The notes under the pieces: model-generated
Database searches by the model: none
Seen by the model: the letters and a program-made list of their open reading frames with translations, nothing else
Told to the model about the DNA's origin: nothing
Assembly: GCA_031271685.1 (NCBI GenBank)
Contig: JAISVH010000095.1
Coordinates: 1-40,978 of the forward strand
Reading direction: 5' to 3'
Length of the DNA: 40,978 bases
From: Eubacterium sp.
GTDB lineage: Bacteria > Bacillota > Clostridia > Oscillospirales > Ruminococcaceae
Shown here: positions 1 through 40,978 of the stretch, piece after piece
Numbering within the stretch: the stretch's first letter is position 1
Layout of the letters: the number at the start of each line of letters is the position of its first letter
Program-made: the position numbers and the translations under genes

Positions 1-103
1 CTCCACTGTAGACACAAATCTAGAGCCAGTCAACATAAAAACCACCCCCTGTTTTTAACCAACGGACAAAAAGTCAAAAGGTTTATAGCCGCGTTGTTTG
101 CTC
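1..103. other. Left-edge non-coding stretch downstream of spoIIE
   Basis: Short AT-rich segment beyond the spoIIE stop codon. On the minus strand a 7-bp hairpin (TAAAAAC...GTTTTTA, around positions 39-60) could act as a weak terminator, but it has no clean U-run. I see no gene or tRNA in it. Confidence 0.3.
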
Positions 104-2371
104 CTATTTCACTAATTTCACCGCTATAACCGAGATATCGTCTCCTTTTCCTTTTTCAGCCGAATATTTGGCAGCGTTTGCTATGCCTTGTGCTACAGCT
201 TCCATTCCTCCGCTGTTTTTGTCGCTGTCCAACAGCTCATGTTCCAACCACTTCTCGTTTAGCTCCGCACCGTCACTAGTCATTATTATTATGTCGCTGT
301 TCCCTATATTGAACCGCTGAAGGTTATAGTTGGCTTTTGAACTTATGCCGACAGGGATTCCCTGCCCTTTTGCTTTTATAAGCCTTTTGTCGTGCCGGAT
401 ATATGTTGGCGCACCGCCGGCCTTATACAACTCCACTTGTCCGGAATAAAGGTCTATGCGGCAGATGTCAAGTGTTGCGAAGCTCTCGTCTGAAGATTTT
501 ACAAGAAGTGAGTTGTTGATTATTTCTATAGCGGAACTAAGGCTTATACTGCAGCGCAAAAGTTTTATCAGCATCCCGCATGCAAAAGCCGAATCTATTC
601 GTGCCCGTCCGCCACTTCCCATTCCATCAGACAAGACGATATAGGCAAACCCTTTTGAGTCGATAAAACTGTCATAATAATCTCCGCAATTCTGCTCGCC
701 TGCTTTGCTTAACTGTGAAGCTCCATATTCTATCGAAAACACCGCGCGTTCATACATTGTTATTCTGAATTCGTTTTCGATATATAAAATCTCCGGCAAG
801 TCAAACTCTATTTTAAGCGCTTCAGATATCCTGTCACATAGTTTTTCCTCATCCGCTGCAATTGTTCCTTTACCATATACTTCTGCCGATGCGCGCCCAT
901 TTAAAAAGAATACGGCTGCCCTCACATTTTTTGCTCCTAGAGAAGCAAGTAAGTTTTCTATCTCGGCCGCCTTTTGCCGATCGAACTTTTCACATTCGGT
1001 GAATTCTCCGGCCATTTCAAGTATCATGCTTTCGGTAGCCGAAAGCTGAGCAGTCAAAATCGTGCGCATTTCTGAAATCTTGCGGCAATTTATATTGGAT
1101 GACACGAATTCTTTATATCGGGTATTTATCGCCAGTATAAGCCCTTCTCTTTTTATGCAGCGATGATATAGGGTCCCGTCTAAATCATCGGCAATGGCTA
1201 TCCCTCCACCTCGCATTTTAAGCATAATCCGCCCAAATACCTTAACCGTATCGTCATATTCCTCTCCCCAGCATTTCATATTAAACCTGCATTTACGGCA
1301 GATGTCATTGCACGCGTTGTTATAAACCCAAGATATATCCCTCCTGTTTTTTTGGTCAAGTATTTCGGCGGTTTTTTCAACGGCGATTTTTACCTCTTTT
1401 AACGCTGAGGCCGACATTTTCAACCGCTCGGCAAAAATTTCAGAGACATCCGTACCTGATTTAGCTGTGGGCGCATATTTTATCCCCGCCAAAATCCTGT
1501 CAGCAGGTAAAAAAGCAAACACCACCGCTCCCATTAAAATATTAGCCATTGTTTTCATGGTATACTCGTTTGCGCCGAGCAGCATAACACATATTCCGGA
1601 AATAAGAATATAGCCGGCTGCGGCAGTGATTTTTCCAAGCCGGGCGAAAAGCGAACCTCCAAGAGCTGCGATTGCTATCATCAGACCGCCTGCCAGATAC
1701 GAGGTGTCAGCGATGCTTATTCCCAAAGCCGCTATCGCTCCGGTTATCACCCCGCCCGCATATCTATATTTTTGACTTGCGACGATAGATATCAAAACGG
1801 CTGCAAGCAACCCCAAATTTAAAGCGGAATATTCAAAGCTTGAAAGCGACATGATAAATATGCAGTAGCTTATACCTAAAGCCGCAACATTAGCCGGTTT
1901 CAAAAGAGTCAAATAGTGTCTTCCGTCAAACAAACCATAGCAAGTGATAAATGAATAAACGCCAAGGGAGGAGGCCAATGCGAAAACCAGCGAAACGAAA
2001 ATATCGCCCGGCCTTGAAGAAGTGAGTACGTTTGTCGTCAGAACCGAAAGCCCGCAAACTAAAATGGTTGCAAAATTTATAAACTTATTATAATTTTTCG
2101 CTATTAAAATACGAAAAATACCAATAAATGTCAAGACTATCAAATTTGAAACAGCCGAAGAAAGCTCGCCCCGTAAAGTAAACCCCAATACAGTACCCAC
2201 GAAAGCATAAATACAATCAAATCCCGTAAGGCTTGCCATAAAAGCGGCGGCAAAAGGTGAAGGCTTGTCCATAAGCATCCCGTTTCCGAAAATAAAAGCT
2301 ACAATAATTATAACAGGTATTTTTATAAACTTTCGCTTACCTTTGTCCATATTTTCTATCATTCGAAACAT
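104..2371 (-). CDS. spoIIE: Stage II sporulation protein E, SpoIIE (PP2C-type serine phosphatase)
   Basis: SpoIIE dephosphorylates SpoIIAA at the asymmetric division septum and so triggers sigma-F in the forespore. The 755-residue protein has the family layout: an N-terminal membrane part of roughly 300 residues with about ten hydrophobic segments, a soluble middle region with a Cys cluster (NDICRKCRFNMKC), and a C-terminal PP2C phosphatase domain from about residue 545. The phosphatase metal motifs are visible as LSDGMGSGGRA and IIMTSDGAEL, with GIPVGI between them. The ATG at 2371 is chosen because GAAAGGAAG lies about 5 bases upstream. It stands alone, divergent from the hydrolase gene, and a Spo0A box overlaps its promoter. 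The assignment is secure; only the exact start (M1 or M4) is open. Confidence 0.95.
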   Translation of the reverse strand: MFRMIENMDKGKRKFIKIPVIIIVAFIFGNGMLMDKPSPFAAAFMASLTGFDCIYAFVGTVLGFTLRGELSSAVSNLIVLTFIGIFRILIAKNYNKFINFATILVCGLSVLTTNVLTSSRPGDIFVSLVFALASSLGVYSFITCYGLFDGRHYLTLLKPANVAALGISYCIFIMSLSSFEYSALNLGLLAAVLISIVASQKYRYAGGVITGAIAALGISIADTSYLAGGLMIAIAALGGSLFARLGKITAAAGYILISGICVMLLGANEYTMKTMANILMGAVVFAFLPADRILAGIKYAPTAKSGTDVSEIFAERLKMSASALKEVKIAVEKTAEILDQKNRRDISWVYNNACNDICRKCRFNMKCWGEEYDDTVKVFGRIMLKMRGGGIAIADDLDGTLYHRCIKREGLILAINTRYKEFVSSNINCRKISEMRTILTAQLSATESMILEMAGEFTECEKFDRQKAAEIENLLASLGAKNVRAAVFFLNGRASAEVYGKGTIAADEEKLCDRISEALKIEFDLPEILYIENEFRITMYERAVFSIEYGASQLSKAGEQNCGDYYDSFIDSKGFAYIVLSDGMGSGGRARIDSAFACGMLIKLLRCSISLSSAIEIINNSLLVKSSDESFATLDICRIDLYSGQVELYKAGGAPTYIRHDKRLIKAKGQGIPVGISSKANYNLQRFNIGNSDIIIMTSDGAELNEKWLEHELLDSDKNSGGMEAVAQGIANAAKYSAEKGKGDDISVIAVKLVK

Positions 2372-2426
2372 TTCTACTTCCTTTCACATGATACAACATC
2401 TTGATATTTTTTATTGGCGCAACCCC

Positions 2427-2460
2427 ATTATACAATATACTTTTTTTTTTATGTGTCGAA
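2427..2460 (-). promoter_or_regulatory. spoIIE promoter with a Spo0A box at 2454-2460
   Basis: Reading the minus strand, TATAAT (2427-2432) is the -10. TCGACA (2454-2459) sits at the -35 with a 21-bp spacer. The plus-strand heptamer TGTCGAA at 2454-2460 is an exact 0A box and overlaps that -35. In Bacillus, Spo0A-activated sigma-A promoters such as spoIIG and spoIIE have such a long spacer with 0A boxes at the -35, so this is very probably the Spo0A~P-controlled spoIIE promoter. That last step is inference from the match. Confidence 0.75.
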
Positions 2461-2483
2461 AAAGATAAGACGATTAAAATTAC

Positions 2484-2512
2484 TTGCGCTTTCATAAAAT
2501 ATATGGTATACT
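2484..2512 (+). promoter_or_regulatory. Extended -10 promoter of the GH88/105-type gene
   Basis: TTGCGC (2484-2489), a 17-bp spacer, then TATACT (2507-2512) preceded by TG one base upstream (extended -10). The expected transcription start falls about 7 bases further on, at or next to the ATG at 2520, which implies a leaderless or almost leaderless mRNA. Confidence 0.7.
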
Positions 2513-2519
2513 GATTTTT

Positions 2520-3470
2520 ATGATTACATTGAATTTAAATAAAATTATTAACGCATCGCTTTGTCTTGAAACTGATTGCTTTGGGCGCGGTTTTATCGCG
2601 CAAAGCCTTTGTGAGTCAGGGGAAGACGGCATGCTTGCAGCCTATTCTTATGCTTTGGTTAACAGCGGCGCAAACGATAGGCAAACATTTTTATCGCATG
2701 ATCGTTTTTTAGTTGCCGATCCGGCTGTATCGGGAGAAGCCGTGCTTCGCGCTTTTGAACTGACCGGCGACACTTGTTTTAAAGCCAATGTCGACAATAT
2801 GTTGGGTTATCTCATGATGCATGCCCCTAGAACCACAGACGGTGTCATATTCCATTACAAGGAGAATTATAACGTTGGTCCGGGCTATACCCCCATGCAG
2901 ATATGGGCGTGCGACTGTTATGCAGCTCCTCCATTTTTAGCGGTAATGGGAGAATTGACCGAGGCTACAAAGCAGTATGCCGGTTTTTATAACTATCTTG
3001 TTGATGAAAGGACAGGCCTTTTTTTTGAAAGCTATGACATCGGCTCAAACATGTATGTTTCGCAAAGACTTTCGGGAACCGGAAATGCGTTGGCGCTTCT
3101 AGGCGCCGCCAGAATGATAGCAAACGCGGCGATACATAATAAAATTGAAGTCGCTACCGACCTTTCCGATGCGGCAGTTCAACTATTAAAAAACATTCTT
3201 AAATTCCAGCTTGACGATGGTTTGTTTTATAAAATCCTTAATGACCCGTTGAGCCCGAGAGACACCGCCACCGCTCTTATGGCGGCATGTGTGATATATC
3301 GCGGGATTTCGGAAGGTTGGCTTGAAGACGACCTCAGACAAAATGCCGACAAAGCGATTGATGCCGCCGAAAAGCAAATCAACGAATACGGTTTTATTCA
3401 AAATCCAGCGGGCATGACCGCGCTTACGCAAAGCGCGTTTATCATTGCGAACGCATGGCAATGTAAATAA
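2520..3470 (+). CDS. Six-hairpin glycoside hydrolase, GH88/GH105-like (unsaturated uronyl/rhamnogalacturonyl hydrolase)
   Basis: Such enzymes remove the 4,5-unsaturated uronic acid left by pectate or rhamnogalacturonan lyases, usually in the cytoplasm. The 316-residue protein lacks a signal peptide. It shows the (alpha/alpha)6-barrel pattern of repeated helix pairs and a segment QIWACDCYAAPPFLA (about 127-141) matching the family's IW-D-x-Y-x-x-PFLA block; Asp132 is the candidate catalytic acid. Length is a little under the usual 340-380. An in-frame TTG at 2484 is rejected because it lies in the -35 box; ATG 2520 starts directly after the promoter and has no Shine-Dalgarno sequence. Together with the PL9 lyase at 14.0-16.5 kb it suggests pectin breakdown. 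GH88 versus GH105 cannot be decided by eye. Confidence 0.62.
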   Translation: MITLNLNKIINASLCLETDCFGRGFIAQSLCESGEDGMLAAYSYALVNSGANDRQTFLSHDRFLVADPAVSGEAVLRAFELTGDTCFKANVDNMLGYLMMHAPRTTDGVIFHYKENYNVGPGYTPMQIWACDCYAAPPFLAVMGELTEATKQYAGFYNYLVDERTGLFFESYDIGSNMYVSQRLSGTGNALALLGAARMIANAAIHNKIEVATDLSDAAVQLLKNILKFQLDDGLFYKILNDPLSPRDTATALMAACVIYRGISEGWLEDDLRQNADKAIDAAEKQINEYGFIQNPAGMTALTQSAFIIANAWQCK

Positions 3471-3491
3471 TTGAATTATAGCCGATTAGTT

Positions 3492-3562
3492 TAAAAAATC
3501 TAAATGCGTTTTTAAGGCGCGGCGTGCCGACGAATGCGGCCCTACCTTGCTACATAGTCAGT
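3492..3562 (+). repeat. Dispersed repeat, family R5 (copy 1 of 2)
   Basis: The stretch beginning CTAAATGCGTTTTTAAGGCG and ending ACCTTGCTACATAG is closely repeated at 32213-32294 (CTAAATACGTTTTTAAGACA ... CCTTGCTGCGTATTTG). It fills most of the 200-bp gap after the hydrolase gene. No coding content. Confidence 0.55.
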
Positions 3563-3671
3563 CTCGCACCTTAAGATGTGCCAGTGGGCTTTGCCCTCTG
3601 TTTAAAAACATTTTAGGGTTTCTAAATTGACTGACTATATTTTAGATGTTTTCAAAAAATCAACTATATTC

Positions 3672-4067
3672 TTACTCGTGCCCCTTATCCGCCTTTCCCA
3701 ACTTATTTATAACATAAAACTTCTGTCCGCCCTGCTCACGAAGCACTAGCACACGGTCATCAACTTCCAATTTGTTTAAAATCTTAAATTCCTTTTTTCC
3801 CGAATATTTGTGATTGTGCTCTTTTTCACTATCACCGTCAAAGGCGTTTTCTGTTAAATGGTCAACTTCTGCTTCGATTGTATAGTCAGTAAGGGTTGGC
3901 GGTATTATTAAAAATTTTTCGCTTAGTATGACCCTTTGATCCAAAAAAATCTTTAACGGATCGATAGATATTACCTTGCCTACCATGATTTGCATCGGGT
4001 CTCTCGCTTCGACTGACTCCACGGCGCATCTTTTAATAATATCCATAAACCTAGACGCACTAAACAT
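3672..4067 (-). CDS. DUF2577 family protein (phage XkdR-like), orphan
   Basis: Proteins of this family are encoded in contractile-tail/baseplate modules of phages and PBSX-like defective prophages, where their exact role is unknown. The 131-residue product shows the family pattern: an N-terminal amphipathic helix, a small beta-rich core (GKVISIDPLKIFLDQR, LIIPPTLTDY), a His-containing insertion (EHNHKYSG), and the C-terminal signature VDDRVLVLREQGGQKFYVINKL. ATG 4067 is chosen over an upstream ATG at 4121 because GGGGAGG (4076-4082) lies 8 bases before it, and because the longer version would run through a terminator hairpin. No other phage gene is nearby, so it is either a remnant or a domesticated gene. 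Confidence 0.7.
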   Translation of the reverse strand: MFSASRFMDIIKRCAVESVEARDPMQIMVGKVISIDPLKIFLDQRVILSEKFLIIPPTLTDYTIEAEVDHLTENAFDGDSEKEHNHKYSGKKEFKILNKLEVDDRVLVLREQGGQKFYVINKLGKADKGHE

Positions 4068-4103
4068 TACAAAATCCTCCCCGTATTTTTTCGTATAAAA
4101 AAT

Positions 4104-4139
4104 ACAGCTTATTGCTTTCACAATAGGCTGTTTTTTTTA
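4104..4139. terminator. Bidirectional rho-independent terminator
   Basis: An 11-bp stem (4104-4114 with 4121-4131, one G-T pair, 6-base loop) is followed on the plus strand by eight T. On the minus strand it is followed by ATTTTTTAT. In the minus direction it lies downstream of rpsI and upstream of the DUF2577 start, so its likely job is ending the rplM-rpsI transcript. Confidence 0.75.
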
Positions 4140-4211
4140 TAATATTAATATAACATGTGTTAGGCGGACATTCAAGGTATAAATTGTAATAAAATCGGGT
4201 CCGCAGTAAAC

Positions 4212-4272
4212 AGGGCGTGTTCTCACAAACAGAAATTTTCAGATTTTCTGCGGATTTTTCTTAAGACGAGAC
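4212..4272 (-). repeat. Half copy of mosaic repeat family R1, end type ii
   Basis: GGGCGTGTTCTCACAAACAG followed by a stretch containing TTCAGATTTTCTGCG and AGACGAGAC matches the reverse complement of the 3' half of the element at 28140-28301. The core and opposite end are absent. It lies a few bases beyond the rpsI stop codon. Confidence 0.65.
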
Positions 4273-4282
4273 ACTATATAAG

Positions 4283-4681
4283 CTAGCGCTTTGAGAACTG
4301 CGGAGCCCTTCTTGCGGCCTTGAGCCCATATTTTTTGCGTTCTTTCATTCTCGGATCACGAGTCAAAAATCCAGCTTTTTTAAGCACTGGGCGCAATTCC
4401 TCACTGTATTGAAGTAGCGCACGCGATAACCCATGACGAATAGCACCGGCTTGCCCGGTAACTCCTCCACCTTTAACGGTGCAGATAATGTCGAACTTTT
4501 CAAGAGAGCCGGTCAACGCAAGCGGCTGACGTACAATAAGCTTTAAGGTATCAAGCCCAAAATACTCTTCGATATCCCTTGAGTTAATGTTGATATTTCC
4601 GCTTCCGGGGTAGACTCTTACCCTGGCCACCGAATGTTTTCTTCTGCCTGTCCCATAGTAATATGGCTTTGAATCATACAT
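4283..4681 (-). CDS. rpsI: 30S ribosomal protein S9
   Basis: S9 binds the head of the 30S subunit, its basic C-terminal tail reaching the P-site tRNA. The 132-residue protein begins [15 protein letters not shown], has [21 protein letters not shown] in the middle and ends [18 protein letters not shown], all classic S9 blocks; length is normal. It follows rplM after 16 bases, the standard L13-S9 operon. The bidirectional hairpin at 4104-4139 probably ends the transcript. Confidence 0.98.
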
Positions 4682-4697
4682 AACCTTCTACCCCTTT

Positions 4698-5126
4698 CTA
4701 AAATTTATAATTTTCCGGTTTTTGGGCCTGATTATTGTGCTGAGGACCCTTATAAACACGGAGTCTGGTCATTGCCTTTCGCCCTATAGTAGTGTTAGGC
4801 AACATACCGTTAACTGCAAGCGTAATAGCTTTTTCAGGCTTTTCGGCCATAAGTTTTTCATAGCTTATTTCCTTCAAATGTCCGATCCAACCGGTGTGCC
4901 ACCTGTAAAACTTATTTTTAAGCTTATTTCCGGTGAGAACAACGTCTTTGCAGTTAATAATGATCACATGGTCTCCACAGTCGCAGTGCGGTGCGAAAAT
5001 AGGTTTGTGCTTTCCTCGCAGGATTGTCGCCGCAAGACTCGCTACCCTGCCAAGCGGCTTTCCCGCCGCATCTAAAATATACCATTTACGCTCAATACTT
5101 TCAACTTTTGGCATATATGTTGACAT
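4698..5126 (-). CDS. rplM: 50S ribosomal protein L13
   Basis: L13 is an early-assembly protein of the large subunit. The 142-residue product has the family blocks RKWYILDAAGKPLGRVAS, ILRGKHKPIFAPHCDCGD, YRWHTGWIGHLKE and AVNGMLPNTTIGRKAMTRLRVYKG, with normal length. GGGGG (5137-5141) supplies the ribosome-binding site about 10 bases before the ATG. It is first in the rplM-rpsI operon and has a near-consensus promoter at 5193-5221. The leader of about 60 bases could carry an L13 autoregulatory structure as in other Firmicutes, but I could not match one convincingly. Confidence 0.98.
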   Translation of the reverse strand: MSTYMPKVESIERKWYILDAAGKPLGRVASLAATILRGKHKPIFAPHCDCGDHVIIINCKDVVLTGNKLKNKFYRWHTGWIGHLKEISYEKLMAEKPEKAITLAVNGMLPNTTIGRKAMTRLRVYKGPQHNNQAQKPENYKF

Positions 5127-5192
5127 ATTTTCTATCCCCCTTTTTTAAAAAATACAAATTTAATGTTGCGCAAAAATTGTACGATGGATAAT

Positions 5193-5221
5193 ATTATATA
5201 ACAAAATTTATTTCGTGTCAA
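5193..5221 (-). promoter_or_regulatory. Consensus promoter of rplM-rpsI
   Basis: On the minus strand TTGACA (5216-5221), an exact 17-bp spacer and TATAAT (5193-5198) form a perfect sigma-A promoter. Transcription should start near 5186, giving a leader of about 60 bases before rplM. Confidence 0.88.
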
Positions 5222-5318
5222 CGATTTTTTTTAAAAAAAATAAAATATACTATTAAAACTCTCGTATTCTCTCAAAATATCTTTGAATCTCTATAATTCT
5301 ATCGTGACATCTTAAAAC

Positions 5319-5514
5319 ATTCAAACATCGGCGGCAAAGTTGCTTCCATTGTTTTAACAAGCGTCAGCGAGGAATTTAAAATCACCCGCAACGTATGCGT
5401 CACGGACGCTGTTCGCAAACAGCGCAATCCTCGTTTAACTTTAAATTTTCTAAATTTAAAGTTAAACGATTATACCCCCTCCGCCTAATAGACGTGAGCA
5501 TGAACGCGGTTATA
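5319..5514 (-). repeat. Repeat family R3 containing R4-type sequence
   Basis: The ends (ATTCAAACATCGGCGGCAAA on the left; GCATGAACGCGGTTATA on the right) match R3 elements at 10995, 32083 and 35164. The middle carries an exact palindrome CGTTTAACTTTAAATT / AATTTAAAGTTAAACG (about 5432-5468). Next to it is an R4 stretch (GACGCTGTTCGCAAACAGCG) that is found again, inverted, at 25765-25896. This looks like one repeat lying inside another, though the inner boundary is not clean. Confidence 0.6.
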
Positions 5515-5640
5515 CAGTATTTTAAAAACGTAAACGTTTTATCAAAATGCTATAATTAACTGAAACATAAAGGCTCTGGATAATTTAAAAAAAATTAACA
5601 TAATAAACATAAAAGAAACACAAACGGAATATATAATATA

Positions 5641-5776
5641 GTTACCCAAACAGCAGAGAAAGTCTTTCCGTGAATTAATTGCGGGTGGAAATCTCTGCGC
5701 CCACGTACGGACGGAACCCTCCGTTTTTCATAAAGCGCCGCGGCCATTATTGTTTGACCGCGGCGTTCTATTTTTT
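5641..5776 (+). ncRNA. Candidate structured small RNA with terminator (unassigned)
   Basis: Downstream of a TATAAT (5632-5637) lies a stem GCAGAGA (5653-5659) with TCTCTGC (5692-5698), continued by TTTCC/GGAAA (5665-5669 with 5687-5691). A short hairpin ACGGA/TCCGT (5707-5711 with 5720-5724) running into TTTTT comes next. Last is a strong terminator: a 10-bp GC-rich stem (5734-5743 with 5758-5767) followed by TTCTATTTTTT. No protein is encoded here and no plus-strand gene follows. The -35 is poor. I compared it by eye with T-box, ykkC, 6S and SRP RNAs and found no convincing match. Confidence 0.35.
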
Positions 5777-5893
5777 ATAAAAATATATAGCAAATTAAGT
5801 TTTTATGGAAATAAATTCTATAAAAACGCCCGCCGCTCAACGTATAATTTAGGTGATGGGAGCACCGCGCTTTGCGCGATGTCAAAGATAGAA
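5777..5893. other. Non-coding tail downstream of the lipoprotein gene
   Basis: Contains an 11-bp AT-rich inverted repeat (TTTTTATGGAA near 5801 with TTCTATAAAAA near 5817) and a small GCGC hairpin near 5865-5880. Either could end the leuA-thiN-HAD-lipoprotein transcript, but neither has a good U-run on the minus strand. No gene seen. Confidence 0.3.
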
Positions 5894-6955
5894 TTAACCT
5901 AAATAATAAAATTCATCTCCCGGAAGCGCTCCCCCTATTGAATCAGGGGCAAAATTATACATAATATTATAATATTCCGTTATCCTATCTTTCATATCAT
6001 TGCCTATGATAAAATCCATTTTACAAAACGGCAGGATACTATAAGCCTGTTCTTGGCTTAATACGCCATATTTCTCAATAAGCTCGGCTGATTCGGTTCG
6101 GTTTTCCTCAGCTTTAACAAACTCTACGCTTAGTTTATAGCGCGCAAGAAAATTTATCACATCTTCAGGATTTTCTTTTAAATAATCGTTTTTGACCACG
6201 GTAACGGTCGAAACATATCCGTTCGTGCTTTCAGTTTCAACCGTTACCCATTCCCCCATAAGTGAAAGTGCGTTTCTGAATTTAGCTTCGGGATATTTTT
6301 CAGAGGCGGGAAAGCTTATATTAAGGGGCAGTATTCCAATAGCCTGATCATCGGTTAGCATTTTTGAAATAATTGTGTCATAGTCATTTTCGTATATAAA
6401 ACTTACTTCGTTTCTAGCGTCAATATAATTCTTATTAAACAGGTATCTCATAACCCAGTCTGTGGTGCCGCCATAGTCGGTGAAATATATCGTTTGACCC
6501 TTCAGCTCGCTGAAATAGTTTAAGCGCTCCTGTCTCTCAACAAAATTGAAGGTTCCTAAATCGCTTATCGCTATGACTGAGATGCCGCCGTTGGTATCAT
6601 TATAGATTTCCGCCGCCATATTTCCCGGAACGTTGGCGTATTTAACGCTGTCTTTTTCTAGGGCGGCCAGAACTTCGTACGGTCTTTCATAAATTTCAAA
6701 TAAATATTCGGAATCCTCATAAATATTTTTATCGGAATTGTCCATAAATTTTACCATACCCATAGTAGATGTGTCGTTCATTCCAGCTATTATTAGCCCG
6801 TTAAAATTTTCGTCAAAGACTGGCAGCGATTCGTTGGTATCAGACCCGTAGTCTCCAAAACCTCCAGAATTCTTTTCAACGTCAATTTTACCGCAGGACA
6901 AAAGAAATAATACGGACAAAATCCAAACGAAAAGTTTTAAAAATCTTATTTTCAT
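5894..6955 (-). CDS. ABC transporter substrate-binding lipoprotein (NMT1/TauA/ThiY-like)
   Basis: A 353-residue lipoprotein. A basic, hydrophobic N-terminus ends in the lipobox LLSC at about 18-21, so Cys21 should be lipid-anchored outside the membrane. The rest resembles a periplasmic-binding-protein type 2 fold of the NMT1/TauA class, with an internal block LKGQTIYFTDYGGTTDWVMRY like the ligand-binding loop of that class and a motif for turning inward substrate (YVSTVTVVKNDYLKENPEDVINF). The gene is the last of leuA-thiN-HAD-SBP, 16 bases after the HAD gene; a GCGGGAG sequence precedes the ATG. No permease or ATPase gene is adjacent, so it must share components encoded elsewhere. Next to thiN, a thiamine-precursor ligand is a reasonable guess, not a demonstration. 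Confidence 0.7.
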   Translation of the reverse strand: MKIRFLKLFVWILSVLFLLSCGKIDVEKNSGGFGDYGSDTNESLPVFDENFNGLIIAGMNDTSTMGMVKFMDNSDKNIYEDSEYLFEIYERPYEVLAALEKDSVKYANVPGNMAAEIYNDTNGGISVIAISDLGTFNFVERQERLNYFSELKGQTIYFTDYGGTTDWVMRYLFNKNYIDARNEVSFIYENDYDTIISKMLTDDQAIGILPLNISFPASEKYPEAKFRNALSLMGEWVTVETESTNGYVSTVTVVKNDYLKENPEDVINFLARYKLSVEFVKAEENRTESAELIEKYGVLSQEQAYSILPFCKMDFIIGNDMKDRITEYYNIMYNFAPDSIGGALPGDEFYYLG

Positions 6956-6971
6956 GTTTATGTTTCTCCCG

Positions 6972-7643
6972 CTAATATTTTATTATAGGAGCTTTGTCAA
7001 AGCCTCTAATTGTTTTTATGTTTATATTGATATGATCATTATGTATATTTTTCAATGGTCCACTCCGATCAACTAGGTAAACTGACGCGCCGGTTTTTAA
7101 GGCGGAAAGCGCAGCTTCTTCAACATCCTCAAATATAACGCACTCACAAGGCTTTATCTCGAGTTTTTTCATTGCAAGATAATATATGTCAGGTTTTTCT
7201 TTTCCCGCGCCGGCTTCGTCTACAGAACACAGAACGTCGAAAAATTCAAGTATATTATTTGAAGTCAGCGCGCTTTCATAAAACCTTTTTATCGCGCTGG
7301 TGGCAAGCGCTATTTTTATGCCTCCGCTTTTTAACTCCTCAAGATATTCCACTACATTCGGAAAGACTTTAGCGCTTTCAACGTATTCTTGCTCGGCAAA
7401 ATCTATCCATTCAGCGATTATTTCCTCTGGCCTGTCAACGAGCGAAAACCTCTCTTTTGTGTATTGCGCAGCTTCTTCAAAGCTCATAAGCGAGATTAAT
7501 TTAAAATAATCGTCGGGAACCGGCAATCCGCGTTTGCTTAAAAATTTTATGTCAACATTTCCCCAAATCGGCAGGGTGTCTATTATCGTGCCATCCATAT
7601 CAAATATTGCCGCTTTTTTTCCTCTTAAAACATCCCTGTTCAT
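6972..7643 (-). CDS. HAD-family hydrolase, beta-phosphoglucomutase/phosphatase-like
   Basis: Phosphatase or phosphomutase of the haloacid dehalogenase superfamily, substrate unknown, cytoplasmic. The 223-residue protein carries motif I FDMDGTIIDT (Asp15 nucleophile, Asp17), motif II ATSAIKRF, motif III Lys in GKEKPDIYYLAMKKL, and motif IV VIFEDVEEAALSALKTGA. A helical cap lies between residues 20 and 85 (subclass I). The ATG follows thiN by 3 bases with AAAGGA as ribosome-binding site. Being between thiN and a binding protein, it could act on a thiamine-pathway phosphate, but its sequence fits the general PGMB/phosphatase group equally well. Confidence 0.85.
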   Translation of the reverse strand: MNRDVLRGKKAAIFDMDGTIIDTLPIWGNVDIKFLSKRGLPVPDDYFKLISLMSFEEAAQYTKERFSLVDRPEEIIAEWIDFAEQEYVESAKVFPNVVEYLEELKSGGIKIALATSAIKRFYESALTSNNILEFFDVLCSVDEAGAGKEKPDIYYLAMKKLEIKPCECVIFEDVEEAALSALKTGASVYLVDRSGPLKNIHNDHININIKTIRGFDKAPIIKY

Positions 7644-7646
7644 TTT

Positions 7647-8273
7647 TTACGGTTCCTTTATTATTAACAGTGTGCCCTCTTTCACCGAAATATTGCTTTT
7701 TACGCCTATAAATTCGTTGCTTATCCCAATCGGGTCGTTAAACAATAGAGTATGCGCGTTAAGGTCGTATTTAAGCCCGCTTTCACTCACTCCCACACTT
7801 TTTTCAGAAAGCGAAAAAACCGACACGAAACCCCGTTCGCTTTTTGAAAACGATATTTTATCATTATGTAAAACCGTTATTATTTCGGTGCCAGATATGA
7901 GCCAGCCGGTCATGGAATTTTTTGCAAGGCGAACCAAAAGAGCTATATTAGCAATTAGATGACTGGTTCTCCCTCCGGTGCCTCCGTATATTTTAAATTC
8001 CTTACAGCCTCGCTGTATGCCCAACTGAAGTGCGGCCTCCATATCGGTATTGTCTTTTATCCTGTTTAACGCAATTCTTTGAGTTTCGGGAGGAATATAA
8101 ATATCTTCCGGCAACGAGTCAAAATCGCCTATTAAAACATGCGGGGCTATTCCGACTCTTGAAAGATATTTATATCCTCCATCAGCCGCTATTATAAGCG
8201 AATTTTCTTCTATAAAGGGAATTTCTACGGGCGTTTCGCCGGCACCGAACAAATAGCACAATTTATTCGTCAT
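7647..8273 (-). CDS. thiN: Thiamine diphosphokinase
   Basis: Transfers diphosphate from ATP to thiamine, making thiamine diphosphate. The 208-residue product shows the family blocks IAADGGYKYL, HVLIGDFDSLPED, NRIKDNTDMEAALQLGI and IYGGTGGRTSHLIANIALL in the N-terminal catalytic half, then a beta-rich C-terminal thiamine-binding half (GLKYDLNAHTL). Length is typical. It starts one base after the leuA stop with no strong ribosome-binding site, so translation is probably coupled. In many Firmicutes thiN sits in the rpe-rsgA region; here it is in a leuA operon, which is unusual. Confidence 0.9.
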   Translation of the reverse strand: MTNKLCYLFGAGETPVEIPFIEENSLIIAADGGYKYLSRVGIAPHVLIGDFDSLPEDIYIPPETQRIALNRIKDNTDMEAALQLGIQRGCKEFKIYGGTGGRTSHLIANIALLVRLAKNSMTGWLISGTEIITVLHNDKISFSKSERGFVSVFSLSEKSVGVSESGLKYDLNAHTLLFNDPIGISNEFIGVKSNISVKEGTLLIIKEP

Positions 8274-8274
8274 T

Positions 8275-9948
8275 TTAATTTATCAATCCGCTTCGGTTAA
8301 GCGCGCTGAACAAAGCGTAAATTGGAGAAACGGTAGAATTTGTGTCTCGTCCCACACCCCAAAAAGAACGTCCGTTTCCGTCTCTTATTTCCATAAAAGA
8401 CAGCGCCTCTGAGCTTGATCCGCTGTTTTGCAATGAATGTTCTGAATAAGAAGCAATATCTATCTTTACGCCCAAAGAATTTCGAAGCGCATGAACGACT
8501 GCGTCTAAGGGGCCGTTCCCCTTTCCTGAGAAAATCCTTTCTTTTCCTTTTTGACGAACCGTAAGATTAGCAGTTTCAAACCCGGCATCATTCTGCACAA
8601 AACGAACGTCGGCAAACGCAAGCGGATAAGATACATTAATAAAGTTGTTGTAAAAAATATCGTATACCTCATCAGCTAACAATTCTTTGTGCTGTTTGTC
8701 CGAAGCGTCTTTAATAATATACCCTACTTCCTCGCGCAGTTTTTTAGGAAGATCAATTCCGTATTTTTCCTTTATCAGGTACCCTACTCCGCCCTTTCCA
8801 CTTTGGCTGTTTATTCTTATCACGTCTCCGTCGTATTGGCGACCAATATCTTTCGGGTCGATAGGCAGATATGGAACCGACCATTCATAAAGGCCTTTCT
8901 GCTCACGCCACTCCATCCCTTTTGCAATGGCGTCTTGGTGAGAGCCTGAGAAAGCGGCGAAAACCAGTTCGCCCGCATATGGGTGACGCTGATGCACCCG
9001 CATGTCCGTAATATCCTCATAGAATTTCGCCACTTTGAGAATGTCTTCAAAATCCAGTTCGGGATCAACGCCATGTGAATATAGGTTAAGCGCCAATGTT
9101 ATTATATCCGCGTTCCCGGTCCGCTCACCGTTGCCGAAAAGAGTGCCCTCGACTCGCTGAGCGCCGGCAAGCAGACCCAACTCAGCGTCGGCGACCGCGC
9201 AGCCCCTGTCGTTATGAGGGTGAAGCGAAACGATAACGTTTTCACGCTTATATAAATTATCGCACATGTATTCAACCTGACTAGCGTAAACATGCGGCAA
9301 AGACAGCTCAACTGTCCCCGGAAGATTGATAATAACTTGGTTTTCGGGAGAAGGTTCCCATATTTTAAGCACTTCGTTGCATATTTCGAGGGCAAACTCA
9401 ACTTCTGTGCCCGTAAAGCTTTCCGGCGAATATTCAAACCTGAAGTTGCCAAAGGTTGACTTAGCCCGCTCTTTAAGTAAGTTCGCGCCTAGCACAGCGA
9501 TATCGATTATCTCTTGCTTGCTTTTTTTAAACACCTGCTCGCGCTGTGCGAGCGAAGTGGAATTATAAAGATGCACCACCGAATTTTTTGCGCCCTCGAG
9601 CGCTTTGAACGTTTTGTCGATGATATGCTCTCGAGATTGGGTCAGCACCTGAATTGCGACATCATCCGGAATAAGCCCGTCCTCAATGAGCCTGCGGCAG
9701 AATTCATATTCTGTTTCGGATGCGGCCGGAAAGCCGATCTCTATTTCCTTAAACCCTATTTTAACTAAAAAGTTAAAAAAATCCAATTTTTCCGAAAGGC
9801 TCATGGGCACTACCAATGCCTGATTGCCGTCGCGAAGGTCAACGCTGCACCAAGCAGGCACCTTTTCGAGATGATGTTTTTTGATCCATTTTGTAGAGAC
9901 ATTCGGCGGCATAAAATAATGTTTTTTATATTTTGACGCGTTTTTCAT
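8275..9948 (-). CDS. leuA: 2-isopropylmalate synthase (LeuA type 2)
   Basis: Condenses acetyl-CoA with 2-oxoisovalerate, the first committed step of leucine synthesis. The 557-residue length, the start YMPPNVSTKW-like (HYFMPPNVSTKWIKKHHLEK) and the catalytic-barrel blocks WCSVDLRDGNQALVVPM, HLYNSTS, SLHPHNDRGCAVADAELG and VEGTLFGNGERTGNADI identify the longer LeuA2 form. The metal-binding HPHND motif is intact, and the C-terminal regulatory domain (about 430-557, VVHALRNSLG) is where leucine feedback would act. AAGGAG precedes the ATG. It is first in an operon with thiN, HAD and the lipoprotein gene; no other leu gene is nearby and no T-box leader is visible upstream, where two repeats lie instead. 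Confidence 0.96.
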   Translation of the reverse strand: MKNASKYKKHYFMPPNVSTKWIKKHHLEKVPAWCSVDLRDGNQALVVPMSLSEKLDFFNFLVKIGFKEIEIGFPAASETEYEFCRRLIEDGLIPDDVAIQVLTQSREHIIDKTFKALEGAKNSVVHLYNSTSLAQREQVFKKSKQEIIDIAVLGANLLKERAKSTFGNFRFEYSPESFTGTEVEFALEICNEVLKIWEPSPENQVIINLPGTVELSLPHVYASQVEYMCDNLYKRENVIVSLHPHNDRGCAVADAELGLLAGAQRVEGTLFGNGERTGNADIITLALNLYSHGVDPELDFEDILKVAKFYEDITDMRVHQRHPYAGELVFAAFSGSHQDAIAKGMEWREQKGLYEWSVPYLPIDPKDIGRQYDGDVIRINSQSGKGGVGYLIKEKYGIDLPKKLREEVGYIIKDASDKQHKELLADEVYDIFYNNFINVSYPLAFADVRFVQNDAGFETANLTVRQKGKERIFSGKGNGPLDAVVHALRNSLGVKIDIASYSEHSLQNSGSSSEALSFMEIRDGNGRSFWGVGRDTNSTVSPIYALFSALNRSGLIN

Positions 9949-9965
9949 TCTTCAGACTCCTTATT

Positions 9966-10131
9966 ATGGCAGCACCGCACAAATCCAACGTGCAGAGCGC
10001 TCAGCTAGATTTTTTGTAAAATTAAGCAATTTTGCCGAAAACATAAGCTGATATTTTACGGGAAGCAAAACAGTTTGGATGAAAATACACAAACGATTTT
10101 TGAGTCCACGAGTTGTAAGGTGCCGCCTTGG
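9966..10131 (-). repeat. Diverged copy of mosaic repeat R1, end type i
   Basis: Begins GGCAGCACCGCACAAATCC and ends GAGTTGTAAGGTGCCGCCTTG, forming imperfect inverted ends. Internal words (GATTTTTTGTAAAATTAAGC, GCTGATATTTTACGGG) align with the copy at 16615-16794. It occupies the space immediately upstream of leuA's ribosome-binding site. Confidence 0.6.
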
Positions 10132-10136
10132 TACTT

Positions 10137-10240
10137 TATACAGCAAATCAACTTGAAAATAAGCAATAATAATTTCATCAAAACCGTATATATTAAAGCC
10201 TTAGTATTATTCTTGATATTTTTGAAGTTAATTTACTATA
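10137..10240 (+). repeat. Repeat family R2 (TTAACTTGAAAA ends), about 104 bp
   Basis: Left end CAAATCAACTTGAAAATAAG, right end TTTTTGAAGTTAATTTACTATA: imperfect terminal inverted repeats shared with elements at 11028, 28301, 35360 and 39592. It touches the previous repeat and ends a few bases from the stop codon of the permease half gene. Confidence 0.7.
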
Positions 10241-10243
10241 ATT

Positions 10244-10621
10244 TTAACCCAAATTTTTGGATATGTCAAGTTTTTTATGGAGTAGTTCTTTTAACCCAAC
10301 GGCAATAAGCAAAACCGCGAATATTTTTTGGAGCGGGTCTTCATCTATTAATTTTAAAATTAAAAACCCGGCTCCGACCCCAAAAGTCCCAGCTATACAG
10401 CATGTCGGGATTATTTTCCATTCGATCAAATTATTTTTTGTGTGGATAATAATTGACAACAATGCAACCGGCAGAAAAAATAGAAGATTTATTCCCCCCG
10501 CCTCCTTTTGGCCAATGCCGGCGAAAGAGGTCAGCCAGATAATTAAAATAAAACCGCCGCCCAATCCCATGGACGCGGCGACTCCCGTTAAAAAACCTGC
10601 AACAATATTAAATATATTCAT
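10244..10621 (-). CDS. TSUP (TauE/SafE) permease, second half protein
   Basis: A 125-residue membrane protein covering one half of a sulfite-exporter TauE/SafE (TSUP) transporter. It has the family's repeated Gly-rich helix-start motif (TGVAASMGLGGGFILIIWL), a second pair of hydrophobic helices, and a last helix ending VGLKELLHKKL. Full-length members have two such repeats of about 120 residues; here the repeats are separate genes. Its ATG overlaps the stop of the preceding half by 4 bases, so both are probably made together and form a heteromer. Substrate is unknown; the family moves sulfite, sulfonates or other small organic anions. Confidence 0.8.
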   Translation of the reverse strand: MNIFNIVAGFLTGVAASMGLGGGFILIIWLTSFAGIGQKEAGGINLLFFLPVALLSIIIHTKNNLIEWKIIPTCCIAGTFGVGAGFLILKLIDEDPLQKIFAVLLIAVGLKELLHKKLDISKNLG

Positions 10622-10968
10622 TTTACCAGTATCCTTATCGCCGAAATAACCATAACCACGCCAAAAATGCGACGCAGCAAAGAATTTGGGATTTTTTTAA
10701 GCAAAAAAGAGCCCGGAATCGCTCCGGTAATTCCCCACGGGATATATTCAAAAGCCGTCTTATAATCCAATTCGCCGCCTAGCGCATATACCGCAGTTGA
10801 AATAAGGCTTAAAAAAAATATAAGTGTGACAGACGTAGCATGGCTTTGTTTAGCTTTAATTCCAGATTTTTCAAGCATAGGCACGGCTATCACACCGCCT
10901 CCGGATCCAAACAAGCCGTTAAGACCGCCGCAGAGCAACCCGGCGATAATTTTAATATGTTTCTTCAT
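10618..10968 (-). CDS. TSUP (TauE/SafE) permease, first half protein
   Basis: A 116-residue membrane protein, the first repeat of a TSUP transporter. It contains AGLLCGGLNGLFGSGGGVIAVPML, the hallmark Gly-rich segment, followed by a SHATSVTLIFFLSL helix and a YIPWGITGAIPGSFLLKKIP turn seen in the family. It is separated from the partner gene only by a 4-base stop/start overlap. The split is not a simple frameshift: each product has its own complete Gly-rich motif and its own start. The ribosome-binding site (GGGGAA, about 9 bases away) is weak. Confidence 0.82.
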   Translation of the reverse strand: MKKHIKIIAGLLCGGLNGLFGSGGGVIAVPMLEKSGIKAKQSHATSVTLIFFLSLISTAVYALGGELDYKTAFEYIPWGITGAIPGSFLLKKIPNSLLRRIFGVVMVISAIRILVK

Positions 10969-10994
10969 GGGATTATAATTCCCCGTTTAAGCGT

Positions 10995-11197
10995 ATATAT
11001 AACCGCATTCATGTCACCGACTCTTTTTATAGTTAATTAACCTAGAAAATATCAAAAATAATAACGCGAAAGCTGCGGTTAATCTGTACAAGTGGATTTA
11101 CTGCAAAATGTCATGCGGTTTTGCATAAATTATTTTTGCTTGTCTTCAAGTTAATTACTATAAAACACCGAAAGCGGCTCCGCCGCAGATGTTTGAA
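10995..11197 (+). repeat. R3 element with an R2 element inside it
   Basis: The outer ends are R3: TATAACCGCATTCATG on the left and GCGGCTCCGCCGCAGATG followed by TTTGAA on the right. Between them, 11028-11162 is a 135-bp R2 element with ends TATAGTTAATTAACC and AAGTTAATTACTATA. It replaces the internal R3 stretch seen in the copy at 32083-32188. Its 135-bp length and inner sequence match, in reverse orientation, the R2 copy at 28301-28435. Confidence 0.75.
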
Positions 11198-11214
11198 AAT
11201 TTTTAAATAATTAC

Positions 11215-11243
11215 TTGCAATTTAATTTTTTTTTTGGTAGAAT
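11215..11243 (+). promoter_or_regulatory. Promoter of the barrel/acyl-CoA synthetase fusion gene
   Basis: TTGCAA (11215-11220), a 17-bp T-rich spacer, and TAGAAT (11238-11243) with TG one base before it. It lies just after the nested repeat and would give a leader of about 90 bases. Confidence 0.65.
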
Positions 11244-11337
11244 AATACAAGATGAGCTGCCATTTAACGAGGTATCAACACAGGCGCTTATGACAGATCA
11301 TAAAATATTTTAGAGAGGAAAGAATAAGAGATTTAAA

Positions 11338-13860
11338 ATGAAAATCAGTTTTTCAACGCTGGCCTGTCCAAATTTTTCATGGACAGACATCTATTCGATG
11401 GCTAAAGACTTGGGGTTTGACGGAATTGAAATAAGAGGGTTGGGTGAAGATATCTTCGCTGTAAAGGCGCAGCCATTTACCGAATCAAAGATAAAAGAAA
11501 CCATAGATACGCTCAAAAGGCTGGGCCTTGATATACCCTGCGTTTCGGCTCAGAGCTGTCTTAAATTTAAAAATAAGCTTGATGAAAATATCTCTGAAAT
11601 TAAGGAATATATAAATCTTGCTAAAAAGCTCCGTACCCCCTATATCCGTGTTTTGGGAGATCTTGAGCCTCATCCTGTCGGAGAAGTCGATGACAATGAC
11701 GTTAAAGAAGCTTTATTAAGGATAATCCCGTTCGCCGAAACGGCAAAAGTTACTATTCTAGTGGAGACAAACGGGGTTTATGCCGATACCGACCGCTTAA
11801 AGAATTTGCTAGACTCTATTGATTCAGAATATGTCGGCGCGCTGTGGGACATGCATCACCCTTATCGCTATTTCGGCGAAAGCGGAAAACAGACCGTTGA
11901 AAACTTAGGGAAGTATATCAAGTATATACATGTCAAGGACAGCGTAATAGAATACGGCAAACCACGCTACCGCATGATGGGAGAGGGCGATCTTCCTATT
12001 AAAGATTTTTTTGACGCGCTCACAAGCATTGGTTATAACGAGTACATTTCACTTGAATGGGTAAAGCGTTGGGCGGGTGAGCTTGAAGATGCGGGAATCG
12101 TTTTTCCGCATTTCGTGCGATATATGAAGCCGTTTCTCTTAAAAAAGCCGCATTTATACCTAGACGACAGGGGAACGGGATATTATCCATGGCCAAAAGA
12201 AACGCTGATCAACGAAACTTTTCCAGATGTTTTAGACAGGATCTGCAATGAATTTCCAAATCAATACGCTTTCAGATATACAGAGCTTGACTATACAAGA
12301 ACTTATCCCGAATTCCGGCATGATGTAGACAATTTTGCCGCGGCGCTTATTTCTATGGGGGTAAAAAAAGGAGACCACGTGTCGATTTGGGCAACTAACG
12401 TCCCTCAGTGGTTCATAACATTTTGGGCAGCGACTAAGATCGGCGCGGTTCTGGTTACCGTAAACACAGCCTATAAAATTCATGAGGCTGAATATCTGCT
12501 TCACCAATCGGATACCCACACGTTGGTGATGATAGAATCCTGCAAAGATTCAAATTATGCCGAAATAATCAAAGAGCTTTGCCCTGAACTTAAGAACTCT
12601 AAGCCGGGAGAATTACGAGCGAATAAGCTTCCGCGCCTTAGGAACATAGTTACCGTTGGGTTTTCGCTAGACGGCTGCTATACCTGGGAGCAAGCGGAAG
12701 TCATGGGGAAAAACACGGATAAAGAGCTAGTTGCAAAAATGCGAGCCGAAATAGATAAGCACGACGTTTGCAACATGCAGTATACAAGCGGGACGACCGG
12801 ATTTCCAAAGGGTGTGATGCTCACCCATTATAATGTCGTAAACAACGGCAAGGTTATCGGTGATTGCATGGACTTCTCGAATCACGATCATTTGATGATA
12901 CAGGTGCCGATGTTCCACTGCTTTGGCATGGTGCTTGCCATGACTGCTTCTATGACCCATGGGGTCACTATGACGCCGATCCCTATTTTTTCTCCGAAAA
13001 AAGGACTTGCCGCTATAAATAAAGAGAAAACCATCAGCGCATTCCACGGTGTGCCCACCATGTTTATCGCCATGTTGGAGCATGAGGATTTTCTGTCCAC
13101 TGACTTTTCAAATATAAGAACCGGTATAATGGCCGGATCACCCTGTCCGGTAAAAGTAATGGAAGATGTGCTTAACAGAATGAATATGCGTGATATCTGC
13201 ATAACCTACGGACAAACAGAGTCGTCGCCGGCTATCACCATGAGCAAAACGACCGACTCAACCGAGACACGCGTGTCAACTGTAGGCGGCAAAGTGTTCG
13301 GAGTGGACGTGAAAATTATAGACCCAGAAACCGGAAAAACGCTTCTGCCGGAGCAGGACGGCGAGCTTTGCGCACGCGGATATAATATCATGAGAGGCTA
13401 TTATAAAATGGACGAAGCCACCAAAGCGGCGATCGACGGGGACGGTTGGCTTCACACCGGAGATCTCGCACGCGAAACGGTTGACGGAAACTATAAAATA
13501 ACAGGACGGATAAAGGACATGATTATCCGCGGCGGCGAAAATATATATCCCAAAGAAATAGAAGAGTTTTTATATACATGCGAAATGGTAAAAGACGTTC
13601 AGGTAATCGGCGTTCCCGACAAGCAATACGGAGAAGAAATCATGGCTTGCATTGTCCTGAAAAGCGGCGTAAACTGCACTGAAGAAGAGATAAAAGACTT
13701 AGTGCGCGCAAATATGGCAAAACATAAAGTTCCAAAATACGTTTCGTTTGTTGATGGTTTTCCCATGAACGCAGCGGGAAAAATATTAAAATATAAAATG
13801 CGCGAAAAAGCGGTTGAGCAACTTGGATTGCAGGCGGATAACAACATAGTGACTGCGTGA
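11338..13860 (+). CDS. Fusion: sugar-phosphate isomerase/epimerase-type TIM barrel + acyl-CoA synthetase (AMP-forming)
   Basis: An 840-residue two-domain enzyme. Residues 1 to about 275 form a xylose-isomerase-like barrel. Its likely metal ligands are all present: Glu143 (LVETNG), Asp171 and His174 (WDMHHPY), His198 (IHVKDS) and Glu240 (ISLEW). Residues from about 285 form a complete adenylating ligase related to fatty-acyl-CoA synthetases: YTSGTTGFPKG (482-492), YGQTESSPA, GWLHTGDLA, GRIKDMIIRGGENIYPKEIEE and the catalytic Lys of AAGKILKYK near 817. Both domains look active. It is monocistronic, with promoter at 11215-11243 and a 20-bp perfect inverted repeat after the stop. A ribosome-binding site near ATG 11338 is weak (AGAGAGG is 19 bases away). 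The linked substrates are unknown; one pathway using a keto/hydroxy sugar acid and its CoA ester is a guess. Confidence 0.85.
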   Translation: MKISFSTLACPNFSWTDIYSMAKDLGFDGIEIRGLGEDIFAVKAQPFTESKIKETIDTLKRLGLDIPCVSAQSCLKFKNKLDENISEIKEYINLAKKLRTPYIRVLGDLEPHPVGEVDDNDVKEALLRIIPFAETAKVTILVETNGVYADTDRLKNLLDSIDSEYVGALWDMHHPYRYFGESGKQTVENLGKYIKYIHVKDSVIEYGKPRYRMMGEGDLPIKDFFDALTSIGYNEYISLEWVKRWAGELEDAGIVFPHFVRYMKPFLLKKPHLYLDDRGTGYYPWPKETLINETFPDVLDRICNEFPNQYAFRYTELDYTRTYPEFRHDVDNFAAALISMGVKKGDHVSIWATNVPQWFITFWAATKIGAVLVTVNTAYKIHEAEYLLHQSDTHTLVMIESCKDSNYAEIIKELCPELKNSKPGELRANKLPRLRNIVTVGFSLDGCYTWEQAEVMGKNTDKELVAKMRAEIDKHDVCNMQYTSGTTGFPKGVMLTHYNVVNNGKVIGDCMDFSNHDHLMIQVPMFHCFGMVLAMTASMTHGVTMTPIPIFSPKKGLAAINKEKTISAFHGVPTMFIAMLEHEDFLSTDFSNIRTGIMAGSPCPVKVMEDVLNRMNMRDICITYGQTESSPAITMSKTTDSTETRVSTVGGKVFGVDVKIIDPETGKTLLPEQDGELCARGYNIMRGYYKMDEATKAAIDGDGWLHTGDLARETVDGNYKITGRIKDMIIRGGENIYPKEIEEFLYTCEMVKDVQVIGVPDKQYGEEIMACIVLKSGVNCTEEEIKDLVRANMAKHKVPKYVSFVDGFPMNAAGKILKYKMREKAVEQLGLQADNNIVTA

Positions 13861-13888
13861 TACGGGTTGTGATGTTGTGAGAAAGTGT

Positions 13889-13930
13889 ATATTAAACCTA
13901 CGAAACGCAAGCGTTTCGTAGGTTTAATAT
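13889..13930. terminator. 20-bp perfect inverted repeat after the fusion gene
   Basis: ATATTAAACCTACGAAACGC (13889-13908), two bases AA, then its exact reverse complement (13911-13930). It would form a very stable hairpin in either transcript, sitting between the converging fusion and pectate lyase genes. The following bases TTCGC are not a U-run, so the terminator role is likely but not textbook. Confidence 0.6.
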
Positions 13931-13989
13931 TTCGCATCTGTTTAGGTTGTCTGCCTCAGGAAGACGAGAAACAGGCGATTTTGAACAAC

Positions 13990-14046
13990 GAAACTAACCG
14001 AGCGGCTTTGCCGCCTGGAAACGGCTCCGCTACAAATGTTTGAATA
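13990..14046. repeat. R3-like fragment with hairpin
   Basis: ACCGAGCGGCTTTGCCGCCTG forms a short hairpin and resembles CCGAGCGCTTTTGCCGCTTG at about 24624. The next bases, ACGGCTCCGCTACAAATG plus TTTGAA, look like a worn R3 right end. Located in the 3' region of the pectate lyase gene. Confidence 0.4.
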
Positions 14047-14051
14047 AATCA

Positions 14052-16472
14052 TTACTTAAGGCCAAGCCCCATCTCATAAAGCGGGGAGGTTTTTTTAAGT
14101 TTCAGAAAATCTCCTAAAATTATATCTCCATTTTCATCACGTGAGATAAAGTCTCCCACATCAGTGTCGGTGAGCTTTATTAAATTGATGCCGTTTATAT
14201 GTCCTCCTTTTTCGGATATCTCAAAAAAGCTAGGTCTTTCTACAGATATAAAATCATTGGCGGTCACCGTATAATCGCCTATTTTAGATATTCCGCCAAT
14301 GCTGAGCGAAGAGTTTTCAACCGTTCCCGAAACGGCGTCGTTTTTTCCTTTCGCTGCGGTCCGCAGCGAAATAGAATCAATAAGCTTGTTTTCAGGCTTT
14401 ATAACCGGATTATCTCGAAGCAGATAGTTTTGATCCAGTGCGTCCAACGAAACGCAGTTATACAGCCTTAGGTCACCGGGATTAAAATTGTCTGAAAAGT
14501 TAGCCATAACGTTGTCAAACGATATGCAGTTTTTAAGAATATGGTTGCTGGGCTGTCCCTCTCCTCCCAGCTTAAATCCATTGTGTCCATTGGCATAGGC
14601 GACGCAGTTTTCATACGTCATGGGATAAGACGGGCCAGTTGAAACTCGGGTGAACATATCAAACCCGTCGTCAACGTTATGATGAGCGACACATCCCCGC
14701 ATAACATTGCCCGGCCCCCCCGCCATCGAGTGGTATCCATCGGCGTTGTTAAGCGCATCATCTCTATTATAGCGTGACGTGCAGTTAATGAAAAGATTCC
14801 CTCTTGACCATGCTTCAGGCGGCAAACCGTTGTCGTATCCTGCCACGCCTATTCCGTTTTTAGCGAACTCAAGCACACAGTTTTCGATAATGTTAAAGTC
14901 ACCGTTATTTTGCAGCCAGCCGCCGCGGTCTTCGGGCCCTGAACCGCCGGTTATAAACCGCTCAACATGCCAATAGCTTCCCTGTATTGAAAGTCCGCTA
15001 AGTTTGATATGCTCCACTCCCGGTTCGGGGCAGATTTTCACTCTTTTTTTAGAATTTCCTCCTGTCCCTTCTAAAACAATTTCGGCTTCTTTATAATCTC
15101 CGTCTACTAAATAAATAATCTGACCAGGTTCGGCCATTTTTACGGCGCTAGCCATTGAAGTGCGATTATCCCTATCTTTGCCGGAACGGTCTCCAAGTCC
15201 GTTAAGATCGGCCCAGATTGTTTCCCATCCGGCGGAATCTTTATCGGCATTAAATGTTACCGAAAAGCTACCTTCCACATCGCCGATCTTATACTCAAAA
15301 AAGTTTTTGCCTTCCTTGAGCTCAGCGTTTGCAACTACTTCGCCATAAACTTCCACCTTGCCGTTAAATACATTTTTATTTCCTAATTTTATACTTAAAT
15401 TTCCGTCGAAATTAGACTTTAAATTAAGAGTATAATCCGCAAGACCGGTTTCTGTCCTAGAAACCATCTTGACCTCATGATCAGGGTTTATATATCCGCC
15501 CGGCGACTCAGAAGTTTTAATATTTGCTGTCCCCATCTCAAAAACCTCAATATTTTCAACTAGCAAACGTGTTTCGCGCGCCGCAAAAAATCCCCAGTAC
15601 ATGTTATCCTTGTCAATGCGCTCCACACAGTCCGCCTTATCATATATAAGCGTTTCGGATTTTAAAGTTTCTCCGTCGGTGTTATAAAGCGTCATATAAA
15701 AGCCATCGTTTTTACGCTCAAGTTTATAAATCAAACTTACGCCGAGCGCTTGTTTGGTTAGATCTCTCGCTCCATTAGTTCCAACCGCTCCCACCGCAAA
15801 TATAGGACTGTCGCAGCCATCGCTGAAAATAGAGCCGGTTTGATCCTGACTGTTGTTTCGACCAGTAAATCCGATGCCCGCATAGTTAGTTATTGCGGGT
15901 ATTTCCTCATACCCCTCAACAGGCGGATCCATCCTGTGTGAACCCACAACGTCAAATGCCGCCATGCCTCCGGCGGTTTGGTTGTTGGTGGCACCGTCCA
16001 CCGAAGGATGCGCACCGACAAAAAGCTTTGTAACCCTTGCTGTGAGCACATAATTTTTTTCAGTGGGAAGCTTTGTATAAAAACAAGTGGCAGCCATATG
16101 TCCGACCGCGATTTTTCCTCCTCGGCTTTCAAGCACTATCTTATCGCTGTCGCTTATTTTTATCGGACTATCCGACTTAATCGCTTGTCCCAACTGGGCT
16201 TTATTCGGAATAAATCCCGCGCGGCTGTTTATGGAACGCGCGCTGTCAAGCCAGCCCGGATTTATCCAAACGTGATTTATGCCGTTCTGGCCCGGTCCGT
16301 TAGTTGGACCCTGAAAGAAAATATCTGTCGATTGGCCGAAAGCGCGATAATACCAATCCAGATCATTTGCCAGATTATTTGTTTCCTCTGCGCCTACATC
16401 AGGTATTTGAGCCGACAAAGCAAAAGCCGGACATAGTGTAAAAGTTAAAAATTTTTTAAATAGGCTGCACAT
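14052..16472 (-). CDS. Secreted pectate lyase, polysaccharide lyase family 9-like
   Basis: Cleaves polygalacturonate by beta-elimination outside the cell. The 806-residue protein starts with a signal peptide (MCSLFKKFLTFTLCPAFALSA). About 350 residues follow that resemble a lectin/laminin-type carbohydrate-binding region, then a right-handed beta-helix from about 410. The helix carries the PL9 signature: NADGYH (about 575), GGPGNVMRGC, NVDDGFDMF (about 603; Ca-binding Asp cluster) and NGHNGFKLGG (about 631), whose Lys is the expected catalytic base. ATG 16472 is preferred to one at 16517 because GGAGG (16481-16485) lies 8 bases before it and the signal peptide starts there. No dockerin is present. 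A palindromic R6 element sits in its promoter region. Confidence 0.85.
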   Translation of the reverse strand: MCSLFKKFLTFTLCPAFALSAQIPDVGAEETNNLANDLDWYYRAFGQSTDIFFQGPTNGPGQNGINHVWINPGWLDSARSINSRAGFIPNKAQLGQAIKSDSPIKISDSDKIVLESRGGKIAVGHMAATCFYTKLPTEKNYVLTARVTKLFVGAHPSVDGATNNQTAGGMAAFDVVGSHRMDPPVEGYEEIPAITNYAGIGFTGRNNSQDQTGSIFSDGCDSPIFAVGAVGTNGARDLTKQALGVSLIYKLERKNDGFYMTLYNTDGETLKSETLIYDKADCVERIDKDNMYWGFFAARETRLLVENIEVFEMGTANIKTSESPGGYINPDHEVKMVSRTETGLADYTLNLKSNFDGNLSIKLGNKNVFNGKVEVYGEVVANAELKEGKNFFEYKIGDVEGSFSVTFNADKDSAGWETIWADLNGLGDRSGKDRDNRTSMASAVKMAEPGQIIYLVDGDYKEAEIVLEGTGGNSKKRVKICPEPGVEHIKLSGLSIQGSYWHVERFITGGSGPEDRGGWLQNNGDFNIIENCVLEFAKNGIGVAGYDNGLPPEAWSRGNLFINCTSRYNRDDALNNADGYHSMAGGPGNVMRGCVAHHNVDDGFDMFTRVSTGPSYPMTYENCVAYANGHNGFKLGGEGQPSNHILKNCISFDNVMANFSDNFNPGDLRLYNCVSLDALDQNYLLRDNPVIKPENKLIDSISLRTAAKGKNDAVSGTVENSSLSIGGISKIGDYTVTANDFISVERPSFFEISEKGGHINGINLIKLTDTDVGDFISRDENGDIILGDFLKLKKTSPLYEMGLGLK

Positions 16473-16531
16473 ATAAGTATCCTCCAAAATATTAATTTGT
16501 AATGTGCCTTTTTTCAAATTATACAGCTAAT

Positions 16532-16575
16532 TATAGCAGTTTGACTTTTTATTAACTATAAGTCAAACTGCCATA
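16532..16575. repeat. R6 palindrome (copy 1 of 2), upstream of pectate lyase
   Basis: TATAGCAGTTTGACTT (16532-16547) and its near-perfect inverse AAGTCAAACTGCCATA (16560-16575). The same 43-44 bp structure recurs at 32326-32368. It lies about 60-100 bases upstream of the pectate lyase ATG, overlapping TATAAT-like words on the minus strand, so it may affect that promoter. Confidence 0.75.
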
Positions 16576-16614
16576 GCCTAAAAATAAACTAAAAGCATTT
16601 TGCTGTAGCTTAAA

Positions 16615-16794
16615 TTAAAGCAATACTGCACAGGTCTGGCGTGTAAAGCATGCAGATGGATTTTTCGTCAAACTAGGCAATTTTCCCGCGAGTATCTGTT
16701 GATATTTAAGGTAAAATTAACAAAGTTTGGCGAAAAATACGCAAGTGATTTGTGCGTCAAGCCGTTAAGCGCGAGTTGTGCGGTGCTGCCTTAA
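16615..16794 (-). repeat. R1 element, end type i, 180 bp
   Basis: Runs from TTAAAGCAATACTGCACAGG to GAGTTGTGCGGTGCTGCCTTAA. It is the reverse orientation of the 180-bp copies at 33815-33994 and 39744-39923, and the internal core (TGTTGATATTTAAGG, inverse of CCTTAAATATCAACGG) is shared. It ends 10 bases before the recN stop codon. Confidence 0.85.
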
Positions 16795-16804
16795 AAATCC
16801 ATTG

Positions 16805-18463
16805 TCAATTATCACCCGCTAACAGTTCCTCCGCCGTATTAACAGCGCTTAGGCTGTCCGGGTCACCCGAAATAATCCGCGCTAGCTCTTGCTTTCTCCC
16901 TTCGCGATCTAGCGTCCTTACGATTGTATAGGTTCGCTCATTTCGGCTTTCTTTTTCTATCAATAAATGATTAGTCGCCTTCGATGCTATCTGCGCTAAA
17001 TGTGTCACGCAAATAACCTGCCTTCTACCTGAAAGATCCGATAGTTTTACTCCTACTTTATTTGCGGCTCTTCCGCTTATTCCGGCATCAATTTCGTCAA
17101 AAATCATAGTGGGTATATCATCGCTTTCGGCAAGGCTGCTTTTGATAGCCAGCATTACACGCGACAGTTCACCTCCCGACGCAATTTTCGCAATAGGCTT
17201 AGGTTCTTCTCCTTTATTCACCGACATATACATTTCATCGCAGTCCATGCCGTTTACGGTTACTTTGTCTGCCGTTATCCTGAATTCAGGACGGGCATCC
17301 GGCATGTCCAGATAAATTAGTTCTTTTGTTATTTGCTCAGTTAGATTTTGCGCGGCGTCACGGCGTTTTTCAGAGATTTCTAAACCCAAAGCTTTCAGCC
17401 GTTCGCCGAGAGCTTTTTTTTCTTCTTTAAGCGAATTTATCAAATCCTCGGAAAAGCTAAGTTCTGCTAGCTCAACGCGCCACCTATCACATTCTTTAAT
17501 AATGTTGTCAAGACCCATTTTATACTTTCGTTTAAGCGATAAAATACCTGACATTTTTTCTTCAAGCGCATTTATGTCGATCTCTTCTTCTGTGCTCGGT
17601 ATTAGCTTGAAAACTTCGCCCTTTATGTCCAAAAGCTCATCATAAACGCTCTCTAGTCGGTTAGAAAGCCCGCTTATATTGTCGTTTCCCTCAACAGAAT
17701 TAAGCCTTTGCACAGACTTATAAATTAAATCCAACACGCCACTCGTTTGCTCTCCGCCAGACAAACCCTCAAATACAAAATTTAAAGCGTCCGATATATT
17801 TTGATTTCCTCGTGCCATCTCAAGAGCCAATGCCGTAGCTTCTTCATCTCCGAGCTTAAGCCCAAGACCTTCTATTTCTTTGATTTTGCTTTGCAATATC
17901 CCTATTAAAATCTCCTTTTGGGCACCCTCCTTTTCTATCCCCCTTATTCTCCTGCTGACCGCCGAAAAGCTGCGGAAACAATCCGCATATTCATTTAAAG
18001 TATTGCCTAACCCGGCAAACTCGTCCAACAGTTCACGCTGCTTATCTATATTGGTGAGAATACGGCTGTCCTGTTGTCCGTGTATATCCAACAGGTCAGC
18101 GGTAATCTCTTTTAAAACCATTGACGAAGCGGTTTTGCCGTTTATCCTTATGGTGGATTTTCCATCGGCGCTTATTTCACGCATAACCAGCAGTTCACCG
18201 TTATCACAGCCGTATCCGCTTTCAATAAGTTTTGCTTTTGAAAATTCGGACAGATTTTCAAAAAGAGCGGTTATAACTCCCTTATCACAGCCTTTACGCA
18301 CAATGTCCTTGTATACGCGTCCGCCGGCAACGGCGCTTATCCCACCGACAAGTATGCTTTTTCCCGCGCCGGTCTCACCGGTAAACACATTGAAGTTATC
18401 GTCAAAGTTAATCACCGCTTTTTCTATTATCGCTAAATTTTCAATATAAAGCTCTTTCAGCAA
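16805..18463 (-). CDS. recN: DNA repair protein RecN
   Basis: SMC-like ATPase that gathers double-strand-break ends for recombination repair. The 552 residues show the Walker A site GETGAGKSILV near the start, a long central coiled coil (about 150-360), the ABC signature IASGGELSRVMLAIKSS and Walker B MIFDEIDAGISG, then CVTHLAQIAS; the length is normal. It follows nadK by 14 bases, the usual nadK-recN order of Firmicutes, although argR/ahrC, often found between or beside them, is absent. It is last in a six-gene operon from dacF. Confidence 0.97.
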   Translation of the reverse strand: MLKELYIENLAIIEKAVINFDDNFNVFTGETGAGKSILVGGISAVAGGRVYKDIVRKGCDKGVITALFENLSEFSKAKLIESGYGCDNGELLVMREISADGKSTIRINGKTASSMVLKEITADLLDIHGQQDSRILTNIDKQRELLDEFAGLGNTLNEYADCFRSFSAVSRRIRGIEKEGAQKEILIGILQSKIKEIEGLGLKLGDEEATALALEMARGNQNISDALNFVFEGLSGGEQTSGVLDLIYKSVQRLNSVEGNDNISGLSNRLESVYDELLDIKGEVFKLIPSTEEEIDINALEEKMSGILSLKRKYKMGLDNIIKECDRWRVELAELSFSEDLINSLKEEKKALGERLKALGLEISEKRRDAAQNLTEQITKELIYLDMPDARPEFRITADKVTVNGMDCDEMYMSVNKGEEPKPIAKIASGGELSRVMLAIKSSLAESDDIPTMIFDEIDAGISGRAANKVGVKLSDLSGRRQVICVTHLAQIASKATNHLLIEKESRNERTYTIVRTLDREGRKQELARIISGDPDSLSAVNTAEELLAGDN

Positions 18464-18477
18464 ATTTTGACACCTCT

Positions 18478-19272
18478 CTACTTCAGTGGTCTCATAAGCT
18501 TATTATGCACCGAATCATAAAAACTGTTTTTAGACATATCAATAATATCAAGCCATAGCCCCGATTTTTTTATTTCTATCGCCTGGCTTCCGGTTATTCG
18601 GATTCGTTCGCCGCCATCAACACTTAACAATACTTCGTCCTTATCCGAATATTTTGAGAAAGTCACATTAAGAGCGTCTTCTCCACTGAAAATAATCGTT
18701 CTCCCGAAAAGGGTATGCGCGCACAGCGGCGTGAACTCAATGCAGGAAATTTCAGGCTCAAGTATCGGTCCTCCCGCCGAAAGGGCATAAGCCGTGGATC
18801 CGGTAGGGGTGCTAAAAATAAGTCCGTCCGCGCGTATTCGCGAAAACTCCAGTCCCCCGCCGCTTATTCTGAATTCGGGAAGTTTTGCTCCGGTCTCTCT
18901 GCTTATTACGGCATCGTTCAGCGCCAAAAAACTTTTTTCCTCAACTATAACGTCTAGCATCATCCTTTTCGAAACGCGGTAATCTCCGCTTTTAAGACGC
19001 GAAAGCTTATCCAATTCTGAAGGCTCAAGAGTTGCCATAAATCCTAAGGTGCCGGTGTTTATTCCAAGCAGGGGCTTTCTCGCACGCGCGGCGGACTTCC
19101 CCCAATTAAGTATGGTCCCGTCCCCACCAACGGTCATTACCAAATCACAAATTGAGATTTCAGAGGATTCCGTTGTAACGACAATGCATTGCCTCTTCAG
19201 GTGTGACAAAACGGAATCTAATATTTCATCGGATTTTTCCTTTTCGTGATTAACACATAACAAAACTTTCAT
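18478..19272 (-). CDS. nadK: NAD kinase
   Basis: Phosphorylates NAD+ to NADP+. The 264-residue product has the diagnostic GGDGTILN (about 50-57), LLGINTGTLGFMATLE, RIRADGLIFSTPTGSTAYALSAGGP and a C-terminal DGGERIRI block. Length is normal. It starts 20 bases downstream of the ADP-ribosylglycohydrolase-like gene in the same operon and is followed by recN. Confidence 0.97.
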   Translation of the reverse strand: MKVLLCVNHEKEKSDEILDSVLSHLKRQCIVVTTESSEISICDLVMTVGGDGTILNWGKSAARARKPLLGINTGTLGFMATLEPSELDKLSRLKSGDYRVSKRMMLDVIVEEKSFLALNDAVISRETGAKLPEFRISGGGLEFSRIRADGLIFSTPTGSTAYALSAGGPILEPEISCIEFTPLCAHTLFGRTIIFSGEDALNVTFSKYSDKDEVLLSVDGGERIRITGSQAIEIKKSGLWLDIIDMSKNSFYDSVHNKLMRPLK

Positions 19273-19292
19273 GCTATTTTTCTTTCAAAAAA

Positions 19293-20366
19293 CTATTCTT
19301 CATTAAATACGCTGACGCTGTATAATTGCTCAGACATGTCCAACAGAAGATTTTTATATTGTATTTTCTTTACCCAACGCCTGGGTATTATCCCCACTCC
19401 TCTGCAAGCGCCTGCAAGGCCTCCGGCCAGTGACGCGCAGACTTCGCTTTCACCATCGTGATTGACCGCAAGCTGTATAGTATGAATATAGCTTTCTTCA
19501 TGCAACGCTGCGCAAAAAACTGCGATAGCCAACGCTTCAGCCGCGCTTTTGCCGCTACCTATTTCAGCTAAAGCTCCTCGGGGAGGAAGCGAAGGTTCAT
19601 AAAGCAACCTTAGCGCTAAATCCAAATATTCCAACACTTCATCGTGTCCATTATAATTTTTAAGTATTTTTACAGACCTTTTGGCGGATTCTTCTATCGA
19701 ATAACCGTTGATTATTTCAGCGATTATCGCGCTATAACACCCGGCCGCAAGATATCCCGATGTTCCGCAGTGGGTAATAGCGGCGAAATCGGCACCCGCA
19801 CGAAAGGCTATTTCAGGATCATAGTTGAAATAAAGTCCGGCCGCTAAAACCCTCTTTAACCCTCCATTATCACTATTATTGTTTATTTTAGAGTTAATTT
19901 TGCCGTAATTCATCTCTTTTGCGGAAAGCAACGCCTCTATACTGACATTGTCGAGGTACCTATTTTTATAAAGACCTTTAGCCCTTAAAAGACGCATGTG
20001 ATATTTGTTTCTGCGGTCGTCAAAAATCCATGCGTATTCTTTGCCGGCTATGCTTTTTGTTTGTGTATAAAGCCATACTTGGTATGAATAAAAAACATAT
20101 GCCGTATAGTTTATCTCTTTCCCTTTAGATTCATAATCCGCCCATAATATTCCGTCGGCCGTGAAGAGCATAAGCTGAGTGGCATCTGTAAACAGCGCTG
20201 TGCCCGATTTTTTGCTGACCGCTAATTCAAGGCAGCCCTGCGTCTCAAACCGATCGCATATCTGTTCAAAATTCAAGGTTCTGGCAGGATGCCCAAAAGC
20301 ATCGCCGATGGCAAAACCCAAAATAGCCCCGTCAAAACGGTCGGAATTTAAGATTCTTTTCCCCAT
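19293..20366 (-). CDS. ADP-ribosylglycohydrolase-family protein with altered metal sites
   Basis: The 357-residue helical protein resembles the DraG/ARH family, which removes ADP-ribose using two Mg2+ or Mn2+ ions. The start FDGAILGFAIGDAFGHPART is the standard opening. The first metal motif (usually S/T-D-D-T) reads FTDATQ at 59-64, with Ala62 in place of the second Asp. The second (usually D-G/T-D-S/T-D) reads HDGESEV from 303, with two Asp-to-Glu changes, followed by the usual SLAGGLAGA helix. A GAGGAGG ribosome-binding site precedes the ATG, which overlaps the end of the upstream gene by 19 bases. Function may be altered hydrolysis or ADP-ribose binding; it could also be an orthologous subgroup that tolerates these residues. 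Confidence 0.75.
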   Translation of the reverse strand: MGKRILNSDRFDGAILGFAIGDAFGHPARTLNFEQICDRFETQGCLELAVSKKSGTALFTDATQLMLFTADGILWADYESKGKEINYTAYVFYSYQVWLYTQTKSIAGKEYAWIFDDRRNKYHMRLLRAKGLYKNRYLDNVSIEALLSAKEMNYGKINSKINNNSDNGGLKRVLAAGLYFNYDPEIAFRAGADFAAITHCGTSGYLAAGCYSAIIAEIINGYSIEESAKRSVKILKNYNGHDEVLEYLDLALRLLYEPSLPPRGALAEIGSGKSAAEALAIAVFCAALHEESYIHTIQLAVNHDGESEVCASLAGGLAGACRGVGIIPRRWVKKIQYKNLLLDMSEQLYSVSVFNEE

Positions 20367-21328
20367 ACATCCTCCTCGTCCGTCTTATATTTTATAGTAT
20401 TTGATTTATTATAGACTATTCTGGAAAATACAATGTCGTCCCCTGATTTAAATAAACGCTCAAGCAGGCAAAGCAAATTGCCCGGAGTAATAATTACGCC
20501 CATTCCATGGATCTTATTGCCGGTTTCGCGCAGTATATGCCAGACAAGCAAAACACAGTTTTTCGAAATGGCAAAATACGACTTGAAACCTCCGGAATGA
20601 AATTTTCTGAATTTAGCTCCGGCGGCAAACCACAGCTTTGAACAGTAATCCAGATCATCTGAATAAGCAGCGTCGGGTTCACGTTCGCAGAGCCTTTGAA
20701 ACTTTGATTCCCACGGATAAGACTGCTTTAATATCCTTATAATCTCTTCTTTTGCCTTGGCAATCCGCTCAGGTGAAAGCTTAAGTCCGTAGCAGACCGT
20801 TGTTTTGAGGTCATGTACGGCACAAAAACGTATATATCGATTCCGTTCGGCAGTAAAGAATATCCCCTGGCCAAATGTACGCCCCCATTTATAGGTTTCG
20901 GTATCATAGTTGCCATATGAAACTACTCGTCCGTTAAAAGCGATGTCGCAATGCCCCAATTTTCCCCCCGGCCTTAAATGAAAAAGCACTTCCATGTCGG
21001 GAACTTCAGGACAGATAGGGTTCTTCAAAATATCCAGTCTTCTTATAAACCTAGGAAATATTAAAGTTGAAACAAAGACCGAAGGAAAACCCCTGTTCGA
21101 TAAGCGGAAAGCCGCGCAGTAAAATATAAGCAACGTTAAAGCCGTCCCCCACCTTATGGCAGGAGCGAACGAAAGTATGATCCCTGCTAGCAGGTAAGAA
21201 AAAAAAACAATTATATCCAAAGCCTGATTTTCATTTCCATCACGGCTTCCCATTATCACATCAACAAGCTTTATCATCGCTTTAAAAAAGATATACACGA
21301 TAATAGCCGGAATAATTATAACACTCAT
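20348..21328 (-). CDS. Membrane-anchored permuted papain-like (YiiX/YaeF, NlpC/P60-type) candidate
   Basis: A 326-residue protein of unknown function. The N-terminus has a hydrophobic start (MSVIIIPAIIVYIFF) and two further helices (about 40-75), then a soluble domain. That domain has HLRPGGKLGHCDIAFNG (about 117-133; His in a strand-turn) and, some 110 residues later, DLDYCSKLWFAAGAKF with a conserved-looking Cys. The His-before-Cys order and the Y-C-S-x-L pattern fit the permuted NlpC/P60 (YiiX) group, a cysteine amidase or lipid-acting fold. It overlaps rlmH (4 bases) and the ARH-like gene (19 bases), so it is translated in coupling. Some other cysteine hydrolase cannot be excluded. Confidence 0.5.
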   Translation of the reverse strand: MSVIIIPAIIVYIFFKAMIKLVDVIMGSRDGNENQALDIIVFFSYLLAGIILSFAPAIRWGTALTLLIFYCAAFRLSNRGFPSVFVSTLIFPRFIRRLDILKNPICPEVPDMEVLFHLRPGGKLGHCDIAFNGRVVSYGNYDTETYKWGRTFGQGIFFTAERNRYIRFCAVHDLKTTVCYGLKLSPERIAKAKEEIIRILKQSYPWESKFQRLCEREPDAAYSDDLDYCSKLWFAAGAKFRKFHSGGFKSYFAISKNCVLLVWHILRETGNKIHGMGVIITPGNLLCLLERLFKSGDDIVFSRIVYNKSNTIKYKTDEEDVWGKES

Positions 21329-21804
21329 TTATGATATTTCATTCCTCTTTGAATGGTGACTGCACGATAGATTTGTTCGGCGAGCGCCACACGAGCCATC
21401 TGATGTGGCAGCGTCATAGCAGAAAGCGACAGCTTTAAACCGGCAGCCGATTTTATTTTCTCAGAGAGTCCAAACGAGCTACCGATAACAAAGCACGCCT
21501 CTTTTCCGGTCTCGCTTATATGGGCCATTATTTCAGCAAACCTCTCTGAAGTCATTTGCCTTCCCTCGACACAAAGCGCTATAAGATAGTGACGACTGCC
21601 CAACCTTGAAAGTATTTCTTCTGTCTCCTTAGAAAGTGCGGCATTTATCAGTTTTTCCGAAGGGCCGTCAGGAAGCTTTATCGGAGATAATTCGGTATAG
21701 ATTATATCACAATACGGCTTTAATCGTTTAATATATTCAGCTTCACATTCTTTAAAATAGCTTTCTTTCAAGCCTCCCATGGTGATAATATTAATTTTTG
21801 TCAT
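21325..21804 (-). CDS. rlmH: 23S rRNA (pseudouridine1915-N3)-methyltransferase RlmH
   Basis: SPOUT-class enzyme methylating pseudouridine 1915 in helix 69 of 23S rRNA, using S-adenosylmethionine. The 159 residues contain the family blocks IALCVEGRQMTSERFAE, CFVIGSSFGLSEKIKSAA, LSLSAMTLPHQMARVALAEQIYRA and the end IQRGMKYHK. Length is exactly that of the family. It overlaps dacF and the YiiX-like gene by 4 bases each. Confidence 0.97.
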   Translation of the reverse strand: MTKINIITMGGLKESYFKECEAEYIKRLKPYCDIIYTELSPIKLPDGPSEKLINAALSKETEEILSRLGSRHYLIALCVEGRQMTSERFAEIMAHISETGKEACFVIGSSFGLSEKIKSAAGLKLSLSAMTLPHQMARVALAEQIYRAVTIQRGMKYHK

Positions 21805-23204
21805 CGCTTGATGCGGCGATTTTTATTTTTAGAATTTTTGGATTTTATGACAGTGCCCACAACCATAAGCGTTATTAAAAGGATAGCTAAAACTATCAGC
21901 CCGGCCTTAAGCCAGGTTTGGTCTAAAACTTTTCTAACGTTGTCTGTAAATTCTGCAACAGCGGATTTTTGCACACTGTCCGCCGCGACCAGTTGGACTG
22001 TTACCAGTGTCTCGTCCGCTAGTCGAAGCTCGACTGAGCCTAAAATTTCACCTTTTTCAACCGGGGCGTTGATAGCTTCTTTGTCGGTGTTAATTCTGCG
22101 CTGTATCGCCGATTCGTTCACCTCTTTAGGGAGCAGAGTAAAATAATCGTCCATAGGTTTTAGCTGTATAGTATCTGAATTTTCACCCTGAAGTACCGGC
22201 ATAGTGGCGACTATATCATTTTTTGTCAAAACGGTTTTATACTCAAAATAATCAAACGCCCAGTTATAAAGAGCCAGGTGATCTTTAAAATGATAGTTTC
22301 CCTTTGTTTCAGTTCCGTCAGTGTCATAATACGGCGCTCCCATGGTCACCAGTATATATGTGTAGCCATTCCTTTCGGCAATTGATACAAGGCTCGCATG
22401 TCCTTCGGCAGCCTCTCCGCTAATTAGATCGTAATATAGATCGATGCTGCCGGTTTTGACTCCCTTGGCATATTCGTAATAATAATCCGAAGTTGGATTT
22501 AGCAACAGATTAGTCGTAAATATTGTATATCCCCCCGGATTGTTGGAATTCGGCGGCATGTCATATTCATATGCGCTGCAAATATCCATAAATTCAGGAT
22601 AATTTTCGTAAACATATTTGGTGATAAGATACATATCATAGGGGGTGGAATAATTATCTTCTTGATGAAGACCATGCGGGTTTCCAAAATTTGTATTTTT
22701 GCATCCGAGTTCCAATGCTTTTTCGTTCATCATGTCAACAAATTTGCTCATATCTCCGCCGCCGACATTATAAGCCAAAATATTGGCAGCTTCACAGGCC
22801 GAAACTATCATAAGAGCATACAGACAATCACGGTAGGTCACATTTGTCTGACCAGGACGGATATCCGCATGGGAAGGACCATACTTGTTTAAATCCGACG
22901 AAGAAAATTCATCCATTACTAATGCGGGTATATCGACGAATTCATCAAGGTTAGGAATATTTTCTATTGTTATCAACGCCGTCATTATTTTCGTTGTAGA
23001 AGCAGGAAAAAACTTTTCCGTATGTTTTTTTTGATAAACCACCATGTCAGTAGCGGTGTTTATCATGAAAACTCCCTCACTATATATTTTAGTGTCAGGA
23101 TTAAAGGCAGCCGGCACTGTTTGTATGTTTCCGAAAAAAGCATAAAATATAACTATTGTCGAAAGTAAAATTTTTAGCTTTTTATTATTTTTTTTATTTC
23201 CCAT
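21801..23204 (-). CDS. dacF: D-alanyl-D-alanine carboxypeptidase, DacA/DacF-type (PBP5 family)
   Basis: Serine peptidase trimming the terminal D-Ala of peptidoglycan stem peptides. The 467-residue protein has an N-terminal signal segment (LKILLSTIVIFYAFFGNIQTVPAA), the S-x-x-K motif S69-TTK72 in FFPASTTKIMTAL, and K-T-G at 250-252 in YAKGVKTGS. It ends in a membrane helix (AGLIVLAILLITLMVVGTVI) and a basic tail. The second motif, normally S-x-N, reads S135-A-C137 (VSACEAANILA). The typical C-terminal beta domain (about 340-420) precedes the anchor. First gene of the operon dacF-rlmH-YiiX-ARH-nadK-recN, divergent from metY. The symbol dacF is by resemblance; it could equally be called dacA. 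Confidence 0.88.
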   Translation of the reverse strand: MGNKKNNKKLKILLSTIVIFYAFFGNIQTVPAAFNPDTKIYSEGVFMINTATDMVVYQKKHTEKFFPASTTKIMTALITIENIPNLDEFVDIPALVMDEFSSSDLNKYGPSHADIRPGQTNVTYRDCLYALMIVSACEAANILAYNVGGGDMSKFVDMMNEKALELGCKNTNFGNPHGLHQEDNYSTPYDMYLITKYVYENYPEFMDICSAYEYDMPPNSNNPGGYTIFTTNLLLNPTSDYYYEYAKGVKTGSIDLYYDLISGEAAEGHASLVSIAERNGYTYILVTMGAPYYDTDGTETKGNYHFKDHLALYNWAFDYFEYKTVLTKNDIVATMPVLQGENSDTIQLKPMDDYFTLLPKEVNESAIQRRINTDKEAINAPVEKGEILGSVELRLADETLVTVQLVAADSVQKSAVAEFTDNVRKVLDQTWLKAGLIVLAILLITLMVVGTVIKSKNSKNKNRRIKR

Positions 23205-23311
23205 CTAGACAAAGCCCCTTAAAAAGTATATAATTAAACCAAACATTATTTATTATTATAGCACAAACCCCAAAAAAACGCAATAAAAAATATATATTAA
23301 AGAGGATATTT

Positions 23312-24592
23312 ATGAAAAGACAAGGATTTGAAACGAAAATGGTCCATGCAGGCTATGAGGGGAACGATGCAACCCACTCGGTAGCTCCGCCGCTTTATCT
23401 GACCAATGCTTACTATTTTGACGATACGGCACATGCCCAAAGCCTTTTTGAGCTGAAGCAGACCGGGAATATCTATTCGAGACTTGGAAACCCCACCTGT
23501 TATGTTTTAGAGGATAGGTTGACGGCACTCGAGGGAGGAGTTGGCGCCCTAAGTTTTTCTTCGGGGCATGCCGCTATCTTCAACGTAATTGCTAATCTTT
23601 GCGTTGCGGGCGACGAAGTGGTTTCTAGCCGCGACATATATGGCGGGGTCATAAACATGATTGGAATATCTCTAAACCGGCTCGGCGTGAAGGTAAAATT
23701 CGTTGAGCCAGGGGATATGGATGCATGGAAAAACTCAATTTCTCCAAAAACCAGGCTGTTTTTTACCGAACTGGTCGGTAACCCGCACGGCAATATCTCA
23801 GACATAGAAACAATTGCTGAAATTGCTCATAAAAACGGAATACCATTTATGGTAGACGGAACTTTTAATACTCCATATCTTTGCCGTCCGTTTGATTGGG
23901 GAGCCGATTTTGTAGTGCACAGCGCAACGAAATATCTTTCCGGTCATGGACAGGTTATGGGAGGTATCGTCGTAGACGGCGGAACTTTTGATTTTAAGGG
24001 GAATCCTAGATTTCCTCTTTTTAACTCGCCTGATGTGTCTTATCACGGAATGGTGTTCGCCGATTTGGGTAAGGCGGGGTTTTTAACACGGCTGCGTGCT
24101 CTTATCATGCGGGATTTCGGTTCTTGTCTATCCCCGTTCAACGCGTATATAATATTGATAGGAGTCGAAACCTTATCACTCAGAATGGAGCGGCATTGTC
24201 AAAACGCTTTGAAAGTAGCCGAATTTCTGGAAAGCCGCCGCGAAATCGAAACCGTGAACTGCGCCATGCTTAAAAGCAGTGAGCAACACGGGCTGCAGCA
24301 AAAATATATGACTAAAGGGTCGGGCGGTATTTTTACTTTTGACATAAAAGGCGACAAATTAAAGGCGGCAAAATTTTTAGACAGTCTAAAGCTCATACAA
24401 ATAGTGGCGAACGTAGGAGATATTCGAACTCAGGTTTCACATCCGGCAACCACGACTCACAGCCAGCTGTCGGCGGAACATCTAAAAGAAAGCCGAATAA
24501 AAGAGAGTACGGTAAGGATCACCGTAGGGATTGAAACCGTAGAGGATATTATTGAGGATCTAAAACAAGCTATCGAATCAATTAATTATTAA
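23312..24592 (+). CDS. metY: O-acetylhomoserine sulfhydrylase (MetY), PLP enzyme
   Basis: Makes homocysteine from O-acetylhomoserine and sulfide with pyridoxal phosphate. The 426 residues have the Cys/Met-metabolism PLP-enzyme blocks: start QGFETKMVHAGYEGNDATHSVAPPLYLTNAY, cofactor site SSGHAAIFNVI, FTELVGNPHGNISDI, and the PLP lysine in VVHSATKYLSGHGQVMGG. Near the end, GDIRTQVSHPATTTHSQL with a long loop matches the OAH sulfhydrylase branch rather than cystathionine gamma-synthase. GAGG lies 8 bases before the ATG. It stands alone, divergent from dacF, and ends in a hairpin region. Cystathionine gamma-lyase-like activity is less likely. Confidence 0.9.
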   Translation: MKRQGFETKMVHAGYEGNDATHSVAPPLYLTNAYYFDDTAHAQSLFELKQTGNIYSRLGNPTCYVLEDRLTALEGGVGALSFSSGHAAIFNVIANLCVAGDEVVSSRDIYGGVINMIGISLNRLGVKVKFVEPGDMDAWKNSISPKTRLFFTELVGNPHGNISDIETIAEIAHKNGIPFMVDGTFNTPYLCRPFDWGADFVVHSATKYLSGHGQVMGGIVVDGGTFDFKGNPRFPLFNSPDVSYHGMVFADLGKAGFLTRLRALIMRDFGSCLSPFNAYIILIGVETLSLRMERHCQNALKVAEFLESRREIETVNCAMLKSSEQHGLQQKYMTKGSGGIFTFDIKGDKLKAAKFLDSLKLIQIVANVGDIRTQVSHPATTTHSQLSAEHLKESRIKESTVRITVGIETVEDIIEDLKQAIESINY

Positions 24593-24599
24593 CCCTCAA

Positions 24600-24665
24600 A
24601 CAAACTTTTAGCAAATAAACTATCCGAGCGCTTTTGCCGCTTGGTTCCAATAGCTTATTTGCGGA
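24600..24665 (+). terminator. Imperfect inverted repeat after metY
   Basis: AATAAACTATCC and a later TCCAATAGCTTATT surround a GC-rich hairpin (CGAGCGCTTTTGCCGCTTG). It resembles the fragment at 13990-14046 and may serve as the metY terminator, although no U-run follows directly. Confidence 0.4.
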
Positions 24666-24695
24666 TTAATATTAATTATTTTTTAAGGTGAAAAG

Positions 24696-25409
24696 ATGAT
24701 TTACGTTATCGCAGACACACACGGTGATATTGACAGGTTGAAAGGATTAAAAATAAGACTTAAAAAAAACGATTTTCTCATTATTTGCGGAGATTTCGGA
24801 TTTATTTGGAACGGCGATAAAAAAGAAGAAAAACTGATAAAAAAAATAGGAAAATGCCGCTGTCCGATTTTATTCGTAGATGGGGTGCACGAAAACTTTA
24901 AACTGCTCAAAAAATATCCGCTTCAAGAATGGAACGGCGGAAAAACCCGTGTGATAAGCGGAAATTTGCGCTATCTCGAGCGCGGTCAGGTGTTTGATTT
25001 GGGCGGTGAGACGGTATTTGCCCTGGGCGGCGGATGGAGCGGTGAAGACGATGCGCTAACTGACGAAGAAAACAGAAGTTTCGCTATCCCAAACGATGAC
25101 GACAGAAACGAGGCCCTTTCAAATCTTAAAAAGCACGATAATAAAGTAAGTTTTATAATTAGCTTCGAGGCTCCTTCAAAAATCACGGAATTTTTAGAGC
25201 TTTCGGAACCCGATCGCAAGCACGCCGGAACCCTTTTGGACGAAATCGATGGAAAAGCGGATTTTAAACGTTGGTTCTTCGGTCGGCATCACCTTAACAA
25301 AATTATAACCGCAAAATATTTTGCGGTGTATACCAAGCCTGTCAGGTGCGATATTGACATTGGACTTTCGGCGTTAACAACTATTAAAAACACGAAAAGC
25401 ATTACATAA
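24696..25409 (+). CDS. Calcineurin-like metallophosphoesterase with degenerate metal site
   Basis: A 237-residue cytoplasmic protein of the small metallophosphoesterase class. The first motif is intact (D7-T-H9 in IADTHGD) and so is GD at 32-33 (CGDFGF). The third motif, usually DGNHE, reads DGVHEN (62-67), with Val64 for the ligand Asn. The fourth, usually I-x-H-x-AP, reads IISFEAPS with Phe157 for His; the last, usually GHxH, reads GRHH (196-199), with Arg for the first His. Thus three likely ligands are lost, so classical two-metal hydrolysis looks impaired. AAGGTG lies 7 bases before the ATG. The ydbC-like gene follows after 22 bases, so the two are probably cotranscribed. Confidence 0.82.
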   Translation: MIYVIADTHGDIDRLKGLKIRLKKNDFLIICGDFGFIWNGDKKEEKLIKKIGKCRCPILFVDGVHENFKLLKKYPLQEWNGGKTRVISGNLRYLERGQVFDLGGETVFALGGGWSGEDDALTDEENRSFAIPNDDDRNEALSNLKKHDNKVSFIISFEAPSKITEFLELSEPDRKHAGTLLDEIDGKADFKRWFFGRHHLNKIITAKYFAVYTKPVRCDIDIGLSALTTIKNTKSIT

Positions 25410-25431
25410 TTTATGAAAGGAAACTAAAACA

Positions 25432-25668
25432 ATGGCGGAATTTAAATATGAAATCGTAAAGGAATTGGGAGTTATTTCTGAAAACGCTAAAGGGTGGACT
25501 ACCGAGCTAAACATGGTTAGCTGGAACGACAACACACCAAAATTCGATGTCCGTCCGTGGTCGCCGGGGCATGAAAGGATGGGAAAGGGAATTTCTCTAA
25601 CTGAGGACGAATTAACAAATTTGGTAAAATTATTTAATTCGCGTAACGAAGAAGATAGTTTTGAGTAA
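25432..25668 (+). CDS. ydbC: YdbC/PC4-like single-strand DNA-binding protein
   Basis: A 78-residue protein of the YdbC family, bacterial relatives of the eukaryotic coactivator PC4, which bind single-stranded nucleic acid as homodimers. The sequence is nearly all signature: KYEIVKELGVISENAKGWTTELNMVSWN, then PKFDVRPWSPGHERMGKGISLTEDE and a C-terminal helix LTNLVKLFNS. A strong GAAAGGAAA precedes the ATG. It follows the degenerate phosphoesterase; what DNA or RNA process they share is unknown. Confidence 0.9.
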   Translation: MAEFKYEIVKELGVISENAKGWTTELNMVSWNDNTPKFDVRPWSPGHERMGKGISLTEDELTNLVKLFNSRNEEDSFE

Positions 25669-25706
25669 TATTTAAAACATTTTGAAATAATTTTGTCTTT
25701 TATTGC

Positions 25707-25735
25707 TTGCGTTTTAAAATTATTTGTGGTATAAT
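25707..25735 (+). promoter_or_regulatory. Extended -10 promoter of the dockerin-protein gene
   Basis: TTGCGT (25707-25712), 17-bp spacer, TATAAT (25730-25735) with TG one base upstream. Start near 25742 gives a leader of about 184 bases, filled largely by repeat R4. Confidence 0.75.
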
Positions 25736-25764
25736 GTCAGCATGGTTTGAGTTTTAGTTAAAGA

Positions 25765-25896
25765 CTATAATTTAACTTGAAATTTAGTAAATTAAAAGTT
25801 AAACTAGGATTACGCTGTTTGTGAGCAGCGCCTTCAACTCGCACGTTGCGGACCACCTTTAACTTAAAGAATACCAAGTGTTTTTTAAGTTAAAGG
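25765..25896 (+). repeat. R4 repeat and hairpin in the dockerin-gene leader
   Basis: GTTAAACTAGGATTACGCTG plus GTGAGCAGCGCC and CACGTTGCGG match, inverted, part of the element at 5319-5514. The last part holds an exact 12-bp inverted repeat (25856-25867 with 25885-25896, CCTTTAACTTAA/TTAAGTTAAAGG) just before the ribosome-binding site (GAGAGG), so it may affect translation. Confidence 0.65.
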
Positions 25897-25925
25897 ACTA
25901 CACTTTTAAAAGAGAGGTATGCAAA

Positions 25926-28049
25926 ATGAAAAACGGCGCTTTTAAAAAAATGCTGTCATTGCTTTTAACGACAGCTATTGTTATCACTCTTCTCCCTACG
26001 GCAATTTCTGCCGCTGACGCCACTGTTGCTATATCAGACGCGAAAGATTCGCCCGGCAAAACAGTTAAACTCCAAGTAACTATTGATCCTAATCCTACAT
26101 TAGCGGATGCAATAATATGGTTTGATATACCTGAAGAGTTAAAATTGGTGAATTTTGACGGTACTGGAGGTATGATGATCGACTCCAGTACTGATATAAA
26201 CGAGGGAAAGCTAATGCTTCGCGAGGTTGCTTTACCCATTGAAGAAGATGAAAACGCCGACCCGTCCGGAACAGATTTTCCGGGTTGGAAAGAGCCGTTG
26301 CTCACCACGTTAGAAATCTTTATCCCCAACAATACCCCAAGCGGAAATTACAGTATTGGCATTATTCCGTTTGACGATGTCAGCAGCGCTTCGGGAATCG
26401 GATCAAGTTTCTCATATGTAACGCAATCCGGGGACACGGAAGTCATAAAATCGCTTGAAAATGTTACATATGAAAGTGGCACGGTAACCGTTGTAAAATA
26501 TAACGACTTAACCCTGACCTATTTCTCCAATGTTCCCGGAGTCACTCCTCCCGCTGCTGATTCCGCAAATATTGAAGAGGGTAAAAGCCACCAATTTACG
26601 GTTAAAGGCGCTGACGGGATGCTAAACGAGGGTTACACCTTTAAGGGTTGGGCGACAAGCTCTGGCGCAATCACACCAGAGTATGAGCCTGGAGAAACTT
26701 ATGAAACCGCTGTTAGCGCAAAACTTTATGCCGTTTGGGAAAAATATGCATTTACAGCGCCGACTTCAGTTTTCTTTGACGCTAAAAAAACGTCAAGCGG
26801 CGGTTACAGTCTGCCCGACCCGAAAAACATTACCGTTAAAAATATCGGGAACAGATATATAGGAGATTTTTCGATTAGCGCTATATCAGGTAGCTCCGGG
26901 TTATTTAATATTTCTCCTAGCACTTTTTCGTTAGATGCCGGCTTAGAAAGTTTAGTTGAAGTCTCTCTCTCAGAAGCGGCTAAAAGCCTTTCAAGCGGTA
27001 TTTATGCCGCAGTGTATGGGATTTCTAGCCAATCTCAGGAAATTTCTAAGGAAATAACTTTTAGTTTTGAAGTTCATGATTTCGGAGTGGAATTATTCAC
27101 CTTGACAGTAAATAACGGCATAGGAGCCCGCGATGATGTGGAGCCCGGCACTGAAGTTAGTATTGCGGCGAACGAAGCGGAAGAAGGTCAGGAATTTGAT
27201 GTCTGGATGTTCACCTTGTCCGACAATCCCTATACTCCTTTATTTGTGAGCGGCAGCATAAACAGCGGCGAAGTCAGTTTTAAAATGCCTGAAGGCAATG
27301 TTACGGCTACGGCGACATATAAAAATTATTATTCCGTTACCGTTAACGGCAGCGGCACTGTCGGTTCCAAGCAAAAAGTATATCCTGGTGAAACTGTTGA
27401 GATCTCAGCTCCTTATGAAATTACCGGCGAAGTGTTTGATAAGTGGGAATTCACCACGTCAAGCTCATCATACACACCTGAATTTGAAGATGGCAATATA
27501 ACCGCAAACTCAGTGAGCTTTAAAATGCCTGAAGACAATGTTACGGCTACGGCAAAATATAAAAAATACTATTCTGTAATCGTTAACAACGGCTCAGCGA
27601 TCATTAACGGCGGCTCAGGTTCCTCGGGAAAAGTATTTCAGGATGATTCAGTCACTATTACAGCCGACGTAAGGCCAAGCGAGAAATTCAACAAGTGGAC
27701 GTTCACCTCGTCAGGCGGCAATTATACTCCTACATTTTTGAGCGGCAGTGAAACTAGCAGCAGCGGAGCAACATTTAACATGCCCGGTTGGGATGTTACT
27801 ATTACGGCAACATATAATCCCGATGCGCCGGATCATCCATTTAGCCGAGGCGACGTCAACCGTGACGGAGAAATCGGTAACGCCGACGCTTTGTGGCTCA
27901 AGCGCTATCTGCTTGAATTACCCGGATATACGGAATTCAGAGAAGAAATGGATATGAACGACAACGGAGAAATCGGTAACGACGATGCTCTTTGGTTGGT
28001 TCGACATCTTCTCGAATTACCCGGATATTTAGTTATTATGCCTTGGTAA
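25926..28049 (+). CDS. Secreted multidomain protein with cohesin-like domain, InlB-type repeats and C-terminal dockerin I
   Basis: A 707-residue extracellular protein, probably a cellulosome-type component. After a signal peptide (MKNGAFKKMLSLLLTTAIVITLLPTAISA) comes a cohesin/CBM-like beta-sandwich at about 30-190 (DAKDSPGKTVKLQVTI...). An InlB/Listeria-Bacteroides repeat follows at 215-275 (GYTFKGWATSSG...LYAVWEK), then an Ig-like part to about 390. Next are three diverged InlB repeats (each FDKWEF/KFNKWTF ... FKMPEDNVTATAKY). The dockerin ends the protein, with two calcium loops, GDVNRDGEIGNADALWLKRYLL and DMNDNGEIGNDDALWLVRHLL. ATG 25926 is chosen over 25878 by GAGAGG and the signal peptide. 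No catalytic domain is seen. Having both a cohesin-like and a dockerin domain suggests an adaptor, but the cohesin call is uncertain. Confidence 0.82.
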   Translation: MKNGAFKKMLSLLLTTAIVITLLPTAISAADATVAISDAKDSPGKTVKLQVTIDPNPTLADAIIWFDIPEELKLVNFDGTGGMMIDSSTDINEGKLMLREVALPIEEDENADPSGTDFPGWKEPLLTTLEIFIPNNTPSGNYSIGIIPFDDVSSASGIGSSFSYVTQSGDTEVIKSLENVTYESGTVTVVKYNDLTLTYFSNVPGVTPPAADSANIEEGKSHQFTVKGADGMLNEGYTFKGWATSSGAITPEYEPGETYETAVSAKLYAVWEKYAFTAPTSVFFDAKKTSSGGYSLPDPKNITVKNIGNRYIGDFSISAISGSSGLFNISPSTFSLDAGLESLVEVSLSEAAKSLSSGIYAAVYGISSQSQEISKEITFSFEVHDFGVELFTLTVNNGIGARDDVEPGTEVSIAANEAEEGQEFDVWMFTLSDNPYTPLFVSGSINSGEVSFKMPEGNVTATATYKNYYSVTVNGSGTVGSKQKVYPGETVEISAPYEITGEVFDKWEFTTSSSSYTPEFEDGNITANSVSFKMPEDNVTATAKYKKYYSVIVNNGSAIINGGSGSSGKVFQDDSVTITADVRPSEKFNKWTFTSSGGNYTPTFLSGSETSSSGATFNMPGWDVTITATYNPDAPDHPFSRGDVNRDGEIGNADALWLKRYLLELPGYTEFREEMDMNDNGEIGNDDALWLVRHLLELPGYLVIMPW

Positions 28050-28078
28050 GGAATAATATTGTTTTAGTTTAAGTTAAA

Positions 28079-28115
28079 AGCCCCGTCGAATTTCGCGGCG
28101 GGGCTTGCGTTTTTT
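28079..28115 (+). terminator. Terminator of the dockerin-protein gene
   Basis: A 10-bp GC-rich stem (28079-28088 with 28096-28105) is followed by TGCG and six T. It lies 30 bases after the stop codon. Its 3' end overlaps the -35 of the next promoter. Confidence 0.85.
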
Positions 28116-28133
28116 CAAAGTTTGTGTTATACT
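28105..28133 (+). promoter_or_regulatory. Promoter for hppA, overlapping the upstream terminator
   Basis: TTGCGT (28105-28110), 17-bp spacer, TATACT (28128-28133), with TG one base before the -10. The -35 lies inside the terminator's U-run. Transcription would begin near 28140, at the first base of a repeat element, giving a leader of about 440 bases. Confidence 0.65.
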
Positions 28134-28139
28134 GTAATC

Positions 28140-28301
28140 AGAGCGTGTTCACAAAAATAAAGACGTCTATATTTTTGCGTATTTTTCGACATGCCGCGTT
28201 AATTTTTCCTTTGATATCAATGGATATTCGTGTCAAAATTGTCTCGTCTGACGAAAAATACGCAGAAAATCTGAATATTTCTGTTTTTGTGAACACGCTC
28301 T
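28140..28301 (+). repeat. R1 element, end type ii, 162 bp
   Basis: Perfect inverted ends: AGAGCGTGTTCACAAAAA (28140-28157) and TTTTTGTGAACACGCTCT (28284-28301). The core (GTTAATTTTTCCTTTGATAT, CAATGGATATTCG) is that of the type i elements at 33815 and 39744, although the ends differ completely. It occupies the first part of the predicted hppA leader. Confidence 0.9.
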
Positions 28302-28435
28302 ATATTAAATTAACTTGAAAATGAACAAAAATAATTTTTGCAAAACAGCATGATATTTTGCAGTAAATCCGCTTGTATAGATTAACTGCAACTTTAGTGT
28401 TATTATTATTGGTATTTTCTAAGTTAATTAACGAT
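28301..28435 (+). repeat. R2 element, 135 bp, in the hppA leader
   Basis: Left end AAATTAACTTGAAAAT, right end TCTAAGTTAATTAACGATA. It is the same length as, and reverse-complementary along its whole length to, the R2 element at 11028-11162 (shared words include TTTTGCAGTAAATCC). It directly abuts the previous element. Confidence 0.85.
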
Positions 28436-28578
28436 AATACTTACCTCTGACAGAAAACCTATTCAAAAAAAAGTTTAGTTTATGGTTTTTGATGCGTATG
28501 TTTATCAAGGTTTTCAGATTGGAGATCAGTATAAATCGGCGGACTGCCGTAATTTATTACTTACTAAGGAGTGTTGTT

Positions 28579-30711
28579 ATGCCTAGTATTACCACGGACA
28601 TGTTGTTTTTGCTTGCCCCGTTCGGGGCGGTCATTGCCTTGCTTTTCGCTTTATTTCAGGCAAAAAAGGTTCTGAAATATTCAGAGGGCAATGAATTGAT
28701 GAAAAAAATTGCGGACTCGGTGCGAAAAGGGGCTAACGCCTATCTAAAACGGCAATATGCCGGTGTTACAATCTTTTTTGTAGCTATGTTTTTGATTTTG
28801 GGGGCTATGGCTGCTTTTGGGCTGCTCACTCCGTTTGTTCCATTCGCATTTATTACCGGCGGTTTTTTTTCGGGCTTGTCGGGCTTTATCGGCATGAAAA
28901 TTGCCACCGCCGCAAACTCTCGCACTGCGCAGGCTTCTTCAGAGGGATTGAACAAGGGGCTTCGTGTGGCGTTTTCTTCAGGTGCGGTTATGGGATTTGT
29001 TGTGGTTGGCCTTGGTCTTTTAGACCTCTCGATTTGGTTTTTTTTGCTTAAATACATTTTTTATGTCGGTATGCCGGAAAATGACCAAATTCAGGCTATT
29101 TCTTCAGCAATGCTTACGTTTGGCATGGGAGCATCAAGTATGGCTTTGTTTGCCAGAGTTGGAGGAGGCATATTCACTAAGGCCGCCGATGTTGGCGCGG
29201 ATTTAGTTGGAAAAGTTGAGGCGGGTATTCCGGAGGATGATCCGCGCAATCCGGCGGTCATCGCCGATAATGTGGGAGATAACGTGGGTGATGTGGCCGG
29301 AATGGGAGCCGACCTTTATGAATCTTACGTTGGTTCGATAGTTGCGACTATCGCGCTTGCGGTCTCTGCGGGCTATGGATTTAAGGGTGCGGCGGTACCT
29401 ATGGTTATGGCCGCGATAGGCACTATAGCCTCGGTAATTGGAACGTTTTTTGTGAAAACAAAGGAAAATACCGAACAGAAATCTTTGCTTGCGGCGCTTC
29501 GTAAAGGAACATATGTTTCGTCGGGCTTAATTGTTTTGGCGGCGTTCCCTATAGTATATTTTTTGCTTGGAAAAGAAAATATAGGCATCTACTGGGCGGT
29601 TATTTCCGGTCTTTTAGCCGGTGTTCTGATAGGCTTTTTTACAGAGTATTACACCGCCGACAACTATAGTCCGACCAAAAAATTATCAGAAACAAGCTTG
29701 ACAGGGCCGGCTACGATTATTATCGGCGGGTTGTCCCTTGGAATGCTTTCCACGGCAATACCGGTAATTATTGTGGGAGTTTCGGTTATGGTCAGCTTTT
29801 TCTGTTCCGGCGGCGGATTGGACTTTGCGAAGGGACTTTATGGTGTTGGAATTTCTGCGGTAGGTATGCTTTCTACGCTCGGCATTACGCTTGCTACTGA
29901 TGCTTACGGACCCGTGGCTGACAATGCGGGAGGAATCGCGGAAATGGCGGGATTGCCGGATGAAGTGCGTAAACGCACAGACGCTTTGGATTCGCTTGGC
30001 AATACTACCGCGGCGACCGGCAAGGGATTCGCTATTGGTTCGGCAGCGCTGACCGCACTGGCGCTGATAGTCGCTTATATTGATGAAATTAAAATTATAG
30101 TTGACAAACTGGGAATGGAATTAAAAGATTTCTTAAATCTTGAGCTGACTAATCCATCGACGTTGATTGGATTGTTTATCGGTGCTATGCTTCCTTTCTT
30201 GTTCTCTTCGATGACTATGAACGCGGTGGGACGCGCCGCTCAGAGCATTGTGGTTGAAGTTCGCCGCCAGTTCAAGGAAATAAAGGGACTTATGGAAGGC
30301 AAAGCAGAGCCTGACTATGCTAAATGTGTTGATTTATGTACGCGGGGCGCTCAAAAAGAGATGATAATGCCCGCGCTGACTGCCATTGCAGCGCCAATTG
30401 TTGTCGGGATATTCCTTGGTGTTAGCGGAGTCGTCGGAATGTTGGCAGGAGCCACCGCTACCGGCTTTGTGCTAGCTATTATGATGGCTAACGCCGGCGG
30501 TTCTTGGGATAATGCCAAAAAATATATAGAGGCCGGGAATCACGGAGGTAAAGGCTCTGAACCGCATAAAGCGGCGGTAGTAGGAGACACGGTAGGCGAT
30601 CCGTTTAAAGATACTTCTGGCCCGTCTATTAATATACTGATAAAATTATTGAGTATGGTTTCAATAGTGTTTGCGGGATTGATAATCGCAATTTGGAAGG
30701 TGCTAGTGTAA
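28579..30711 (+). CDS. hppA: Membrane-bound K+-dependent pyrophosphatase (H+ or Na+ pump)
   Basis: Couples pyrophosphate hydrolysis to ion export. The 710-residue protein has about 16 hydrophobic helices and the substrate-binding loop [20 protein letters not shown] followed by [26 protein letters not shown] (about 204-245). A further acidic cluster is [19 protein letters not shown] near the C-terminus. [17 protein letters not shown] (about 474) has the Ala pattern of K+-dependent enzymes; K+-independent ones have Lys there. Whether H+ or Na+ is pumped is not decided by eye. ATG 28579 is chosen over an upstream start at 28489 because TAAGGAG lies 7 bases before it. The leader contains two repeat elements. 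Confidence 0.95.
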
Positions 30712-30789
30712 TTATTAAACTTCGCAGACAAACAGCTCTGATTAACGATTTACACCAACCAGATAGAGTATAAAGGTAAAAATCCTTTT

Positions 30790-30853
30790 TTTAAGGATTC
30801 ACTTTTGAAATCTCGTCAAGCCGATAGGTGCGAGTTGTGCGGTGTTGCCTTAA
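30790..30853 (-). repeat. Partial R1 (type i) end and small hairpin
   Basis: GTGCGAGTTGTGCGGTGTTG with final CCTTAA matches one end of the 180-bp elements. The rest of the element is gone. A short inverted repeat AATCCTT/AAGGATT (30780-30800) before it could be the hppA terminator. Confidence 0.55.
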
Positions 30854-30876
30854 CTTAAATTTGTTATATATTCAAC

Positions 30877-30906
30877 TTGACAAAATGCCATTAAATGTAG
30901 TATAAT
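30877..30906 (+). promoter_or_regulatory. Promoter of the riboswitch transcript
   Basis: TTGACA (30877-30882), an 18-bp spacer and TATAAT (30901-30906), so consensus hexamers with start near 30913, a few bases before the riboswitch. Confidence 0.8.
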
Positions 30907-30920
30907 ATGTTGACGACTTA

Positions 30921-31017
30921 AGGAACCCATGAGGGAGTAGTTTGCGCAGGGATCGGCGTGTCAAGCCGGCACACTAGTTGCAGTGTTCCGGCTTGTACTT
31001 AATAAACGAGACTCATG
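30921..31017 (+). ncRNA. Mn2+-sensing yybP-ykoY riboswitch (apparently without its usual target)
   Basis: The two conserved strands of this riboswitch class are present in order. CATGAG (30928-30933) is followed by GGAGTAG, and 3' AACGAGA is followed by CTCATG (31012-31017), pairing to close stem P1. This matches the arrangement in Bacillus ykoY (GAAGG-GGAGUAG ... AACAAGA-CCUUC). Between them lie a GC-rich hairpin (GCCGGCAC near 30965, TTCCGGCTTG near 30986) and GTGTCAAGCC, as expected for the second arm. In this class, Mn2+ stabilises P1 and lets transcription pass the terminator. The 3' P1 strand is also the 5' arm of the terminator. Downstream there is no mntP/TerC/P-type ATPase gene; the first gene is a P-loop kinase 370 bases later. 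Confidence 0.75.
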
Positions 31018-31051
31018 TATAGCAAAAACTATACATGAGTCTTTATTTTTT
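31009..31051 (+). terminator. Riboswitch-controlled terminator
   Basis: A 14-bp perfect stem (31009-31022 with 31029-31042, loop CAAAAA) is followed by TTATTTTTT. Its 5' arm includes the closing strand of the riboswitch P1 stem, so formation of the two is mutually exclusive. Confidence 0.88.
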
Positions 31052-31143
31052 GCTAATCATAAACAACGAACTTAAAATTTTATTTTTTTGTTTTTAAATA
31101 AATATTATATCATTTTGATAAAATGTTTGCGTTTTTCAAAATT
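31052..31143. other. AT-rich gap after the riboswitch
   Basis: Very AT-rich with no gene and no clear element; any former riboswitch target has left no visible trace here. Confidence 0.4.
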
Positions 31144-31230
31144 ATATAACCGCGTTCATGTCCCTCTACTCTTATGCGGCGGGTGATTATCTCCCGCTGA
31201 CGCTTGTTAAGACACTGGAAGCGGCTCGCA
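31144..31230 (+). repeat. Repeat R3, 3'-truncated, in front of the kinase gene
   Basis: Starts TATATAACCGCGTTCATG and proceeds through CTCTTATGCGGCGGGTGATT and GACGCTTGTTAAGACACTGG to GCGGCTCGCA, where the usual CCGCAGATG-TTTGAA end is missing. It is inverted relative to the copy at 32083-32188; the two flank the kinase gene. Confidence 0.7.
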
Positions 31231-31394
31231 TTTCGCCACTTTTAGAGGAGAACTCAAATATGGAAGTGAATTTCATATTTACGCAATTTGCTATAATTTC
31301 AAAGATAAGTACGGGCTTTTCGACACCCCTGCACCTTCGGGCATAGCTCTGTTTTCATTTGAAATTGGTATAAAATGTTAGCGGGAGGTAATTG

Positions 31395-32087
31395 ATGTAC
31401 ATCATTGGAGTTGCCGGAGGAACCGGAAGCGGGAAGAGCACTTTTTGTAAATTATTGATGAAAAAAATATCGGAATCTGAAATAATCGACGGAGATAAAC
31501 TTTTGAACGATACTTTGCGGTTTTACAAAAAGGATTTTTCCCGAATGTTTGGTGAAAGGATTCGACTGGACAACCATGGAAGAATAAATCTTAATTTTTT
31601 TACAAAAAACCCTGCGCGGATCAAAGAAACCGTAGCTATAGCAAAGGGTTATTTGTTTGGGAACTCATATCGCGCAGACTCTTTGGATAATGAAGGCGCG
31701 AAAGAGAGTTTACACGCCCGCTTAACATCCGCTATGGAGATGACAAGAGATTATATGAGCGAAAGCTTAGATTGCATGATAAATAACATGTCAGAAAAAA
31801 AGATGATCGTTATAATTGATTGGGCAAATTTGCCCGTTTTAGATATTTGGAAAAAATGTGATATAAAAATAGTTGTTTCCGCTGATAATGCTCAAAGGTT
31901 GATACGGCTTAAAAATAGGAGAAAAGGAAGAGATTTTACGGAAAAAGAGCTATTGAATTTAATAGAAAACGCCATATTGCCGTATGATGAGATTGATTAT
32001 GACGTATGGATAAAAAACGACAGGATTGAAGCGCTTGATAAAGCGGCAAACGAAATAAGGGAAACAGTTTGTCAAGAGCGTTTATAG
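31395..32087 (+). CDS. P-loop kinase, dephospho-CoA/uridine kinase-like
   Basis: A 230-residue ATP-binding protein with Walker A GVAGGTGSGKST (about 5-16), typical of uridine kinase and dephospho-CoA kinase. Later segments, VIIDWANLPVLDIWKKCDIKIVVSADNAQRLIRL, look like the CoaE-type core, where the base of the acceptor site and a repeated Arg lid (NRRKGRDF) are found. The C-terminus is short. No definite substrate is deduced. ATG 31395 has GGGAGG 6 bases before it. The gene is bracketed by two inverted R3 repeats; its TAG stop lies inside the second. A manganese-type riboswitch lies upstream with a terminator between. Confidence 0.6.
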   Translation: MYIIGVAGGTGSGKSTFCKLLMKKISESEIIDGDKLLNDTLRFYKKDFSRMFGERIRLDNHGRINLNFFTKNPARIKETVAIAKGYLFGNSYRADSLDNEGAKESLHARLTSAMEMTRDYMSESLDCMINNMSEKKMIVIIDWANLPVLDIWKKCDIKIVVSADNAQRLIRLKNRRKGRDFTEKELLNLIENAILPYDEIDYDVWIKNDRIEALDKAANEIRETVCQERL

Positions 32088-32188
32088 TTCAAACATCTGC
32101 GGCGGAGCCGCTTTCAGCGTTTTAACAAGCGTCGGCGGGGGATAATCACTCGCCGCATAAGAGGAAGGGAACATGAACGTGGTTATAG
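32083..32188 (-). repeat. Repeat R3, about 106 bp, overlapping the kinase stop codon
   Basis: Begins TATAGTTCAAACATCTGCGG and ends GAACATGAACGTGGTTATAG; the R3 stem GCGGCGGAGCCGC is intact. The opening TATAG supplies the stop codon TAG (32085-32087) of the kinase gene. Confidence 0.8.
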
Positions 32189-32212
32189 TTAATTTAATAT
32201 AGCTGGTCATTT

Positions 32213-32294
32213 TAAAAATGCTAAATACGTTTTTAAGACACGACATGTGACGCGTGCCGCCGAAGTCGGCCTTGCCTTGCTGCGTATTTGCCGA
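32213..32294 (+). repeat. Dispersed repeat R5 (copy 2 of 2)
   Basis: CTAAATACGTTTTTAAGACA through CGGCCTTGCCTTGCTGCG; the counterpart of 3492-3562. No coding content. Confidence 0.55.
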
Positions 32295-32325
32295 CTATGG
32301 AGACATCCTTCGTTTTGCGCGATTG

Positions 32326-32368
32326 TATAGCAGTTTGACTTGTGATAATAAAAAGTCAAACTGCTATA
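32326..32368. repeat. R6 palindrome (copy 2 of 2)
   Basis: TATAGCAGTTTGACTT (32326-32341), an 11-base centre, and the exact inverse AAGTCAAACTGCTATA (32353-32368): a perfect 16-bp stem. It lies just upstream of the promoter of the U32/dut operon. Confidence 0.8.
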
Positions 32369-32394
32369 TTGTTAATTTTTTTATAAAAAATCTC

Positions 32395-32423
32395 TTGATT
32401 ATCCCGCCAAAAATTGGTATACT
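32395..32423 (+). promoter_or_regulatory. Extended -10 promoter of the U32-dut operon
   Basis: TTGATT (32395-32400), 17-bp spacer, TATACT (32418-32423) with TG one base upstream. Expected start near 32430 and a leader of about 27 bases. Confidence 0.75.
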
Positions 32424-32456
32424 ATTATTGTATATATTTTTTGGTGGTTAGTCTGT

Positions 32457-33200
32457 ATGAAAATTAAATTACGCGCGCGCGTATCTGAGAAATTTCAGCT
32501 TTTCGCGGCGCTTGATATTTCTGATTATGAGTATATTATCGCACCTATTAAGCTTTTAAGCAAGGATATTCCGGGAAAGGCTCGAATAATAGCGGATCCT
32601 CCGGTCTTTTTGGGCGGAATGGAGAAGAACGCTTTTGAGAGACTGAAAGAATTAAAAAAGCAAGGCTTTGGAAGGATATATGCTCATACCCCGGCACATG
32701 TAGCGCTAGCAAATAAAGCAGAGATGATATCGCATGGTTCGTTCAGATTAAACATTACCAACAGCCTTTCACTTTTAGAATATGAAAAAATGGGGGTATC
32801 CGATATTGTTTGCCCTATAGAATTAAATATAAAAAAAGCAAGAAAGCTGAAGAGGCATGTTCCTCTTGGGGTGTTTGCTTATGGCAGGGTTCCGCTGATG
32901 GTAACACGCCGCTGTCCGGTGAGTGGCGAAGCGGTTTGTGAAAAGGGAAATTCAGGCTGTACGCTTGTTGATCGTAAAGGAAACAGTTTATTATTGACTT
33001 GTGATGGTATTTGCGCCGAGATTTTAAATCCCGATATTTTGTGGTTGGGCGATAAAATTGACTCGTTTGATGGCTTTGACTTTATGATTTTAAGCTTTAC
33101 AGATGAAAGTGAAATTAAAAAGATCACCGAAAGTTATAAAAAAAACGCTTCGGTAGATGGTAAGTTCACTAGAGGTCTTTATTTCAGGAGTGTGGAATAA
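32457..33200 (+). CDS. Short U32-family protein (peptidase U32/UbiU-like, Cys cluster)
   Basis: A 247-residue protein corresponding to one half of larger U32 proteins. In that family, members have been linked to collagenase-like peptidase activity, tRNA/rRNA hydroxylation and O2-independent hydroxylation, and UbiU/V bind an iron-sulfur cluster. The barrel-end blocks are visible: DIVCPIELNIKKARKL, FAYGRVPLMVTRRCPVSG, then SLLLTCDGICAEILNPDILWLGD. Cys153, Cys161 (or 168), Cys182 and Cys186 are candidate cluster ligands. The usual N-terminal half is missing. GGTGG stands about 10 bases before the ATG. It is followed one base later by dut, so the two form an operon; no functional link is obvious. 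Confidence 0.65.
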   Translation: MKIKLRARVSEKFQLFAALDISDYEYIIAPIKLLSKDIPGKARIIADPPVFLGGMEKNAFERLKELKKQGFGRIYAHTPAHVALANKAEMISHGSFRLNITNSLSLLEYEKMGVSDIVCPIELNIKKARKLKRHVPLGVFAYGRVPLMVTRRCPVSGEAVCEKGNSGCTLVDRKGNSLLLTCDGICAEILNPDILWLGDKIDSFDGFDFMILSFTDESEIKKITESYKKNASVDGKFTRGLYFRSVE

Positions 33201-33201
33201 T

Positions 33202-33645
33202 TTGGATAACGAAATGATCATAAACATAAAAAAGCTATCAGAAAAAGCAAAACTTCCGGTTTTTGCTACGGATGGCAGTGCGGGGGCTGATTTATACGCT
33301 TGTATTGACGCGCCGCTGAGCCTTTTACCTGGCGGTCGGGAATTAGTGCCCACCGGGCTTGCGGTTGAGATACCGAAAGGGCATGGCGGATTTGTGTTTC
33401 CGCGGAGTTCACTAGCGTCGAAATATGGAGTTTCGCTTTCAAATTGCGTTGGCGTTATAGACAATGATTATCGCGGGGAAGTCAAAATAGCTGTAATTAA
33501 CCACTCTGATATTGAATATGTCGTTTTGCCGGGAGACCGGATAGCGCAGTTGGTTATATTACCCTTTATAAAGGCCGATTATCGTGAATCCTCAACAATA
33601 GTGAAAACTGAGAGGAAAGGCGGATTTGGTTCGACGGGGAGATAA
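33202..33645 (+). CDS. dut: dUTP diphosphatase
   Basis: Trimeric enzyme hydrolysing dUTP to dUMP, limiting uracil in DNA and supplying dTMP synthesis. All five motifs are visible: SAGADLYA, PRSSLASKYG, NCVGVIDNDYRGEVK, GDRIAQLVI, and the C-terminal RKGGFGSTGR. Length is normal (147 from the TTG). A TTG start at 33202 is taken because AGGAG lies 11 bases upstream and one base separates it from the U32 stop; the ATG at 33214 has no good ribosome-binding site. Either gives the same core protein. Confidence 0.93.
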   Translation: MDNEMIINIKKLSEKAKLPVFATDGSAGADLYACIDAPLSLLPGGRELVPTGLAVEIPKGHGGFVFPRSSLASKYGVSLSNCVGVIDNDYRGEVKIAVINHSDIEYVVLPGDRIAQLVILPFIKADYRESSTIVKTERKGGFGSTGR

Positions 33646-33648
33646 TAT

Positions 33649-33803
33649 ACTTCCTGCGAAATTACGCTGTGCCGTTATGTCGGCAAAATTTACGTAATAC
33701 GGAGTTTATTTTTGCTTAAATATCAACAGATATTCGCACAAAATTGCCTTTTTGGGCGAAAATTTTACTCGCCAACCCATAGCATTTTCATTACGCAAGA
33801 AGT
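33649..33803 (+). repeat. R1 element, end type iii, about 155 bp
   Basis: Ends ACTTCCTGCGAAATTACGC and TTACGCAAGAAGT are mutually inverted. The core (TTTGCTTAAATATCAACAG, ATATTCGCACAAAATTGCC) is the shared R1 core. This is the third end type seen with that core. Confidence 0.75.
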
Positions 33804-33814
33804 CTAATAAATAT

Positions 33815-33994
33815 TTAAGGCAACATCGCACAACTCACGCTTAACGGCTTGACGCACAAATCACTTGCGTATTTCTCGCTAAACTTCGTTAATTTTTCCT
33901 TAAATATCAACGGATATTCGCGACAGAATTGCCTAGTTTTGCGAAAAATCCGACCGCGTGCTTTGCACGCCAGAGCTGCGCGGCATTGCCTTAA
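33815..33994 (+). repeat. R1 element, end type i, 180 bp
   Basis: TTAAGGCAACATCGCACAAC at the left and GCTGCGCGGCATTGCCTTAA at the right. It contains the R1 core CCTTAAATATCAACGGATAT and is near-identical to 39744-39923. It lies directly upstream of mreB and abuts the type iii element. Confidence 0.9.
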
Positions 33995-34033
33995 TAAAAA
34001 TCAGCAAAATAAGCAGAAGGATGAGGTAGGTTA

Positions 34034-35053
34034 ATGTTTTCAAAAGACATAGGAATCGATTTGGGCACGGCAAACACTCTTGTATATATGAGGGGTAAAG
34101 GGATAATAATTCGCGAACCGAGCGTTGTGGCGGTTGACGTTAAATATGACCGCGTGCGCTATGTGGGGCATGAGGCCAAAGAAGTCATCGGACGAACACC
34201 AGGGTCGATAGTTGCGGTACGTCCGCTTAAAGATGGCGTTATTGCGGATTTTGATATGACAACAAGTATGCTTCAGGCTTTTATCAAAAAGGCGATGAAA
34301 GGAAGCGCCTTTTCTAAGCCCCGTGTAATTATCTGCATACCGTCGGGGGTAACGGCGGTGGAGCGCCGCGCTGTAAAAGAGGCAACTCAAAACGCCCGCG
34401 CAAAACGGGTCTCTATAATTGAAGAACCTATGGCGGCGGCTATAGGAGCGGGGTTACCGGTAGCCGAGCCCACAGGAAGCATGATTGTTGATATCGGCGG
34501 CGGCACTAGCGAGGTGGCGGTAATTTCCCTGGGAGGCATTGTTACCTCGCGTTCTGTAAGGGTGGCCGGAGATGAGTTTGATCTTTCAATAATTAATTAT
34601 ATAAAGAAAAAATACAATCTCCTTATTGGTGAGCGTACCGCAGAAAACGTTAAAACCGGGATAGGCTCTGCCTATCCCTCGGCAGAGAATGAACCGGTTA
34701 TGGACATTAAAGGGCGGAATCTTTTAAATGGGCTACCCGAGAATATAACAATAACTAGCGAGGAGATACGCGAGGCCCTTTCGGAACCAATTGAGCATGT
34801 CATCGACGCGATAAAAACCACTCTTGAAAAAACCCCGCCTGAGCTTGCCTCTGATATAATTGACACCGGCATAATGCTGGCCGGAGGCGGAGCTCTTCTT
34901 AAGGGGTTAGACATGCTTATACATGCGGAAACCGGGATGCCCGTTAAAATCGCTGAGCATCCGCTTGACTGCGTCGCTGAGGGAACAGGAATAGTGCTTG
35001 AGAATATTGATAAATTAATTGATGTGCTTAATGATGAGGATTCAAAATATTAG
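34034..35053 (+). CDS. mreB: Rod-shape protein MreB (actin homologue)
   Basis: Forms membrane-bound filaments that guide lateral wall synthesis. The 339-residue protein begins [20 protein letters not shown] (phosphate 1 loop). It has [18 protein letters not shown], the phosphate 2 block [21 protein letters not shown], and the adenosine motif [18 protein letters not shown], all intact; length is normal. GATGAGGTAGG gives the ribosome-binding site. mreC follows, but after 416 bases full of repeats rather than directly. Confidence 0.97.
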
Positions 35054-35153
35054 GTCATGTTCGATAATAGGCAACATGTCAATTGACTGAGAATTTTACG
35101 ATATATTTCGTTAATTTTTTCTAGTCACATTGACTATTCCGAACACGCACTAG
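35051..35153 (+). repeat. Worn R1-type element, end type ii, beginning at the mreB stop
   Basis: TAGGTCATGTTCGATAATAG on the left and TATTCCGAACACGCACTA on the right form imperfect inverted ends. The core is visible as TTTCGTTAATTTTTTCTAG. The first three bases are the TAG stop codon of mreB. Confidence 0.5.
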
Positions 35154-35163
35154 TTAGGAGTTT

Positions 35164-35276
35164 TTATAACCGCGTTCATACCTCCCGCCTCTTAGGCGGC
35201 GGAGTCCATGATAACTATGTTAGCGGAGGGAGATTGACAATCATCCGCAAGCGGCTCCGCCGCAAATGCTTGAAAC
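35164..35276 (+). repeat. Repeat R3, about 113 bp
   Basis: Starts TTATAACCGCGTTCATAC, ends AAGCGGCTCCGCCGCAAATG-CTTGAAA. The GC-rich hairpin is intact. One of four elements crowded between dut and mreC. Confidence 0.75.
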
Positions 35277-35359
35277 ATAATTAATAAGTTAGGAGCAGGA
35301 AGTTTAGTGTTTGGGGTAATGAGAGGTTATAATTAGCCACTTTTAATTTCTCGATCCAA

Positions 35360-35452
35360 TAATAAATAACTTGAAAACAGCGCAAAGTAATTTTTTAAAA
35401 TCGCATGGCGTTTGCATCATAATTTCGGATATTTTTTAAGTTGTTTAACTAT
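35360..35452 (+). repeat. Repeat R2, about 93 bp
   Basis: Left AAATAACTTGAAAAC, right TTTTTTAAGTTGTTTAACTAT, imperfectly inverted. It ends 17 bases before the mreC start codon. Confidence 0.65.
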
Positions 35453-35469
35453 GATTCCTTACTAAAGAC

Positions 35470-36324
35470 GTGAAAGATTTTTTTAAAAGCTGGAAATTTA
35501 AGATAATTGTCAGTATTTTTTTTATGCTTATTGGATTTTTGGTTTACGCTGTAATTTATGGCGGTTTGTCGTCTGGTCCGGAGGTGGTTCTTAAATCTAT
35601 CACCCAGCCCTTTTCTAGCGTTGCTAACAATGTGACCGATTGGGTTGAAAATCAGATAGACATGCTGATAAATGCCGATAAGTATAAAGAGGAAAACGAG
35701 TTGCTTAAAAAGCAGCTGTCTGATATGTATGGGCAAGTAAAGGATGTTGACGACCTGCGAGAGGAAAACGACCAGCTTAGAAAAATAATTGATATAAAAC
35801 AGGATAACAAAGACTTTAAACTAGCACCGCCGTGTAATATTATACTTCGTAATGCATCAGATGTATTTAAAGGATTCACTGTTGATAGGGGATTGAATGA
35901 CGGCATTAAAATAGGAGACCCGGTGCTGACCGATATAGGCTTGGTGGGGACGGTCACCGATGTTACCCCGGCTTTTTCAGAGGTTACCACCATACTTTCC
36001 ACGGGAGTGCATATCGGCGTTACAACCGTGTCTGGGAATATTGGTGGAATTATTGAAAACAATCTTATACAGGCCGAAGACCAAAAATGCCTTATGAGCT
36101 ATATTGAAAAAAACAGCGGTATTAAAGTGGGGGACGTTGTAATGACTTCGGGTGGAAGCGTATTTCCGGCGGGGATTATTGTGGGAGAAATAGTTGAGAT
36201 ATATGACGACAGCAACGGACTGTCTCTCCATGCGGTTATAAAACCATCGGTAGATTTAACCGGCATTACAGACTGTTTTGTAATTACATCGTTTTATGGT
36301 CAGGGGGTTGCGCTTGAGGAATGA
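35470..36324 (+). CDS. mreC: Rod-shape protein MreC
   Basis: Bitopic protein that activates PBP2 in the elongation complex. The 284 residues have a short cytoplasmic start, one membrane helix (KIIVSIFFMLIGFLVYAVIYGG), then a coiled coil (about 70-105, KEENELLKKQLSDMYGQVKD). The family beta domains follow, with TVDRGLNDGIKIGDPVLTDIGLVGTV and VVMTSGGSVFPAGIIVGEI. A GTG start at 35470 is used; the ribosome-binding site is weak (CTAAAG). The mreD ATG overlaps the stop by 4 bases. Confidence 0.93.
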   Translation: MKDFFKSWKFKIIVSIFFMLIGFLVYAVIYGGLSSGPEVVLKSITQPFSSVANNVTDWVENQIDMLINADKYKEENELLKKQLSDMYGQVKDVDDLREENDQLRKIIDIKQDNKDFKLAPPCNIILRNASDVFKGFTVDRGLNDGIKIGDPVLTDIGLVGTVTDVTPAFSEVTTILSTGVHIGVTTVSGNIGGIIENNLIQAEDQKCLMSYIEKNSGIKVGDVVMTSGGSVFPAGIIVGEIVEIYDDSNGLSLHAVIKPSVDLTGITDCFVITSFYGQGVALEE

Positions 36325-36911
36325 AGTTTAATATTACTTCAACGACATATCTTAACCGGCGGCAAAAGCTTCAGGTTTTCGCTAAATGGTTTTTATATTC
36401 ACTTTCTCTTATAATTGTTTTTATGATAATGACATCCGGGATTTTTGAAAGTTGGCAGCCTTTTTTGATGTTGCCGTTGGCCACGGCGATCGCCATGCAT
36501 GAGGGAGAGCTGAATTCATCGATTTTTGCCACTTTTTGCGGTTTGCTTATGGATATTGCAACAGGCAAATTTTTTGGGTTTTCGGCAATTATAATGCTTC
36601 CGGCGGCGATGTTGACGACTCTTCTTGCGCGCAACCTTATAAGATCCAATATAATAAATCATTTGTGGTTGACTGCGGCGGCTTGTCTTGCTTTAGGCGG
36701 TATGCAATTTCTTTTTGAATACATTATATGGGATTATGACGGTCAGGAGTTAATTTTTAAACAGTATATATTTCCGTCATACGCTTCGCCTGTTTTGCTT
36801 GCTCCGCTGTTTTTTTTACTTATAAAATGGATATCTGCCACTTTTATGGCCAATGAAAAAAATGTAAACAGAGACACGACGGAAAAGGAAGAAAGCGGTC
36901 ATGATAAATAA
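36321..36911 (+). CDS. mreD: Rod-shape protein MreD
   Basis: Small integral membrane partner of MreC. The 196-residue protein has five to six hydrophobic helices, with the family-like segment CGLLMDIATGKFFGFSAIIMLPAAMLTTLL. It has about 30 charged residues at its C-terminus (NVNRDTTEKEESGHDK). Overlaps mreC by 4 bases and mrdA by 11 bases. Sequence conservation in this family is low, so the call leans on context. Confidence 0.85.
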   Translation: MKFNITSTTYLNRRQKLQVFAKWFLYSLSLIIVFMIMTSGIFESWQPFLMLPLATAIAMHEGELNSSIFATFCGLLMDIATGKFFGFSAIIMLPAAMLTTLLARNLIRSNIINHLWLTAAACLALGGMQFLFEYIIWDYDGQELIFKQYIFPSYASPVLLAPLFFLLIKWISATFMANEKNVNRDTTEKEESGHDK

Positions 36912-39015
36912 GGACGTTATTAAAAAGGCAAACAATATTTTGAGACTGACTATTATTGTTTTAATTATGACACTGGTCAGTTTTTTAGCTGTTACAAGGC
37001 TTGCTAAGATACAAATCGTTGATGGGGAGATGTATCTTAGCCAAACAAGGAAAAGCTATACCGCGCAACAGGCGATTCAAGCTGCGCGCGGACAAATTGT
37101 GGATAAAAACGGAAAGCTTTTGAACACTAATGAAGTGGTGTATAAAGTTATAGTGCAGAAGGCGTTTTTTACAAAAGGCGAGGAAAATAAAATAATTTCG
37201 CGCATTATAAAAATCCTTCAAAGAAATAACGAGGAATGGATAGATACTATGCCGGTGACTTTAACGGCTCCATATCGGTTTATGGACGTGGGGGAAGCAG
37301 AGCTAGATAAGCTTAAGGAAAATCTGACGCTAAACGTTGACGCGACTGCTGAAAATTGCATAAGCAAGCTGGTGAACGATTATAAAATCGACGAGAGCTT
37401 TTCGCCTGAAATGACAAGGTATATAGCCGGTATACGATATGAAATGCAAATACGTGATTTTTCGCAAAACAACCGCTATACTTTTGCTGATGACATATCA
37501 TTAAAAACCGTGACCGAGTTAAAAGAATATTCTTCTGCGTTGGGCGGAATTGATATAATTGAAGAGCCGATGCGTGTGTATTATGAAGGAAATATGGCGG
37601 CACATATCCGCGGAGCTATCGGGTCTATATCTGCAGGGCAGTATGATGAATTAAAAGAAAAAGGATATAGCCTTAATGATACGTTAGGTCAAACCGGTAT
37701 CGAAAAGGCAATGGAAAGTGTTTTGCGAGGCGAAAATGGGGTCAGAACCATAACAAGAGATCAGAATGGCAGGGCCATTTCAGATGAAATCACAACCGGC
37801 GTAAAAACCGGAAACAGCATTAAGCTGACCATTGAATCTAAATTTCAGAATGATTTGCAGGAAATACTAAAAAATCATGTAAACTGGCTTCATAATATAA
37901 ATTTGACTGAGGAGACTCCGGCATGGCGCAGAGGGCAAAACACCCAAGGAGTTTCGGTGGTAGTGTTGGATGTTAAGACCGGAGCGGTTCTTGGAATGGC
38001 AAACTATCCCACCTATGACTTAAACGACTATATTGATAATTATGGAAAGGTTTTGAACGAACCTCTCAACCCGCTTTTCAATCGGGCTACTATGGGGCTT
38101 TATCGTCCGGGATCAACATTTAAGCCTATAGTTGGCGCTTCCGGTCTGTATAAAAATGTTATTGATAAATATTCCACCGTGCTTTGCACGGGGCGTTATA
38201 CCTATTTTACCTCATATCAGCCGGGATGTACCGGGGTTCATGGAAACATATCGATTGAATATGCGCTTCGCATGTCCTGCAACTGCTTTTTTTATGATGT
38301 CGGCCGAAAGACGGGCATAGACGGTTTTGCGAATACCGCCGAAAATTTTGGAGTCGGTACTAATTTAGGGCTTGAGATTGATAACGGAGGAGCTTCAGGG
38401 CGTATGACCACTCCTGAGGTTTATAATCAGATAGTCGAAAAAGAGTTCACGGCAGGAGATACTATACAGGCGGCAATAGGACAGTCAGAAACCTTAGTGA
38501 CTCCGCTCCACCTAGCAGTTCAGGCCATGGCTTTCGCAAACAATGGAGTGAGATATAAGCCATATTTGGTAGATTCGATTTGGAATTATGACTTTTCTCA
38601 GCTGATATATGAAACTCAACCGGAAATAGCAGCTGAGTTTTATCAGGACCGAACTGATATTTTTGAGACAATACGCGCAGGAATGATATCGGTGTCTGAA
38701 ATGGTTTATTGGCCGCCGGGCAATCCCGCGCTTTGGTGTTATGATTATCTGCCGGATCAAGTCGCAACTAAAACCGGCACACCGCAAGTGTCGCTGAATG
38801 TTTATAACTCGACCGTAATGGGATATTATCCTGCGCACGATCCGCAGATATCTTTCGGTGTGGTAGCTGAAAACAGCGATTGGTCGCGATATATCATACG
38901 CAATATAATAGACGCGTATTTTTATGACGCGTACGAGCCGGATATGAGTGAAGACGGAGTAGTGCTGCGACCGTGGAAGCGTTGGTCTGCGGAAAAGATT
39001 GATAGACTTTTGTGA
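36901..39015 (+). CDS. mrdA: Penicillin-binding protein 2 (PBP2-type peptidoglycan transpeptidase)
   Basis: Cross-links peptidoglycan during cell elongation, working with MreBCD and RodA. The 704-residue protein starts with one anchor helix (ILRLTIIVLIMTLVSFLAVTRLA). The non-catalytic dimer domain follows (ARGQIVDKNGKLLNTNEVVYK, then GAIGSISAGQYDELKEKGYS and LGQTGIEKAMESVLRGENG). The transpeptidase domain has S-x-x-K in RPGSTFKPIVG, S-x-N in RMSCNCFFYDV and K-T-G in VATKTGTPQ. All catalytic motifs are intact. AAGGAAG gives the ribosome-binding site. It closes the mreC-mreD-mrdA operon. Confidence 0.95.
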   Translation: MINKDVIKKANNILRLTIIVLIMTLVSFLAVTRLAKIQIVDGEMYLSQTRKSYTAQQAIQAARGQIVDKNGKLLNTNEVVYKVIVQKAFFTKGEENKIISRIIKILQRNNEEWIDTMPVTLTAPYRFMDVGEAELDKLKENLTLNVDATAENCISKLVNDYKIDESFSPEMTRYIAGIRYEMQIRDFSQNNRYTFADDISLKTVTELKEYSSALGGIDIIEEPMRVYYEGNMAAHIRGAIGSISAGQYDELKEKGYSLNDTLGQTGIEKAMESVLRGENGVRTITRDQNGRAISDEITTGVKTGNSIKLTIESKFQNDLQEILKNHVNWLHNINLTEETPAWRRGQNTQGVSVVVLDVKTGAVLGMANYPTYDLNDYIDNYGKVLNEPLNPLFNRATMGLYRPGSTFKPIVGASGLYKNVIDKYSTVLCTGRYTYFTSYQPGCTGVHGNISIEYALRMSCNCFFYDVGRKTGIDGFANTAENFGVGTNLGLEIDNGGASGRMTTPEVYNQIVEKEFTAGDTIQAAIGQSETLVTPLHLAVQAMAFANNGVRYKPYLVDSIWNYDFSQLIYETQPEIAAEFYQDRTDIFETIRAGMISVSEMVYWPPGNPALWCYDYLPDQVATKTGTPQVSLNVYNSTVMGYYPAHDPQISFGVVAENSDWSRYIIRNIIDAYFYDAYEPDMSEDGVVLRPWKRWSAEKIDRLL

Positions 39016-39068
39016 TGATATGAGTTTGTTAATTTAACGCTTGTTTTTGGTGAAATTGTGAATTTCTC

Positions 39069-39097
39069 TTGATTTTTGCAAATAAATATGTTATACT
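39069..39097 (+). promoter_or_regulatory. Extended -10 promoter of mgsA
   Basis: TTGATT (39069-39074), 17-bp spacer, TATACT (39092-39097) with TG one base before it. Start near 39104, leader about 68 bases. Confidence 0.7.
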
Positions 39098-39171
39098 ATA
39101 CAAAGAGTTAATTTAAAATAGAACTAATAATAAAATGCGATAGGCCCGAGATGGGATGGAAAGGTGTATAT

Positions 39172-39570
39172 ATGAATATAGCGTTAATCGCTCACGATGC
39201 GAAAAAAGAGCTTATGGTTCAATTTTGCATTGCGTATTGCGGTGTGTTATCGCGGTATAATATTTGTGCTACGGGCACGACCGGCAAGCTTGTTTCGGAA
39301 GCAACCGGACTTCAGATACAGCGTTATTTAAGCGGAGGACAAGGAGGGGCGCAGCAAATAGTGGCGCGCATATCCTGTAATGAAATAGACGTGTTATTTT
39401 TCTTTCGTGATCCTATAAGCGCAAAGTCTACGGAACCGGACGAGATAAATATATTAAGAGTTAGTGATGTTCACAATATACCGGTGGCTACTAACATCGC
39501 TACCGGAGAAGCTCTGATTCATGCGCTTGAGCGCGGAGATCTAGATTGGCGCGAGATAATGAGGTCTTAA
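39172..39570 (+). CDS. mgsA: Methylglyoxal synthase-like protein lacking catalytic residues
   Basis: Methylglyoxal synthase converts dihydroxyacetone phosphate to methylglyoxal plus phosphate. The 132 residues match the family throughout: IALIAHDAKK, ICATGTTGKLVS, phosphate-site region LSGGQGGAQQI, IDVLFFFRDPISA and HNIPVATNIATGEALI. Compared with the E. coli enzyme, His19 (here His8), Asp91 (Asp80) and Asp101 (Asp90) are kept. The catalytic base Asp71 is Ala60 (GGAQQ) and His98 is Thr87 (STEPD). The tail ERGDLDWREI is seen, as I recall, in a clostridial subgroup. ATG 39172 is used, with AAAGGTG 8 bases upstream, rather than the ATG at 39151. In relatives it often follows the mre-min cluster; here it follows mrdA after 156 bases. 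Confidence 0.82.
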   Translation: MNIALIAHDAKKELMVQFCIAYCGVLSRYNICATGTTGKLVSEATGLQIQRYLSGGQGGAQQIVARISCNEIDVLFFFRDPISAKSTEPDEINILRVSDVHNIPVATNIATGEALIHALERGDLDWREIMRS

Positions 39571-39591
39571 CCATGCTGATAAATCAGGCTG

Positions 39592-39697
39592 TATAGTAAT
39601 TTAACTTGAAAACAGAGCCAATAATTCCGTAAAACCACTTATATCCAAGCTTTTATGTCATTTTTCGGTTGTTTTCTGAAGTTAATTAGCAACTATA
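39592..39697 (+). repeat. Repeat R2, about 106 bp
   Basis: Left end TATAGTAATTTAACTTGAAA, right end GAAGTTAATTAGCAACTATA, imperfect inverted ends of family R2. It lies between the mgsA stop codon and a terminator, thus in the mgsA 3' untranslated region. Confidence 0.75.
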
Positions 39698-39708
39698 AGC
39701 CATTAAAA

Positions 39709-39733
39709 AGGGGAGAAATCTCCCCTGTTTTTA
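39709..39733 (+). terminator. Terminator after mgsA
   Basis: AGGGGAGA (39709-39716), a two-base centre and TCTCCCCT (39719-39726), followed by GTTTTT. A standard rho-independent terminator; hisS would therefore need its own promoter. Confidence 0.85.
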
Positions 39734-39743
39734 ATTAAAATAG

Positions 39744-39923
39744 TTAAGGCGACACCGCACAACTCACGCTTAACTGCTTGACGCACAAATCACTTGCGTA
39801 TTTATCGCCAAACTTCGTTAATTTTGCCTTAAATATCAACGGATATTCGCGGCAAAATTGCCTAGTTTGACAAAAAATCCGACTGCGTGCTTTGAACGCC
39901 AGATCTGTGCGGCATTGCCTTAA
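39744..39923 (+). repeat. R1 element, end type i, 180 bp
   Basis: From TTAAGGCGACACCGCACAAC to GCGGCATTGCCTTAA, exactly as long as the copies at 16615 and 33815. It contains the core CCTTAAATATCAACGGATAT. It lies immediately upstream of the hisS ribosome-binding site, where the hisS promoter would be expected. Confidence 0.9.
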
Positions 39924-39948
39924 TAATCAGTTATTTTTGGAGGATCAA

Positions 39949-40978
39949 ATGGCATTAATTGCAAAAGCCCCAAAAGGCACCGAGGATAAACTGCCTTTTG
40001 AGATTCATAAATGGCATGCGGTAGAGAAGATAATAACCGACATAGCGGCGCGTTATGGATTAAAAGAGATACGCACTCCGACCTTTGAGCATACTAAGCT
40101 TTTTCAGCGTGGGGTCGGGGGTACTACTGACATCGTACAAAAAGAAATGTATACTTTTAAAGATAAAAAAGGACGAAGTATAACTTTAAAACCTGAAGGC
40201 ACTGCGGGAGCGGTGAGGGCGGCTATTGAACATGGCCTGATAAATGCGGCGCTTCCGCAAAAGCTTTATTATTTTACGAATTGCTTTCGATATGAGGCTC
40301 CGCAAAGCGGTAGGCTTCGCGAGTTCAGTCAGTTTGGGGCTGAGGTTTTGGGGGCTGATACGCCGTATTGCGACGCCGAATTGATACTATTCGGCGATGA
40401 TATAATAAAAAGCTTGGGAGTTAAGTCAGAGTTGCAGATTAATAGTATTGGCTGCCCTAAGTGCCGTAAGGGTTATTTAAAAGTATTAAAGGACTATTTC
40501 AGTGATAAGAAGGAATATTTGTGCCAAGTCTGCCTTGTTAGATTAGAGCGCAACCCAATGAGACTGCTAGACTGTAAGAATGAAGACTGTGGAAAGTTTT
40601 TGAAAAGCGTGCCTGTTATTTCCGATTATTTGTGTAATGATTGTAAAGAAAACTTTGACAATGTGAAGTTTTTTCTGTCCGAATTCGGAGTAAAATATAC
40701 GATTAACTATCGTTTGGTTCGTGGATTGGACTATTACACCAATACGGTTTTTGAATTTGTGTCGAAAAATATTGGGGCGCAGAGCGCCCTTTGCGCCGGA
40801 GGGCGCTATAACGGGTTAGTTTTGGAATTAGGCGGCCCGAATGTGCCGGGAATAGGATTCGCGATGGGTTTGGAACGGATGATATTGGCAATCGGCGCTG
40901 AAGACTTTTATTTTGATCAGGATAAAAATTGCGATATTTATATTGCCGGGATGGATAGGCAAAGCTTTTTGTATGCCG
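39949..40978 (+). CDS. hisS: Histidyl-tRNA synthetase (5' part; runs off the window)
   Basis: Class II aminoacyl-tRNA synthetase charging tRNA-His. Reading on from ATG 39949 (GGAGG 5 bases upstream) gives an open frame of 343 codons with no stop before the window end. It starts IAKAPKGTEDKLPFE. The class II motif 1 region is RYGLKEIRTPTFE, motif 2 is CFRYEAPQSGRLREFSQFG, the histidine-binding block is RLVRGLDYYTNTVFEF, and motif 3 is GIGFAMGLERM. A Cys-rich insertion (CPKCRKG, CQVCLVRL, CKNEDCGK, CNDCKEN) between motifs 2 and the HisA block suggests zinc binding or a structural Cys cluster. A usual protein is about 420 residues, so some 80 residues are missing. Confidence 0.96.
   Translation, partial: MALIAKAPKGTEDKLPFEIHKWHAVEKIITDIAARYGLKEIRTPTFEHTKLFQRGVGGTTDIVQKEMYTFKDKKGRSITLKPEGTAGAVRAAIEHGLINAALPQKLYYFTNCFRYEAPQSGRLREFSQFGAEVLGADTPYCDAELILFGDDIIKSLGVKSELQINSIGCPKCRKGYLKVLKDYFSDKKEYLCQVCLVRLERNPMRLLDCKNEDCGKFLKSVPVISDYLCNDCKENFDNVKFFLSEFGVKYTINYRLVRGLDYYTNTVFEFVSKNIGAQSALCAGGRYNGLVLELGGPNVPGIGFAMGLERMILAIGAEDFYFDQDKNCDIYIAGMDRQSFLYA

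Follow-up and report, generated by a model that had tools for sequence, protein, structure and literature searches.

The question raised by this locus is which part of a small mobile element is its lasting unit. MITEs are classed by their ends, the part that is read by the transposase, whereas in the elements described here the centre lasts and the ends turn over. The window analyzed is a stretch of 40,978 nucleotides from Eubacterium sp. (contig JAISVH010000095.1). Three complete elements of 180 bp, designated type A, were found in it with common TTAAGGCA-type ends, as the original prediction had stated. The copy at 33815–33994 (forward strand, flanking TTAA included) has the ends GGCAACATCGCAC and GGCAATGCC. 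The copies at 16615–16794 (reverse strand) and 39744–39923 (forward strand) are 87% and 92% identical to it, respectively. The structured core of the 33815 copy was located at 33873–33949 by a match to the structural model R2 (77 positions, 80.1 bits). On the same strand it contains the left side of a conserved internal loop, TTCGTT (33885–33890, placed by sequence and loop conservation), a tip hairpin AATATC-AACG-GATATT (33903–33918), and the right side of the loop, GCCTA (33931–33935; class consensus GCCTT). The corresponding core match in the 39744 copy spans 39802–39878. In the 16615 copy the core was placed at about 16660–16736 by symmetry and not by a model match.

The same core with other ends, which had also been predicted, was confirmed from the sequence for two forward-strand elements. 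A complete type B element of 162 bp at 28140–28301 has ends AGAGCGTGTTCAC, also given as AGAGCGTGTTCACAAAAA, and a core match at 28183–28259 (81.0 bits). The type C element of 155 bp at 33649–33803 has ends ACTTCCTGCG and CGCAAGAAGT and a core match at 33689–33764 (59.7 bits). Partial or worn copies, expected near 4212, 9966, 30790, and 35051, were found as a type B right half at 4212–4273 (reverse strand, 89% identical to 28240–28301), a type A right half at 9956–10056 (reverse strand, 74% identical to 39831–39931), a type A end piece at 30814–30855 (reverse strand), and a worn bit of type A left arm at 35088–35122 (forward strand, 77% identity across 35 nt).

In the whole genome containing the window, the 19-base centre AATATCAACGGATATTCGC gave 122 matches with up to three mismatches (61 on each strand; 39 exact), compared with 2 matches (2 + 0) for the reversed pattern, so the repetition of the centre is not due to chance. 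With up to five mismatches, 139 unique sites were obtained and 117 were kept by a flank filter; one rejected site (L136) lay within three mismatches. Six end types around one core were distinguished by eye. The earlier view that several ends exist was therefore right, and its minimum of three can be raised, at least six types being present by eye in this genome; the first scan missed some sites, and the first end typing rested on that scan. Worn forms of one end were not seen; the ends fall into unrelated families, and every family has an inverted repeat of its own. The shared core is also more than a low-complexity palindrome. Arms were typed on both sides in 91 of 123 copies, a set reaching up to five mismatches with further loci added; as the listing gave the first 100 of the 122 matches, the set does not comprise all copies. 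The arms were parental in 80 copies and unlike or doubled in 11; in 9 of the latter the two arms differ in type, and in 2 both are right-type A arms. These 11 copies, with swapped or inverted arms, indicate that ends have been exchanged around the centre, as had been suspected. In the window's genome a single tip occurs with several different ends, and near-identical ends occur with different tips. Some elements carry a second, inverted core, which the structural model finds in 4 of 11 such loci.

The core forms a hairpin of about 80 bp. The 19-base tip, around which the core had been predicted, is indeed shared but makes up only a portion of what is conserved; in relatives the tip differs and the internal loop beside it is retained. 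The covariation check proposed for the folded core gave changes on both sides in 23 of 24 pairs in alignment A5, a level reached in none of 500 shuffles. Double-changed cells numbered 552, compared with 156.8 in the shuffles, and slid versions were at most 47.6% paired. In alignment A3, 21 of 24 pairs were changed on both sides and 90.8% of cells were paired (slid versions, at most 54.4%). The MAFFT alignment A2, with 21 rows and a hand-drawn structure, gave double changes in 11 of 24 pairs. Because alignments A3–A6 were fitted to the model, their pair counts are biased in its favor; the shuffles did not preserve relatedness, and antisense rows were kept in the A3 and A5 covariation counts. 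The unpaired internal loop TKCGTT/GCCTT is strongly conserved, with 10 of its 11 columns at 0.80–0.98 identity and all columns at 0.65–0.98, compared with roughly 0.2–0.9 bit per column in the covarying middle helix. Sequence conservation is high in the outer helix as well and is thus not confined to the loop. Outward of the centre, shared information declines from about 40–50 bp (42 representatives, from 43 picked by hand with 1 skipped).

With the structural model, the core was detected with other ends in 79 of 394 genomes of the order and in 55 of 391 genomes of the class. Both counts include the window's genome and have at least five genomes in common (G000, the window's own, G015, G063, G165, and G170), and they come from few candidates scored per genome under strict filters. 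An exact-core search had matched only 10 of 148 genomes of the family, with many matches only in the window's genome, and had pointed to a species-limited burst; this was overturned by the structural model. A phage or plasmid origin was rejected, since an exact 22-mer and an exact loop pattern were absent from viral contigs and a BLAST search of phages and plasmids gave no match to a core variant (L274, not a window copy). The proposal that the core is the functional unit is supported by the covarying pairing and the strongly conserved internal loop over many genera. We infer its working role from this conservation only.

A conserved internal loop flanked by covarying stems is a usual signature of a structured RNA, and the core has this arrangement. 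As an RNA, the hairpin and internal loop of a read-through transcript would bind a protein or ribonuclease and alter the stability or expression of the neighboring gene, mobility being a mere means of spread. The orientation of the cores at first favored this. Strand agreement with flanking genes was 44/71 in the window's genome (p = 0.057) and 29/45 in an initial sample from outside it (p = 0.07), with p = 0.007 when the two were pooled, but the bias was lost in a larger overlapping sample (41/76, p = 0.57). The pairs are nearly all Watson-Crick, and G.T showed no overall excess over A.C at paired positions after removal of antisense rows, which speaks against an RNA: 23 versus 46 in A3 (60 rows reduced to 59), 102 versus 136 in A4 (150 to 106), and 55 versus 84 in A5 (106 to 100), or 25 versus 33 in A5 with four odd columns left out by hand. 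The A5 middle helix did show more G.T than A.C (43 versus 28), owing to a single column (27 versus 8). A known structured RNA family was rejected because no Rfam 15 model matched the core at threshold. The window had no match at the gathering threshold, 10 loci had none at E ≤ 1, and in 15 further loci only two tRNAs reached threshold; the core of locus L336 is overlapped by two microRNA models, but these matches are weak (E = 0.2) and fall far short of threshold. Taken together, we regard an RNA function of this kind as unlikely, if the best placed of the alternatives. The core may act either as RNA or as a DNA site.

The ends were characterized in several samples of copies. End repeats 155–170 bp apart flanked 49 of 95 sampled copies, compared with 2 of 195 random centres. 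At the cut-off, 62 of the 95 had an end repeat, and in 49 of these the length was close to 160 bp. In a wider set of 222 copies, 48 had no end repeat; among copies from other genomes with an end repeat, 63 of 86 measured 160–165 bp. With its 180 bp, type A lies outside the usual length. Greedy clustering of the 114 copies that passed score and length filters gave roughly 26 end families, whose end repeats, about 20 bp long, lie outside the core; the count splits some types (type A is counted twice) and may merge others. By this clustering, ends are common within each family and not across the superfamily. The elements are short and have no transposase gene, as MITEs do, 155–180 bp being too small for a transposase. 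Type A duplicates a 4-bp target: 37 of 44 NTAN flank pairs were identical, compared with 27.4 expected, a value reached in 0 of 10,000 permutations. Target duplication was counted for type A only, and other types were read by eye. In one nested insertion (L146) a type A element lies inside a type D element with CTAG on both sides.

The original prediction had called for a search for a transposase gene with matching ends, and none was found among the 10 loci examined. These loci matched DDE_Tnp_1 (PF01609) and came from three of seven core-bearing genomes; none had a core or an end closer than 4 mismatches in 18–19, and an IS5/IS4-type transposase was rejected as partner on these grounds. The other four genomes (G149, G155, G402, and G528) had no DDE_Tnp_1 match. 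When one end was searched in genome G148, all 12 matches belonged to known core elements, and a search with one end in five genomes gave no parent transposon with the same ends; several genomes are incomplete. Four end pairs 0.65–1.1 kb apart in the window's genome enclose open reading frames of 84–207 amino acids, and a 1212-bp end pair in genome G691 (L373) encloses one of 228 amino acids; by eye, none is transposase-like.

A structure-specific recombinase that recognizes the whole element, reading the core and cutting at a fixed distance, would need no set of transposases. The clustering of lengths near 160 bp over so many end families, ends that pair yet have little sequence in common and might thus drift freely, and the genomes lacking a DDE_Tnp_1 match are all in line with it. 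However, 4-bp target duplications are typical of DDE transposases, and type C ends of the window's genome cluster with the ends of three G149 copies, so that ends are kept across genomes. Pairing was also higher in the outer 20 bp (0.81–1.0) than just inside (0.52–0.83), as for transposase-bound ends, although this is partly built in, the 42 representatives having been selected by end pairing. We consider such a recombinase rather improbable. Slightly less probable still is plain common descent from one ancient MITE, whose ends drifted with their transposases while the centre changed more slowly and needed no present function. The near-constant length and the presence of the core throughout the class would follow, but the loop stays conserved while the ends share little, freely changing paired stems flank that unpaired loop, tips are combined with varying ends, and hybrids exist. 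Homologous recombination between dispersed copies alone, with the core as the shared recombination site, would account for the nine joined and two doubled-arm copies but is very improbable, as it leaves unexplained both the loop and structure conserved across genomes with other ends and the symmetric ends of each family.

The explanation that we prefer, while granting it somewhat less than an even chance, is that the elements form one large superfamily of non-autonomous mobile palindromes (MITEs) that occurs through the class, moved in trans by various transposases and sharing a hairpin module that acts at the DNA level. Transposases of different insertion sequences would act in trans at the ends, and the core would work as folded DNA, either extruded or as a single-stranded hairpin. 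A putative factor common to these bacteria would recognize the core through its internal loop, so that the element would serve well as a substrate irrespective of its ends. A switch of arms at the hairpin, during copying or recombination, might supply new ends; ordinary recombination might alternatively be the source of the hybrid arms. More tentatively, the core possibly represents a type of structured DNA module not seen before, in which a hairpin contains a conserved internal loop. Its folded form would be read by the putative factor, and any small transposon could carry it for mobility or persistence, the ends turning over and the module persisting through the class. Against the preferred explanation stand the failure to find an autonomous partner in the genomes and loci searched, the 33 of 95 sampled copies without an end repeat at the cut-off, the conservation of the outer helix beside that of the loop, and the 180-bp length of type A.

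Several known systems share features with these elements. In integron attC sites, the conserved R boxes lie outermost in the folded site, which is accompanied by a cassette gene, whereas the conserved loop here is interior. REP/BIME/REPIN elements have a single-strand HUH transposase (RAYT, Y1), the short REP/BIME palindrome is tagged GTAG/CGTC, and they are not known to have family-specific end repeats. They are conserved imperfect hairpins occurring singly or as inverted pairs, comparable with the single- and double-core forms here (PMC3733652, PMC3116915), with units of 20–40 bp (PMC3733652). Bacterial MITEs, as far as the cited account goes, are likewise short and AT-rich, with end repeats, target duplication, and predicted stem-loops and without a transposase, but are normally told by their ends (PMC10969869), whereas here one structured core is combined with roughly 26 end families over a whole class. 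The Correia/NEMIS elements of Neisseria are MITEs with an internal protein site (IHF), and RNase III cuts their transcripts at the end repeats; the cited sections do not mention a core common to other end families (PMC10969869), which the present elements have. In BOX elements of Streptococcus, tandem boxB units, variable in number, lie between boxA and boxC. They resemble the present elements as modular small repeats with predicted folding, modules that reappear in various combinations, and proposed mobility in trans, but they do not have one core with exchangeable inverted ends (PMC3049150). The Tn3-derived TIMEs are also miniature elements, said to generate mosaic non-autonomous transposons; unlike here, their ends come from one transposon family, Tn3 (PMC4133298, PMC13367494). 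A core module with differing ends was not found described in the part of the literature covered by our search, which excluded most subscription journals.

With a centre that lasts, two questions become open to experiment: by what route a miniature element comes to have new ends, and whether its movement is aided by a folded DNA centre. In one complete genome, a single end sequence had 638 matches with up to three mismatches, compared with 1 in the control, which indicates that such elements also shape genomes.

The window corresponded to contig C37 of the genome G000 (2,261,474 bases, 152 contigs, completeness 93%), and the positions assigned to its repeats in the original prediction were borne out by reading of the sequence and by a repeat finder. 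The three 180-bp copies had TTAAGGCA-type ends in common, and the elements at 28140-28301 and 33649-33803 were similar to them in the centre only. Worn pieces were located at 4212, 9956, 30814 and 35088. Whole-genome searches were performed with each of the three kinds, and 40 candidates were scored per kind. Each kind had relatives in G000, with matches between kinds limited to the centre. The 19-mer AATATCAACGGATATTCGC, applied to the whole of G000 with up to three mismatches, gave 122 matches compared with 2 for the reversed pattern. The conserved unit was larger than this 19-mer and consisted of a hairpin of ~80 bp with three helices, here called the core. The elements are ordinary as MITEs and unusual in this conserved part.

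Six end types were distinguished in G000 by eye from centre-aligned copies: A (GGCAACACCGCAC), B (GAGCGTGTTCAC), C (GACTTCTTGCG), D (TATTACCCCTGCACC), E (TATCACTCCTGCACT) and F (GGGCATGTTCGATAA), the last with both arms present in a single copy. Type A of the window, with 180 bp, exceeded the other elements in length. In G000, 123 of the copies were typed from their arms, beyond the module common to all. Both arms could be typed in 91 copies, 80 of them parental and 11 non-parental, i.e. with arms of unlike or doubled type. Nine non-parental copies combined different types (for example A with D at locus L125, A with C at L069, F with A at L157 and D with A at L170), and the other two, L112 and L120, had two right-type A arms. 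In L040 and L047 two left arms were combined, and the switch therefore went through the palindrome. At L146, type A was nested within type D with CTAG flanking both sides. Insertion of type A generated a 4-bp target duplication: both ends were found in 57 type A copies, 44 of which were flanked on both sides by NTAN, and the flanks were identical in 37 of these 44, compared with a permutation expectation of 27.4 (0 of 10,000 permutations as high). For the other types, duplications were judged by eye only.

An exact 23-mer scan of the bacterial collection yielded 15 stretches in five other assemblies, one Bacillota and four named Oscillospiraceae, whose isolate names we take to indicate termite guts. 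The Oscillospiraceae belong to the class Clostridia, which is therefore presumably also the class of G000. These stretches showed the same centre with other ends. The covariance model R1, based on a first alignment of 21 copies with a hand-drawn structure, gave 25, 101, 48, 2 and 19 matches in the five assemblies at E≤0.01; 60 further stretches from these searches were added, and the copies were inspected by reading. With the covariance model R2 at E≤1e-4, 79 of 394 genomes from the order, belonging to 44 of 168 genera, contained the core; at E≤1e-5, the corresponding figures for the class were 55 of 391 genomes and 35 of 222 genera. E-values are rough, and both counts include G000 and overlap by at least five genomes.

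The tip of the hairpin was variable (AATATC-AACG-GATATT, AATATA-AGCG-TATATT, AAATAC-ACAAA-GTATT and others), and the middle helix was free to change in sequence with pairing mostly kept. Both-side changes were present in 11 of 24 pairs in the 21-copy alignment. In 60 diverse copies, including one antisense-match row, 90.8% of the cells were paired (at most 54.4% in slid structures) and 21 of 24 pairs showed double changes. For 106 class-wide matches, double changes were found in 23 of 24 pairs, and slid structures were at most 47.6% paired. The number of double-changed cells in these matches was 552 compared with 156.8 in shuffles, which ignore the relatedness of the copies; in the later core alignments, copies had been fitted to the model. 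An unpaired loop separated the outer helix from the middle one, with TKCGTT as its left side and GCCTT as its right. In 100 of the 106 rows, the left columns were T.85, G.65, C.92, G.97, T.98 and T.85 and the right columns G.82, C.94, C.96, T.96 and T.80; middle-helix columns in the same rows carried ~0.2-0.9 bit. In the outer and tip helices, the conservation of some letters equalled that of the loop, as in the outermost TT and AA (0.98-1.0). A self-correcting palindrome could be another source of covariation, but such correction would be expected to heal the mismatched loop.

The end repeat is absent from the model and thus provides an independent check on core matches. It was present in 62 of 95 sampled core copies, a few of them from G000, and the total length was 155-170 bp in 49 of the 95 compared with 2 of 195 random centres. 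Another sample contained 86 copies from outside G000 with an end repeat, and 63 of these measured 160-165 bp. Greedy clustering of 114 copies resulted in a rough count of 26 end families. In 42 hand-picked representatives, shared information dropped ~40 to 50 bp from the centre and was mostly <0.4 bit beyond; pairing of the outer 20 bp was 0.81-1.0 in these representatives, which had themselves been found by end pairing. There is good support for turnover of the ends around a structured core that persists.

We hypothesize that transposases of several insertion sequences would cut at the ends, and that the folded core would be read by a shared factor. The nearly exclusive Watson-Crick pairing favours action of the core as DNA over action as RNA. 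In three alignments, the numbers of G.T and A.C pairs were 23 to 46, 102 to 136 and 55 to 84, and in the middle helix alone of A5, one of the successive core alignments, they were 43 to 28, with the caveat that decay may have affected many of the G000 copies. Core copies agreed in strand with genes in 44/71 cases in G000, in 29/45 in a first sample from outside G000 and in 41/76 in a larger overlapping sample, and there was therefore no firm bias.

In a search of seven genomes for DDE_Tnp_1, no autonomous partner was found; the domain was present in three of them at 10 loci, none of which had a core or close end. No Rfam family matched the core at threshold. Exact patterns had no match in viral contigs, and one core variant had none by BLAST in phages or plasmids. 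Literature searches yielded no recognisable description of these elements.

Several class and order genomes contained elements of ~270-280 bp, and the five that were folded had two arms on a paired base. Of 11 such loci, four (L325, L327, L329 and L336) contained a second, opposite-strand core according to R2; in L326, L331, L330, L337, L285, L290 and L305, two core-like arms and paired ends were recognized by reading only. An abundant end, AGGCACATGAAARAAAATAA, was matched with up to three mismatches 638, 136, 182 and 113 times in four genomes of one family (G691, G768, G900 and G884), compared with 1, 2, 3 and 4 control matches. Among AGGCACATGAAARAAAATAA end pairs in 30 loci, 9 were spaced at 158-161 bp and 10 at 54-134 bp, the short forms being interspersed with ~160-bp elements in the sampled loci L372-L401. 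R2 found no core in those short forms that were scanned.

Further repeats were observed in the window. A ~45-bp palindrome without the core, at 16530-16575, had TATAGCAGTTTGACTT ends, and a closely similar end carried the core in L182 and L185 of another genome (G149). A palindromic family around TTCAAACATCTGCGGCGGAGCCGCTT, also without the core, was located at 5320, 11161, 14015, 32088 and 35249. A separate 130-nt repeat at 11027-11156 recurred inverted and 87% identical at 28308-28437, where it adjoined the type B element. Members of a CCGCGTTCATGTC...GGCGGCGG family, 80-87% identical, were present at 31145-31227, 32105-32187 and 35162-35202, and similar letters adjoined some core copies elsewhere in G000. 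The open reading frame at 25878-28049 contained internal duplications at 27195-27587 and 27865-28028, and its 3' duplicated pair may represent a dockerin-type repeat.
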